Under the pieces are notes generated by a model. The model saw only the letters and a program-made list of their open reading frames with translations. It did not search any database and was not told the origin of the DNA. Shown here piece after piece: positions 1-64,000 of a stretch of 64,000 bases of DNA. This stretch comes from Aphelidium insulamus (lineage: Eukaryota > Aphelidiomycota > Aphelidea > Aphelidiaceae), in contig JAZDSV010000027.1 in the NCBI GenBank assembly GCA_036784855.1, positions 130,001 to 194,000 of the forward strand. Direction: 5' to 3'. The position numbers and the translations under genes are program-made. The stretch's first letter is position 1, and every line of letters starts with the position of its first letter.

Positions 1-3000
1 CGCAGCAACAGTCGACCTCGGCATTTGGTGGCGGCACAACCGGTGCATTCGGGCAGCCAGCCACTACGGGCAGTACCACTTCTGCATTTGGCGGATTTGG
101 AGGTCAGCAACAGACTGGCGGCAGTGCATTTGGTGCCGGTGCGTTCGGCGCTGCTAAGCCTACTCCGTTTTCCAGCGGTGGCGCTTTTGGACAGAGTCAG
201 AGTACGTTCTGTTGTGTTACAAGTATCATATCTAGTTAACATAATAGCCGGCGCCTTTGGAGGCGCACAACAACAAGCACCAACTGGTGGATTTGGTACA
301 TCTGCCGCGCCCTCAACTTCAACTTCACGATTTGGTGGCTGGGGCCCGCCCGCTCAGACCGGTGGCACCAGCACCTCAGCATTCGGTCAGCCAGCGACTG
401 GAACGACAGGCGGAACAACATCGGCATTTGGGCAGCCTGCAGCAACGACAACGGCCAGTGGATTCGGTAGTGCATTCAGTGCACCTGCAGGCAGTGCTTT
501 TGGCGGCACGGCCACTGCAACTCCATTTGGCACTGGAGCCGCCGCCACGCAGCAGCCATCAGGTTTTTCGTTTGGCGGTGCCCAGCAGCAGCAGCAAAAG
601 CCGGGAGGGTTCGGTAGCGGATTTGGCACAAGTGGTACAACCGCGGCGACTGGTTTTGGTGCTGGCGGTACCACAAATTCAGCCACGCCGGCATTCTCAT
701 TTGGCACGGGAACGACTTCCAGCACTGCGACACAACAGCAACAACAGCCGGCATTCAGCTTTGGCCAGCAGCAGCAGCAACCACAACAACAGCAGCAGAC
801 GGCTTTTGGTGGTGGCGGTGGCGGATTGTTTGGGCAGCAGCAGACGGGAACCACAACCACTACGGCGACACCATCGTTTAGCTTTGGTAAATTGGCCACG
901 ACAACGACGGCGCCCACCACGTCCTTCAACTTTGGCGGAACTTCCACGGCGGCACCTTCAACCGCAGCAACTACGTCGGGGACAACGACATTTAATTTTG
1001 GCGGCGGCGGATTGTTTGGGACTGGTGCACAGCAGCAACAACAGCAGCAGCCTGCACTCACGGCCAATATTGATGCCAACGCTTATGGCAGCAATCCGCT
1101 GCTGCAGCCCAAGGCGCCGCTCCAAACTGGCAGTACCGCGGCAGAGGGTACGGCGGCCATAGCGGCTACTGGTCCTACGCCTACTGGCATATCCACAACG
1201 ACAAGGCGTGCCCCGGCCGTACCGCAATTCCGCTTTTTTCCCACCCCGAAACGCGAGGTACGCACACTGCGGCAGCGCAGTGGCCTGACGCCGCAGCCGG
1301 CTGCCACCACAACCACCGTCACCACTGTCACAACCACTACCACGACCGCACCGCCTGCAACACCGCGCCATGCAGTCACCGCCTCTGTCTCGGAATCCCC
1401 GTCTGTCTTATATTCGGCGGATCAGTTTCATGCGCGGCGCAGTGTCAAGAAACTTCAGGTGGGCGGTGTTGGAAGTGCTGCCAGACAGCCCGCGCTCAAT
1501 GTCAACGGCAATCTGCTGGCGGCCGACAAGGCGGGCACAGCTGCAGCACCCACACCGCGCCCAACTCTGCGCTCTGGCCTTGCCACTGGTTCCACGGAGC
1601 AGCGAAAGGCAGTGTCGTGGAATCTGCCTGGTTTAGCTGCCCCCGGTTCCGCCACATCGTCATCGTCACTGGCAGCCGCGTCGGCTAGCGGCAGTGGTAC
1701 CCGGGACAGCAGTTTTTCGGTGGGCGACGTGTCCACGCTCTCGATGGAGCCACCGACTCCCGTACGCCGGCTAAACTTTTCGGCTAATCTTACCGCCGAC
1801 ACGCCAAATGTCACAGCGAAATCTCAGCCATCCAGCAGGAAACAGCCAGAACAGTCGCTGCAACTGCACGACGAAACAGCACCGCTCTACACCATGTCGC
1901 CGTCGCTGAGGGAGCTGGAGCAAATGAGCATGCAGCAGCTGGCGGCTGTACCCAACTTTAGCGTGGCACACCGCGAGCACGGTTCCGTGCGCTGGCTGAC
2001 TCCCGTGGACCTGAGTGTGTTTGTGGACGAGGCATCGCCGCACCGCGGACTGGACGTGATTGCCGGGACTGTGGTGCAATTTTCGCGCAAGATGTGCACC
2101 GTGTACGACGATGGCGCCGAAGACGGAGACGTGGATGGTGCGCGACAAAGAATGGCAAAGCACCCGCGTGGCCAGGGTTTGAATCGGCGCGCCGAGATCT
2201 GTCTCACGCGGTGCTGGCCAATTGATCGGTCCACCAGGCGGCCGGTTTCGGATCCCACTAGTCCCCGTGTGGATCAGCATTTGAAGCGCTTGCGTGCCAT
2301 GCCCGACACCGAGTTCGTCGGCTACGATGCCGCCACGGGCAAGTGGACCTTTCGCGTGGATCATTTCAGTCGGTGAGTGGCTGTTGTCTGTCTGCTTATT
2401 AGTATTGATATGTTAATAAGCTCGACTGTTTTGTAACAAATAATTCGGTAGATACGGACTGGCAGATGATGATGAGGAAGAAGATGGCCCAGTTAATAAT
2501 CAACAAGTTCAGCGCCAGGCAAGCACCGCCAACAAGCCGGTCACGGACGAGAATGTAAACAGTGGCGATGCGCAGATGAGGGACGATGAAGTGGTCGTGG
2601 CATTGGATTCGACACTCGACTATGACAGTGCGCAGAGTTCTGGCTGGATGGACAAGGAATCTGCACCGGTGCAAATTCAGTCATCCATTGGGGCAACTCC
2701 GCGATCAGGTAGAAGATTACGCTCCATGCGCTCGGCTCTGTTTGATAAACGGGCGCCGTTGTCGGCTGCCAATGCAATGCCATCACCACGCCGAGGCGCT
2801 GGCACCACCAAGCCACCAACGTTGGCCGAGACCAGAGATGAAGGCGCTCCGAGCATTGTGCGCAAACGCCAGCACCCAGTCACGGACGACTTTGACGCCA
2901 TGGTGCGACAGGCCATCCAGGAGACTCCTGGTGCCATCAGATCGGCCGATGTCTCCTCACCGCCTACTTCGCCAGTGGTGGCGAGCAAGAGTCCAGCAGT

Positions 3001-5571
3001 ACTGAGCATCACTGTCGAGGAGAAGATGGAGCCTCCGCCAATCGCCAAAACGACGCCATGTCCACTGTCGGAACAGCAATTGGCTGTGCTTCGATACGCC
3101 TTGAAGCAGTCCACCACACTGCCGATCGTGCGGACGGGCCGACTTGCTGCAAGCGCGCCGTCATCGTCCATGATACCGGCAAAAACGACTCCTGGTTCAA
3201 ACAAGACCGCAGTGGAAAAAACCGATCTCAAGTTCCAACAGCGGCCTCAACCGCCGCTGCCAATGGGATTCCGCCCGTCCATTGTCATGGTGCCGTGTGG
3301 CAGTGGTTCGGCGCTGTGTGTTGTGCGCCCGCACTCTGTGTCTGGCGTGTGCTTCGCCACTGTTTCATTTGGTCTGGGCGCCGTCGATCCTTTGGTTCGT
3401 ATAATTGTTTATCTTGCATGCAGTACTCACATAAAAATGCAGAACACAAACAACATCAGGAACACTATGCAAGCTGTGCTTAACCATTCGACGACGGTTC
3501 CGGCTGCAGCAGATGATGGCGAGAGTGCGCCGCAGCTGCTGCATCCGCCGTCCACGCCCAACACAACATTTGCGGCTATGGTGGCTGCCACGGACGAAGA
3601 CAAAACTGCCGGTGCTGCCGGTGTTCATGTGCAGTTGTCCTCATTTGAACGCTCCGTGTGGCGGCTGTGCGCCACGCTGTACGACTCTGTCGGCCACGAA
3701 GCCATTGATTCCAGTAGTGAAGAGCGCACCCTTCTCCGCAAAGATTTGTTTGGCAAGTGGCTGCGTGCCGAGGTGGACACCCCGGCCGCCGCCGCTGCCA
3801 TGGCTACACTTACAACCGGCGCCGAGGGTGGTAGAGGCGATGCGGCTCTCGTATTCCACCTGCTGCTGTGTCGACGCATAAAGGACGCCGTCAGTGTCGC
3901 GCTACGGCGACGCGACTTTCACCTGGCCACCATTGTGTCGCAGCTGTCGGACTGTGGCGGCTGCAATACGCCGTACGCCGGCGGCGGTGGACTGGATGTG
4001 GCGGCGCGCGACGAACTGTATCAACAGGTGCGCTGGTGGCAATCACTCAATAAGCGTGTGGGTCCCGGGCGCCCTGCCGCTGTAGCTGCCGAGTGGATAC
4101 GTCTGTACCAGCTGCTGGGCGGAGACTTGGACGCGGTGCATGCAGATATCCTTGGCGGTGTGCCGTCAGACTGGCAGCGCGTACTGGGCATGTATCTGTG
4201 GTACTGGTCGCTGCCGTGTCAGCCGTTGGCGGATGTTGTGCGCGCCTACGACTTTGCCTGCCAATCCACCCTGACTGTACACAAATCCGTACAGCTACCG
4301 CGGCCGTGGTGGTGCGACAGTGCGGCCAACAGCAACAGTACCCCCGCCGTGGACCTTCGATTTCTGCTTCTGCGGCACAGTGTATTAAACCGTGAAGACG
4401 ACAATGAACAAGGCGGAAATAGGAACAAGGAACAAGACTATAATTATAAGAAGATTTCCACCGTGGACAAATTGATCTGCGCGGCCGACTACCGATCGTT
4501 CTATCCGGCGGCCAATGGTGGCAGTCAACTGCGTCTCGGAGCACTGCCGACACTGCGCATGGTGTGGCCGCTGTACACCCTGCTGCATGCGGCTTCACAC
4601 TCTGCTCCCGACACTCCTCAGGCAGCCAACGACAGCTTTGTCATTGTGGACACGGACTCTAGGCCGTCACACCTGGCGGCCGCACTTGCCAGTGCATTCA
4701 CACTGGAGTTGCAGTGCTGTGCAGGTGATGGATGGCGCTGGGCCGTAGTGGTGGCGCTGCACTCGGTGGCGGCATCGGTGCGCCGCCGCGCTGTTGTGGA
4801 TATACTGGCGCGACACGTACGCCCCATTGACTATGCCGACTGTTTGCGTGAGTGCGGCCTGGCTGATGCTGCGTTGGCATTTGGTGGCGATGGTGCCATC
4901 AGTGAAGAAGTGGAATCAGCGCAATACACTCGCGACGACGAGCAGTTCCTCGTGGAGCGGTTGTTGGTGCCGCGGCGCTGGCTGGACGAGGCCAAGTGCC
5001 TGTATGCGCGACACTGTGGCCACCAGTTGGCGCAAGTTGTGTACCTGCTGCGGTGCGGACAACGCCGAGCCGCTCACGACATCTTGGCCCGGTGTTTCCT
5101 GCCCCAAGCATTCTTGCGGCGACAACATGCCGCGGTTCGCAGCATGGTGGCTGCCGTACTGTTGCAGGACACCTCTGCAAATGATGATAACGGCGAAACA
5201 CTGGTGGCCGGTGCGGCACTGTACCGCGACTACTATGCTGTCGTGTATGCTGGCGACAAGAAGGATTTCAGTGTGGCCGCACTGTCCCGCCGTCTTGCCA
5301 CTTTGGAACAGCTGCGCCTCCGTGGCGACGCTCACCCGTCGCTGAAGCTGCTGCACTCTCCAGCCTTTAGGTATAGATATACAGTATGTTCATCGCCAAA
5401 TCATTGTATCTAATATTCAGGCTGGTCATGACCGAGATGGCGGCCGCCGTTGTCATGGATACGAGTGTGGCGGGCCAAGTGGACGCACAGCAGCAACGCC
5501 TCCCACTGTCCATGGCACAGCGACTGGCCGCCTGCAACCAGATGGCCTGTGTGGACTTGGCGGCCTCCTAG
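1..5571 (+). CDS. NUP98: Nucleoporin NUP98-NUP96 precursor (5' end outside window)
   Basis: Nuclear pore scaffold and FG nucleoporin made as one precursor that cuts itself into Nup98 and Nup96. Exons read 3-201, 248-2372, 2452-5370 and 5421-5571, with three GT-AG introns of 46-79 nt. The first ~1.1 kb encodes dense FG and GLFG repeats with Gln/Thr/Ala spacers. The autoproteolytic domain lies at about 1900-2470 and ends in the conserved HFSRYGL motif, with the scissile Phe-Ser bond at base 2367/2368, followed by an acidic Asp/Glu run as in other Nup98 proteins. The remainder (to 5571) is the helical Nup96 part. The GLEBS/Rae1-binding segment is not seen and may lie upstream. The N-terminus is missing from the window. 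The identification is secure. Confidence 0.95.
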
Positions 5572-5692
5572 CCTCTGAAAGTGTTCAAACACAACTATAT
5601 AACACAATTATAGCATTCACACAAATTATTGTACATCACAACGTATTACTGTATTCAGCAACAACTCAATCCGACTTCAGTGACAACACTTG

Positions 5693-6145
5693 TTATACCA
5701 GGAGCCAGGCAAGCACGGCAGCCCCGCCCAGGGAGCCGGCACTCAGCATGGAGCCGCCAGACATCTGACCGTACTGCTGTGTGCCGTTCACGTTCCCATT
5801 GTCCGTCCCATTAATGGCGCCACCGTCCGGAATCACCGGCCAGGTAGGCAAGGCAACATGACCGCCATCAGCATCGTCATCGTCGCATGGCGATGGCACC
5901 GCGGAAACAGTCGGCACAATGCCATACGGCTCGGCGGAAACAGTCGGCACACTGCCATACGGCACCGCGGAGGAAACAACGGGGACGATGCCGTACGGAA
6001 TCGCGGGCGGAGTCGGGGTGATGGCCACACCATCAACATGTCCATCACATGGGGGAGGTGGTACTCCATAATCATAGGCAGGCGCCGCGTATGCGCCGTT
6101 GCTCAACACGGCCAACGCGCCCAGAATAACTGCAGACTTGAACAT
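5693..6145 (-). CDS. Small secreted, probably GPI-anchored repeat protein
   Basis: Single-exon 150-residue protein of unrecognised family. Residues 1-20 form a signal peptide ending near AYA. The middle holds three to four tandem copies of a PYGxVPxVSA unit encoded by near-identical ~45-nt DNA repeats (about 5900-6000). A short acidic Asp run follows, then NGT sites that could carry N-glycans. The last ~20 residues are small and hydrophobic after a Gly/Ser stretch, which is the pattern of a GPI-attachment signal. A TATA box (GCGGCTATAAAAGC on the minus strand, 6213-6226) lies about 70 bp upstream of the ATG. A surface or cell-wall coat protein is an inference only. Confidence 0.7.
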   Translation of the reverse strand: MFKSAVILGALAVLSNGAYAAPAYDYGVPPPPCDGHVDGVAITPTPPAIPYGIVPVVSSAVPYGSVPTVSAEPYGIVPTVSAVPSPCDDDDADGGHVALPTWPVIPDGGAINGTDNGNVNGTQQYGQMSGGSMLSAGSLGGAAVLAWLLV

Positions 6146-6212
6146 ATGTATATATAGAGTGTAGATGCACTTTTATAGACAATTTATCTGTTAGCGTGCA
6201 TGGCACGTGGCA

Positions 6213-6226
6213 GCTTTTATAGCCGC
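6213..6226 (-). promoter_or_regulatory. TATA box of the repeat surface protein gene
   Basis: The minus strand reads GCGGCTATAAAAGC, about 70 bp upstream of the ATG at 6145. The identical 14-mer occurs upstream of another secreted-protein gene at 15610. A second weaker TATAAAAG lies at 6171-6178, but it is very close to the ATG. Confidence 0.6.
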
Positions 6227-6540
6227 ACTTGCACGGTAGTACAGGCCATATTAGTGCCATATCGCGATTGGGCAGCGGCAGATTGATTGGAAGATTCTTG
6301 TCTTCCATCTTCGTATCCCATTGTGTGACAATACGGCGTTACACGAACAATGTAATGTGTGTTGTGACACACTGCTACTACATACGCAGCCAATATAATA
6401 CATATTATATGGATGCGTTGCAGACCTTGTGCGCATCAAGTGTTAGTCCGGTAGTTCACTCTATTGTCCGTTCAACAGTGGAGACTACACAGTGTATAGG
6501 CATTGCTGCACATATGTTCTGTGTGTGAGTGAGTGAATGA

Positions 6541-6558
6541 GTGTGTGTGTGTGTGTGT
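6541..6558. repeat. GT dinucleotide microsatellite in a 600-bp intergenic gap
   Basis: A run of nine GT units sits in the divergent gap between the surface-protein gene (ATG 6145) and the hydrolase gene (ATG 6749). Apart from the TATA boxes near 6170-6226, nothing else recognisable was found in 6146-6748. Confidence 0.8.
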
Positions 6559-6748
6559 ATATATTTACATGCAATTGTGTGGAAGTGCATTATTAAATAT
6601 AGCCACAGCTCATTATTGCTCATTGCTTCACAGTAAAGTGCCACGTCACGCTTACATGTCACGGACACGCTCACATAATGCAGCATGACGTGGTGCTCCG
6701 TGCAGCTTGTTTAGAGTGCACGTATACACCCCATAGATACATACCGCC

Positions 6749-7567
6749 ATGACCGTGAGTGAGAACACGCGCCAGGTGGTTGTGCCCGTCAGAAGCGATG
6801 TGCCGGCCGCCGACACCACCAGCGCGGCGATTGTCGGCGACCTGACAATGCCACCGGGAGGATCTGGTAACGCCACCGGACTGGTGGTGTTTGCACACGG
6901 CTCCGGCTCGTCGCGGTTCAGCCCGCGCAACCGGCACGTGGCGCACACGCTGCGACACCGCGCCCGACTGGCCACCCTGATGCTCGATCTGATGACGGAG
7001 GCGGAGGAGCGGCTGGAGCAGCGCGGTGCCGCGCGGCGCTTCAACGTGGCCATGCTTGCTGGCCGGCTTACTGCGGTGCTGCAACATGTGCGCCAGTCGG
7101 AGGCAGATGTGGCCGCGCTGCCCATTGGACTGTTTGGCTCTAGTACGGGTGGCGGCGCGGCGCTGTTGGCCGCCGCGCAGATCAATACGGATGCCGCTGC
7201 GTCACCATCTACTCATCATCAGAGAGTAGCGTGCGTGGTGTCGCGTGGTGGCCGGCCAGATCTGGCGGGCGAGAGCGCCCTGGCGCTTGTCGACTGTCAC
7301 GTCCTGCTGCTGGTGGGCGGATTGGATGGCGCGGTGTTGCGCATGAATGCCGACGCACTGAGCCGCATGAAGGCCGCAGACGGCGCCGGCAAATGGCACC
7401 AGCAGCTAACCGTGGTCCCCAATGCCACTCATCTCTTTGAGGAGGCATGTGTAATATATATACTATTGTGTATGTATACGTGACTCACGGTGTCACAGCC
7501 CGGTGCACTGGACCAGGTGGCGGAGGCGGCCGCGGACTTCTTTGCCGCGCACATGGTCAACAAGTGA
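6749..7567 (+). CDS. Alpha/beta hydrolase, dienelactone-hydrolase-like
   Basis: About 255-residue alpha/beta-hydrolase of the DLH-like group often found beside phosphoribosyltransferases in bacteria. Visible features are an oxyanion-side FAHGSGSSR motif near residue 50, the nucleophile elbow GLFGSSTGGGAALL (catalytic Ser in GxSTG), an Asp-region strand LLLVGGLD, and the C-terminal THLFEE motif carrying the catalytic His. Two exons (6749-7444 and 7499-7567) join in frame only if the intron is GC-AG (donor GCATGT). The join restores the family's usual HLFEEPGAL sequence. There is no signal peptide, so it is probably cytosolic. The substrate is unknown. Confidence 0.8.
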
Positions 7568-8016
7568 TGGCGGCCGCACTGATAGTTATGCACGGCAATA
7601 TGTATGTATGTATATGGAAGCGTCAGAGTCATATAAGCAACAGATATTATTGTTATTATAGTTGCTTGTTAACTATAATAACATAAAATGCGTTTCACTG
7701 AGGTCATGTCTCTTCTTGTCCACTTGCTCTAGTATGCTCTACTATTATTGAGTAACTTGGATCCATTGCACATTACATTGGCTATCAAGTTCCTTTTATG
7801 ACTGTACATACACAGATTATTGCAACGATGGCCAATGTTGTAATGGTAGCAATTCGTCTACAGCTCTGGCTATGTAGAGTGTAAAGTACAGTGTAAAGCC
7901 AAAGCCATTTAGCCAATAAGTGTGCTGCACAACCCTGGCTGAGTTTAGCCGGCTGCCTTTGTGAAGTTTACCCGCCTTCTGCACAACCCTGATTGAGACA
8001 GTCGCCGGCCAACAAA
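7568..8016. other. Intergenic region with a short direct repeat
   Basis: This gap lies between the hydrolase stop and the cullin ATG. A GCACAACCCTG 11-mer occurs twice (about 7926 and 7980), about 54 bp apart, in the presumed cullin promoter. No ORF or RNA gene was recognised. Confidence 0.5.
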
Positions 8017-10955
8017 ATGTCGCTGCGACCGCGCGCCGTCGACTTTGACGCAGAGTGGCCGGCGCTTGGCAAGCAGCTGGCAGCTCTGCTGAGTGACGCA
8101 GATGATAATAACGGTTCGGTGGCACAGACACCTGTCCCGCCCACCGGCATGGATATCTATGGCCAGGTGTATCAGCTGTGTATGTCAGTGCTGTGCGTAC
8201 TGACGCTTTCTCACATGTGCTGATGCTGCTAAAGGTGTGACAATTCCTAAACCACATACGGCCTTGTTGGTGCTTGGCCTGTACACGCTGCTTGCTGATC
8301 ATGTTGGCACCAGACTGCAAGTTAGTAGTCTGTGACTGTCCATTTGTATCTGCAACTCTGTGGACACACTCTGGCAGACGATTGTCGGCGGAGACGATGC
8401 CGGGCTTCTGAAGCGCTATGCTGAACAATGGGACGGGTACTTGCGTGGCGTGGATCGACTGAGCCACGTCTGTCGATATTTAAACCGGCTGCTGGTGCCG
8501 ACTGCAACTGGTCACGCACAGACCAGCACGTTAATTCAGGCACCAGCAAGCACCGAATCTCTGGTTCATCCCGTCAATGACAGCGGAATGAAGCCGGCTG
8601 ATCGCCTGCTAGTCGGCAGGCTCTTGTCTCGTCAACTACCCGTGGAAGCTGCACGTTCCCAACTATATTGCATTAATTTATGACACGTCTGACTATTATG
8701 AACAGTTTGCACTTGAACTCTGGCGAGAACGAGTGCTAATAGTCATGAAATCAGCGCACGGCGACCGACTAATGCGCGGGGTATTTGCAGCCATTGAACA
8801 GCAACGCGGCTCAGGCATCGACACTTCCACCGTGACCTGGATCAGCACTTGCACAAAGTCGTTCAGTACGAGATACTCGGTTCATTGATATGACCATGAT
8901 TCAATTGTAGCCATGTGCGAAAAGTATCTTGCAAGCCCGTTGCTGTACACTGCCGAGTTTGAGATGCCATTGGTGGATGCCACCAGAAACTATTATCGAC
9001 TGGAGGCGGCGCGTTCAATCGAACTTTTGCCCATTGCAGAATACATGTGCAAGGCAAGTAGAAGGGATATATTGCTACAAAAAGTTGACGTTGGCTAAAT
9101 AGGCAATCTCAAGACTGGACAACGAGGCGGAAGGCTGTCTGCAGTACGCGGAACAGTCCACCGTTGACGCGGTATGAATACGCATACCTTTGATAGTAAG
9201 TATAAATTTCCAGATTGTAGCGGCATGCAATAACGAGTGGATAACGGCGCATAAAAATAAGATCATCGAGGCGTTTCCATTACTGCTGCGTGAAATGAAA
9301 ACAGACGATATGGCCAACGCGCACAAATTACTTCGGAGAATCAACGACACCGCGGCCATTCAGTCAATGTTTGAAGAAGCTGTGACGATAGCTGGAAAGG
9401 CACAGCTACGATCACTGGGCAACGCTGCGGCCAAGGTCTGTAAAGCGATTCTTCTTTCGTTACATTATTTACATTGAGTAGACCCCGCAATCTTATGTCG
9501 AAACTCTAAATGCGCATTACAAACAGTATTCGGCTCTGCTGCAGCCAGTCTTTCAGTTGGATCGTACATTTGAAGTTGCCCTGGACATGGTACACCGCAT
9601 ATCTCTGCGATGAAGTAAAAGATGACTAAATATATCCCTAGGCGCTGCGGTCAATTGTAAACGATACGACAATCTCGCCGGGGGCCAATGCATCTGAAAT
9701 CACGGCTCGATACTGTGACTTGATGTTTAAAAAAGGCGCCAAGAGTATCAGCGCCGAAGAGATGCAGCAGAATATGGATAGCGCGGTGCGCCACTGTGGC
9801 ATGCATGCTATTCTCACTGCTCATTATATTGGTGTGTAGATTGTGGTATTCAAGTATATTGACGACAAGGACGTTTTTCAACGTTATTATGCCAACTTGC
9901 TAGCCAAGCGTTTCATATTCGGCACCCTGGTATCGGAGGAGATTGAACTGTCAATGATTAGCCGGCTGAAGAGCGCTTGTGGCCTAGAGTACACCACAAA
10001 ACTTCAGCGAATGTTCAGCGATATCAGCCTCTGCACCGAAGTGAACGAGCAGTTCAAGCAGCATCTGACAGAGCGCGGAATCCACCTACCACTTGACTTT
10101 CACATAATGGTGCTCACGTCGGGCGCGTGGCCCGTCACACAAGCCGACTCGTTGCGCGTCCAACTGCCCGTGCAATTCAGCGATATCACACAGCAGTTCT
10201 CGGCGTTCTACAGCACTCGGCATAGCGGTCGCAAGCTGGACTGGCTGCACCACTTGAGCCGCGTGGATGTGCGGCTCGCGGGATTCGACAAGCGATACGA
10301 GTTGGGAGTGTCGGTGTTCCAGCTCGCGGTGCTACTGCACTTCAACAACGTTGAAGAGTCAGTGACTGCATCCAGTCTCGTTGAGCGAACCGGCATCTCC
10401 CTGTCAGATCTCGATCAAGTCATGAAGGCAAGAAATTTCTAAAGACTTGATTATAATTCATTGACCAATACTGCAGCCACTGCTTGACATTCAGTTGCTT
10501 CAGCGGGACGGCAATAACCACATCCGGGTCAATGAATACTTCACCAAGTAATTATTTAAACCTGTGACATTCTTTTTCACACATCGTGGCAGCAATCGAG
10601 TACGGCTGCGGCTCAATGTGGGACTGCAGAGCGAGAGTACCGGACCCGCCGCCTCGTCCATAGCCGACACAAAGCGCTCAGTCGAGGAAGATCGGAAACT
10701 GTACTTGCAGGTGACACATACAATGACTGTACAATACACATTCACAAGCATATACAGGCAGCAATTGTGCGCGTGATGAAGGCCAACAAGGAGCTTACGT
10801 ACACGGAGCTGGTGCAAAAGGTTATACAAGTTGCGAACGCGCAGTTTGTCCCATCGGTCCCGCTGATTAAGAAGGGCGTCGAGCAGCTGTTGGAGAAGCA
10901 GTATTTGGCACGCAGCGGCGGTGACGATGCCGAGAAGTACACATATGTGGCATAG
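8017..10955 (+). CDS. CUL1: Cullin-1-type SCF ubiquitin ligase scaffold
   Basis: Scaffold of an SCF E3 ligase that bridges a Skp1/F-box adaptor at its N-terminus with Rbx1-E2 at its C-terminus. The gene has about ten short introns. Cullin repeats run through 8017-9650. The cullin-homology core starts near 9843 with the DKDVFQRYYANLLAKR motif and continues through FYSTRHSGRKLDWLHHL. The last exons carry the winged-helix/neddylation domain with IVRVMKANKELTY; its Lys is the expected NEDD8 site. The best match in memory is CUL1 rather than CUL2-4 (the DIQLLQRDGNNHIRV stretch). Two introns (9054-9102 and 10438-10476) must be GC-AG. Exon borders in 8160-8900 are less certain. The stop lies 45 bp from the convergent neighbour's stop. 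Confidence 0.92.
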
Positions 10956-11000
10956 AAGTATGGAGTGTTGATATGTTATTTTATAAAACTACAAGAAATT

Positions 11001-14000
11001 TTACAAGTTATCGAGGAACATGAGCATCTCCTCGCGGTGGACAGCAGGCGCGGCAAAGTGGAACTGGCCGACGTTTACGGCGAGGTGCGGGAGATTGAAT
11101 GCGACCGGGAGGAGTTCCTGGGGATTGGCGTCGTCGGCCATCGCGCAGTCAGTACCGATCTGTTTGCCGTTGAGTGTGAAGTGGACCGTATTGTCCGCGG
11201 CTATACCGCATCCGATAACATCGCCGCTGCGTATGGTGACAGTGGTGTGCACACGTTGTAACAGTTGTTTGCCAGAATCGCCACTCTTATCGTCAGCTTC
11301 CAACACCAAGTGCTTCTTTGCAAGATATCCAGCAAGTAAATCACGTTTGCAGTGCATCTTGACCAGCATGGCATTGCTGGTGGTATTGCTGAACACAATG
11401 AGATAGGCGTGGTTGCGTGAGGCCACGCCAAACATTTGCGCCCTTGAACCGACGTGTCCCAGCACTACTTCCGTATAGATCATGTACACTTGCTGCGTAT
11501 TCGCAGCCGTAGTGTCGACTACCGGTCCGCGAAGAGGTGCTATTTGGAGCTGTTGGTTGTCCGCATAGAACGCATCATCATCATCCGCAGTGGTCTCTGG
11601 TCGGAGGTGACCAGCGCTTTAGCAGTACCAGAGATGTGTCGACCGGCGGCAGTACTGGAGCATAGCCGTCCACCGGGTAGTGAAAGCGCTCAAACTGGCC
11701 GAATATGAATCGGCATGCCTGTGAACTGGACAGAGACACGGCAGGATACCAATTCTGTGCGCAATCCACTTGCCGAAATGCCGTCCCGAGCGGCTTCCCC
11801 TTCAGCCAATAGGCGATGGTTCCGGCGTCCAGGTCTGCGACGTTGATTAGGCACTGGTGAAATACGATGAGATAATATGAGTTACCAATGCAGCACCCAA
11901 TAATGTCTCCAGCAGTCCACGAAGCGCCATACTTGTTCTACATATGCACCGTAAGATTATCAAACATATGCAATTAACATACCGGACCAGCGTGCTCGCC
12001 GTGCCACTTTTTGACTCGGCAGCCGTCGACAGAGTATGAGAGCTTGTCATCGCCTACCCCGCTGCCGGTCTCGGCGTCAAACACGGCCTGCCGACATGCC
12101 CAGCCAACTTGAATTATACCGTGCGTCAGTATTTCCACTTCGTACATGAACTTTCCCTTCTTGCGAACGGAATGGCTGGCACGCGCGCTCTCAAACGTCC
12201 ATGAATTGTTGAACAGCTATGCAGACGAAATTAGGAGCAAGACAATGCCGTACTTAGCAGATCAGGCCCACCTCGCAGCCACTGGAAGAGATGGACATGT
12301 TGCGCGTGCAATCTGTGCAAGACATGTGGACACGGTCTGCAGAATCCGCGGTACCGTGTAATTGCACGCCGGCGGAAAGTAGGCGCGATAACAAGTGTGA
12401 CGCCGCAGTGTCCGTCGGGTGTGCCATTAACCGCAGTATCAACGCTCGGAACAGAGTTTCGTACTGCTCAGGCAACAATCGATCCGTGACTGCCGTCAAA
12501 TAAATCATTCAATTAAACATTCAAGAAAACATTCAACGTACAATTCGCCTTGCTCAACAGTAAATTTAACGCCAGCAGGGCCTGTGGCGCCACGGTAGAG
12601 TCCCGCTGTGCAAACTGGACCAACATGGCCAGCCATTCGTGGCTCATAGTAACTCTTTGATTCTCCTCGCCTGCTGTGATTTAACACATATAGTAATCAG
12701 CCATGCAATAGTGCTCTCTTACCGTACGCATAGTGTTGAGCTAATAGATGTATCGCGACCGCAATCAGCGTATCTAGCGAGTCATCAGCCTTCAGATAGG
12801 AGTGTCTCTGGTTGGCGATAATGTCCTCCAGAAAGCCAGTCAGCATCCTCGAGGGCGTAATGGCAGAGGCCACACTGACAGTAATATCGACCTCCTCCCG
12901 AGCAGACATTAGCGTGTCATAGCACAATTCCTCAAAAACAGCACTGCCCGAAAACACTCGCCAACATTCGCACAAGGTCCTAATGGCGTCTTCTGAAAAG
13001 TCCCCGTCGTCAGTGTTATTTTCGTCATCATTGTCAGTCTTCTCCGCAGCCTTGTAGCCTTGCGGAAATAGAGCCAGCATTTTTTCGATGCGGACGTCCT
13101 TGAATAGCGCGCGGTGAAGTGGCAGCACGGCTACATCGCCAATGCGTTGAGCGTGCACAGGCATCTTGGCAGCCAGAATGGCCAGTGATCTGGCGCACAT
13201 TACCCGAGTCGGCTCTACAACTTCCCTGTCTAGCATAGTGTCGGCCAGGCGCCGCAAGAACCCATCACCATAAGCCTTTTGGAATGCGGGCGTGTCTGAA
13301 AGATAAAAATATAATCTTTCCGACAAATCACCGTATATAAAGAACAGTACCGGCAAATCCCAGACAATTGAACAAGATGGTAATGCCAGCCAAGCGACAG
13401 TCAGGGTCTTCGTCTGCAAGCATGCTGTGCACCACGTCCGCCACACCGTTAGACACCATCTGGTGCCTCAAGGAATCCGCGGCGCTCATGTAGACCAGCG
13501 TGTCATACACAAACAGACTCAGCGGATACTGCACATTGGATAGGACCTGCATCACCCTCGCCACACTGTCGCGTTCGAGGAAATACGGAATGGACGCATC
13601 TGACAGTAAGCGCATAAAAGTACATATACAGCCGTCACTGACCCTGCTGTGCAACGTCATGCAACACCTGCACCAGCCAGTACTGGGTGTCGCCGTCTTG
13701 TTTGTCCAAGAGCTTGACAATCTTGTCCAGAATGCCGGCTTTGATCAGCTTGTTCATGAACGTGGCTACCAGTTACCAAACATATATTTATAATAATCAT
13801 GTGACTAGTATACATAATCATGTACGTACAATCCTGCTGTGAGAGGAGCTTCACAGTTCGCAGCACGATGCGCACAATGAAACTCTCGTCCATGTTCTCG
13901 AGATAGCCAACAAGCACCTTGGGCAGACTCTTCATGCGGCAGATTTTGTCCCGGGAAACATTCTTGACCACAAATTCGTGCAGTAGACCAATTGTCCAGT

Positions 14001-15345
14001 ACACCAGCCCGGAATTGTCTGTTTATCAATGACAGTATTCAAATGAATTCGGCTTACTGGTGTGAATGCAATAGTCAAGCGTGGCGATAAAGTCCGTCTC
14101 AGCCAGCTGCGAGAGTTGACTGAACGCGGCTGTACTTATATAAGCTCTATAAATGTATGCAACTCCCATAAAACACAAACCAGTCTGGTCCAGCACGGTC
14201 AGCGCGCGCACCATGATGGTGATGCACAATTTTTGCACGGCAAAATTGCCCTTGAACGCCGTGCACTCGTTGGCCATCAGGGAAATGTAGGCCGAGGTGG
14301 CCATGCGCATGCACACATAGTCTGCAAGAATAATATATTATTGTTTAGATTGAATATCAGAAAGTATTAAACTAACCGTTGGCACTCAGCTGCAACACCA
14401 ACTCCAGACTGTCCATCACCACGGGCAGATAGTGCGCGCCGACTGTCAGCAAGTAGGTCTCCACGCCGTCCAGCACGCCGTACTTGACCATCTTCTTGCA
14501 CACCTTGTCACGGCGTTCGGCAATGCGTCGCAGTGCAATAATTGCATAGTGATAGGTCTTCATGTGTGTGCGGAAGGACCACAGCGCCTGTACCAGGTGC
14601 CGCACAGCGCCCACCTCCACCAGCCGGGTGCACAGATAATCTTTGTGTTACTGTCTGTATAACCTACTATATATTATTTACCATGCTCTGTCATGCAGCT
14701 CAGCAACATCACCACGCGATGCTTTGCTTCATTGTCGTCATTCAGCTGGCACACGCGCACCCATTCGTGTATGTAGTCATCTAATTTGAGGATTGATATA
14801 CACTTGCATAGTATATGTAATAAATGCACTTACCAGAAGCGGCCACGTCCAGCAAGAGTTTCCAAGCACTGTGTTAGCATAAGCACATATAAAAAAGTAT
14901 ACTTGTACAATAACACATATAACAAAATATACTTGTACAATACACATATATGTACAGTGACACATATAACAAAGTATACTTGTACAATACTACATACCGC
15001 TTTCTGATTACAACGTTGGGAACGCGTGTCAACTCCACCAACGACTCCCAGCTGATGGCTGCCGCAGTGTAAAGTACCATTCACACACACATAGTGATCA
15101 GCGCCGCGCGCACCAGATCTCTTCAACTGTGCAGATAGCTCAGCCACGGCAATGCGCTGCAGGTCCACTTCATCCCGCGGCGGCCCGCCAGCATTCACGG
15201 CAGCATTCGACACTGTACTCGACGGCGACATTGGGTGTAGGGGGCACACGGGTGCAGCAGGCCGTCGCGGTCGCCACAGCTGAAACAGGGCCGACACCGC
15301 GGCACCGCTCAAAACACCCACGGCGATGCCGCCACGAACGTCCAT
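11001..15345 (-). CDS. Armadillo-repeat protein with C-terminal SPRY domain(s)
   Basis: Large multi-exon gene (about a dozen exons, roughly 1150 residues). The N-terminus has one hydrophobic segment (residues ~5-22) that could anchor it in a membrane. About 14800-12500 encodes a long run of helical armadillo/HEAT-like repeats. Next comes a SPRY domain (about 12200-11590) with KGKFMYEVEI, IIQVGWA, GVGDDKLSYSVDG, YWLKGKPLG and FGQFERFHYP motifs, resembling the SPRY of RSPRY1 and RNF123. The last exon (11489-11001) looks like a second, diverged SPRY-like half (GDVIGCGI, HFTLNGKQIG). No RING finger was seen, so an E3 role is not supported. The exact exon joins were not all verified and the function is unknown. 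Confidence 0.65.
14891..14993. repeat. Intronic tandem repeat (~30-45 bp unit)
   Basis: Three to four imperfect copies of a unit containing ACACATATAACAAA and TATACTTGTACAATA lie in an intron near the 5' end of the armadillo/SPRY gene. No coding role is seen. Confidence 0.7.
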
Positions 15346-15609
15346 ATGTAAAAAAAGACACGATTGTGTGATAGAAGTACTTATGTATTTAGCAAGCCGA
15401 GCAAGCAAGGAACAAAACTACTGATTTATTGCGTCTGCGGCAACTCTCTCTCTGTCAGTGTGTATATATACAATATTCCGTGTATATATACACCATACAC
15501 CATATCGTGTATTTACAGACAGTAATGAACCACGCGTTACACACGCAAAAGATTCGTGTAACGGAATGTTCTGTTACACGATTAAATTAGCTTGTCTTAC
15601 GTTGATTCA

Positions 15610-15623
15610 GCGGCTATAAAAGC
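15610..15623 (+). promoter_or_regulatory. TATA box of small secreted-protein gene
   Basis: GCGGCTATAAAAGC lies about 75 bp upstream of the ATG at 15688. It is identical over 14 bp to the TATA box at 6213-6226 (minus strand), and both drive small secreted proteins. Confidence 0.65.
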
Positions 15624-15687
15624 ACGCAATGCGTTCACTTCAAACATACAGCTTATACAGTTTACGCATAGTGCAAACAGAAACTAA

Positions 15688-16199
15688 ATGTCAAAGTAAT
15701 CTTGATCTTTGTGGCGCTAGTGGTCGCGGCATTCACTCATATTGAAGCAGCCGGCAAACAAACGATACTGCTACAGTCTCAGGTCCCGGGGAAGGTGTTG
15801 AAGGCGTCCGTGGTCGGAAAGTGGGCAGAACAGAAATTATGCACTGGAAAGAATATTTGCTCCAAAAAGAAATGGCAGAAAGCGGTGCCTGAGATGCTAC
15901 ATTCTTTGAAGTTGAATGGTCAATTTTATGCCAACATCACGTTTAAAGACGACCAGTGTACGACGTTTTGGCAAGTCACACTCACAAAGACTAAAACGTG
16001 TCTCTTTCAAACGTACTACCGTGCGTACTACAGCTACGAGCCGGCAAGAAACGAACTATTCGAAAATTATTACTATGACGCTAAATGCTCTCGTCCTTGG
16101 AATTCGCCTAACCACGTCCTAAGCATCGGGCATTGCCAGCATAACGCCAAAAACCTATATGTAGATTGCAACTCCAGGGGTTGTTCGTGGACTGGCTGA
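15688..16199 (+). pseudogene. Small secreted Cys-rich protein with a frameshift after the third codon
   Basis: A ~165-residue reading frame (from about 15699) encodes a strong hydrophobic signal segment, then a Lys-, Tyr- and Cys-rich mature protein (eight or so Cys, ending CSWTG). No family was recognised. The frame has no ATG of its own. The only suitably placed ATG (15688) is in another frame and hits TAA after three codons. One extra A in the AAA run at 15693-15695 would join that ATG to the long frame and give a textbook signal peptide. With the good TATA box 75 bp upstream, this is either a real one-base deletion (recent pseudogene) or a homopolymer sequencing error. Otherwise the body is intact to its stop. 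Confidence 0.6.
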
Positions 16200-16303
16200 A
16201 GTCATTTTAATCACCATATGTAGGGCAGCACAATGGAGCCGACACATACACACACACCAGGGAATTAATACATACAATTTTGATGCAGAAGTATACCCAT
16301 GTA

Positions 16304-19051
16304 TCACCCAGTCTGTTCATTGGTGGCATTTGCTACACTGTCAGCCTCCTGAAGTCTCTCATCGCCCTCACCATCATCCCCGTCATCATGATCAGAATCA
16401 TTATTGTGGTCAGCGGCAACTTCGTGGCACTCATACGCCGCCATATCCGCCTCTGCAGGCTCCGAGTATATACTCATCATTGTGCGGATGATGGGCGGGC
16501 CGCCGCCGTACGCGTGGTGTAGGTACGCCCAGACACGGCCATTCAGCGCACGGTAATCTCCACCCGGCTGCAAATCTGGCAGCGGCGTGACGCCATCCGG
16601 TCTCAGCAGCGAGTGATTCGGTATCGGGCCGGGTACTCGATAGCCTGAATCATCAAGTACTTCTTATACATTTATATACATAGCAACATTAAAATGTACC
16701 GCCAGATTTGAAGGCGATCCAGGCGCGCAGCCACTCGGAAGATATGAGGAACCAGAGCTCGCCGGGTGGAATTGACGTCGAGTCTAGTCGGGCCACCGTC
16801 TTTATTTCGGCGCGCCTCCTCGCTATCAATTGCTCTTCTTGCGTCTGCAGATTGTAATGATTTGACTACAATAAAATTACACATACCAGACACTGTGGGC
16901 AGTTGGGCGGCAGGGTCGTAGTGACTGTCGAGTCTTGGCCAAAGTAGTCTGACAATCTGGTCAAAATTGGTGCCGGCACCGCTGCTATCCGTCGCAGGTA
17001 GTGCGGATCAGTGGCGGCGTTGATGGCGCCGTGTTCGCACAGCGCATCTCGCAGTGTCAACGGCCCGGGCCGGGTGCATACCATGAGTGAGTGCAGCCAC
17101 TGCCGGGACACATAGTAGCATTGCTGCTGTTGTTGTTGAGGCGACACAGAGTTTATGCCGTCCATGGCAGTTGCGGTACCATTAGCGGCCGGTGGTGGGC
17201 GCTCCAGCAGCGGCGTGTAGGTTGCAGGAGTGGCAAGCGACCGTAGCGAGTCCACTTGCGCGTCGTAGCGACGATAAAACAGCACGTAGGCCTGGGCGTG
17301 TGCAACTTCCGCGACAGTCTTGCGAGTGACACGCGAATCGTCAAAATGCAGCCAGTGCCGTGGAGAGTGTGACAAGTTGTCGCCACCTACAGTGTCTGCA
17401 GCAAATGCAGTGTAGTGGCCCGATGACAGCGAGCCCTGGTGCTGGACCACGGCGTACAGGCGGTACTGTGTGGATGGCGCTCCGTCTGGCGGGGGAGATG
17501 CCAGCGGCGACGGAGGTACCGAGTCTGAGACGCAGAATGGCGACATGTCCAGCATGTGCGCGGGTGCAAAGTCGACATGGGTGCCGATCTTGGAGGAGAA
17601 GTAGGAGTCGGAGCGGAAACGTTTCAGCTGAATAACGAGCACTTCCGGCAGCTGTGTCATTCTTAGGGACTTTTTGGCCTCCGTGTGCGTCTAACGTTGT
17701 TTATATTTTATCGGTAAGCAGTAAGAATAATTGCAAAATACCTTGCAATGGTCGCACATGAACTTGTCGGCGCCTGTTAAAAGTTCCGTGGAGAAGAAAC
17801 CGGCCAAGCAGTCCACCAGCGTTGTTTGCTTCCATGTTAATCTATAAATGATGTTAAATATAAGTATATACAGCTTACTTGCCCCAGAGCGCCGCTCATC
17901 TGACTGATCCAACCACGCTGCTCGTCACGCCGCTTCTCGATGGACCACTCGGTAATGGCAGAGCTGCTGGTGGACGTTCGCCGCACTTTAAACTTTTTAT
18001 CAATCGGAATGGACAAGTCGAATATGAGTTCGTCGCGGTAGAAATGCTGGTCACATTGCATGCAGTGCACATGGCTGGACAGACGGCCCTCAAACAGCGC
18101 GCTGATGGGCGATGCGTGCCGCTCCGGTAATGGTATTTCTGCCTCCGACTTGCTGTTGCCGCGCAGTGGCTAAGTGCCAATATTGTGAGTTGCATGTCAG
18201 GGAATTAAATACACACACAGTACCTTGAAACAGTGCGGCGGCAGCGGCGGCAACCAATGCAGCGTTCGGCACTGTCGGCCGCCATCACCGCGTTCCTGCG
18301 CCTGCACACACCGCACCAGGTCTTCGTGCAGAGAGCCGAGCAGACAGCGCACAAATTCACAGGCGTCCTGCTGTTCAAAGCCGTGGAATTGCGGCCAGAC
18401 GGACTTTATGCGCCTGATTAGGTGTTGAGGCGAGCACTCGGACACCAGGAGCGGTGTGGGCCGACGAGAAGAGGACGCTGATGTGAGTGCCGGAGTAGTG
18501 GCGCGAGAGGCGGTGCTGTCGGCGCTCTCTGTGCGCTCTCGGTGGTGGTTATTAGTGCCGCCAGGAGATGTTGATGTGGATGGCTCTTCGCTGACAGTGG
18601 CGTAAGCGATATTCGATACGCTGTACATTACTTTGACACACACACACCTGGAGGCCCGGGATCGCCGAAGCCGCGATACTGCCCGCACAGTGGGTGTCGT
18701 TGGAGATGTGTGGGCAGAGGTGCTGTTGGACACCGGCACGGCGCGACGCAGGCCGTACAGGTGCCGCAGGAATGCGTCCAGTAGCGGCGGCAGCGTCTCA
18801 TCGCCAGCATCCTGTGCCGAGGAGCTAGTGCTACCACCAGTACTATTACTGCCAGTGCCCCCCTCGCCCAATGTGCTGAGAGCGCCACCACCAGCGGCAG
18901 GGTGTCCGTGAAAGAGTGTCAGCAACAGATCGACCAGGCCGGGTGTGCGGCACAGTGCCTGCAGCGGGGCATTCATGTAGCAAGTGTTGCCCAGGTTGCG
19001 GTAGCCGCACGCCGTAGCCCCCGGCACCGGCATCCACGCATCGCCGTCCAT
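16304..19051 (-). CDS. Ubiquitin-specific protease, USP20/USP33-like
   Basis: Cysteine deubiquitinase that removes ubiquitin from substrates. The first exon carries the Cys box GYRNLGNTCYMNAPLQAL with the catalytic Cys near residue 24. A QQDACEFVRCLL QQD-box segment follows near 18360. Zinc-finger CxxC pairs lie at about 18055 and 17750. The His box HQGSLSSGHYTAFA and the closing QAYVLFYRRY lie near 17430-17270. The C-terminal exons encode a DUSP-like segment (ALNGRVWAYLHHAYGGGP, 16550-16490) and an acidic Asp/Glu tail. A single DUSP after the catalytic core suggests USP20/33 kinship; those usually have two. Several short introns are present and exon edges are approximate. A low-complexity Ser/Thr insert splits the catalytic domain. 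Confidence 0.85.
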
Positions 19052-19244
19052 GGCAGCGTGTATGTACTTGATGTATGTACTATTTACAACAACAGTTATA
19101 GACGCTATAAAATATATTTAGATTTAGATTTGCTATTTATTGTTAGCAATTGGCCATTGACACACACACACGTGCCACGCAGTGTTCTCAACTTGTATTG
19201 GCTTAATAATCTGGCTGCTATTTAAATGCATATTCGTTGGTTGT

Positions 19245-19294
19245 GACAGTCAGGGGGCAAGATGCAAGATACAGATTGAACATGCAGCGTGATT
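19245..19294 (+). promoter_or_regulatory. Upstream block shared by family genes A and C
   Basis: GACAGTCAGGGG (19245-19256) is followed 41 bp later (start to start) by AGCGTGATT (19286-19294), upstream of the family-A ATG at 19350. The same two words occur 37 bp apart upstream of family C (38205 and 38242). Confidence 0.5.
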
Positions 19295-19349
19295 GTGGAT
19301 ATTTTTCTCTTCTGATCGTGAATATTTTCTTTCTTCTCACTCTGCCATC

Positions 19350-20237
19350 ATGTTCAAACTATTGACGGCAGCTGGAATTGCTTGCTGTTCCATTGCATAC
19401 TATGCCGCAGTGTACGTGCTGATTTCAATGTGAAATGCATTTATATATCATGCCATAATCAACTGTGCAGCTCCCATGCAAGCTTGTCCGACATTCGCTG
19501 GCCATTGCGTGGCACTTGGTACGGGACGGATCTGCTATTAGCGGGCAAGAAAAATACTGTCACCTTTTGTTTCGCGCGGTATGCATACACCACATGGTAA
19601 TTGTTATATCTGATCTTTTGCACATAGACGGCCAGTGGCGCTTGATGCTGGCAGTACCAAAATTGTCATGTCGGGCAAGACAAATGGAGGCGTCTGGAAT
19701 CGCCGACTCGTCCTACAGTCTGAAGTACAGACTGAAAAACTGGTGTTGTCCGATAATGGCGAGCTGTTGCCTGCCAGCCTAAGTGGTTACATCACTAGTG
19801 ATCAAGAAGTGCTGTTGCGCCAGGCAAAAAAGCACCTATGCTACGTGCTCCGTTTCACCATAGATAAGAGGGCAAGCTTATTCGTGGGCAAGGTATCGCT
19901 GAAGCTGCGCAAGATGTCCAACCGATTCTTCAAGACAATAAGTATCAAGAAGCACGTCCTTATATCTACGGCGGAACCAAGCAATCCCGAAACTGAAACG
20001 AAATGGGAAGAGCTTCGACGTGAGTTTAGACAGGTGGCACGCGGAGGGCGATTTGATTTCCAAAAAATTGATGTTATATTGGAAGCACTGGGCAAAAGCG
20101 ACAACGCAATGCCCTCTGAAGATATGAAATTTAAACTGGCGAAAGCAATAACTGACTTGCCGCCTGACGCGCTTGAACCTCGCCCCGATATCTCGACTAC
20201 GATAAAAGATCTGTGTGGCCTTTCCAAAAAGAAGTGA
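19350..20237 (+). CDS. Secreted protein, novel three-member family, copy A
   Basis: Exons 19350-19411, 19471-19578 and 19628-20237 encode about 260 residues. Exon 1 is almost only the signal peptide (MFKLLTAAGIACCSIAYYAA). Exon 2 carries the family block PLRGTWYG and ends TFCFAR. Exon 3 contains SGKT, KKHLCYVLRFTI, VGKVSLKLRKMSN and KTISIKK, then a charged helical tail ending in KKK. Both introns are phase 2, exactly as in copies B (23786) and C (38474). No known domain was recognised, so the role is unknown; the signal peptide implies export. A tRNA-Arg gene lies 133 bp downstream. In this copy the YPExLDD motif at the start of exon 3 is degenerate. Confidence 0.8.
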
Positions 20238-20369
20238 TAGCCGTGGCCATCAAGTAATCGACACGTCCTTAATCCATCTAAGCAATATATTTTCGATAGC
20301 GTTTTTTGTTACCGTGTAAATCTACAAAGCCGCCCAACATGTTTATCGTGTGCTTCATGTGGTCAGCTG

Positions 20370-20443
20370 GGGATTGTGGCCTAATTGGCTAAGGCGTCTG
20401 ACTACGAATCAGGAGATTGCAGGTTCGAGTCCTGCCTATCTCA
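20370..20443 (+). tRNA. tRNA-Arg(ACG), copy 1
   Basis: A 74-nt cloverleaf: acceptor GGGATTG with CTATCTC (one T-T mismatch), D arm GCCTAATTGGCTAAGGC, anticodon stem TCTGA/TCAGG with loop CTACGAA (anticodon ACG), T arm GCAGG TTCGAGT CCTGC, discriminator A. There is no intron. A T-run Pol III terminator follows at 20445. It is identical over its full length to the copy at 39790. Confidence 0.95.
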
Positions 20444-20529
20444 GCTTTTTTTTGCACATCATACAATATGCTCTCTCCATGCTTCTTTCTTTATCTTCCT
20501 GTGCTTAACAACTTTTTTTTTGTAAGTCA

Positions 20530-22658
20530 ATGACGGCCACACTGCTGGGCAGACGCATTCAGGTGCGCGGCAAGGGCAGCTCGGGGGCTGATACCGGCAC
20601 CGTGCGCTACCACGGCCCATTAAATACCGACGACAGCCATACAGCCCAAGCTCCCAGCGGCGAATGGCTCGGCGTGGAGTGGGACCATGATGGCCGCGGC
20701 AAGCACAGCGGTCAGCACGCAGGCCGGCAGTACTTTAGCTGCGCGTACGTACTTGTTTTATATGGTGCATGAGATGATAATCTATGGTGTAGTCCCGGCC
20801 GCGGCTCATTCATACGGCCGCGGGCTGCGGACTTTGGACGGTGTTTCATGGACGCGTTGGAGGAAAAGTACGGCGGTGGTGGCGGCGCAGGGATGACCAC
20901 TACCACTGAGACCACCGTCAGCGACGGCATTCAGCTACAGTTTGGCGACACGGGCATTGCGGTAGAGTTTCGCGGGGCTGCCAAGACAGAGCAAGTGCAA
21001 AGGTATCATTACTAGATGTACTTATGTCTTGATATCAAACATACAGCCGGCTGGACTGCTTGACTATTGTTGGACTGGCGCACATGGCGATTTCCACTGC
21101 CGTCAACGAAAGTAGTTGGGACACTAATTCCACCGGCGAAATCGCACGCACCTGTCCCAATATTCAAGATCTGGATCTGTCCGACAACTTGCTTGGCGCA
21201 TGGACCGAGGTTGCGCTCATTGCCTGCCAGCTCCCGCACTTGGCCTCACTGCGCTTAAAGTACGTGTCATAAACGTCATTGTCGATACTCAATGCTCGTA
21301 GCCGGAATCGCTTTGATGCGTTAAAGACTGCGCTACCTGGTGGCTCGTTTTATAGCCTGACGGCCCTGTCGCTAATGGAGACGCGAATTTCATGGCGGGA
21401 AGTATGTTCAGTCGCCGCATTCATGCCAGAGCTGGAACAATTACATCTGGGTCACAATGGCATCAAGTCACCACTTGCCGGCGATGGACCCTTTGAAGCA
21501 CAGCCACTGACTGCGCTGACGTTGCTCTCCCTGGAAAGCAATCAACTCACAGACTGGGCAGACCTGACAACTGAACTGGCAAGAAGGACCCCGCGGTAAT
21601 TCTATTGTGATAAGATTCGATCCAACTCATTGGTAGATTACAAGCGTTGAATGTGCAAAGTAACGCATTCACTGTCATCACAGAAGAAATGGAATCACCC
21701 GAACTGCCTACATTGACAACGCTGAACTTGAGTCGAAATCCAATCCATTCAGTGCGTTCAACTACTTGTCATGTCCTTGTTGACCGCTTCACTTTACAGT
21801 GGACCTCGGTCAATGCGCTGGATACGGTACTGCGTGCCATGACCGAGGTGCGGCTCCGTGGCTGCGCTGTGATCACTGGCGGCGCGGACGAAGCCGCCAC
21901 TCGAATCGAGTGTATTGCCCGCCTGGGCCGAATCCAGTCGTTGAATGGTTCCACGGTGCGATGATGTTTATTCTTTACTTGGTTTATTTTATTCCCGATG
22001 CGTAAAAGATATCGGCGAAAGAAAGGCGCGAAAGCGAGCTATACTATCTGCAGCAATATGCGGCGCAGTGCGCTGCTGCTACTGATCCGAAGGCAATGTC
22101 CGAGTTTAATGTTCAGCACCCCCGATATGCGCACTTGGTGTCAGGTAAGCGATATTCGAGCATTCAATTAACACTTGTTGTTCAACATCCATGTAGTTCA
22201 TGGCGCCTGTATCGCCATAAACAAGGGCGATCAAGGCAAATTGAAGAGCTCTCTCATAAGCACGTAGCTTTATTCTAGTGATTGTTTGACTAACTGGCAG
22301 ATGTCAACCTTATCGTACAGAGTGGAGATGGCGCTGACTGCCGACATATTTGCAAAAAGTTGCCTGGTATGTTAAAATCACCTCAAATGGATGTATTGTA
22401 TGCTGATAAACAGCGAGGACCACGTTCCGCACGTTGAAATCTGTGGTGCGCCGCCTGATCCGCATAGGCAGCTCGGAGACAATGGCGATGCACTTGATTG
22501 TCGGTGCCACCGCGGTGTCAGAACGCGTACAGAACAGCGAGCCGAGCGATGACCAGATGGTGTGTGTGGACGATGAACCGATGCGAGAGCTGGCGTTCTA
22601 TGTGGACGATAGCCGCGATGGCGCTCCAGAACTGTTTATTAGAGTCATGCATAATTGA
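20530..22658 (+). CDS. TBCE: Tubulin-folding cofactor E
   Basis: Chaperone that, with TBCA-D, assembles alpha/beta-tubulin dimers in the cytosol. Exon 1 (from 20530) encodes an N-terminal CAP-Gly domain with GEWLGVEWDHDGRGKHSG. Leucine-rich repeats follow from about 21040 to 21760 (LDLSDN, LHLGHNGI, LESNQL, LNLSRNPI), then the LRR cap. The last exons (22200-22658) encode a C-terminal ubiquitin-like domain (LKSSL, VVRRLIRIGS, ELAFYVDD). This CAP-Gly/LRR/UBL order is diagnostic of TBCE. About eight short GT-AG introns; those between 22150 and 22430 are the least certain. The need for tubulin folding fits the flagellar genes in the window. Confidence 0.9.
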
Positions 22659-22682
22659 ACTATTGCTGTCATTGTCTTCGAT

Positions 22683-23575
22683 AATAGGGGGTTTCAAAGT
22701 TAAAAAATTCCCATCAGTTCTGATTGACAAACAAACGCTGATTGGCTGAGCAAACTGATCGGCCATCAGTTTTGAGCGAAAAAACTGATGGACGAAAAGG
22801 GCCATCAGTTTCCATCAGTTCTGATGGGTCGACAAACCGTCGCCGCTCCTGCCACCTCAGCCTATGCAACCGCCCCACCCCGTCTACTACCGACCTAACC
22901 ACACTATACCACTCCTAATCTCTGCCCGGGGCGGATTATAGTGCTGCAGCGCCACTGCGGTGTCACCATTCATAGCTGTGACAGTGCATTAGGTAGCTGG
23001 CCATGGCTGCATGCGGCACCACGCACGCACACATCACCAACTGGCCCTCGCCTGTGGCTGTATGAGGTTTATCCATGCTGCTGTACAACACACTGACTGT
23101 TGCTGCTGTGTAGTGACAGTTCTGCCTCCCCGCGTGTGGTGTGTGAATAGTACTGCAGCACTGATGCTGCGGGCCGCCACCCAGTTGGTCTGCGCGTGAT
23201 GAGGTATGGTTAGTGGTGAGTACTATCATGGGTGTAATAGTAACCCGCTGTGCAGCATGTGAAAGTACTCTGGCAAAGTATATATACATTGGGATTGCCG
23301 CAGTACTTATGTGGAATAGACCTGAGCCTTATACCACCGCAACAAAGCTTCAAGCACGCACCAACTCAGATTCTACAACAGTACTACCCAGGTATCCTAT
23401 ATCTAGGTCTATCCGCCATAGCACGAGTCAGCGCGACATACGCGGCACTTGTACCGCGCTAGGACACCATCAGAACTGATGGGTGCACTCAAAGTTAAAG
23501 GGCCGTTACCATGGATATTACCCTGAATTTGTCATCAGAACTGATGGGCTCATTTTATATTTGAAACCCCCTATT
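22683..23575. mobile_element. Non-autonomous DNA element with terminal inverted repeats (MITE-like)
   Basis: The outer 16 bp AATAGGGGGTTTCAAA (22683-22698) are matched in inverse at 23560-23575. A second block, CCATCAGTTCTGAT, follows just inside both ends, giving an imperfect TIR of about 45 bp. The palindrome-like word CCATCAGT/ACTGATGG recurs near both ends (22711, 22762, 22784, 22802, 22814; 23467, 23531), as expected for subterminal transposase sites. The ~890-bp interior has no convincing ORF. Directly beyond the right end, another TTAGGGGGTTTCAAA (23575-23589) starts in the left-end orientation, suggesting a nested or truncated second copy. It sits between TBCE and family gene B. Confidence 0.7.
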
Positions 23576-23785
23576 AGGGGGTTTCAAATATAATGAAATC
23601 ATATCGATTAGACAGACAATGCTTGGTTGTTAAGTGAAATGTTAATATGAATGTGATTGGCCGTGGGACTTCCAGGGGAAGAGCTGCAGCGCCTCATTTA
23701 ATTTTTTTCTTCATTTTCTTCATTTTCTTCCTTTTCTTCCTTTTCATCGAAAGAACTTTCATAATTTTCCTTTCTCGAACGTGTG

Positions 23786-24644
23786 ATGAAGACATCTCTG
23801 GCCATCGCGTCCATTGTCGGACTGTTGAGTGTTGGGTCGTTTATTCCGACGTACGTATATGGTGCATGCAATTATTACGCGCTCACATTGTGGCAGTGCT
23901 GAAGCGGGTATTCGCGACGTTCGCGTCCCGTGGCGCGGTCGTTGGTTCGGTACCAAGGAATTGGTGGTCGGCGACACGGCAAATCCTACTTTCTGCTATC
24001 GCGTGTATGTTGGACCGAGTACAGAAGATTGTATACAAATGATTGATTATTCATGGCGTAGATATCCCGAGCAGCTTGACGATGTGGTGATCCGACTCTC
24101 TGGCCGCACTGAAGGACAGCATGGTTGGTTCACGCGTAATACAGCCACGGATTTCCCGGCTGTGGCCACCAAGCTAGAAGTTGCAGAGGATGGCGAAATG
24201 CCGGCATCCATCAGCAACTATGATGAAAATGAATTGAAGGCGCTGGCAGACTACGCCAAGACACACCAATGCTACACGATTGTGTTCAACGTGCGCGAGA
24301 GTGAGGTGGAGAAGTATGCCGGCAAAGTGTCGATGAAGCTCATCAACAACGCTTCCAAGTTCCCCACCAAGACTGTCAGCGTGAAGCGCCAAGTTACACT
24401 TAATTTCGCTGACCTTATTGCCACCAAGATCATGTCGCAGCTTGGTAACGGTTTTGGTGGCGCATTCCACTATGATGGTATCGCGAAACAAGTCGCTCAA
24501 CTGAAGTCAGTGGCCGACATGCTGCACGAAGATGTAAAGTCGCAGTTGCAGTTTACTGTGGAGGCCACAGATTTCTACCGCTCGGCCACTGCTGCAGAAA
24601 AGTTTCGCCTGGTGAAGGACCTCAACGCGATTCTGGCTGCCTAG
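23786..24644 (+). CDS. Secreted protein, novel three-member family, copy B
   Basis: Exons 23786-23850, 23897-24004 and 24062-24644 encode about 250 residues. Exon 1 is the signal peptide (MKTSLAIASIVGLLSVGSF). Exon 2 holds VPWRGRWFGTKEL and ends TFCYR. Exon 3 starts YPEQLDD, then KTHQCYTIVFNV, AGKVSMKLINNASKF and KTVSVKRQV. The tail after about residue 165 is not conserved with A or C. Intron 1 uses the donor GTACGT in phase 2, as in A and C. A T-rich tract and the TIR element lie upstream, with no shared promoter block. The function is unknown; it is exported by inference. Confidence 0.8.
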
Positions 24645-24713
24645 TCACCTCTGCAATGCTGCCACTCTCCACTCAACTAGACAGCTAGACACCATCATCA
24701 TACACAAACGCAT

Positions 24714-24737
24714 ACACACACACACACACACACACGC
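24714..24737. repeat. CA dinucleotide microsatellite
   Basis: About twelve CA units lie in the short convergent gap between family gene B and the CCDC25 stop. Confidence 0.85.
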
Positions 24738-24784
24738 AATATACATCCTCATACAACCAGTTCCAGACTATTAACTGTATGCCA

Positions 24785-25593
24785 TCACATGAAATCATCC
24801 TCGAACGCGTCAACGTCCACTTGACCGTCCGGCGCCACGTACTCGGCGGCCAGTGAGCTGTTGTCCTGCATTGCCGCCGGCACCAGCACCGATTTGTAGG
24901 CGGTCTCATCGGCGCGCTTCCTGGCCTCGGCGGATCGACGGCGCTCCGCCTCCATCGCCCTTTGCTCCCGCTCGCGCTCCTCATTGCGCACCTGACGCCG
25001 ACTGTCCAGCTGCATCTGTGCCAGCATCTCACGCACACCCTGCGTGACCTCCCGCCGCGTCTTCTGCAGCCGGTTCAGACAGGCGGTGTCGCGGCGCGGG
25101 ACCAGCACACGGCGCACGGCCTTGTCGTCACGGAACCCCACCTGGCCCACCTCCATGCTGCGCCGCTTGTCCAGATTAGACCACGGTGTGTACACCACGT
25201 GTATCGAAGGCCGCTTTGAGCCCTCGATGCTGTTGGCCTTGGTGAGCTGGGCGCAGTCATGCAGCAGCGCCTCTGAAATGTCCGTCCTCCAGTCTAGGAT
25301 AGGTTTATGTATCATCATCTCTGCATATGCATTGTAGGTGTACTACACATCCACACACGCACACCCACCTTGACCGGGGGCCAGACGCAGGTAGACGTGC
25401 GCGGATGACAGGTTGTCGGCGTGGAACCAGACGTCTGCGCGTGTGTATGGTCAGCGCATGTGGAGAATGCACACCAGGCGCGCTCACCCTCCTCCAGGCC
25501 AAACTTTATCAGGTCCTCATTCTCAAACTTGTCCTTGCCCATGTAGATGGTGGCGGGCGGTTGCTGTGCCGTGCTCTCAAAGTAGTACACCAT
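24785..25593 (-). CDS. CCDC25: CCDC25-like NFACT-R (DUF814) protein
   Basis: Small conserved eukaryotic protein with a stand-alone NFACT-R/DUF814 domain and a C-terminal coiled coil. Three exons are seen: the first begins [11 protein letters not shown] and carries [16 protein letters not shown], a middle exon encodes [15 protein letters not shown] (about 25460-25370), and the last encodes [14 protein letters not shown] and [10 protein letters not shown] long Arg/Glu-rich coiled coil follows, and the protein ends in an acidic EDDFM tail like its homologues. Both introns are GT-AG. In animals CCDC25 is also reported as a membrane sensor of extracellular DNA; that role is not inferred here. Confidence 0.9.
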
Positions 25594-25742
25594 GTCAATT
25601 GCGTATAAATATGGTGTGTTGTGTATATTGTGCATGTGCTGCAAGATTATAGTGCCCAGCGTGTTGCTTTAAAATTATAGATTTTTTTTCTATTTTTTTG
25701 CATCTGAAAGCTCCATGTAAACGATGTAAACTGCTTGATTCA

Positions 25743-26558
25743 TTATTTATGAATATAAACTTGGGCACAAGTCAATCCGGCCATTGCGTCAACATGCACC
25801 ACCGCGTCAATGGCACAATTTTCGCAAACCGTGACAAAAAAATCGCCAATGCTGTCGTTTACTTCTGTTCCCGTGTAACTTGGCGTGGTTTGGCAGTTGT
25901 TTAGTTGAAGTAATAATGTTAGAGTTTCCTTACTCTGGTTAGTCTGTTGTAAGACTGTGTCATGGTCATTCGTGTTTGCTTGCAGCTCGCAATAAAAACG
26001 CGGACAAGGGTTTCTCTTTCTCTTCTTTTCCGGTGGTTTGTCGTGCGGGTACAGTTTACCGTCAAATTTAACTTCGCGTTTCTTGGCGGTCATCACACCG
26101 TAGTCGTTGTCAAATCGGCACTTAAAGTCTCCCTTTGAATTATAACTTGTATTTTCTAGGCAGTTGTCGACGCGCTGTGCTATCTGCGACGGATACAGCG
26201 CACCGCCGATCACGTAGATTGCCTTGGCAAACAAGAGCCCGAAACCGATCGGAACGGCAAAGGCAGCAATGCCAAAAATTACGCCCAACCGGCGGCCGCT
26301 GTCGCGTTTGGTCTCGCATAACTCATCGTTAGTGCCTTTGCAATAATAGTTCGCAAGGATGCGGTTCGCACCACTGCGGGTTAGTTTTCCCTTCTTGTCG
26401 ATCAGGTTTTTGACTTGACGATAGAACGTCCTGGCGCGATGTTCGTTCAAGAAAAAGGCGCGCATTTTTTTCGTCCTAGCCTTATCCAACCTGTTTTCGT
26501 ACGCCAATGCATGCGACGCAAAGCACGCAAAGCATAGGAGCAATGCAAGCAATCTCAT
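25743..26558 (-). CDS. Secreted/membrane protein of unknown family
   Basis: Single-exon 271-residue protein. A clear signal peptide occupies residues 1-19 (MRLLALLLCFACFASHALA). A basic helical stretch follows, then a long Gly/Ala/Phe-rich hydrophobic segment (about residues 90-120, IFGIAAFAVPIGFGLLF) that could span a membrane. Next come a KKRKRNPCPRF basic patch and several Cys near the C-terminus. No family was recognised. Upstream on the minus strand are three repeats with ATTGG (CCAAT) boxes that may be promoter elements. A secreted or surface role is inferred from the signal peptide alone. Confidence 0.65.
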   Translation of the reverse strand: MRLLALLLCFACFASHALAYENRLDKARTKKMRAFFLNEHRARTFYRQVKNLIDKKGKLTRSGANRILANYYCKGTNDELCETKRDSGRRLGVIFGIAAFAVPIGFGLLFAKAIYVIGGALYPSQIAQRVDNCLENTSYNSKGDFKCRFDNDYGVMTAKKREVKFDGKLYPHDKPPEKKRKRNPCPRFYCELQANTNDHDTVLQQTNQSKETLTLLLQLNNCQTTPSYTGTEVNDSIGDFFVTVCENCAIDAVVHVDAMAGLTCAQVYIHK

Positions 26559-26666
26559 TTTGTTGCAACAAAATGTGACTCTATACAGATGACTGTATTT
26601 GTGTGCAATTTCGTTGTAATTTTAGTACCCACCTCCGATTGGGCCGTCAAATCATATCGGCACCGG

Positions 26667-26741
26667 TTTAAACTACCAATCAGAAAGCCAGAGTTTAAAA
26701 CTTTAAACTACCAATGAGAAGCCAGCGTTTAAACTACCAAT
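26667..26741 (-). promoter_or_regulatory. Triplicated CCAAT-containing upstream repeat
   Basis: TTTAAACTACCAAT occurs three times (26667, 26702, 26728), each followed by a related CAGAAAGCCAG or GAGAAGCCAG tail in the first two copies. It starts about 110 bp upstream of the minus-strand secreted-protein gene (ATG 26558). On that strand each unit presents ATTGG, an inverted CCAAT box. Nothing else was recognised in 26559-26924. Confidence 0.5.
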
Positions 26742-26930
26742 GAGCGTTGAGTGTTTAAAACGGCCGTTCGAACGTTTGTGACACCATACAGCTATCATCA
26801 ATAATGCATGCAACCACAGCGCAGCTACATTAATGGCATCGCAATATAGTGCGCTACACATATGCGCCGCGGATAAAGTTGCGGCACCTAATACGAGCTG
26901 TGCGACAATATTCTGTTGAATATGCTAGTT

Positions 26931-27194
26931 ACATATTGTTGGGATAATACACTGGCGCCATTTGCTGTAGATCTGCGCTAACGTCACCAAACCATGACAA
27001 TCGCTCGATACCGTCATTATTGAGTTATCATCGATAATCATCACAAGTTGCATGCACCCGCTGGCGTTATACATTGGTTTTGCTGAATTTAAGTATTGTA
27101 ATGCTTGATATCGGCGGCATGTCAAAAGTTTACTTACACGAGGAGTCGGCACCAGGTGCGCGTATGGAATGGGGGCCCGATTGGAGGAGGCCAT
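26931..27194 (-). CDS. Possible two-exon micro-protein
   Basis: A minus-strand ATG at 27194 opens MASSNRAPIPYAHLVPTPR and meets a good GTAAGT donor. A downstream acceptor (CTACAG) would continue in frame with QMAPVYYPNNM and stop, giving about 30 residues. The reading is weak: short, no homologue recalled, and the unspliced frame is also open. It is listed only as a candidate. Confidence 0.2.
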
Positions 27195-27288
27195 ATTGCC
27201 AATTTAGCAACGATTGGCAGCCATGAAAATTAAAGCTCACCTGAAAACCATGCAACTAACAACTAAATACTTTCAACACCGAGTACTA

Positions 27289-27537
27289 CTAGTGCAAACG
27301 CTTTTTCATTTGATCATAAGCGACAAAGGCGGGATTTTTCTTCCAGTAGTTGATGCTCAGCCCGACCACGAAGCCAAGCGTGCATTCCGTGCACCATGTG
27401 GACAGACACGCGTGCCACGTTCGTCGATAAACCGGCGGATTTTGCTGGATTCGCAGGTATGCAGCAAAACCAAATGGTAATGGTGTGTGAGGTGCCGGGA
27501 TTGAGCCAAACTTGGCACTGAAAAAACGGCGAATCAT
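27289..27537 (-). CDS. Small putative mitochondrial membrane protein
   Basis: 82-residue single-exon frame starting MIRRFFSAKFGS, a basic amphipathic N-terminus like a mitochondrial presequence. A central hydrophobic segment (ECTLGFVVGLSINYW) could span a membrane, and the C-terminus is Lys-rich (AYDQMKKRLH). Its size and layout resemble small inner-membrane subunits or assembly factors, but no specific family is recognised. Confidence 0.4.
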   Translation of the reverse strand: MIRRFFSAKFGSIPAPHTPLPFGFAAYLRIQQNPPVYRRTWHACLSTWCTECTLGFVVGLSINYWKKNPAFVAYDQMKKRLH

Positions 27538-27596
27538 GCGACGCACTCAGCTACAGGTCCTGACTGTAGGTAAACAAGTGTTGAAGAACGTGAATC

Positions 27597-27613
27597 GGGG
27601 GGGGGGGGGGGGG
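27597..27613. repeat. Poly-G tract (17 nt)
   Basis: An uninterrupted run of 17 G lies in the 450-bp gap between the small mitochondrial-type gene and the GH26 gene. The rest of the gap holds only the GH26 promoter. The run is G-quadruplex-prone and its length may be misassembled. Confidence 0.9.
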
Positions 27614-27929
27614 ATACGTAATGAACGTACCAAAAAAGACTCTATTTCATACATGTATCCAACATCTTTGAGGCGAAATATCACTCTCTAAAATATAACG
27701 GCATCGATTTAATAATACGAACATGCCACGGCCAGTCGTGGCATGAAGCAGCAGAATTCAAACACCGTTTATAACACATTTATTGTCAAATGTCTCGTAT
27801 GTATATTCACCTGTGATACGCATACAAACGAAGTCTGACCTCGTTTCACTGTGAAACGGCAAGATCGACGATGATTGGCGCCGCGCAACCCGGTCGAAAC
27901 ACGCGTGTGCAACGTTACATTCTGGCTGT

Positions 27930-27937
27930 TATAAATA
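27930..27937 (+). promoter_or_regulatory. TATA box of the GH26 gene
   Basis: TATAAATA lies 57 bp upstream of the ATG at 27987, preceded by GGCTGT. Its position and form match the TATA boxes of the other secreted-protein genes. Confidence 0.6.
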
Positions 27938-27986
27938 CCGCGCTCTGTCGCTTACTTGCAAGAACAATAAAACAACAACAACGATA

Positions 27987-29147
27987 ATGATGGTGACAAA
28001 AGTAACGGCATTGATGATGTGGGGCACTGTTGTCGCATTATTTGCAGCAGTGTCTGCCTTGCCATTTGACGGCAGCAGTAATGGCGATGGCAGTGGCGAG
28101 GATGGCGACGGTGGCCATAAAGGCGGCCGTAAACTGTACTACGGTGCGTACACCGACAGCGATGACGCCATGAGGACTCTTCAAGATCGTTTGGGGCATC
28201 AACCGGCAATGCGGCTCGAGTTTGTCGCGTTGCATTCCGGTGGGTTTGACGATGAGTGGTTCCCGCTGGGCTACTTGAACAAAGTGCGCGACGAGATGCC
28301 GGGCACGGTGCCTGTGCTCACCATCGAACCTTTTGTGGACGATTTGGACTCGATCAGCTATGATACATACTACAAAATTGCATCACAATTTGCACAGTTC
28401 CCCGACACGCATATCGTGCGTTTCGGTCACGAATGCAATGGCATGTGAGATGACTTTGTATTAAATATGCCGAAATTAACATCGTGTGCAGGTAACTGGT
28501 ACCCATGGACAAACGATAATGAAAAGTACAAGAAGCATTTCAACATCTTTGGCAAGGCGCTGCGTGACATGAATGCCAAGACCAAGATGATGTGGGCGCC
28601 CAATATTGAGTATCCGGGTATTAAATATACCTATGATCAGGTGTATCCGGGCGATGATTATGTCGACATCGTTGGACTGAGCATCTACCACAAGTACTAC
28701 GGCCCTGATCCAAACTACGAAGGTGATTACCACGTGGGTCCCAGTCAAGGAACATTTGCCGATCAAATCACTGGCAAAGCGGAAGAAATGCAAGGCCAGG
28801 GCACGAATTTCTACGAAATATACTCCAAGAACAAAAATTTGCCGTTCATGGTGGCCGAGACAGCGGCATCCACTTTTTACGGACTCTCTGAAGAAGAAGA
28901 ACGAGCGTGGAAATTGGATTGGCTCAACCAGCTGTTCTCGAAAGAAACGCTGGATCAGTTCCCCAACTTTCGTGGCGTGAATAGGTTCGATGTGAACAAG
29001 GATGACGAAGATTCCAGCGACCAGATGCACCACGGCCTCTTCAATCGTGACAATTTGTACACGAGCTTCTGTGACTTTTTCAATTCGGTGGACATTGTTC
29101 GCTACGCACCGGCAGTCCAGTCCAACGGGTTGGATCTGAGCGTCTAG
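27987..29147 (+). CDS. Secreted glycoside hydrolase family 26 (beta-mannanase-like)
   Basis: Exons 27987-28440 and 28492-29147 encode about 370 residues. A signal peptide (residues ~1-24) precedes a Gly/Asp-rich linker and a GH26 TIM barrel. The join at a GC-AG intron creates RFGHECNGNWYPW, the hallmark GH26 acid/base region (Glu in HExNG). The second catalytic Glu is visible in FMVAETAAS on a late beta strand. VGLSIYH also fits the fold. GH26 enzymes cleave beta-1,4-mannans, sometimes mixed-linkage glucans or xylans. Secretion implies digestion of plant, algal or microbial walls outside the cell. The family is common in bacteria and scattered in fungi and protists, so horizontal origin is possible but not shown. 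Confidence 0.88.
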
Positions 29148-29535
29148 TCGTAAACTAGGAAGGATGAATCTGATGGTAATTAACACGTTAATTATAACAG
29201 AAATGAAATTCATGCAAATTTCGAATATATGATATTAGTCGTAGTACGCTTTACAATGAAGGACATTATCCGGTCTATATACTTGACACCATGAAATGTT
29301 TGATAAGCAGCTTTGCAGTATTTAAACATCACCTTGCATGTCAAGATGCTTGTTTAGCATTACTGGCTTATTATATCCATGCATCATAATGTCTTCTGTA
29401 CCTGTACGACTATGAAGGTCGGCTGTAGTTACACAAAATGATCCAATAGTTGCAACAGAGGCGAGTCCAGATCTGATATGTAGGTTCCATAGATAGGTGC
29501 GTCAATCTATCGTCAATCTACATATTTATCATCAA
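29148..29535. other. Intergenic region
   Basis: An AT-rich gap lies between the GH26 stop and the RPB7 ATG. No ORF, tRNA or repeat was recognised. Confidence 0.5.
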
Positions 29536-30220
29536 ATGTTCTTCCTAAAGAGCCTGGAGCACCGCATTCTGCTGCACCCACACTTTTTCGGCAGCAAACT
29601 CAAAGAGTATCTGCGCCAGAAACTGCATCAGGAGGTGGAGGGCACGTGCACTGGGCGGTATGGCTACATCATCGCCGTGGCGAGCGTGGAGGATATCGGC
29701 AGCGGGCTGCTGCAGGAGGGTGGCGGCATGGCCGAGTACATGGTGCGCTACAAGGCCATAGTGTTCAAGCCGTTCAAGGGCGAGGTCATTGACGCGCAAG
29801 TCACCACCGTCAACAAGGTGCGTAGGGTATTCTATAGGTATACATAGATGGGTGTTGATGCGCGCAGATGGGATTCTTTGCCGACGCCGGTCCCCTGACT
29901 ATATTCGTCTCCAACCATGCAAGTGCAGTCTCTACCAGCTATACTCTTGATCACTATTAAACCGGCAGCTGATACCGGATGATATGGCATTTGACGCCAA
30001 TGCCACGCCGCCCTGCTACCAGACCGACGACCAGACCATGAAGATTGAGAAGGGCGAGTGGGTGCGGTGCAAGATTGTCGGTACGCGCGTGGACGCCACC
30101 GAGATATTTGCCATTGGTACCGTGAAGGAGGACTATCTGTACGTGTGCTGTACAATGTTCGGTGTCTCTTGGAGTGGCTAACACATACATGTGCATAGTG
30201 GCCTGCTGGACCATGCATAA
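29536..30220 (+). CDS. RPB7: RNA polymerase II subunit RPB7
   Basis: Stalk subunit that pairs with RPB4 on RNA polymerase II. Exons are 29536-29817, 29868-29918, 29969-30140 or close to it, and 30199-30220. The N-terminal tip domain shows [28 protein letters not shown] and [13 protein letters not shown]. The OB/S1 half shows [17 protein letters not shown] and [15 protein letters not shown], ending as in other RPB7 proteins. Intron 2 (29919-29968) must be GC-AG (donor GCAAGT) to join VSNH to LIPDDM. Length, about 175 residues, is typical. Confidence 0.95.
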
Positions 30221-30257
30221 CGATTATATATGTGTAACATTATGTTAAAATTCGTAT

Positions 30258-31155
30258 CTATATCGGCGATATAGGCGACAGCTGTTGTGCTGTATCGGCA
30301 ACGGTACCCGCCGAGTCTGCCCGTCTGTTCACCGCGGCTTGCAGATCGGCCATCACAGTGTCCCAGGTCCAGGGTACATCCGGTTCTGCCAGCCACTCGG
30401 AGGGACACAGCGCACACCCGCGCAACAGTTCAATGTCCGCCGATTGCATCAGTGCCTGTTGGCCGTGCTGTTCAGCATTACCGCCGTCCTCGCTGTCGCT
30501 GTCTGCCGGCTATGCACATGTTCATTTATGTATGTATGATCAGTGAACACTTTCATCAGGCCTACCTGATGTCCACCGCGACCACGCTCTCCCGTGTCGC
30601 CAGCCTCGTCATCGCTGTAGTGGCCGTCAATGCCGTCGCCGTCCAGCTGATTTAGAGTGGCCAGCTGGATTGTGGCATACTTTGGCACCGCGCCCAGACT
30701 GACACCGCCCTCTCCGTCGTCACGCATATCCCGTACTTCTGTGTATGCTGCACATATATGTACATGGTCTGTTAGAGTATGTATGCATGACATATATATT
30801 TGTGGTAAATGTATGTACCTGTCACGTTGTCTCCATCAGCGGCCGGGAGCACTCGGCGACTAAACACTGGCTCCTTGACGATAGCATTATCTTCATCGGC
30901 GTTGTTGTTGAGTGAGCGGCGTCTCCGTCCGACGTCCATATCTGCGCTGCCAAGCGGCCGCGGTGGCGCTATCGATGATGGTGGTGGTGGCGGCGGCGAG
31001 GATGGCAGTGTGGGTGTCGCCAGTGGCATGGTTGACTGTTTGATTATGTCCAGCACTGCCGCCGACCCCGTGCCAGTCATTGCGGCCATCTCTTGTGCTC
31101 GGCGGCCCCGCCGTGACGCCGGCTGTGCTGGCTGTGTGATATCCGTGCCGTCCAT
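30258..31155 (-). CDS. Hypothetical disordered protein
   Basis: Three apparent exons (from ATG 31155; about 31155-30820, 30747-30565 and 30510-30258). The protein is mostly low complexity: a Pro-rich tract with PSSPPPPPPSS, an Arg patch GRRRRS, a mid exon ending in Gly/Arg, and a C-terminal Trp/Asp segment (SEWLAEPDVPWTWDTV). No domain was recognised. Exon borders are tentative, but codon usage and the Trp-rich motif make a real gene likely. Confidence 0.4.
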
Positions 31156-31305
31156 ATATGTATGTAGAAGAACTTTTGTCGCCTTGACAGTATACAGCCT
31201 CAAGGCAATTGTTTATATGTACATCGTGCAGACATATAACAAGTCTATGTGCATAAATGTGCGTGTGCCTGCCAGTTGGTGGTGGTGGTGGTGGTGGCTG
31301 TCCAA

Positions 31306-31610
31306 TTAGCGTCCGTATCCAGCACCGCCGCCAACGCCGCCACCAGGCAGACCCATTGACGACAGGCTGGACCACGCAGGTCCGGCAGTCCAATAAGCCG
31401 TCAATCCCACCAGCGTTGTCATCAGTGTCACAATCATCTGCAATGATCAATTCATGCACATGCATGCGCATACATCTATAATCTGCTACTTGCCGGCAGG
31501 GTAAACACGCAGAGCGGCGGGCAGAGCACACTGACCGGACAGCAGGGGATCAGCACGGCAAACAGGGCCATGGCGATCATGACGCCCACGATGGAGATGA
31601 TGTCAAACAT
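31306..31610 (-). CDS. Small two-exon membrane protein
   Basis: 83 residues. Exon 1 (31610-31494) starts MFDIISIVGVMIAMALFAVL and holds a Cys/Pro-rich loop. Exon 2 (31437-31306) holds a second hydrophobic helix (IVTLMTTLVGLTAYW) and a Gly-rich tail ending GGGAGYGR. The exons join in phase 0 only with a GC-AG intron (donor GCAAGT). Two predicted membrane segments are present and the family is unknown. Confidence 0.5.
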
Positions 31611-31914
31611 TGTTGTAGAATGCTGTGGTAGAGTAGGTGTAGTAGAGCGTGGTAGGGGCCGTAACTGACTACAGTCAAAAGCGCGTCTGGAGGACAATGC
31701 TGGCACAGTGTGGCATTTATAGGTCGAGCCATCAGAACACGGCTGGCGTGTCCATCACACACTGATTGCGTGTCACTGATTGCACGTCTAGGTGCCACAT
31801 CATACGGTAGAATACAGACACACTGTATCCAGGATGCTTGTCTAATTATGTGGAGACTGTGACACATACACCTAGTGTGCGCACGGCCACCCACTCGGAC
31901 AACAACGCGCCAAT
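31611..31914. other. Intergenic region
   Basis: A gap between two minus-strand genes. No RNA gene or repeat was recognised. Confidence 0.4.
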
Positions 31915-32316
31915 TTAGTCAAACAGACCAAAGCCCATGTCGTCGTCAGACTCTTCGGCAGCCTCCTCCTTCTTCTTCTCCTCCTTCTTGCTCTCGGCGG
32001 CCGGGGCGCTACCGGCAGCGGCGGCGGGTGCGGCGCCACCACCAACGGCCATGGCGGGCATGCTGGCCATCTTGCTGGCACCCTCGGCAATCACCTAATA
32101 TGGAGTTATGATCAGCGCGAACACAGAGAACCAGCAACATATATATTGATATACCTCGGTCATGTTCTTGCCAGACAGCTCCTTGATGAGCTTGTTGACG
32201 CGCTCATCGTCGACCTCGGCGCCGACAGCGGCCAGGACCTTCTTGACGTCGTCGGCGGACGGGGCGGCTTCGGAGCCGTTCAGCGACAGCAGCATGTATG
32301 CGGCAAGGTACTTCAT
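31915..32316 (-). CDS. RPLP2: 60S acidic ribosomal protein P2
   Basis: Stalk protein of the large ribosomal subunit that recruits translational GTPases. Exon 1 begins [16 protein letters not shown] and covers the helical dimerisation domain ([17 protein letters not shown]). After a single short intron, exon 2 has the Ala/Gly hinge and the acidic C-terminus [13 protein letters not shown], which is diagnostic. The total of about 112 residues is normal. Confidence 0.97.
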
Positions 32317-32353
32317 TTTGTCGGCTACGCGGCGGCATTAGATACAAGGGTAC

Positions 32354-32361
32354 TGAGAGAG

Positions 32362-32393
<32 letters not shown>
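32354..32393. repeat. GA microsatellite in a ~630-bp intergenic gap
   Basis: A (GA)n run lies just upstream of the RPLP2 start, in its promoter region. The rest of 32317-32945 holds no convincing gene. A CTGATTGGCTGAG CCAAT-type element lies near 32540. Confidence 0.85.
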
Positions 32394-32395
<2 letters not shown>

Positions 32396-32945
32396 CAGGG
32401 CACGCACATTGATTTCAAAGAGTCGCCCAGAGAAAGTTTTACGTGGTATACTTTACTGCGCACGCGAGGTGGATTAAGGCGAGACGGGCGGGCTGGCGGT
32501 GCGGCGGGCTGCTTGTAAGGTTGTCTCGGTGCGCTTCTCTGATTGGCTGAGTGCTTCGCGAAGGGTACGTTAAGCAAACCGCGCAATGCTAGTGTATTGC
32601 TGCATTACATAAATATATATATGGCTGACGTGTGCGCCGTGTCCATCGGGTTCACTAGTGCACACCTCACATTTGATGTAGATGTATGTATATTCTACCA
32701 TCATAATAAAGGGACGGTGGCCTCACATATAGCGCCGCCGTGATCCTCCAGAGTGATGGCAGATCGTCATGAGTGCCCCATGCATTTACAGCTTCCATAC
32801 GTATGTCGACTGCACACAGTTGAACTGTATGCTGGGCATGACCGCATGAAGACAATATGCGCGGGCTACATGAACCTGAAGTTGGTTGTGATATATAGTG
32901 TGAGATATAATCGTGTTGAGCATCCCTTACAATTAAATAAATACA

Positions 32946-33587
32946 ATGTGGGCGGCGACGCGTCGATTAATTGCCACGACCTGCGGGCCTGCCAGGCCGA
33001 CGACGCGACCGACATGCATGGTATACAGAATGTTGCCGCCATTGAGGCCACTCACGAGCTGGGCAACGGCGTCAAGGTCGATGCATTGCATCACGGCACC
33101 GCGCCCATCACCGGCACCGCTGCAACCATCACTGGCAGCACCACAACTAATAATAATACGGCCGCAATGGAAGGCATCTGTGCACACCAGCGCCCCACGA
33201 CTGGCCACCCTGAACCAGGTGATCAGGGGCGCGCGGTCGCCACGCGTCAAGAAACCCCGCTCACCCGCACTGGACCACGCGCCAATGAAGCGCGGCACCT
33301 GCCTCAAAGTCTACACCGTCAAACCCAAGAAACCCAACTCTGCGCAGCGCAAAGTGGCCAAGGTGCGCCTGTCCAACGGGCAGGAGGTGCTGGCCTACAT
33401 ACCCGGCGAGGGGCACTCGCTGCAGGAGCACTCGGTGGTGGGTGTGCGCGGCGGGCGTGTGTCGGACTGTCCGGGTGTCAAGTACCATTTGATACGCGGC
33501 AAGTACGACCTGCAGGGCGTGGCAAACCGGCAGACCTCGCGCTCAAAGTACGGTGTCAAGAAGCCGCAGTCCGCCGACGCCAAGTAG
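32946..33587 (+). CDS. MRPS12: Mitochondrial ribosomal protein uS12m
   Basis: Single-exon 213-residue protein. The first ~85 residues are Arg/Thr/Pro-rich without acidic residues, a long mitochondrial targeting and linker region. The rest is the S12 core: [65 protein letters not shown] and a C-terminal [10 protein letters not shown]. It belongs to the decoding centre of the small mitoribosomal subunit. The targeting extension is longer than usual. Confidence 0.93.
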
Positions 33588-33855
33588 TGATGCGGACTAC
33601 AATCTATACAATCTATACATACACTATATATATATATATAGTACAGCATTCCTGGACAGGAAGCGATACATTCAAGTGTGTGTGTGTATATATAAGTGCG
33701 AGAAGTAAGAAGGGTGAAAAGAAGCGAGGAAAAAAGAAAGAAACACAGACCACTGAGTTACAACAAAAACACAACAAAACTCTCTTGCACCCCAACTACA
33801 TATGTATACAACACCGTGTCAGAGCCGCCGCCGCCGCTGCCGTACCATCAGCGAG

Positions 33856-35307
33856 TCACGCTTGGGGTCGGTGGGTGGAAGTGCATCCACACTGGCTGGT
33901 TGAGCGGGAACACAGCCATCGCTGCCATACACAAATCTCTGTATGGTGACAGGAGTGGGAGATAGTGCAAGTAGTGCACTGCTGTTGCTGCTCTCCATTG
34001 TTGCTGCTGTCCGCTGTTGCCGTGTCGTCAGTGACAGTGTCATTGTCTAGCAGGCAATGATATATAGATACCTTTAAGCAGCGCACAGCAATGCCAGTCT
34101 GGGCTGGCTGTCTGGGCGGCTGGTCAGCCTCATGAGTGGCCCACCTGACTCGCCGCCGTGACTGCCCATGATCAACACCACCATCACCATCAACATCTGC
34201 AATGTCGCAATGATCAATGAGGGCCTCGGCGCGCGCCTGAGCCGCAAACAGCGCCAGTGTTTTGGCATTCGGACTGTCGGGTCGCGGCCCAGGTCTGTGC
34301 ACCTCCAGCACCAGTTTGGCGCGCAGTGGCACCTGGTTGCGTGCCGTGTTGAGCAGTGTCACTTGCCGCAGCTCCTCCGCCGACAGGTGGTGTATGTTGG
34401 GCAGGATGACGGTGTTGAAGAGACGCACGTGGTCGTCGTCGTGGTCGTCATGATTGTCCGTGGTGGCGGTGCTTGTCGGCATATCTTCTGGTGCCTGTGC
34501 CACCGGTTGTCTGTGCATTAATTGACGACAAGATCTCCGCCGCTGCCGCCGCCACCATGGTTGAAGCAGAAGTACGGCGGCCATGACGCGTGCACGGTAC
34601 TCGCAGCTCTGTCGAAAGCATCGACGCAGCATGGACCATGCTCGCCGCATATGATGCCAATGAAGGTGGACAGTGGCGTCGCAGCTGGCGGCCAGCAGTG
34701 GCAACAATGAAGTGGCGGGCACTGCGTGTGCCACCGCAGTCGCCACTATTCTCTCGCAGGTGGACGGCTCTGTGCCGATAAACACCTGCCGGGTCGGGGT
34801 CCATGCCCCGCAGTTGTGCTCTGCGCTCGGGGGTGATGCGCATTTATCGCTACTTTGGTGCTTGTCATTGAGGTTGTTGCTGACGGCAGCGTCAATGTTC
34901 TCCTTGTTGGGCACATCCTCGCTGCCGGATAGCGGCTTGCTTCGTTCCTTTCTGGCAGCAGTGCAGACACCAACAGTACTTGGCACCGGCTTGTCGAGTG
35001 TGCGAGAGACAGTGACCTTTTGCGGCACGTTGGCCACCCTCGAGAGACCCCGCTGCCGGTGTTGTGGGTAGCTGATGGCAGGTGCCGGGGAGATGCCGCG
35101 ATGACCGCCGTGACTCAGAGCGGCTGGCTTTGCGGTCGCCACAGGGATGGCGGATCGACCGCCGTGTGACTGTGTTGTGACGGCCGGCAGAGATGTGGAT
35201 CGCGGTACTGCTCGGCGGGCACTGCCACCACCACCCACACTGCCACCACCAACAGCACCCGGAGCTTGCTGCCGCTGTTGCCGATGTGTTGGCGCCCGTG
35301 CAAACAT
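33856..35307 (-). CDS. Hypothetical basic protein with an IQ-like helix
   Basis: A ~480-residue frame with no recognised domain. The N-terminal third is Gly/Arg/Pro-rich and disordered. The middle has an Arg/Trp-rich helical stretch (AVLLLQPWWRRQRRRS) that resembles IQ or calmodulin-binding segments. The best-ordered piece is HHLSAEELRQVTLLNTARNQ with following Leu-rich helices. The very C-terminus is uncertain: an in-frame 25-nt GT-AG candidate at about 34065-34041 would be unusually short for this genome, and skipping it changes the end to 33819. Confidence 0.45.
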   Translation of the reverse strand: MFARAPTHRQQRQQAPGAVGGGSVGGGGSARRAVPRSTSLPAVTTQSHGGRSAIPVATAKPAALSHGGHRGISPAPAISYPQHRQRGLSRVANVPQKVTVSRTLDKPVPSTVGVCTAARKERSKPLSGSEDVPNKENIDAAVSNNLNDKHQSSDKCASPPSAEHNCGAWTPTRQVFIGTEPSTCERIVATAVAHAVPATSLLPLLAASCDATVHLHWHHMRRAWSMLRRCFRQSCEYRARVMAAVLLLQPWWRRQRRRSCRQLMHRQPVAQAPEDMPTSTATTDNHDDHDDDHVRLFNTVILPNIHHLSAEELRQVTLLNTARNQVPLRAKLVLEVHRPGPRPDSPNAKTLALFAAQARAEALIDHCDIADVDGDGGVDHGQSRRRVRWATHEADQPPRQPAQTGIAVRCLKVSIYHCLLDNDTVTDDTATADSSNNGEQQQQCTTCTISHSCHHTEICVWQRWLCSRSTSQCGCTSTHRPQA

Positions 35308-35361
35308 TTTGTGGTGTGCCGGTGTGTGTCACTGGGCACAATCACGAACTCATATATGTAT

Positions 35362-36658
35362 GTAGTGTGAATAGAGTCGGATTTAACTGTATGTATGTAT
35401 GTATGGCTGCGGCAGAATTGCGCGGACTTGGCAAGCAAGCTCGTGATTTGCCGCCGACAATTTTGGAATCGCGACAATCGCCATTGCGGCACGTCCAGTG
35501 CAGCCTGGCTGAACGGCGCCTCCTGTTGAACTGGTGGTTAAATGGCCTTCAAGCCATCGAACCGGCATGATATGCCGCGTTTACAGCCAAGAAATCCCCA
35601 CGCAAGGTGGCGGACGGTTACAAATTGCCAACTGTGCCATCAGGCACAGGATTGAAGGCTGGAACCAAGAGACAGAATCTCGGACGATTAGCCGCATTGG
35701 CGGTGAATGGCCGAGCAGAGGAATTAATAACCAGACAAGTCTGGATATGTGCACTGCACAAGTCATGGGGCCAACGCGAAGATGAGCACTTTGCGACCCT
35801 GCTTCGCGCCCTCCGTGTGGTAGCGGATAAGGTGCTTGGGCGAGAAGAGGTGAACAGAATGGGTTGATCCGCCAGGATCCTCCACAGCCGGCGTGGGTGA
35901 ACAACCCAGAGATCACCAATGAGCTATGCGTGTATACCGTAGCAGTCATCAGATGGGTGCAATATCCCCATACTACATGTCCGTGTCTGGCGGCGTGTAT
36001 GAAGATATGGTCAGCCGGAATTAAACACTCCGTGCAGCCAAGTGCCAGTTGGGCAGACCCGATGCTGTAGGGGAGGGCGGGAGTACCGTGTACCCTGGCG
36101 GCACGATAGCGGTCAGTAAGCCTGGTGTCTGTGACACCTGGAAAACCGTTACAGAACGGAGATCCATAAGGATTAATTAAATAGCAGACCCGATGCTGTA
36201 GGGGAGGGCGGGAGTACCGTGTACCCTGGCGGCACAATAGCGGTCAGCAAGCACCTCAGCAACAATCAGTTGCACTCGGTAACGAGAAGATCATAAGCCG
36301 CCTTTGGCGCAAGCACATCATACACACTTTCACCTCATGTCGACTCTGGAACAACTAAACACTGACCTCCGGAAGGCTCCGCCGCATCATTAAATCACGG
36401 TACTATGGAGCAAACTGCTGGCGCTCACCGGCACGAGCCAGGAAGGGCAGCTATAGATGTATGTGCATACAGTCCCACCTCGGCATTTTGGCGGTCTCTT
36501 GGAACCGGACTGTCGAAAAGATATCTGCGATTACGCGGCAAGGCGATATTTACGGGAGACGGCGTTGACTCGGGGTCATTTCCCGCCACTGGAGGGTTTT
36601 CTTGGGATGCAGATGTCGCAGTAGTGTAAATAGAGTCGGAATTAACTGTATGTATGTA
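35362..36658. repeat. Segment bounded by 38-bp direct repeats (putative mobile or duplicated unit)
   Basis: 35362-35399 and 36621-36658 match at 36 of 38 positions (core GAGTCGG, then TTAACTGTATGTATGTA). The 1.2 kb between them has no introns or recognised gene but does have partial frames on both strands (for example 35607-35867 and 36405-36629, plus). It also holds a separate 69-bp direct repeat (36053-36121 and 36184-36252, two mismatches). The layout suggests an inserted element or a decayed one with short terminal direct repeats. No transposase or reverse transcriptase motif was recognised. Confidence 0.45.
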
Positions 36659-36764
36659 GCTATGCACTCTGCAGACCAACAATAACAATATTTTATACAA
36701 CAATAATATTTTATAGCTGTATTATGTGTGCGCGTGTATGCATTATGTGTATGCAGGTGAGAGG

Positions 36765-38039
36765 TCAGCGACCAATGATGGGGAACTCGAAGCCACTGGG
36801 TGGCTGCTTGTACTTGCCGGGATATATTTTGCGCAGTATCGCGTGCACGCAATGCTTCACGTAATCGAGGTCGACGGCATTCTCGAGTGTGACCAGCTCG
36901 TGGACGTCAAAGTTGCTGTTGCGTCCCGAATTGTCCTTGACCAACTGGTAGGCCAGAGCGGCGTCAATTGGATGCTCAAAGTAGCCGATAGTGTGAAGTT
37001 GCTTGTTCACTTTAATTTGTGCTTTCCACAGGTGGCGGCGCTCAGAGTAGCTGACACCGCGAAACGCGTCTGGCGCCTTCAGTTCCACCGGGCCAATGGT
37101 GCGACTGCCGCGCTGTGTCTGGTGCAGCTGCACCAGGCTGGGGAACCGCTTGTTGGCATGTTCGGTCATTTGAATTGCGCCCTGATGTGCGTAGTTGATT
37201 GCTTTGGACTTGTCAGTGAACACATAGCCACCAACGATGAATTCTTTGTCAAGATTTTCAAACGGTTTCATCATCTGCTCTTCAGTGGCGTCGCGTGCGC
37301 CTTTAAGCCACTGACGTGAATCTCCAGCCAACTTTATAATATATTTTGATGTTTTCCGGGACATTTTGTTACGCGGCTCGTAATCCTCGAACTGCACCGC
37401 GCGGCTACTGGGAATGACGCGTGGTGCTGGAGCTGCACGCTTTCTCTGTCTCTTTGGCGGGGCACTGGGAATCGCGGCATCATCATTCGCGATGTCGTCC
37501 ACATTGCGGTCCACGTTGTCGGCGGCTCTCGCGGAAGGGGTCTTCTTGGAAGCAGTCGATTTCTGTGCCCCAGCACGGCGCTTGTTTGCCGGTGCCGGGG
37601 CTGCTTTCTGACCACCAGCGGTTGTGCGACGGCGCTTGTTTGCCGGTGCCGGGGCTCCGTCGGCGGTTGCGCGACGGCGCTTGGAGGCTGGCGGAGCACG
37701 TTTCATCGCCATCTTCATCGCTGCCTCCTCGTCTTTCTCCGTCTCGGAATCTTCGCGGTCTGGTTCAGACGGGGCGTACTCGGAATCGGACGCCGCGTCA
37801 CCGCCGTCTGATTCCGAGGACGCGCCACTGTCGTCTGATTCCGAGGCTACTGGTCTCTGCGCGCCTACTGGCCTCTGGCGGCGACCACGTGCAGCGCGCG
37901 CGATGATGTCATCCACGCCGTCACTGGATGTCTGGCTGGATGCCGGGGTATTGCCGGCGCTGCACTCTTGACACACGCTGGCCACAATAAAGAGAAGCGT
38001 GGCCAGTGCCGCATATGCATTTCCGGGCACTGCGCGCAT
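36765..38039 (-). CDS. Secreted AP2-domain protein with NLS-like basic clusters
   Basis: Starting at ATG 38039, the protein (~424 residues) opens with a signal peptide (MRAVPGNAYAALATLLFIVA, cleavage after a Cys/Ser/Ala stretch). A longer in-frame start at 38219 would bury this segment. Next come an acidic Ser/Asp/Glu region, then repeated Ala/Pro modules with basic KRRR clusters (about 37690-37560) that look like nuclear localisation signals. The C-terminal third has an AP2/ERF-type DNA-binding fold: FRGVSYSERRHLWKAQI, IGYF and DAALAYQLVKDNSG match the conserved GV, W, G-F and AA-AY positions. A secreted protein built for nuclear entry and DNA binding is unusual. It could be a host-directed effector or a misread internal start. 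Confidence 0.7.
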   Translation of the reverse strand: MRAVPGNAYAALATLLFIVASVCQECSAGNTPASSQTSSDGVDDIIARAARGRRQRPVGAQRPVASESDDSGASSESDGGDAASDSEYAPSEPDREDSETEKDEEAAMKMAMKRAPPASKRRRATADGAPAPANKRRRTTAGGQKAAPAPANKRRAGAQKSTASKKTPSARAADNVDRNVDDIANDDAAIPSAPPKRQRKRAAPAPRVIPSSRAVQFEDYEPRNKMSRKTSKYIIKLAGDSRQWLKGARDATEEQMMKPFENLDKEFIVGGYVFTDKSKAINYAHQGAIQMTEHANKRFPSLVQLHQTQRGSRTIGPVELKAPDAFRGVSYSERRHLWKAQIKVNKQLHTIGYFEHPIDAALAYQLVKDNSGRNSNFDVHELVTLENAVDLDYVKHCVHAILRKIYPGKYKQPPSGFEFPIIGR

Positions 38040-38204
38040 ATTTGAATCGTGTTGATGTGTGTGTGTGGGAACTGAGAGAGAACGCCTGACCAACAGCAAC
38101 GCATCGGTGGCGCTTCCATTGTGCTGGCTTGCGAGTGTGTGGCTGTGTGCCAGTGTGGCTGTGTGCCTGTATCTGTGACAGTGGATCGGGATCAAATTGG
38201 CTGC

Positions 38205-38250
38205 GACAGTCAGGGGCACATTCCATTGAGCACGTGAATGAAGCGTGATT
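38205..38250 (+). promoter_or_regulatory. Upstream block shared with family gene A, plus TATA
   Basis: GACAGTCAGGGG (38205-38216) and AGCGTGATT (38242-38250) repeat the pair found upstream of gene A. GTATAAAG follows at 38255. The block lies in the divergent gap between the AP2 gene (ATG 38039) and family gene C (ATG 38474), so it could serve either. Confidence 0.5.
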
Positions 38251-38473
38251 TCGGGTATAAAGTCGGCTCAGTACGCGCATGTGTGTTCAACAATTACAAC
38301 ACTTCTCTCTAACGTTCATCAATATTCTTCTTCACTACACTCGCTCGGCGTAGTCAAATTCCCAAGTCAGATCATATCACCGAAACCCCCTTTTTACGCA
38401 ACTGTTTTCAACACAAGTATCCCAATTCCATCTTTTATCAGTCCACTCCAGATTTACTCGCCGCTTTAGCGCC

Positions 38474-39488
38474 ATGAAATTGGCTTTCGCAGCAGCAGCG
38501 GTGCTCGGATTCTGTGCTACGGGGTACGTACGCGTCTACGTGTGTCAGATATGATGGCATGAGTAACCTCTGTTAGCGCCAATGCCTCGTTGGGTGATGT
38601 GCGTCTGCCTTGGCGTGGCTGGTGGTACGGTCCTAAAGAGCTGCAAATCGGCGCCGAGGCCCGCCAGACATTTTGCTTTCGATGGTACATAATTATACCA
38701 TATAGTCATTTACATACAAATGACATATTAGGTATCCGGAGAAACTGGATGACTCCATCCAGATCGTCTTTACCGGTAAGGCAATACGGCCGAAAGATGG
38801 ACGTACGCGACCCATTTATGACGTTATGGCTGCTACTTCCGAAAGGCTAAAGCTGACAAGTAGCGGCAAGCTGCCTGATAGTGTGATGGACTATCACTTG
38901 GCTGATCAAGAGAAACTTTTGGAGAAAGCAAAAAAGCACGTGTGCTACGTTTTACGATTCACCATTGCGGATCACGCAAAAGTGTTTATCGGCAAAGTTA
39001 ATATGAAATTGCGCAAGAATTCTAACCGAGTAATGAAAACGATCAGCGTCAAGAGAAACGTCGAGCTCTACGAACAATCTGCTGTTGACCGAGTGCAGCC
39101 AGATTTATCGCAGGAAGCAAAGCGCTCAGCGCCACATCATGGTACTCAACGTGATGATAAGAGTGTCCCGAGCCCCAATGAAGCCGGCACAAGCGCTCAC
39201 AATGCAGAAAGTTCAACTAATAAGATTAACAAAAGGAAATCTGTCGACTATCTATGGGTGAACCTGATGAATGAAGTCCTGACGGTGATTAATACGGATG
39301 GCACACTTGACAACGTTGATACAATTGTAAAAGAATTACGCGAGCTTAATCTGCCGCCATCAATCGGTACAAAGCGATATCTTGAAGCTTATGCCATGGA
39401 AGGCCGTTTTGGCGAATATTTCCGACAAAAGAATCGCATGGACCTCCTGGCTGAAATTGCGAGACTGGGAAATCTCAGTAAAGGCTAA
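38474..39488 (+). CDS. Secreted protein, novel three-member family, copy C
   Basis: Exons 38474-38523, 38577-38684 and 38732-39488 encode about 305 residues. Exon 1 is the signal peptide (MKLAFAAAAVLGFCATG). Exon 2 carries LPWRGWWYGPKEL and ends TFCFR. Exon 3 starts YPEKLDD, then KKHVCYVLRFTI, GKVNMKLRKNSN and KTISVKRNVEL. A Ser/His-rich linker and a helical tail rich in Leu, Arg and Glu follow. Both introns are phase 2, as in A and B. A tRNA-Arg identical to the one after gene A lies 302 bp downstream. The function is unknown. Confidence 0.8.
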
Positions 39489-39789
39489 TTAAAATTAAAT
39501 TTCCACGATATTTAATAAATCAATCACGTAGTTTAATATTAAACTGCAGATTTCCACTCATTTGAAGTCAGAAGCAACTTTTTACGTTAAACATGCAGTG
39601 TTTATCTCTAGATGCTACCTTCCGCCGTCGACGTGGCAGTTAAACCGCAGCTATATAAAACGTCAGTACCTAAACCAAATTCCTAGTCGGTATATGCTGA
39701 CAGCGACGTTCCGGTCGGGGAATAACTTACGGCCCCGCTTATTTCATAAGCCATTTGTTAAATTATTTTTACAGCTTCCTGCCCAGCAT

Positions 39790-39863
39790 GGGATTGTGGC
39801 CTAATTGGCTAAGGCGTCTGACTACGAATCAGGAGATTGCAGGTTCGAGTCCTGCCTATCTCA
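39790..39863 (+). tRNA. tRNA-Arg(ACG), copy 2
   Basis: Same 74-nt cloverleaf as 20370-20443 (anticodon ACG in loop CTACGAA, T arm GCAGG TTCGAGT CCTGC), followed by a T-run terminator. The identity ends a few bases outside the tRNA on both sides. Confidence 0.95.
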
Positions 39864-40127
39864 GCTTTTTTGCAAAGTATCAGGCCCGCTGCACACATAT
39901 GTACGGTATTTTTTTTGAAACTTAAAACCCACGGCGCTGTGCGACCACGCCATCATCCCGATTCGCTGCGCCATCAACTCGTCACCCGATTGGCTGCAGT
40001 GATGCTGTGCGTCAGATTGATGCCGCGCTTACACATTTGTTAAAAAGATTGCGCTGCACGAAATCTCGACAACACATCAATTTATATATCATCACAAGAT
40101 CCCAACACAGTCTATCACGCATTACAA

Positions 40128-41263
40128 ATGTCATCCGTGTCACGCTCAACCAGCCAGGACGGGAATGGCAGTTCGGCACTGTTTGAGCAGGCAAGCACAG
40201 TGTAATCAAACGCGTAAACATTGTCGAGTAACACATACCGCCATAGGTGCACTACGTGGAGAAGCTGATACACAGCATGCACAAGGCCGTGTCACATATT
40301 GAAAAGCTGCAAAAGAAGGCAGCGGCGGCCGTTTCGTCGCGCGAAGAAGCCGGTACGCCGTGTATATAGTAAAGTCCCTCATGCACTTATCGTCGATACA
40401 GCTGTCAACACGGAATTCCAAGCGCTTTGCGACGAGTCCAACCAGTTTGCCAACATTATCCGCTCCAAGCTCAAAGGTACGTGTGTTTTATCTGAATAAT
40501 GAAACGATATGCACGTACTAATAAATTACAGAGCTGAAGGAACAAGCACACCCCAGCGCCAGAGATTACGGTGTGCGCAAGACACAGACATCAAAACTGG
40601 CGCGCAAATTCAAAGATCTGCTCATCCGGTACCAGATGGCGCAGGTGGCCTACAGCGACAACCAGAAGGAAAAGATGACGCGCCAGTACCGCATAGGTAT
40701 GGGTGTTGATTTCGTACAATACGGCCCACTGATTGTGCATGCAGTCAATCCCAATGCCAGCGAGTCAGAGATCGAGAACGCCGTCAGCGAGTCCAACTCG
40801 GGCGCCGTGTTCAGCCAGCAGATGGTTGGCGGCGGGTCGCGATACAATGACGCGCGACGCGTGCTGCACGACGTGGAGTCTCGGCACCAGGAACTGCTCA
40901 AGATGACCAAACTGATTGAGGAGCTGCAGCAAATGTTCCTGGACCTGAACACCATGATCCAGAGCCAGGACCAGCTGGTGGATGATGTGGTGAATAATGT
41001 GGAGCAGACCGAGATCAACACCAAGAATGCCGCGGCCGAGATGACTGAGGCCGTGGTGTCCAAGAAGGCGGCGCGCAGGGTATGAGTGTTAATTCATTAG
41101 TGGATATCTAACAATCAACGTGTAGCGCAAACGCATTCTAATCTGCGTGCTGATTATACTGTTTCTGGTGGTGCTGCTGGTGATATTTTTCTACTTTGTG
41201 TGGCCCATTCTGAAGAGCAAGGTGATTGACCCGGCACCCAACACCACATCCAACACAAAGTAG
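40128..41263 (+). CDS. Syntaxin (Qa-SNARE)
   Basis: Plasma-membrane type t-SNARE for vesicle fusion. Exon 1 (40128-40190) is short. An Habc bundle follows (HYVEKLIHSMHKAV, then the segment from about 40380-40700), and then the SNARE motif with VESRHQELLKMTKLIEELQQ and the layer Gln in TMIQSQDQLVDD. The last exon encodes a single C-terminal transmembrane anchor (ILICVLIILFLVVLLVIFFY) and a short tail. The first intron (40191-40246) must be GC-AG. It resembles the syntaxin-1/Sso1 group; the exact paralogue is not assignable. Confidence 0.9.
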
Positions 41264-41343
41264 AAGCCTATTTAATACATTATGATATTATTGACTTTTC
41301 TTGTGGCTGGTGAATGCTCTGGTATGAATAAGAGTTTCAGACA

Positions 41344-42074
41344 ATGCCAGTGACGGAACTGCAATCACTGGACACTCTGCTGCACCCAGAGGCCGCTGAC
41401 GGCACTGACCGTGGAGAGCCGTATACGCCCCCAGTGAGTGTAGATGTGGAGTGTCTGGACTATGAGTACGTGCGCCGCTGCAACAATTTGCCAGAACTGG
41501 CAGCCATTCTGCGCGAGTTGAGGTGCGAACTGGTGCATTGTTGAGATGGCATATATTACAACTGCAATACTCTAGAGACGGCACATTTGGAGAGTTCCCA
41601 GACTTGCAAGAGTTTACACAGCGCCGACTGGATGAGGTACATGGACAAGCGGCGAGTAAAGTCGGGCGGCAGTCGACTCTCTTCACCAATAGCAAGGAAT
41701 ACCAGACGCCGCTACCTACTGCAGACCCCAGAGTGTTTGTGGCCGAGCGGCTAAAGGACAAGGGCAATGAAGAGTTCAAGGCAGCCGTGGCATCCGGGAG
41801 CGCGGAGACCGATCTGCGCGAGGCACTACGCTACTACAATGCCAGCATTGAGGCGATGCCACAGGCGCACGTGCTGTCCAACCGCGCGCTATGCCACTTG
41901 AAACTGCGAGACTATGCCGGCGCTGTGGCTGATTGTGACCGCGCACTGCAACTGCTGGACAGTGGTGATCAAGTGAGCGGAGGTGTGGTTGCTATTACTA
42001 CCATTGACATGGACACTCTACGCGCCAAGATCAATGCCCGTCGCCGCGAGGCTCTATCACGCCGTGCACAATAA
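41344..42074 (+). CDS. SPAG1-like TPR protein
   Basis: Two exons (41344-41523 or close by, and from about 41576). The N-terminus has LDYEYVRRCNNLPELAAIL and FPDLQEFTQRRL, the signature seen at the start of SPAG1. SPAG1 is an Hsp90 co-chaperone needed to preassemble axonemal dyneins. Three TPR helices pairs follow: RLKDKGNEEFKAAV, ALRYYNASIEAMPQAHVLSNRALC and DYAGAVADCDRAL. At ~225 residues it lacks the other TPR sets and the RPAP3 C-terminal domain of long SPAG1. The presence of DNAI1 in the same window fits a flagellar role. Confidence 0.75.
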
Positions 42075-42316
42075 ACAGAAAGGATGGTTGAGTATAATTG
42101 CACAGGATGGGAGTGAATGCAAACCGCTTAAATGCAAGGCTTCAGCCAGCAGCATGGAAGTGCATTCAACGCTCGCCCACACAGCAACAACATCGCACAA
42201 ACAATCAACGTCACGGCAAACAGCAGCAACAGCACCAAACAGCGGGAAGCCGATGGAACGCTGCCGGCGATCTGATTCTTTCTCACGCACGCATAATTAA
42301 CACAATAATATAATAT

Positions 42317-43713
<1,397 letters not shown>

Positions 43714-44008
43714 CTCTAGTGATATGATCCAAGCGGTGTCGAGCAACCCACACACTCGCCATCCAACCCACAACACAATATATATATATTTATCATCACA
43801 GTTATAGCTTTGGTCCACTGGTGTAGAATATGTTCAATTAGCCATTAACACGCTGCAATAGTGCGATATCACAATTGTGTACTGCATGATGCCGCATCTC
43901 ATAACGCTTTAAAAACAACCACACGTGAACAACGAGACAGCATTTCTTCAAGGCACAATGCGCGAGTGATTAACATGGGACAATAGGTTAATCAGAGCCG
44001 CTCTAATT

Positions 44009-45977
44009 ATGCTGCCGGCGATAAAATGGCGCGCGCACTCGGCCTGGTTGCCGGTTGTCGCGGTGCTGTGCGCCGTGGGCGCCACATGCACACCATCCCC
44101 TGATATCCTATTCACCATCATGGCTGACAAGTGGTTCAGCCGGGGCGCGCACCGTGCATTCCAACTGGACGTGCCTGCCGCCGAGCTGAATAGATGCCTG
44201 TGCGTGTCTGGCGTCGCCGCGGTGACCAGTATCGAGATAGCCGCCGTGGTTTTGAGTGGTGGCGGCGCTGTGAAGCTTAAACGACATACTGCGATTTTCC
44301 CCATTGACGCGTTCACTGACGGCCGCCGGAAGGCATGGCTGCAGTATCCCGAGTTCACGGTGTCGCCATCTGTCGCGCAGGCGGTGCTCGCTGTCCAGTT
44401 GGAGGCCCGCATGATCTGCCAACAGAAATGCCGCCGTGACCCCTTCACTGTCCACTCACCATTTGCTAAGTCGTCGCTCATTCAATTTCATCGCGGTACG
44501 TATCTGTTGGATATCTACACGTGTGTTGTGGAATTGTGCATGTAGTTGTAGTTGTAGTTGTAGTTGTTAATGCCGTGTCCCGTATAGTCGGCGAGAATTT
44601 ACCAGCGACGCTATACAACGACCAACTATCGCTCAGCACTCAAAAGCCATTGCATCAAGTACCGATCAAGGCGGTTGGTCATACGTTCAGCTGTGTGCAG
44701 CAGTGGCCATCACCTCCCCAGGTCGTAGTAACTATGAACATTGAGCTGGATTCCAGCGCGAAACACGATCATCACCGTGATCTCAGTCTTGTGCTGGAGC
44801 ATGTCGGCTCACCAGATATAACTGTGGGGTGTCAAGAGCTCGTCGAGAATCTCGGTAGCAATATGATGCAGTGCACACTGCACTACACGCCGTACTCTGG
44901 CTGGTATACTGCAAAAGTATATAGCAAGTTGTGGCTACGCTATGTGGTAAGAGGATCATCTATATAACAAATATATATATATATATATATATATAACACT
45001 CTGCGCAGTCACTGCCCTTTTACGTAAATCAGTGGTGCAACAACGATGCGGCCGTGGGCGCCGTGATTGCGCACAACTGGCTACAGGCAGGCTCGCCCAC
45101 ATTCACATCCTCGTACGACGACAGCCCGCCCGAGAGCGCTGTGGACGATCTGCTGATGAGCGCCGTCATTGCCGACAGCGACATTGATCTGATGGTCGCC
45201 AGTGACGTCGATCGGAACACGCTTGACATTCGCCATGCACGGTTTGTCAAGTTGATGTCGGACACGGTGGGCCCGACGCCCGAGCAGTTGCCGCGACTTG
45301 CTGCCGCCGCTGCCGCCACGAACAACTTCCGGATCGTGCAAGAGTGTGCGAAGCAAATGACGGATTTGAACGCCTGGCCGGTCGATGGGCCAGACTTTGA
45401 CCAGTGTGGCGTGGTGGGTAGAGAGAGTGAATTGTCTGCAGCGACCAGGGCCGGCGATACGGTGGCCGTGGCCAAGTTGCTGGCACTATCAGAGCAAGAA
45501 GGCAAGACAGGAGTAATTGCGACAACTATTTCTGCTGTGGACTATGCGTGGCCTATTGAAGAGGAAGCTGCTGACGGGCCACAGTTTGCCTGCCTACGCG
45601 ATGTGGAGGTATATGTGCTGGCACTGACCGCAATGTTCATGCATGCCGACACCACTTTTGACGCGTATGTGCGCCACATTGCCGGTGGAATGCACAAGTC
45701 AGTCGCACTGGCCACCACGATGCTGTGGCTGCTGCATCACGCAATGCAAGCTGGTAACGGCTACAAGTATGAGCTGGCACTGGCGCTGGCTGCCGTGGAC
45801 CGAGTGTCAGGTGCTACCAACATATTGCTGGACATGACGCAAAAGTTTTTGCAACGATTTAAAAATATTGCCGCCATTCTCCGAGGACAAGATCTGGCCG
45901 CGTATTACAATCAGTTGTTTGACAAGGTATTTCTGCTCAAAAGCGTCATCTGGCAGCAAGGGCCGCAGTTCATGTGA
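44009..45977 (+). CDS. Large secreted protein of unknown family
   Basis: Exons 44009-44495, 44588-44946 and 45009-45977 encode about 605 residues. The N-terminus has a signal peptide (AWLPVVAVLCAVGATC). The first two exons look beta-rich with scattered Cys. The third is mostly alpha-helical with Ala-rich repeats (AAAAAATNNFRIVQEC, SELSAATRAGDTVAVAKLL) faintly like ankyrin helices. No family was recognised. Intron 1 contains a GTTGTA repeat and intron 2 a (TA)n run. It lies beside another secreted ankyrin-repeat gene, which may be meaningful. Confidence 0.65.
44971..44994. repeat. AT dinucleotide repeat in an intron
   Basis: A pure AT run lies within intron 2 of the secreted-protein gene. Confidence 0.85.
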
Positions 45978-46178
45978 GTCAATGAAGCGTCCATGAGGTA
46001 TAGCAATACATTTAGAATGTTATATGTACCATTGTTGTTTCTATGGTTTGCACACATGATGCACAATTACAGAGCTGTGCCAGACAACACTTGAAACAGG
46101 GGTTAAGTCAGGGGTAAGGAGTGCACCAATCATCGTCTGGAAGAGATTGTTGTGCAGCTTCGCAGCATTCTTAAAAAA

Positions 46179-47480
46179 ATGAAAATTAGCTTGTCAATTT
46201 GCTGCGCATCCGTTCTGACGGCAGTATCTTTACTTTTCGCGCCCAGCTATGCGATGCCGCTGAAGGATGGGGTGGTGCCATCTGATGACAGTGGTACAGT
46301 CGTCAAGAGATTTCGGGCAAACAGTGGAGATGGCAGCGGATCTGCAGCGAGCGTCATTCACGGCCGCGTATTACCGCCAGATGTCATTGAGACCGTGGCA
46401 AAATGTGATTTGCTGCAAGGAATATATTTCGCACTGGTTGGTAAGCAGTTTTCGGATGCCATGTGCAAGGTCAGCGGTCAGGATCAATATCCGCGAACAT
46501 CCTTCAAAAATGCGGCTGCCAGCATCGCGCGAGCAGAAATTGCATTAACTAGCAAGGCTGATCCAAATGCGCTTGCTCGTGCTGCCTGCATATCAGGAAA
46601 GTTCGACGTGGTCAAGTTTGTGCACGGCAAACATCCGCTTGACAAACGTAATCAAGTCTGGATAATTGGCGCGACAAATTCAGGTCAGCTTGAAGTAGTG
46701 AACTGGATGCTGGAGATCGAATTGAACTGTACTGATGACGCACTTGTCCAGGCTGCTTATTTGGGTCACTTCGAAATATTGAAGCGTCTCCTCTCTGCCA
46801 TCAATGCCGTGCCGCATGAACGAATTTGCAGGATGGCGGCCAAAAAAGGCCATCTAGACATGTTGCAATGGCTTGCCAAAGAGAAAAACATCAAGTTTGA
46901 GGATCGCGTCTGCCAATGCGCTGCAGCTGGTGGTCACACGCATGTTCTTGAGTGGCTTTTTGGTGAAGGTGGCATATCAACTAGATCGACTTACTTTTGC
47001 GCCGCTGCAGCAGGTAATGGCCACTTGGAGGTTTTGGAATATTTGCACAACCTAGGATGCGAATTGAGTTCTCATTGCTGCTACATGGCGGCAGAAGGCG
47101 GTCATTCAGCAATTGTACAGTGGCTTTATGCACAAAATTGTCCCGGGGATGCAACAGCATGTGACGCTGCTGCCGCTAAGGATAACTTGGCACTGCTTCA
47201 ATGGCTGCGTACCAATGATTGTCCTTGGCATGAAAAAACCTGCTCTGAAGCTGCCTATTATGGTAATTTGGCCGTTTTAGTGTGGCTGCGTAACAATGGT
47301 TGCCCTTGGAATGCTGAGACCTGTGAGTGCGCTGCCTCTCGCGGGCATCTGGATGTGTTGCAGTGGGCCCGCGCACATGGGTGTTCATGGGATCCTGCCA
47401 CTATCCTGTCACATTGCCGAGGCACAGAGGTCACTGAGTGGGTCCGGCAGCAATTGGCGGCGGAGGAGGAAGCGCCATAA
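46179..47480 (+). CDS. Secreted ankyrin-repeat protein
   Basis: Single-exon ~433-residue protein starting at ATG 46179. Residues 1-26 are a signal peptide ending PSYA. After a variable region, about nine ankyrin-type repeats of the xxGHLEVLQWL style run to the end. The later repeats carry the CPW motif (NDCPWHEKTCSEAAYYGN, NNGCPWNAETCECAA), a form common in giant viruses and in some amoebae and oomycetes. Even Cys spacing suggests disulphides outside the cell. Ankyrin proteins are usually cytosolic, so a signal peptide is notable. There are no introns, unlike most neighbours. Confidence 0.82.
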   Translation: MKISLSICCASVLTAVSLLFAPSYAMPLKDGVVPSDDSGTVVKRFRANSGDGSGSAASVIHGRVLPPDVIETVAKCDLLQGIYFALVGKQFSDAMCKVSGQDQYPRTSFKNAAASIARAEIALTSKADPNALARAACISGKFDVVKFVHGKHPLDKRNQVWIIGATNSGQLEVVNWMLEIELNCTDDALVQAAYLGHFEILKRLLSAINAVPHERICRMAAKKGHLDMLQWLAKEKNIKFEDRVCQCAAAGGHTHVLEWLFGEGGISTRSTYFCAAAAGNGHLEVLEYLHNLGCELSSHCCYMAAEGGHSAIVQWLYAQNCPGDATACDAAAAKDNLALLQWLRTNDCPWHEKTCSEAAYYGNLAVLVWLRNNGCPWNAETCECAASRGHLDVLQWARAHGCSWDPATILSHCRGTEVTEWVRQQLAAEEEAP

Positions 47481-47536
47481 AAGGAGCTTGAACAATGATC
47501 AAATATATTCGCAACATTTATATCGCTGCAATTAAC

Positions 47537-48495
47537 ATGTCCACATCTCCGGCGATGGAAGCCGCCACGCGCCACGTCTCATTCCGCGACCAGAACTGGA
47601 TACAGGTGTGGTGATAAGGCTCTTTGCAATACGCATTTCCCACATGCATCTAATCCACGTGCGTGTTCCAGCATGCCGGCGGCCTGACACGGCACAATGT
47701 GATGGACTATTTCGCCGCGTCCCAGTTCTACGACCGCACCTGCAACAACCAAGTGCTGCACATGCAACACAGTCTGGGCCAGCTACCGCTGCAAGGGGGC
47801 TTTGAGGCTGCATTGAAGTGGGACATCGTTGATCTCGACTGATCACTACATATACGTACTATATCATGCTGATGCTAGCAAAATATTATCAGAAAGATGG
47901 TGGGAGTAGAGTATGCTCTGGTGCATGTACAAGAACCTGGAGTCTTGTACGTTATACGGAAGCTGGAGCGCCGTTCTGCAACGGAAGGTGTGCCATACTT
48001 TCTGTATTTAGATTAGTTGCAAGTCTAATTGCGTTGTCCGCTCCATGGCCGCTTACTACGTGCTGGAAGGGACAATCTATCCCGCGCCGACCCTCTTTGA
48101 TGTGCTTCAGTCGCGGCTGGCAAGTTTCATTATCTGCGCCTATGCATCATAGCCTATATTTGTTTCTATATTTTGTTATATTACGTTAATAGTGGGTGTA
48201 GGCAACATGTCTGCACCTGTTGGGCGAGGCTGCACAGCTAATTGCCACCGAGTCCGTGTTCCAACCGTCCATGGGAGAGAGCTGGCGGGTGGCTGAGCGG
48301 CCAGCTGATGGGCCACTTTCCATAACTGGCCCTTCCACTGATAATGGTAATAACTGTCTTGATGTTCCTATTGCCATAATCTGTCTGTCTCGGTGTCTCA
48401 CAAGCAATATTATTTACGCACCACACTCGGCAGCCAACAAGAATTCCCAAGTGGTTGAGCGGCTGTTGAAGCAGCTGTTGAGCCCGCCGCCTTGA
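47537..48495 (+). CDS. MED6: Mediator complex subunit 6
   Basis: Head-module subunit linking transcription factors to RNA polymerase II. Four exons with short introns. Conserved stretches visible are VSFRDQNWIQ, VMDYFAASQFYDRTCNNQVLHMQ, EYALVHVQEPGVLYVIRK, YYVLEGTIYPAPTLFDVLQSRL and FQPSMGESW, in the usual MED6 order. The C-terminal tail past 48400 is poorly conserved, as in other species. No signal peptide is present. The start is only 57 bp after the ankyrin gene stop. Confidence 0.9.
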
Positions 48496-48712
48496 CCATT
48501 ATAATATACATTCAATATATACTATACTGCATTTGTATGTACAATGTAACATGGAGGGACCAAGCTGCCAGTTGCCATGTTGCCTTGCCCAGGTAAACTT
48601 ATATAAACACGCTTCTTCCTTCGAGCCGTTTCTTGACCACATCCACCGCCACACCTTCTAGAATAGCCAGACACACACAGACACACAGACACCCCGCACT
48701 GACTGAGCAGCC

Positions 48713-51158
48713 ATGTCGGCCTTTGTGTCAGTGTACTCTGGAGTCAAGCCGGTTAAACCTAATGGCTCCACGGCCAGCACCGCGGACCAGAGCGGCCAGT
48801 CCACGCCCACCTCCATCTTCCAGGGCGTGGAGGCGAAACAGAGCGACGTGTTTGCCCCGTCCATGAACACCAAGATCCTGGCCAGACGCGAGGAGAAGCT
48901 CACCGCGGCGCAGATGAAGGAAATAGAGTCGCTGGGTGTCAAGGTGGCGCTGCTCAACTCTTCACTGGGCGCGCCGAAACGCTCCGGCAAGGACGTTCTC
49001 CTTTGCCGGCGCTACGAACGCGTACGTACAATGGATTTGTGTCTGGGTGTGCCTCCTTTGGCCGACATGACATGACACACACACACACACACACTCAATG
49101 ACACCACTGACACACTGACACGCTTAATACACAGTTGGAGTCCATATTGAGGCGGCTGCGCGACCCGTCCGGCGTGGCATTCGTGGACAAGAAGCGCATG
49201 TTTGACGTGTATCCCGCGTGCGCCCCCGGCTCCGAGATCACCGACTGGCTGCTGACCACGTTAAAGTGCGAGCACCGCGTCGAGGCGCGCCAGACATTCC
49301 GCGTCCTGGTGGAGCACAGCTACCTCATCCCGCTGAACAGTGCCAGTCTGTCCAGTGGGACTGCCGCGGGCGTGGATGAGAACGATCTGGACAGCGCCGA
49401 CACCGTGTTCACGTTCCAGGCGGACTTTCTGTTCCCGTCGCGGTGGTGGGAAGGGTCCGAGTTGGACTATGCGATATTCCTGCTGCGTCGCTCCTCCAAA
49501 ACAGGCGGCCAGAACATGTTGAACCGTGCCGAGATCGAGCGGTTCACGCAGGTACAAAAGAGCTTTGACACGCGCTGGAAGTCGGTGGTGCAGGGCGCCG
49601 AGAAGCAGCGAATGTTAGTTTCTTGCATTGAATTACTCTGATATTAAGCGTTAACATTTCGGCAGATACTTGCACAGCTGTGACAAGCGCGAGAAGAGGC
49701 TGTACGAGTATCGTGAGTGCTCCTTTTGGCGCCATCAACGTGCAAGTATATAGAAAATAAGAATTACTTACTTATTTGAGTGCAGCCCGAGACAAAGCTG
49801 TGCATACATCAGGTGCGGGACGAGGACGAGAGTCTGGCCAAGAAGAGATACAGATTCGAAGAATGGCTTGCTGCCTCTGCATCGGAAGAGGAGCAACTGG
49901 CACGGCTAGAGCGGCACGTCAGCCACCTTCAGCAGCAGCTCAACATTGTCCGTGCTGCTGCTTCCGTCTCGTGTCGTGGGCAAGTTATTTTAAATTTCGC
50001 TTACTGGAATTATTTTGTACAATCTAACTCCTCTGACGCCAATTAGAACCGTGCGATTCTGCGACGTGTTCAGTCCACTAGACCCGCTGATGCCGCAGTC
50101 TGGCGGTGATGCTGCCAGCGCCATATCCAACATTTGGCACTCGGAGGACTCATCGGCGCCGTTTCCATCGGATGACAGGCACGGTTTATATTATGTTTTG
50201 CCAAGCAAACTTACAATAATTTTTGCAGCGGGGTCAGTGATGCCAAGCCGCGACCACAGCAGGTGGCCATGTGGTGCATCTCTTTCCGCGACATGCTCGC
50301 CGACCCGCTTGGTGTGCGCTATTTCACAAAGTTTCTCGCCAAGGATATTGCCACCGAGAATCTATTCTTTTACCTGGCCGTCACTGCACTGGACAGCATA
50401 TCGGCACGGCAACAGTGGCACGCGGCAGCGGTGGCTATTGGCGAGCGGTTCGTGCGCCCCGGAGCACCGGATGAAATTAACATTGTGGCTCCAATGCGGA
50501 ATGCAATTCTGGACGAGCTGCAGCGCTCCACGCCGGAATCACTGAGCATCTATGTGTTTAGCGATGCGCTGAACCACGTCTACCAACTGATGCGCAAGGA
50601 CAGCTACCACCGTTTCATAAACACTGACGAGGTCAAGGAGCTGCAGAGTGGTTCGTGCTGGTTATTTTGTTCAATGGTTCAACTAACGCTTGCCTCAAAT
50701 GCACAGGATTCCAAGTGGTACGGCGTCAGTACACTAATGCACCTTCGGCAGTGTCCACGATGGAGATGGCAACCACGGCCGCGTCTGTTCGCTCACTAAG
50801 TGTCGGCAGTGCACAACACGCCGCTGAACGTAAAACCGATCGCAGTGCCGAGGCTGAACGTCGCAGACGCCGTGACAAACTGGCCGCCTCGGATCGGTAT
50901 GTGCCGCGCGCCGGCACAGGCACAATATCCCACGGATCCGCCGCGGCCGTCAATGCCATGTTTGCCAATGCGAACAACAGCACTAATAGCAATGATGGCA
51001 CCAACTCATCGCTGTACGGCGACTCTATCACGCAGATGAGCACGCAGATCAGTACCGCGGATTCCACGGACAGCAATGTTGGTCTGGAGCGTGAGTCGAC
51101 TGGTAATGGCGCCGCTTACTCCGCATCGATTGCCAGCCGTGTCAACGAGCTTGCCTAA
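48713..51158 (+). CDS. R7-type regulator of G-protein signalling (DEP + GGL + RGS)
   Basis: GTPase-activating protein for G-alpha. About seven exons. A disordered N-terminus precedes a DEP domain (from 49135; SGVAFVDKKRMFDVYPACAPG, TFRVLVEHSYLIPL). The DHEX linker follows (FLFPSRWWEGSELDYAIFLLRR), then a GGL-like coiled segment (about 49790-49970), then the RGS box (50270-50650: SFRDMLADPLGVRYFTKFL, ATENLFFYLAV, DSYHRFI). The C-terminus is Arg- and Ser-rich. This domain order is that of animal RGS6/7/9/11. The GGL segment implies a Gbeta5-like partner. Intron 4's acceptor needs care: the AG four bases upstream of the obvious CAG keeps the frame. Confidence 0.88.
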
Positions 51159-51231
51159 CACCTGCAATGCTTCACAATATATAATTTTGAAAAATTCCTA
51201 TTGCGCAGTAAGACTCTAATTAAACAGCAAT

Positions 51232-52597
51232 TCACAGACCGAGCGACTTCCGCACGGTCTCATCGACCAGCTTGTGGAACTGCTGCCGGTCATTGCGCCA
51301 TATCTTGGCCGCCTCAATGTTGGCGGGGCTGAGTCATTATTAAGAATACTATTGATGTACTAATGATGACTGTACACAAAATTCAATGGTAGACAATCAC
51401 ACATACATACATACATACATACATACACACATACATACATATACATACACACACACATACACATACATACATACATACATACATACACATATACATACAT
51501 ACACATATATATACACACATACAACTATAGACATACATACATACATACATCTACACACACATACATGCAACTATAGACATACACACATACATACATACAT
51601 ATATACATATACATATATACATATACATATATACATATACATACATACATATACATACATACATATACACACACATACATACACATACATACATACATAC
51701 ATACATACATACATACATACATACATACATACATACATACATACATACATACATACATACATACATACATACATACACATACATACATACATACATACAT
51801 ACATACATACATACATACATACATACATACATACATACATACATACATACATACATACATACATACATACATACATACTATAGACACATACATACATACA
51901 TACATGCAACTATAGACATACATACATACGTACACATACATAGACACATACACAGAACTATAGACATACACCACATATCACTACAGTAGTACATACCTCT
52001 CATCATTCGGCTCCGCCAGCATGCTGACGACGGAGAGAAGAATCTTCTCCACGGACTGGACGGGACTCCATCGCTCATTGCTCTGCTCATACCTGTGGAG
52101 TAAGCACATTCAATGCCCATACAACGCTGACCATACATACATCAGTGGATCGTCACCGGGCGCGTGCAGGATGGATATGCACACTCGGCCGTCGGCGTAC
52201 ACTACACATCCAGCAGATATATCAGATATATATGTGTGTATGTGTCTGTGAGTACCGTTGGGGTGCAGCATGGGCGTGGTGAAGCGCATGGTGGGCGGCG
52301 AGAGCGGATAGTCGCGCGGGAACGTGAGCACTGCGCGAAACACCCCATTCTCATACTCTGTGCCGTCGGGGCCTCTATGTGTGTGTAGTGTAGGCGTGTG
52401 CAGGCACAGCGGGGGCACCCCAGAGAGAAGGAGCACAGCACCTACACGATGTAGCACTCCCACTCGAGAAAGTTGTCCTCGGTGATGGGACCGGCCAGAA
52501 TGCCCTCGGGAGCGTTGGTCATCAGCTCGCGGTACTCTGTCAGCAGGCGCTTCATGGCGGTGGCGGCCGAGCCGGAGCGGCCACTCGAGCGGTGCAT
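51232..52597 (-). CDS. UBE2G2: Ubiquitin-conjugating enzyme E2 G2 (Ubc7-like)
   Basis: E2 enzyme of ER-associated degradation. Exon 1 encodes [19 protein letters not shown] and [10 protein letters not shown]. The next exons give [21 protein letters not shown], then [17 protein letters not shown] with the catalytic Cys, then [19 protein letters not shown], and the last exon ends VRKSLGL. The acidic loop after the Cys (HAPGDDP) marks the G2/Ubc7 group. One intron (about 51334-51996) is over ten times the local norm because it is filled with a CATA tetranucleotide repeat. The start codon is 27 bp from the divergent COQ4 start. Confidence 0.95.
51396..51880. repeat. Long CATA tetranucleotide repeat inside a UBE2G2 intron
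   Basis: About 480 bp of (CATA)n with CACA and TATA interruptions. The second half is nearly pure. It explains the unusually long intron. Confidence 0.95.
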
Positions 52598-52624
52598 TGC
52601 GGGCGGATCGATTGTGCAGGTGTG

Positions 52625-53381
52625 ATGCAACGGCTTGTCACGGCGGCCGTGGGTGCCCTGCGCGATCCCACGCGGCAAGGTGTGTGTCGGTGTCTTGTGT
52701 GGGTGTGTGTGTGTGCATAAGGTGAGACTGACCACGGCGCGTGTGCAGACCTCGTGGCGGCGGTGAATGAGCTGGCCGTGTCGCCCGGCACGCTGTCACG
52801 GCTGCACGCCGAGATGCTTGGCTGCCGGGACGGGCGGCGATTACTGCGCCACATGCCGCGCATACGCTCCACCACGCCCTCGCTGGCCGCCTACATCCGC
52901 GACGGTGACCTGTCATCATCCCCGAGACGACGGCGCACACTGGGCGGCCAGTACGCGCTCTTTCTGCGCCAGGAGCACATCTCGCCCGACACCCGCGTCG
53001 CGGTGCAGCACTTGCCCGGCGCGGCCGCCATGGCCGACACGGCATCCACGGACAGCGCAACGCCACCGCCACCACCGCGGCCGCCATCCGTGGACAGGGA
53101 GCGCGCGTACGTGATGCAGCGGTACCGCGAGGTGCACGACATGCTGCACGTGTTGCTGGGCCTCCCCACCACGTTTGCCGGCGAAGTGGTGGTCAAGTGG
53201 TTCGAGTGGCTGCACTACGGGCTGGAGGGGGCCGCGATCGCTGCCATGGCCGGCCCACTGCGTGTCGGTGGCTCGGCGGCCTTCCAGGACCCGCCCACGG
53301 CCGGCCAGTATGTCACCCACCCAGACAGTGCCGCCCTGCCGACATCTGCTACTACTTTGGCTACTGCTACAAGTAGTACAC

Positions 53382-53414
<33 letters not shown>

Positions 53415-53617
53415 GGCGGAACACCCGAATGACACAGCGGCAGTGGCTGTGGCAGGTGGGCATTCCGTGGGCACTGCAGACGGCGCCCAACTGCACGCGG
53501 TCCCTGCTCACTGTGCCGTTCGAGGACGAGGAGTGGCTAGCGGAGGACATTGACGTGGTTCGGAGGCGTCTCGGCATCACGCCGTGCTCCGTGGTGCCGA
53601 CCGGTGTGCACGGCTAG
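52625..53617 (+). CDS. COQ4: Ubiquinone biosynthesis protein COQ4
   Basis: Mitochondrial protein that organises the coenzyme Q complex. Exon 1 (52625-52679) encodes [18 protein letters not shown]. Exon 2 (52749-53617) continues [11 protein letters not shown] and contains the hallmark [17 protein letters not shown] (HDxxH-x11-E zinc motif), followed by [12 protein letters not shown]. The N-terminus is short for a targeting peptide. A long insert before the C-terminus contains an in-frame ACT repeat giving a poly-Thr run (53382-53413). The C-terminal region has [12 protein letters not shown]. Confidence 0.93.
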
Positions 53618-53702
53618 TGTGCCACATCACAGTATAGTATACTGCTATGTATCATGTATAGTACATATACTGCGATGTATCAGTGGTGGAGGGCTTTTGT
53701 GT

Positions 53703-53987
53703 ATGCAACGTGTTGTGAGGTGTGACAAAAGTGTAAGTGCCACGGCTCCATTACTTCTTTGCGGTGCCAGTTTTGAACTGTATGTTACGCAGCAATCTGG
53801 TGATGAATATTGGAGCGACAACTCGCAGGACGCCTCTGTGTGTGCAGATAATCCTTTGATCTTTAACGCCAATATCTTGAACTCGCACTCGGTGCGCGAG
53901 CCGACTTCTTGGGTGTCAGCGTGGGGCAAAACTCCATGCGAGTCTGCTGAAACGAATTTCATGTCGCGCAAAAGCATGATAAGGTAA
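53703..53987 (+). other. Orphan 94-codon frame, coding status unclear
   Basis: An open frame begins MQRVVRCDKSVSATAPLLLC and has Cys, Trp and Ser-rich content like a secreted exon, but no start context, splice partner or homologue was recognised. The tail runs into GGTAAAA repeats (53983-54008). It may be a gene fragment. Confidence 0.2.
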
Positions 53988-54098
53988 AAGGTAAAAGGTA
54001 AAGGTAAAACAGTTCAAGCACGTGGTTGAAGGCAAAGAACGCGACCATTAAATAGAGTCTACCAATAGTAGCACTTGGAAGTGGAAAGGCCACGCTCA

Positions 54099-54140
54099 AT
54101 AGTAACGCGAGATACCTATTATGATATCTCGCGTTACTAT
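54099..54140. repeat. Perfect 16-bp inverted repeat (hairpin)
   Basis: ATAGTAACGCGAGATA, a 10-nt loop, then its exact reverse complement. A second perfect hairpin (CCTAACACCA, TAAT, TGGTGTTAGG; 54152-54175) follows 11 bp later. Confidence 0.9.
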
Positions 54141-54191
54141 GTAATAACTAACCTAACACCATAATTGGTGTTAGGCACGATATGTGTAACC

Positions 54192-54278
54192 ATGGTATAA
54201 AAGATGAGCACAACAGTATTTCTGGTGCGAGTTGCCATAGCAATAATGCTCTGCTGTTATTTTAACCTGCGCACTTGA
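54192..54278 (+). other. TATA box and orphan signal-peptide-like start
   Basis: TATAAAAG (54196-54203) is followed at once by an ATG opening MSTTVFLVRVAIAIMLCCYF and a stop after 24 codons. It looks like the first exon of a secreted-protein gene whose body is missing. The ATG is too close to the TATA box to be translated from it. The rest of 53618-54337 has only the hairpins and the 53703 frame. Confidence 0.25.
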
Positions 54279-54337
54279 TACGCCACTATCGTATACTATT
54301 AATGAAATGAAAACTATACTATGAAAACTATATTTAC

Positions 54338-55639
54338 TACTTCTTCTTCATGGAGCTGCCCACGGCCACCACGGCAATGTCCAGTTTGAAGGCGCACTGA
54401 GGCAATGTGTTCACTTCAGCATGACAAGTGATCAGCGGTGTTATCGAGGCGCCGTGTCCGCCGCGCGACAATCCCGCCTGTGCATTAATCAGCAGGCCGT
54501 CAAGCACACCGCGCACAAATCCGCTGGCCCACGACAGCAGCTGTGAATGGTTAGTATATTATATAGAAATATTGCACCCTTCAAACACCCTTCAAACATA
54601 CCGGAGCAATCTTGGCGGCCATGAGGGCACTGTTTGGTGTGGTGGCAGCGGTGTTGGAGGACGGCACGAAGCGTGTCAGCCATCGGAACTGGTTATCCTG
54701 CACGACGAATATGCCGCGGTGGTTGGTCTTTAGGTTGTCGGCCGCCTTGCCGAATGCCACCAGCCACACCTCTTTACACAGGAATTTTACGGCTTCAAGC
54801 GCCGCATCTGGTGTCACGCCCGCTCCCATGTCGACACTGCTGATTACGCGGTTGCGGTCGCGCGAGAACCTGAGTGATATGTATTGTAAGAGACCATATG
54901 TATATAGAACGCTATACATATAGTGTAGTATAGCATGTAGTACAATGCCTTACCACTCAATGAAGCGCCGGCCAGTGGACCAGCCCATCGCGTCCATCTT
55001 GCCGGGTGCTTTGGGTGCACGCACACGTCCACGCAGCAGGGTTGTGCTGCCGTCTGCTACTTGCAGTGCGCTACCGCTCCCGCCTCTGTCCACACGGTCG
55101 TCACCGTCATCGTCCTCGTCCTCGTCGAAGTCATCACCAGAGTCGGCATCCGTACTCTCGCCGCCGCCGGCAGCACCTGGCGTGCCCACAGACGACTTTG
55201 CATTTGGAGCCACCACCACTTGGCCATCGCTGCCACGGCCCATGTCCAGGCCAGTGTAGTGTGTGAATGCCGCCAGCATCAACAGGTCCATGCACGCCTC
55301 GGACACATACTGCTGCTGCGTGGGCAGTTGTTGCGGCTGCATCATGCGCTCATATGCCACGAGCAGGCGATTACTATTCCTGCTGTCGGGTGCGGTTGTT
55401 GCATTGGCGACGGTGCCGGCACCTGGTGTGGGCAGCGGTGGCAGTTCGTTGTTCATTAAGCAGTTTGAGAGCGCGCGGGACAATTTCACCTGTGTACACA
55501 AATTGCTGGGACTGAACTTGTCCAGTCCCAGCAATGTTTCTACAATCTCGCAAGTGGCCCGCACAAGCAGAGTCTTGAGGTTCTTCTGCTGCCAGAATGT
55601 GCTGCTTCTTGAACTGCAGAATACTATTATAAAAAGCAT
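54338..55639 (-). CDS. TRAPPC6: TRAPP complex subunit 6 (Trs33-like) with N-terminal extension
   Basis: Subunit of the TRAPP tethering complex for ER-Golgi and Golgi traffic. The conserved Bet3-like fold is clear in the later exons: AVKFLCKEVWLVAFGKAAD, LKTNHRGIFVVQDNQFRWLTRF and FVRGVLDGLL, and a C-terminal CAFKLDIAVV. The protein starts 55639 and is unusually long (~390 residues against ~160). The first ~110 residues are unmatched, and a Gly/Asp/Glu-rich insert (DSGDDFDEDEDDDGDD) splits the first helices from the core. Three exons with short introns. The first exon abuts a tRNA-Val gene on the other strand by 14 bp. Confidence 0.85.
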
Positions 55640-55653
55640 CTTTCGCGTCAACT

Positions 55654-55727
55654 GCTTTCATGGTGTAGTTGGTTATCACATGAGTCTAACACACTCAAGG
55701 TCTCCAGTTCGAGCCTGGATGAAAGCA
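55654..55727 (+). tRNA. tRNA-Val(AAC)
   Basis: A 74-nt cloverleaf: acceptor GCTTTCA/TGAAAGC perfectly paired, D arm GTGTAGTTGGTTATCAC, anticodon stem TGAGT/ACTCA with loop CTAACAC (anticodon AAC), T arm TCCAG TTCGAGC CTGGA, discriminator A. There is no intron; a T-rich terminator lies just downstream. Confidence 0.95.
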
Positions 55728-56068
55728 TATTTTTGCACTTGCATAACCTTTTTTCTCCGTAAACACTTCTGTCACACACAGTTGTGTGATGATGTGCTGT
55801 GCAGGTAACGCCCTCAGACATATGGCTGTTAACGTTACGTGATCTATGCTACAGCACTAGCCTGCGTGATTTGCGAATTTCTGCCGCATGTGGTCCACCA
55901 CTAGTTACTAGTCCTTCACTAGTGGCAACGCCAAAAATGAGGCTAAAAATAACATCGCATAATTGCTTGATGACTCCACTAATCAGTGTCGACATGGACA
56001 TCACTTGGCAACCACTGTGCCATATACTGTTTGAAAGCTAGTACACAGTAGTCCGTGACCGCGCTTAA
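55728..56068. other. Intergenic region
   Basis: A gap between tRNA-Val and the Kelch receptor ATG. It holds the tRNA terminator T-run and a CCACTAGT/ACTAGTGG inverted repeat (about 55898-55925). No gene was seen. Confidence 0.4.
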
Positions 56069-58768
56069 ATGACTATCGTATTGCCACTACTGTACTACCT
56101 GGTAGTGTTGGCGGTGATCCCGCGTGTCAGTGACAGCGCCAACCTCAACGCCACGTTCACGTGGGTGACTGGCTCGTCCACCCTAAATTCGGCCGGCTTA
56201 AACGGAACTGTGGGTGTCCCGTCCACGACGGCGTATCCGGGATCCCGCTACACGCACTGCGCAGCTGTGCTGTCACGCGGCAGCAATAACTATCAAATTT
56301 ACGTTTTTGGTGGTCTGCGCCAAACTTCTAGTATGTGTGCAGAAATGTTAGATGTGATACTGTAATTGTCTTTTGTCTTTTCTGCAGCCTACTTGAAAGA
56401 TTTTTGGCGCTTCAATGTGGCCACCAGCGAATGGACCATGTTGGTGGAAAATCCATCTTTTCTTCCCGCGTACGGGCCTGCTGGTGTAGAGGGCAGTTCG
56501 GTGTTCCCGGGTTCTCTGCGCCAGTCAACTTGCTTTGCCAGTGATTACAATCAGCAGTTTTACCTGTTCAGTGGGATATATACCATTAACGGTACGTGTT
56601 GGAGTTATATTTTACACTTTTGACACATATTATGTAATGTTGGATAGTAATATATAATGATTTGTGGCGATACAATCCCGTGAGTGGCAAGTGGGCGTGG
56701 CTTAGCGGTGGAAATAGCACAACGTTGCCAGTGATGGGCGTGGAAAGTAATTCGACATACCCTTCGCGTAGAAAACAAGCAGCGAGCGCACAGCACCCAA
56801 CCACGTATCACTTCTATGTTTTGGGCGGCAATGGGGAATCGATTTCAGGTGCAATGGGTAAGCTGCGCGGTAAAACTTAGATTATCTAATCTTCTACATT
56901 CCGTCTGTTTAGGCGACCTGGGCGACTTGTGGAAATACAATGTGGTCTCTGGTGGATGGACTTGGGTTAGCGGTCGAATTGACGCCGTGACCCTGGCGTC
57001 CAATTTGTCAGCAGTAGGCGTGGAGGGCAATGGTAATGCTCTGGGTTCGCTGTCCAGACACGGCATGACGATCCATACCGACGGCAATATATACGTGTTC
57101 GGTGGTGGCTATAATAATCGTAAGTGCCACAAAGTCACTATGACTTTAACGATTCATTCCTCGTTGTACATAGTGTATTCTAATTTATTGTGGCGATTTA
57201 ATCTGACTTCGGGGCTGTGGACCTGGCTCGCTGGTCAGGGAACGCCAGTGCAGAACAGCCGAAGTTCTACCTCTGGCGACTTCAACAAATCATACATGCC
57301 GGGATCTCGGGAGCCGTGTGGGCTTGCATTCATTCCAGGAACTAGTTACTTGCTCCACTTTGGAGGATATGGTTATACGACCAGTGCAGTCGCCGTGGAA
57401 ATCAACGAACTGTGGCTCTATGATCTGTCACTCAACATGTGGTCGTGGATATCCGGCAATCAGGGAGCTGGAGTTTACGGTACAATTAACGTGGCATCAA
57501 CGCAGACATATCCACCCGTGCATGCCCGAACCAGGATGCTGACATTGCTCAATGACACCTCCATCATGTTTTTTGGTGGCAACTTGGCGACCAACATGTA
57601 CGCAGACATGTGGCGAATCGACGTCCCCTTGGACGGTACTAAATATTCAGGCAGCGGCAGCAGTACTTTCTCACTAGCTGCCTCATCAACCTCTGATGCT
57701 GTTATAATAACGAGCAGCAGCCTGGCCGATTCATCAACTTTGGAATTGACGCCATCGTCAACAGTTGCAATAGTCCCTGACGGCAACAATTCTACACCAG
57801 GCCCCGCGCTTGCCGCGGATACCAAATTGTCGTTGTTTGCGCCATCTCTTCTAAACTTGGTCATTGTGTCCGCGATTGCAGCGTGTCTGCTGTCTTTGGC
57901 ACTTGGATTGGCCGTGCATAGTATGCACACGCGTACACGCACCGTGAAAAAGACGCCATCAGCTACTCCGCTGCGTAGCCACACAAAGCCGACAAATCTA
58001 TCGCTAACACCGTTGACCAACAATAACCCACTGCGCCACATGATAGACTTTAATGGCTATGGCATGCCGAGCAGAGAGATGCAACTGGAGCCGAAAAAAG
58101 ATTTTCTACTCTCCACCATGGTGCAGGCACAACAGGCTGGCCAGATCTACGAAGTGTATGAAGCCACACAATCTCGTCCGGTGCGGTCGCAGCACCCCGA
58201 CCAGGCGCTGGCAGTGAAGAAGATTATCGGCGAGTCGTCTAAATCGGCCGACTATTTCGAACACGAAGTTGGTGTGTTAAATATGACCCGCAAGTTCCGT
58301 TCGCCGTTCGTGGCGGAGCTGCTCGGCTACTGTTCCGACCCCATGATGATTATCACGAGACGCTGTGCGCAAGGCTCGCTGCTCAACTGGCTCCGATACC
58401 GCAGCGTGGTCGCTAAATCTTACAAAGTACTGTTTGCAATGGATGTGAGCTGTGCGGTGCAGGCACTACACGGCGCCAACGTGGTGCACTCCAGCATCCA
58501 TCCCGCCAATATCGACGTGGATGTAAATGTGGATGGCCGCCATATTTGTGTCCTTACTAATTTTGGCAATGCGCGTGTATACCTGAGCAATGGACGTCTG
58601 CTTGCACCACTGACAGCACGATCGGTTCTGCGCTCAAAGTATGTGGCGCCAGAGCTATTTACGCGACAGGAGTGCATGGACGCGTTTGATGGGGCGGCCC
58701 AGGTGGAAATTTATTCTCTCGGAATTCTCATCCATGACCTGCTCATGAATGAAGTCAATTCAGAGTAA
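56069..58768 (+). CDS. Kelch-repeat receptor with C-terminal pseudokinase
   Basis: Five exons, about 830 residues. A signal peptide (MTIVLPLLYYLVVLAVI) is followed by at least five Kelch/galactose-oxidase-type repeats with YVFGG and LWRYNPVSGKWAWL or LWKYNVVSGGWTWV motifs, then a Ser/Thr-rich stalk. A transmembrane helix (LVIVSAIAACLLSLALGLAV, about 57850-57920) precedes a cytosolic kinase-like domain. The VAIK Lys is kept (ALAVKKII) and APELF is present. However, the catalytic loop reads VVHSSIHPANI, without the HRD Asp, and DFG reads NFG. The frame stops soon after the F-helix EIYSLGILIHDLL, so the C-lobe is short. It is probably a pseudokinase receptor. A truncated domain from an early stop is also possible. 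Confidence 0.8.
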
Positions 58769-58833
58769 AAGTAGCTAGTTGGTAAAGTATGGAGTATGCG
58801 GCGCCAGCAATAAGTAAAGACAAAAATAAAGAG

Positions 58834-58906
58834 CGCTCACGTGTGGGATCGAACCACAGACATCCAGATTAACAGTCTGACGCTCTACCGACTGAGCTAC
58901 GAGAGC
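58834..58906 (-). tRNA. tRNA-Asn(GTT)
   Basis: A 73-nt cloverleaf on the minus strand: acceptor GCTCTCG/CGTGAGC (one T-T mismatch), D arm GCTCAGTCGGTAGAGC, anticodon stem TCAGA/TCTGG with loop CTGTTAA (anticodon GTT), T arm TGTGG TTCGATC CCACA. Its body resembles tRNA-Lys, but the anticodon reads Asn. Confidence 0.9.
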
Positions 58907-58992
58907 GTGTGTCGGCAGACGGTGCTAAATTATAATCAGCCGTATGCGACAATATACTTTAATACTTGCGCGGCCAATATGACATAATCATC

Positions 58993-59928
58993 ATGCAAAT
59001 AATGCTCCGCGCGTGGCATCTGAGTAGTAGTAGACAGGCTGCGGTACGGTGCCTGTGGACGCGTTGCCAGTTCTCCACCTCGCGCATATCATTGTCGGGT
59101 GGAGGAAGATCGCCCCGCGCAACGGTTATTGTGGAAGAGGCTGTTGCCGAACCAGCTACAGCAAGCGCTCCTCCCGACGCGGACACGGCAAATGCCCTAC
59201 TTCAACATCCCGCTACGGTAGCACATTCACAGCTGTCTGCACCGGCACAAGCCACATCCCCGACATCCCCTCTCAGAGCATCACTACTATCAAACACGGA
59301 CCCGATACACGCGCGCGCCCTGGTATTGCCGGCGGCTACGATGCCACAGCATCAGCAACAAGACCCGCTGTCCAGACTGCACTGGATCGTGCCGACCTCA
59401 GCGTCGAAAGCCGGCACCCCAGATCTGGTCGAGCATGACGAGTTCAGCCGAATGCCCGTGCCGCCCGCGCACGGTTTCAACAGCCTGGTGCCGGAGGATG
59501 TGGTGGCCGAGCAGCGGTTCATGAAGGCGGTGGGCGAGGCGCTGCCACCCAACCACTACCTGCAGATACCCGTCAAGCTGTCCCAGCCGTGGTTCACGTA
59601 TGCACTGTACAGCTACTGTGCCGCGTTGGCGCTGGCCATCGCCGTGTTTGGGCAGTGGGACGCGTTGAACGAGGGACACCCGCACATATTCCAGGGGGTC
59701 GGTGTTGTCTATACGTGCGTTATATATCACTGTGTTCTTTGCGTGTATGTATAACGGATGTGTATATGCAATAAGTCTGGTTATGCTTGTATTGTGATAA
59801 ATAAATACTTTTTCACACAGCTGCAATCGTGGGTGGCGCACAAGAAGCAACAATTCTGGTCCATGGACCCGGCGACGGAATACGCGGCCATTAAGCAGCG
59901 TCTCGAAGAGGCCATCAACTCTTCATAG
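58993..59928 (+). CDS. Putative mitochondrial single-pass membrane protein
   Basis: Two exons (from ATG 58993 or 59002 to about 59697, and 59821-59928). The N-terminus MLRAWHLSSSRQAAVRCLW with several Arg and no acids is a convincing mitochondrial presequence. An Ala/Ser/Pro-rich linker of ~120 residues follows, then HGFNSLVPEDV, a transmembrane helix (YALYSYCAALALAIAVFGQW), and a short charged C-terminus. No family was recognised. Possible roles are a respiratory-complex accessory subunit or a contact-site protein; this is inference. Confidence 0.55.
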
Positions 59929-59992
59929 ACATTTGTGTACAATAACTTGACCATTTATTACAGTACAACAGACACTTATCCAGAGACACAGC

Positions 59993-62868
59993 TCAGACAG
60001 CCACTTCATCCGCGCGGCCCATGGATGTCATGACAATGCGCTTGAGCTTGTCGGCTTGGGTGTCGTCGGCGGACGCGCCCGCCCGATTCAGTCGGCGCAG
60101 ATTCGGGCTGACCTTGAAGCTGGACACCACGCCACGCTCATCACCCACCAGTATCAGCGGTTCGGTGGGGTGGAATGTTATGCGGCTGAGTCGCGCCTTC
60201 TTCGTCACAAACTGGTCGCAGATGGGTTCGTAGCGGCTCTCATTCAGGTCGTACACCAGCACCTTGCCGTCGCTTGTGGCGCACGCGAATATCGACGACG
60301 AGGTTGGGTGGAGTTGCACGTCGCTCACGCTGGCGCCCACGTCGAATGTGAGTATGGGCGCGGGGCTGTCTTCGTGCCACAGGTGCACCGCCCAGTCTGC
60401 GCCGCACGATATGAACACTGACGGGAAGAATCGGCTGAACTTGACCGCGTATATGCTCATATGATGGCCCTATTACATAATGAGAGGGTTATGCAGAGCA
60501 TTGAATACACATAACACACCTCATAGGCACTCAGGTAGCCAGTGTGATAGGCGCGCGAGCACTTGAATATCTTGCCCGAGTCTGTGCCCACAATGAAAAT
60601 GTCCGAGTTGCCTGGCTGAAAGTCGCAGCAGGTCACCCCGATATTCTGGAACACTGCCGGTACATCGGCGGCAGTGGCGGGGTTCACCACGGCAGTGTCC
60701 TCGCCGGCGACAGCGCTCTTGACCGCACTCTTGCTACTACTATTGCTGGTCAGTGTGATCAGATTGGCGTGGCCCAGATCGGTCTTGAGCAGGGTCCACA
60801 GCTCGACGCGGCCATCCGTCGACACCGACACAAAGTTGGCATTGTCGTCCAGGTCGTCCGGCTGCCAGCACAGCTCCCACACCGGGTCCGAGTGCTGGAT
60901 CTTGCGGGCGGACCGGTAGACTGGGCCGTCCTGCTTCTTGGCCAGGTCAAACACCAGCACGGAGCCGTCGTAGAGTCCCGCGGCGAGCAGCGACGCTCTG
61001 GCGCCATTGAACGCGGCACACATCACCCCGCTCTCGAGCCGGTACAAAAAGTCGGGATACGTGGGATTCTTGAGACTGAACAGTGCCAGCACGCCCGGGC
61101 CCTGTTTGGCGAAATCGTACGAGCCGTACCCCACCGCGAACAGATCGGGCCGCTGATGGTTCCACGCCACGGCCGTCACCTGCTTGCGCGACTCCTTCTC
61201 AAACTCAAACTTCCACAGCGGTAGCAGCACACCGTGGCCATCGCGGAACTCATCGGCCGCATCCTCCCAGTACTTGAAGTCCTGCGTGACCTCGTCATAT
61301 GTGTTTTGATTGCACATGCGCTCCAGCACTGTTACGGCGCTCTTGATCTCGGCACTGGCGCGGTAGTCTTCGTGCGTGGCCGCGGTGCCGTCTCCACCAA
61401 CACCGCCGTGCGCCTGTGTATAGTTCAAGTTGGCCAGCGATGATGAGACGCTCTCGTCCTTTCGTGCCTGGCCGTATTAGTAAATGCATTGTGCAATGTA
61501 TCTGACACGTACTTTGGAACGCTCCTTCAGGCGCTCCTTGTTGGCCAGATCTTCCGTGTAGGCGTCATAAATCTCCCACTGAGTGACACTGGCGCAGAAT
61601 GTCTTGTGCGGCGGTGGGTCCGTGTTGGTTTGGCGGTCCTGCACATGTAAAATAACCATTATCTATACATATGTGCAATGCACAGCTCACCCTTAGTTGT
61701 ACTAGTAATGTCTGGGCAGCGCGCTCGCTGTAGTTGAACGGGTTGCGCACAACTGTCGAAGGTTTCTTGGCGAGGTCCGCTAGATCGGGTTCCGCGCTGG
61801 TAGTGGCGGCACTCGATGTCCCCGTCGCAGCTTGTCCAGCCACAGCATCATCACCACCAGTGGTAGCCGCAGTAGCAGATGTTGCTGTCTCGGCACTCTT
61901 GCCCGCCGACGGGCCCTTATACACCAAGTATCTTCAATGAATGTTAACATTTACGAAGAGAGCTCATAATAAATTGCAACTACAAAGAACTAGCCATGAC
62001 ATATTGTAAACCGTACGCTTAAAAAACACAATAAGAGACAGAAACTATACAGAACAGTAGATAGATACAAAATCTAGATAGAGACTATACAGAAGGCTGA
62101 GCGTAGACAGAGACTACAAATGACATTGACAGTGACCACAATAGACAAGAACTATACACACACAGACAGAGACGATACAGGACATAGACAGTGACAACAA
62201 TAGGCAAGAACTATACACACATATACAGAGACGATACAGAACAATAGACAGAGCAGACATACACATGACAGACAACAATTGATTAGACATACCCATCGTA
62301 TTCATAGTGCAGAATGTTGTGCTCCATGTTGGGCAGGGTCTTGTAGGCGTGCTCGCGGTGGCTGTAGCGCGATATGTTCTGCGGTGCGTCCGGGTTGTTG
62401 GCATTCAGGATGCGTGTGATCTCCTCGTCCAGCTGTGTGTCGGTCAACTGCAGCTGGCCGGCCGGTTTGGCCAGCGGGCGGTCCTGCATGCACATGTGCC
62501 ATTGAGTAAGCATGTGCTAGTGGCTGTAACATGTAGCGCTGCTAGCCATGGCATACAGTGTTGAGACCCTGCTGTGGGCCGCCGCCATTGCTGGCCATCG
62601 CCTGGTTCAGCTGCATCAGTGAGGCGGTTGGTCGCCCGCCAGCCCCTCCATTAGCCGGCTGTGTACCGGATGCCAGTTCCTGCAGATGATCAGTGAGTGT
62701 GTATAGTGTTGTATATATGTCTGTGTATGTGTATGGCATACCTTGGCACGGCGAGGGCTGCGTATCATATTGCGTGTGTTGTGTGGTGTCTGTTGAAACA
62801 GTGTGCAATTGCCTTCTTGTGCTGTTATAGCGCCTTTGCTTTATCAGTTCTCCGTCGAGTCGCCTCAA
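59993..62868 (-). CDS. DNAI1: Axonemal outer-arm dynein intermediate chain (DNAI1/IC78)
   Basis: Structural WD-repeat chain of outer dynein arms in the flagellum. The N-terminal region has LTDTQLDEEITRILNANNPDAPQNISRYS and NPFNYSERAAQTLL. WEIYDAYTEDL and NQNTYDEVTQDFKYWEDAADEF follow, then WD repeats (LFAVGYGSYDF, GVMCAAF, HSDPVWELCWQ, STDGRVELWTL, HLWHEDSPAPILTF) and a C-terminus with ERGVVSSFKVSPNLRRL. Several exons. The first coding exon near 62868 is uncertain because no good in-frame ATG was found. An intron at about 61930-62290 is filled with degenerate repeats. This gene is the best evidence that the organism has a motile flagellum. Confidence 0.9.
62020..62285. repeat. Degenerate ACAGAGAC-type minisatellite in a DNAI1 intron
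   Basis: Imperfect units of about 65-70 bp built from AGACAGAGAC, AAGAACTATACACACA and GATACAGAACA words run through the intron and expand it to ~360 bp. Confidence 0.75.
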
Positions 62869-63081
62869 ACTCTCATTGATATTCTCTAATATTAAGCTGT
62901 AATTGTATCAGTCATGCACACTTGCTACAAGTAATTAATGTAACACATGTACTCGGCATCCTTAATGTGACACAAGCAATTGCAACTATCACAATGCACA
63001 ATATCTATATAATTGCATGGTCACAAGGGCAGCATGTATATTAGCACTGCAAACAACACTTGGCATGATCACTACTGTGTA

Positions 63082-63925
63082 CTACTTCAACAGAGAGCGG
63101 GCCAGCGACTCTCGCGCAGACAGCAGTGCCTGGGTGATGGATTGTTCCGTGAACTGAATGCCGTCTCCATCGCTCACTCGCTTGGTGCCCACACGCTGCA
63201 CAATTGAACTGGACTCGGACTCTAATATTATTCTGCGCGCAGAAGTCACACTGGCTGCGGTAATTGTCTTATTAGACACACACTCACACACCCATTATCA
63301 ATGGTCTCGTCCAAAGCAAGCAGAAACAAGTCCATATTATCCAGCACGACACGCTTCTCTATCGGCGCCCTGCCCGTGACCGTGTTAATATATATATATA
63401 TATATATATATTCCCTCTTCATAGATAGGAAGGTGCATAAGAATTCCACGTGGATGTGGCAACACGCACTTGAAGAGCTGCGAGATGGAGTCGTGAAAGC
63501 CGCTCAGCACGGATGCAAGAAGCAGCTCATTCTCCAGCGCCGAGCCCACAATGAAGAAGAACAGGTCCAGCGAGTTGCAGTACACGGCCACGTATCCATC
63601 GGCCATCATGATTTCCTCTGCCAACAACGATGATTACAGCGCATAGTAGCATAATGACATGCACCGTACGTGACTGAGTCTTCTTGGCCTTGCTGAACAG
63701 GCTCTTCTCCAGCACTTGCTGCTGCTTCAGTGTGGACAGGTCGGGCGTGGCGGCTGAAGCAGAGGCGGCGGCGACAGTGGGTCCCGGGTAGTACTTGGAG
63801 AGCACGCGCTTGCCCTCGGCGTCCAGCACTACAAATGCCTTGACGGCATACATGGATGTGTTCTACACGAGTGTGTTGTATGAGAAGGGAGTATGTGGGT
63901 GGGCAAGAGCACTCACCACAACCAT
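63082..63925 (-). CDS. COPZ: Coatomer subunit zeta (COPI)
   Basis: Small longin-domain subunit of the COPI F-subcomplex for Golgi-ER vesicles. Exon 1 is only MVV, then AVKAFVVLDAEGKRVLSKYY. EKSLFSKAKKTQ, MADGYVAVYCNSLDLFFFIVGS, LENELLLASVLSGFHDSI, KRVVLDNMDLFLLALDETIDNG and the C-terminal ARRIILESESS follow in the usual order. Five short exons; one intron holds an AT microsatellite (63388-63411). The intron after DETIDNG needs a GTGTGA donor in phase 1. Confidence 0.93.
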
Positions 63926-64000
63926 GGCCGCTTATGTATGTATGTGTTGGGTTAATATATGTCGAGAAGGTGTTAATGCAGAGTATGCGTTGATTAACCG

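What the first reader, a model, noticed from the sequence alone, without database searches (positions are those of the whole stretch)
19350..39488. Undescribed secreted three-gene family (A 19350-20237, B 23786-24644, C 38474-39488) with a signal-peptide exon
Seen: three genes with different signal peptides, each on its own exon 1 cut in phase 2 at the same GTACGT donor. All three share a 108-nt exon 2 with PWRGxWYG and TFCFR blocks (A: PLRGTWYG) and an exon 3 with KKHxCYVLRFTI and GKVSMKLRK-like blocks. Tails after about residue 170 are unrelated. Inference: a lineage-specific exported family with a conserved N-domain and variable C-terminal tails, as in effector families. I know of no matching domain.
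Basis: partly seen in the sequence, partly recalled or inferred. Interest (0 to 1): 0.8.

Follow-up and report, generated by a model that had tools for sequence, protein, structure and literature searches.

The report
Modular secreted protein family, unknown fungus
These three genes belong to a larger family of apparently exported proteins in what is probably a swimming-spore fungus; each joins the same small two-cysteine domain to a different tail, a layout often seen in proteins that parasites send into their hosts, although no host role is shown here.

Summary
A, B and C are three-exon genes: a signal-peptide exon ending in phase 2, a 108-nt exon 2, and an exon 3. Their tails after about residue 170 show no detectable similarity. 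Each of 10 left-out groups is recognised by a profile of the others (E 8e-9 to 1e-31; best shuffle 14.3 bits). The N-domain has exactly two cysteines in 17 of 18 aligned members, so I propose one disulfide. All 21 best models begin with a hydrophobic leader; intron 1 is phase 2 in 19 of 19 spliced ones. One locus seems to hold three domains in tandem (weak matches); two genes have kinase-like tails (weak, frames change). Word-based searches of 5.8 billion proteins found no relative. EF1A and an axonemal dynein chain suggest a flagellated fungus-like organism; species and lifestyle are unknown. Best explanation: an effector-like family laid out like crinklers, with its own N-domain. Export is well supported by sequence; host delivery is inference.

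The parts
19350..19411 (+). Gene A exon 1: signal peptide (62 nt, phase 2, donor GTACGT)
19471..19578 (+). Gene A exon 2: first part of the N-domain (108 nt), PLRGTWYG ... TFCF, first conserved Cys
19628..19973 (+). Gene A exon 3, rest of the N-domain (KKHLCYVLRFTI, GKVSLKLRK), second conserved Cys
19974..20237 (+). Gene A variable tail (87 aa), no Pfam match up to E 0.5
23786..23850 (+). Gene B exon 1: signal peptide (65 nt, phase 2, donor GTACGT)
23897..24004 (+). Gene B exon 2: first part of the N-domain (108 nt), PWRGRWFG ... TFCY
24062..24410 (+). Gene B exon 3, rest of the N-domain (KTHQCYTIVFNV, GKVSMKLIN)
24411..24644 (+). Gene B variable tail (77 aa), no Pfam match over its cut-off
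38474..38523 (+). Gene C exon 1: signal peptide (50 nt, phase 2, donor GTACGT)
38577..38684 (+). Gene C exon 2: first part of the N-domain (108 nt), PWRGWWYG ... TFCF
38732..39077 (+). Gene C exon 3, rest of the N-domain (KKHVCYVLRFTI, GKVNMKLRK)
39078..39488 (+). Gene C variable tail (136 aa), no Pfam match over its cut-off

Best explanation
A, B and C are local tandem-derived members of a genome-wide family (at least 21 genes) of soluble secreted proteins of a flagellated fungus-like organism. Each protein is built as: a signal peptide, usually on its own exon joined in phase 2; a ~140-residue, mostly beta N-domain held by one disulfide between its two conserved cysteines; and a fast-changing or swapped C-terminal tail that carries the specific activity. 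I think the most likely working is effector-like: the protein is exported, the disulfide-stabilised N-domain acts as a common stabilising or carrier module, and the tail acts on a target outside the producing cell, most plausibly in a host or prey cell, since the recognisable tail types (kinase-like, perhaps ankyrin-like) normally work in cytosol. Shown by computation: common ancestry, shared gene anatomy, leader-like starts, the cysteine pair, tail divergence. Weakly supported: tandem domains in one gene, kinase tails. Inferred: the disulfide, the fold, export in life, the host role.
For: Gene models and motifs. Common ancestry by leave-group-out profiles. Pattern for P-x-R-[AG]-x-W-[FY]: 17 genome matches against 0 for the reversed pattern; I count 14 of 17 as members (one a degraded copy) and 3 not (two read; the third, C139, has the same 21 letters as one of those and was not read). 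Leaders: 21 of 21 best models have a 9-residue hydropathy of 2.1-3.5, against 7% of 400 random anchors at 2.0 or more (3% at 2.5); intron 1 is phase 2 in 19 of 19 spliced models, which the script did not impose. Intron 2 is phase 2 and just after the first conserved Cys in the model of 15 of 21 genes (for 3, best-scoring model for 12); three (C129a, C129b, C167) read on in one frame without it; three (C64a, C146, C1) are unresolved. Two cysteines and no more in 17 of 18 N-domains. No transmembrane-like stretch in 17 of 17 longer rows, leaders set aside (highest 19-residue hydropathy 1.32). Contig-wise clades. Kinase-like tails.
Against: No expression, proteomics, host or lifestyle data. The leader test is a hydropathy score on the best of many models, not SignalP; the C146 model is doubtful. 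Kinase matches are sub-threshold (E 0.011-0.034 for 3 of 4 pieces, one of them to the lipopolysaccharide-kinase family; the fourth piece matched nothing), and both kinase-tailed genes change frame between the lobes (one also has TGA at the first conserved Cys), so they may be pseudogenes or assembly errors. None of 10 tails scanned, A, B and C included, matches a family over its cut-off, so no payload is shown for A, B or C. Kinases also work inside secretory pathways (recalled), so a kinase tail does not prove host-cytosol action. The window also holds ordinary housekeeping genes.
Confidence: 0.5

Rival explanations
1. Secreted structural, adhesive or wall-associated proteins of the organism itself (for example of the spore coat or attachment stage), diversified without any host target.
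For: Leader, soluble, cysteine-paired domain, perhaps repeated in one gene; lifestyle unknown.
Against: Tails diverge almost beyond recognition within one genome: 3 of 91 tail pairs at z above 6, one more (B and C109c) at 3.4. Kinase-like tails fit poorly. Wall anchors and low-complexity repeats were not tested.
Confidence: 0.25
2. A secreted weapon or recognition system aimed at competing microbes or non-self cells: common N-domain for export, variable C-terminal activities, as in polymorphic toxins.
For: Same header-plus-variable-tail layout and contig-wise clades; two tails gave sub-threshold matches to toxin families (E 0.061 for C, E 0.15 for C93).
Against: Those two matches are far below their cut-offs and cover different families; no match over a cut-off in the 13 of 21 tails scanned. 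No partner (immunity) gene was looked for.
Confidence: 0.12
3. A divergent lipocalin-like (ligand-binding) secreted family; the G-x-W-Y motif of exon 2 resembles the lipocalin signature (recalled).
For: The three-row profile matched nitrophorin-7 weakly over this motif (3 chain sequences, E 0.35-0.5); one member of 18 matched Pfam Lipocalin_5 at E 0.22.
Against: The better, 18-row profile matches no PDB chain up to E 10; large tails follow the domain.
Confidence: 0.07

Closest known systems
CRN (crinkler) effectors of oomycetes and some chytrids
   Same: Signal peptide, conserved N-terminal domain of about 130 aa, highly variable C-terminal domains including kinases (passages of PMC5289972).
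   Different: HVLVxxP in 0 of 17 and 0 of 18 rows; LFLAK within one mismatch in 0 of 18 N-domains (1 of 17 longer rows); no crinkler family among the Pfam matches of 18 N-domains up to E 1. The N-domain here has a conserved cysteine pair.
RNase-like candidate effectors (CSEPs/RALPH) of powdery mildews
   Same: Sequence-divergent secreted family with a shared relative intron position and, in most members, at least two cysteines (passages of PMC3582587).
   Different: Those are described there as related to ribonuclease T1; here extra tails follow, and a [YFW]xC string occurs in 3 of 18 N-domains. Fold not tested.
RAYH / AvrSen1-like candidate effectors of Synchytrium endobioticum
   Same: Zoosporic fungus; species-specific secreted family with conserved intron-exon boundaries, one motif and otherwise variable proteins (passages of PMC6572847).
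   Different: RAYH in 0 of 17 and 0 of 18 rows; those proteins have an alpha-helix-bundle core (passages of PMC12503489), this domain looks mostly beta (crude method).

Membership tests
CRN (crinkler) | LxLFLAK motif in the N-domain | tested here: not met
   0 of 18 N-domains have LFLAK within one mismatch
CRN (crinkler) | HVLVxxP motif closing the N-domain | tested here: not met
   0 of 17 and 0 of 18 rows
CRN (crinkler) | Variable C-terminal domains, some kinases | tested here: inconclusive
   Tails variable; kinase matches weak and both genes change frame
CRN (crinkler) | Delivery into host cells | not testable with these tools
   No organism, host or expression data
RNase-like effectors (RALPH/CSEP) | RNase T1-like fold | not testable with these tools
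RNase-like effectors (RALPH/CSEP) | [YFW]xC motif | tested here: not met
   A string of this kind in 3 of 18 N-domains
RNase-like effectors (RALPH/CSEP) | Intron at one relative position across divergent members | tested here: met
   Phase-2 intron just after the first Cys in 15 of 21 genes, not needed in 3, unresolved in 3
RAYH / AvrSen1-like | RAYHxxVFExLKxLF motif | tested here: not met
   0 of 17 and 0 of 18 rows; two RAYH strings in the window's six frames, neither followed by the rest of the motif
Lipocalin | Significant match to a lipocalin model | tested here: not met
   1 of 18 at E 0.22; 18-row profile against PDB: none up to E 10
Lipocalin | Eight-stranded barrel | not testable with these tools
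   No structure

The most novel reading that the evidence does not exclude
The two-cysteine N-domain is a new export-and-delivery header of a zoosporic fungus, independent of crinklers, RXLR and RAYH proteins: a beta domain on its own exons, able to repeat in tandem, to which different payloads (kinase-like and others) have been attached, giving a second invention of the crinkler layout at the base of the fungi.
Probability: 0.2. Interest if true: 0.85.

Novelty: new variant of a known kind. Interest (0 to 1): 0.56.

Why it matters
Early-diverging fungi parasitise algae, plants, animals and other fungi, yet few of their secreted host-acting families are defined (general knowledge). A family with one recognisable N-domain, a fixed exon anatomy and unrelated tails gives a simple search key for candidate effectors in this and related genomes, and a test of whether the header-plus-payload layout arose more than once.

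Tried and rejected
Known domain: Pfam on A, B, C (5 families, each matched by 1 of 3, best E 0.073) and on 18 N-domains (11 families, each matched by 1 of 18, best E 0.0047, to a photosystem cytochrome; curated cut-offs are not printed for these tallies); NCBIfam on 17 members (7 families, each in 1 of 17, best E 0.018). Tails: 13 of 21 scanned, none over a cut-off; a PMC2NT match turned up in two tails (C64b E 0.012, C93 E 0.064), C167 gave Ank_3 E 0.15 and Hce2 E 0.21. Protein database: nothing; searches scored only the 7998 and 7996 candidates sharing most words, one search scored 2899. PDB: only the weak nitrophorin match, lost with the better profile. RxLR strings occur in 2 of 18 N-domains and 6 of 17 longer rows, dEER in none; not pursued.

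Rhizaria (plasmodiophorids) were considered from intron size and the ankyrin and GH26 genes; set aside because polyubiquitin units repeat every 76 aa without an inserted residue (the Rhizaria insertion is recalled). EF1A carries an insertion that I recall as opisthokont-wide and scores higher against 1f60 (904.5 bits) than against EF1A1/EF1A2 chains (870.6 and less) (that 1f60 is yeast and the others mammalian is recalled).

Species by literature: searches gave nothing useful. Candidate C116:88579 was dropped: profile E 0.17 and 0.36. Pattern places C2:324548 and C45:10551 were read and are not members; C139:523836 was not read. tRNA genes lie beside A and C but in 0 of 17 other loci scanned.
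Full report
What is there. The window is part of contig C94 (130001-194000) of an unnamed 17.95-Mb genome in 169 contigs. The three genes are present exactly at the stated coordinates. Splicing gives uninterrupted proteins of 259, 251 and 304 aa. In each, exon 1 encodes a signal peptide and ends in phase 2 at GTACGT; exon 2 is 108 nt; exon 3 holds the rest of a shared domain and a private tail. N-domain identity to A is 34% for B and 45% for C; the tails show no similarity above shuffles. GTACGT looks like a common donor of this genome, as a neighbouring gene seems to use it too (my reading), and most other family members use other GT donors.

It is a family of at least 21 genes. Searching the genome with C, B, then diverged members and with a DNA pattern for P-x-R-[AG]-x-W-[FY] (17 matches, 0 for the reversed control; 14 of 17 counted as members, one of these a degraded copy) gave 21 genes with both exon parts, on 13 contigs: A, B, C (C94); C93; C129a, C129b; C167; C112a, C112b; C109a, b, c; C119; C108a, b; C58; C4; C64a, C64b; C146; C1. 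Three more are partial or degraded: C4:9023, C163:25870, C64:127579. The searches score only the best candidates, so this is a lower bound. Eighteen N-domains were aligned; C112b (frame change), C64a and C146 (unresolved splice) were left out, and C1 was kept although its splice is unresolved too. Leaving out each of 10 groups in turn, a profile of the rest finds every left-out member at E 8e-9 to 1e-31; the best of 1000-3000 shuffles per group reached 14.3 bits, the weakest true member 31.7. Within the window only A, B and C match the exon profiles. The tree groups A, B and C (100/99), the C109 trio (100/99) and the C108 pair (100/100), while 7 of 15 inner branches are unresolved: local duplication followed by fast divergence.

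Anatomy. The best model of each of the 21 has a leader with hydropathy 2.1-3.5, against 7% of 400 random anchors at 2.0 or more; 19 have it on its own exon and all 19 use phase 2, which the script did not impose; C112a and C112b have it in one exon with the domain start. The C146 leader model is doubtful. Intron 2 is phase 2, just after the first conserved Cys, in 15 genes; in three related genes the frame reads on without it; three are unresolved. The N-domain has two cysteines and no others in 17 of 18 rows; the exception has one, with TGA at the other place. Averaged Chou-Fasman propensities suggest about seven strands and a weak helix before the second Cys (a crude method). Leaders set aside, no transmembrane-like stretch appears in 17 of 17 longer rows, some of which are incomplete.

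Modularity. Downstream of the C119 domain, in the same orientation, lie two further copies of both motifs; they match the exon profiles only weakly (exon 2: E 0.081 and 0.016; exon 3: E 0.0021 twice), and that all three belong to one gene is my reading, as no splice model was made. C129a and C129b carry kinase-like tails: three of four pieces have a kinase-type family as best match (E 0.011, 0.022, and 0.034 to the lipopolysaccharide-kinase family, all below cut-off), the fourth nothing; in the PDB listing for one piece, 14 of 15 chains are protein kinases, E 0.096 and up. C167's tail has a weak ankyrin-like stretch (E 0.15). Ten other tails match nothing over a cut-off.

Who carries it. EF1A has an insertion that I recall as typical of opisthokonts and scores best against 1f60, which I recall as yeast EF1A; a window ORF matches dynein axonemal intermediate chain 1 at E 1.9e-77, so the organism probably builds a flagellum. 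Together: probably a zoosporic fungus or close relative. The species is not identified.

Novelty. No relative in three database searches, and no family matched by more than one member in Pfam or NCBIfam. These methods could miss relatives at the roughly 20% identity seen within the family, and as not even A, B or C themselves came back, the organism's own proteins seem not to be in that database; 'lineage-specific' therefore means 'none found'. Papers were searched for comparable families; no title or abstract start in those listings mentions this domain, but most subscription journals are not held.

Interpretation. Export and modularity of tails are well supported by sequence; the effector role is inference from layout, divergence, clustering and the tail types. 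The layout is closest to crinklers and the shared-intron, two-cysteine logic is closest to powdery-mildew RNase-like effectors, but motifs that mark these two, and RAYH proteins, are absent or rare.

Noticed in passing
22682-23593: A ~0.9-kb element with 43-nt terminal inverted repeats (86% complementary, starting TAATAGGGGGTTTCAAA) and CCATCAGTTCTGATGG-type palindromes, ending about 200 bp upstream of gene B; looks like a non-autonomous transposon.
   Followed up: partly
20370-20443 and 39789-39865: tRNA-Arg(ACG) genes lie just downstream of genes A and C; an 88-nt stretch is 97.7% identical, as if gene and tRNA were duplicated together. No tRNA in 17 other family loci.
   Followed up: yes
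46152-47480: Ankyrin-repeat protein (Ank_2 E 4e-23) with a hydrophobic leader-like stretch near its start; possibly another secreted protein.
   Followed up: partly
27987-29147: GH26 glycoside hydrolase (E 2.2e-7 for the second ORF; the first ORF matched nothing); the first ORF begins with a leader-like stretch.
   Followed up: partly
36765 to about 38040 (minus strand): Protein with a leader-like start, basic KRRR-type stretches and a weak AP2-like stretch (E 0.0049, below cut-off): a possible secreted, nucleus-directed DNA-binding protein.
   Followed up: partly
15702-16199 (+) and 25743-26558 (-): Two more ORFs with leader-like starts and no Pfam match up to E 0.01.
   Followed up: no
L046 (C129:370944-371387, minus), L044, L031: Family members with an in-frame TGA at a conserved Cys or frame changes in the domain or tail; pseudogenes or assembly errors.
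   Followed up: partly
51386-51883: Long low-complexity (IHTY-rich) microsatellite-like stretch seen in the ORF list.
   Followed up: no
G000 C2:115352-116062 and C2:138998-139549: Two EF1A copies or part-copies about 23 kb apart.
   Followed up: no
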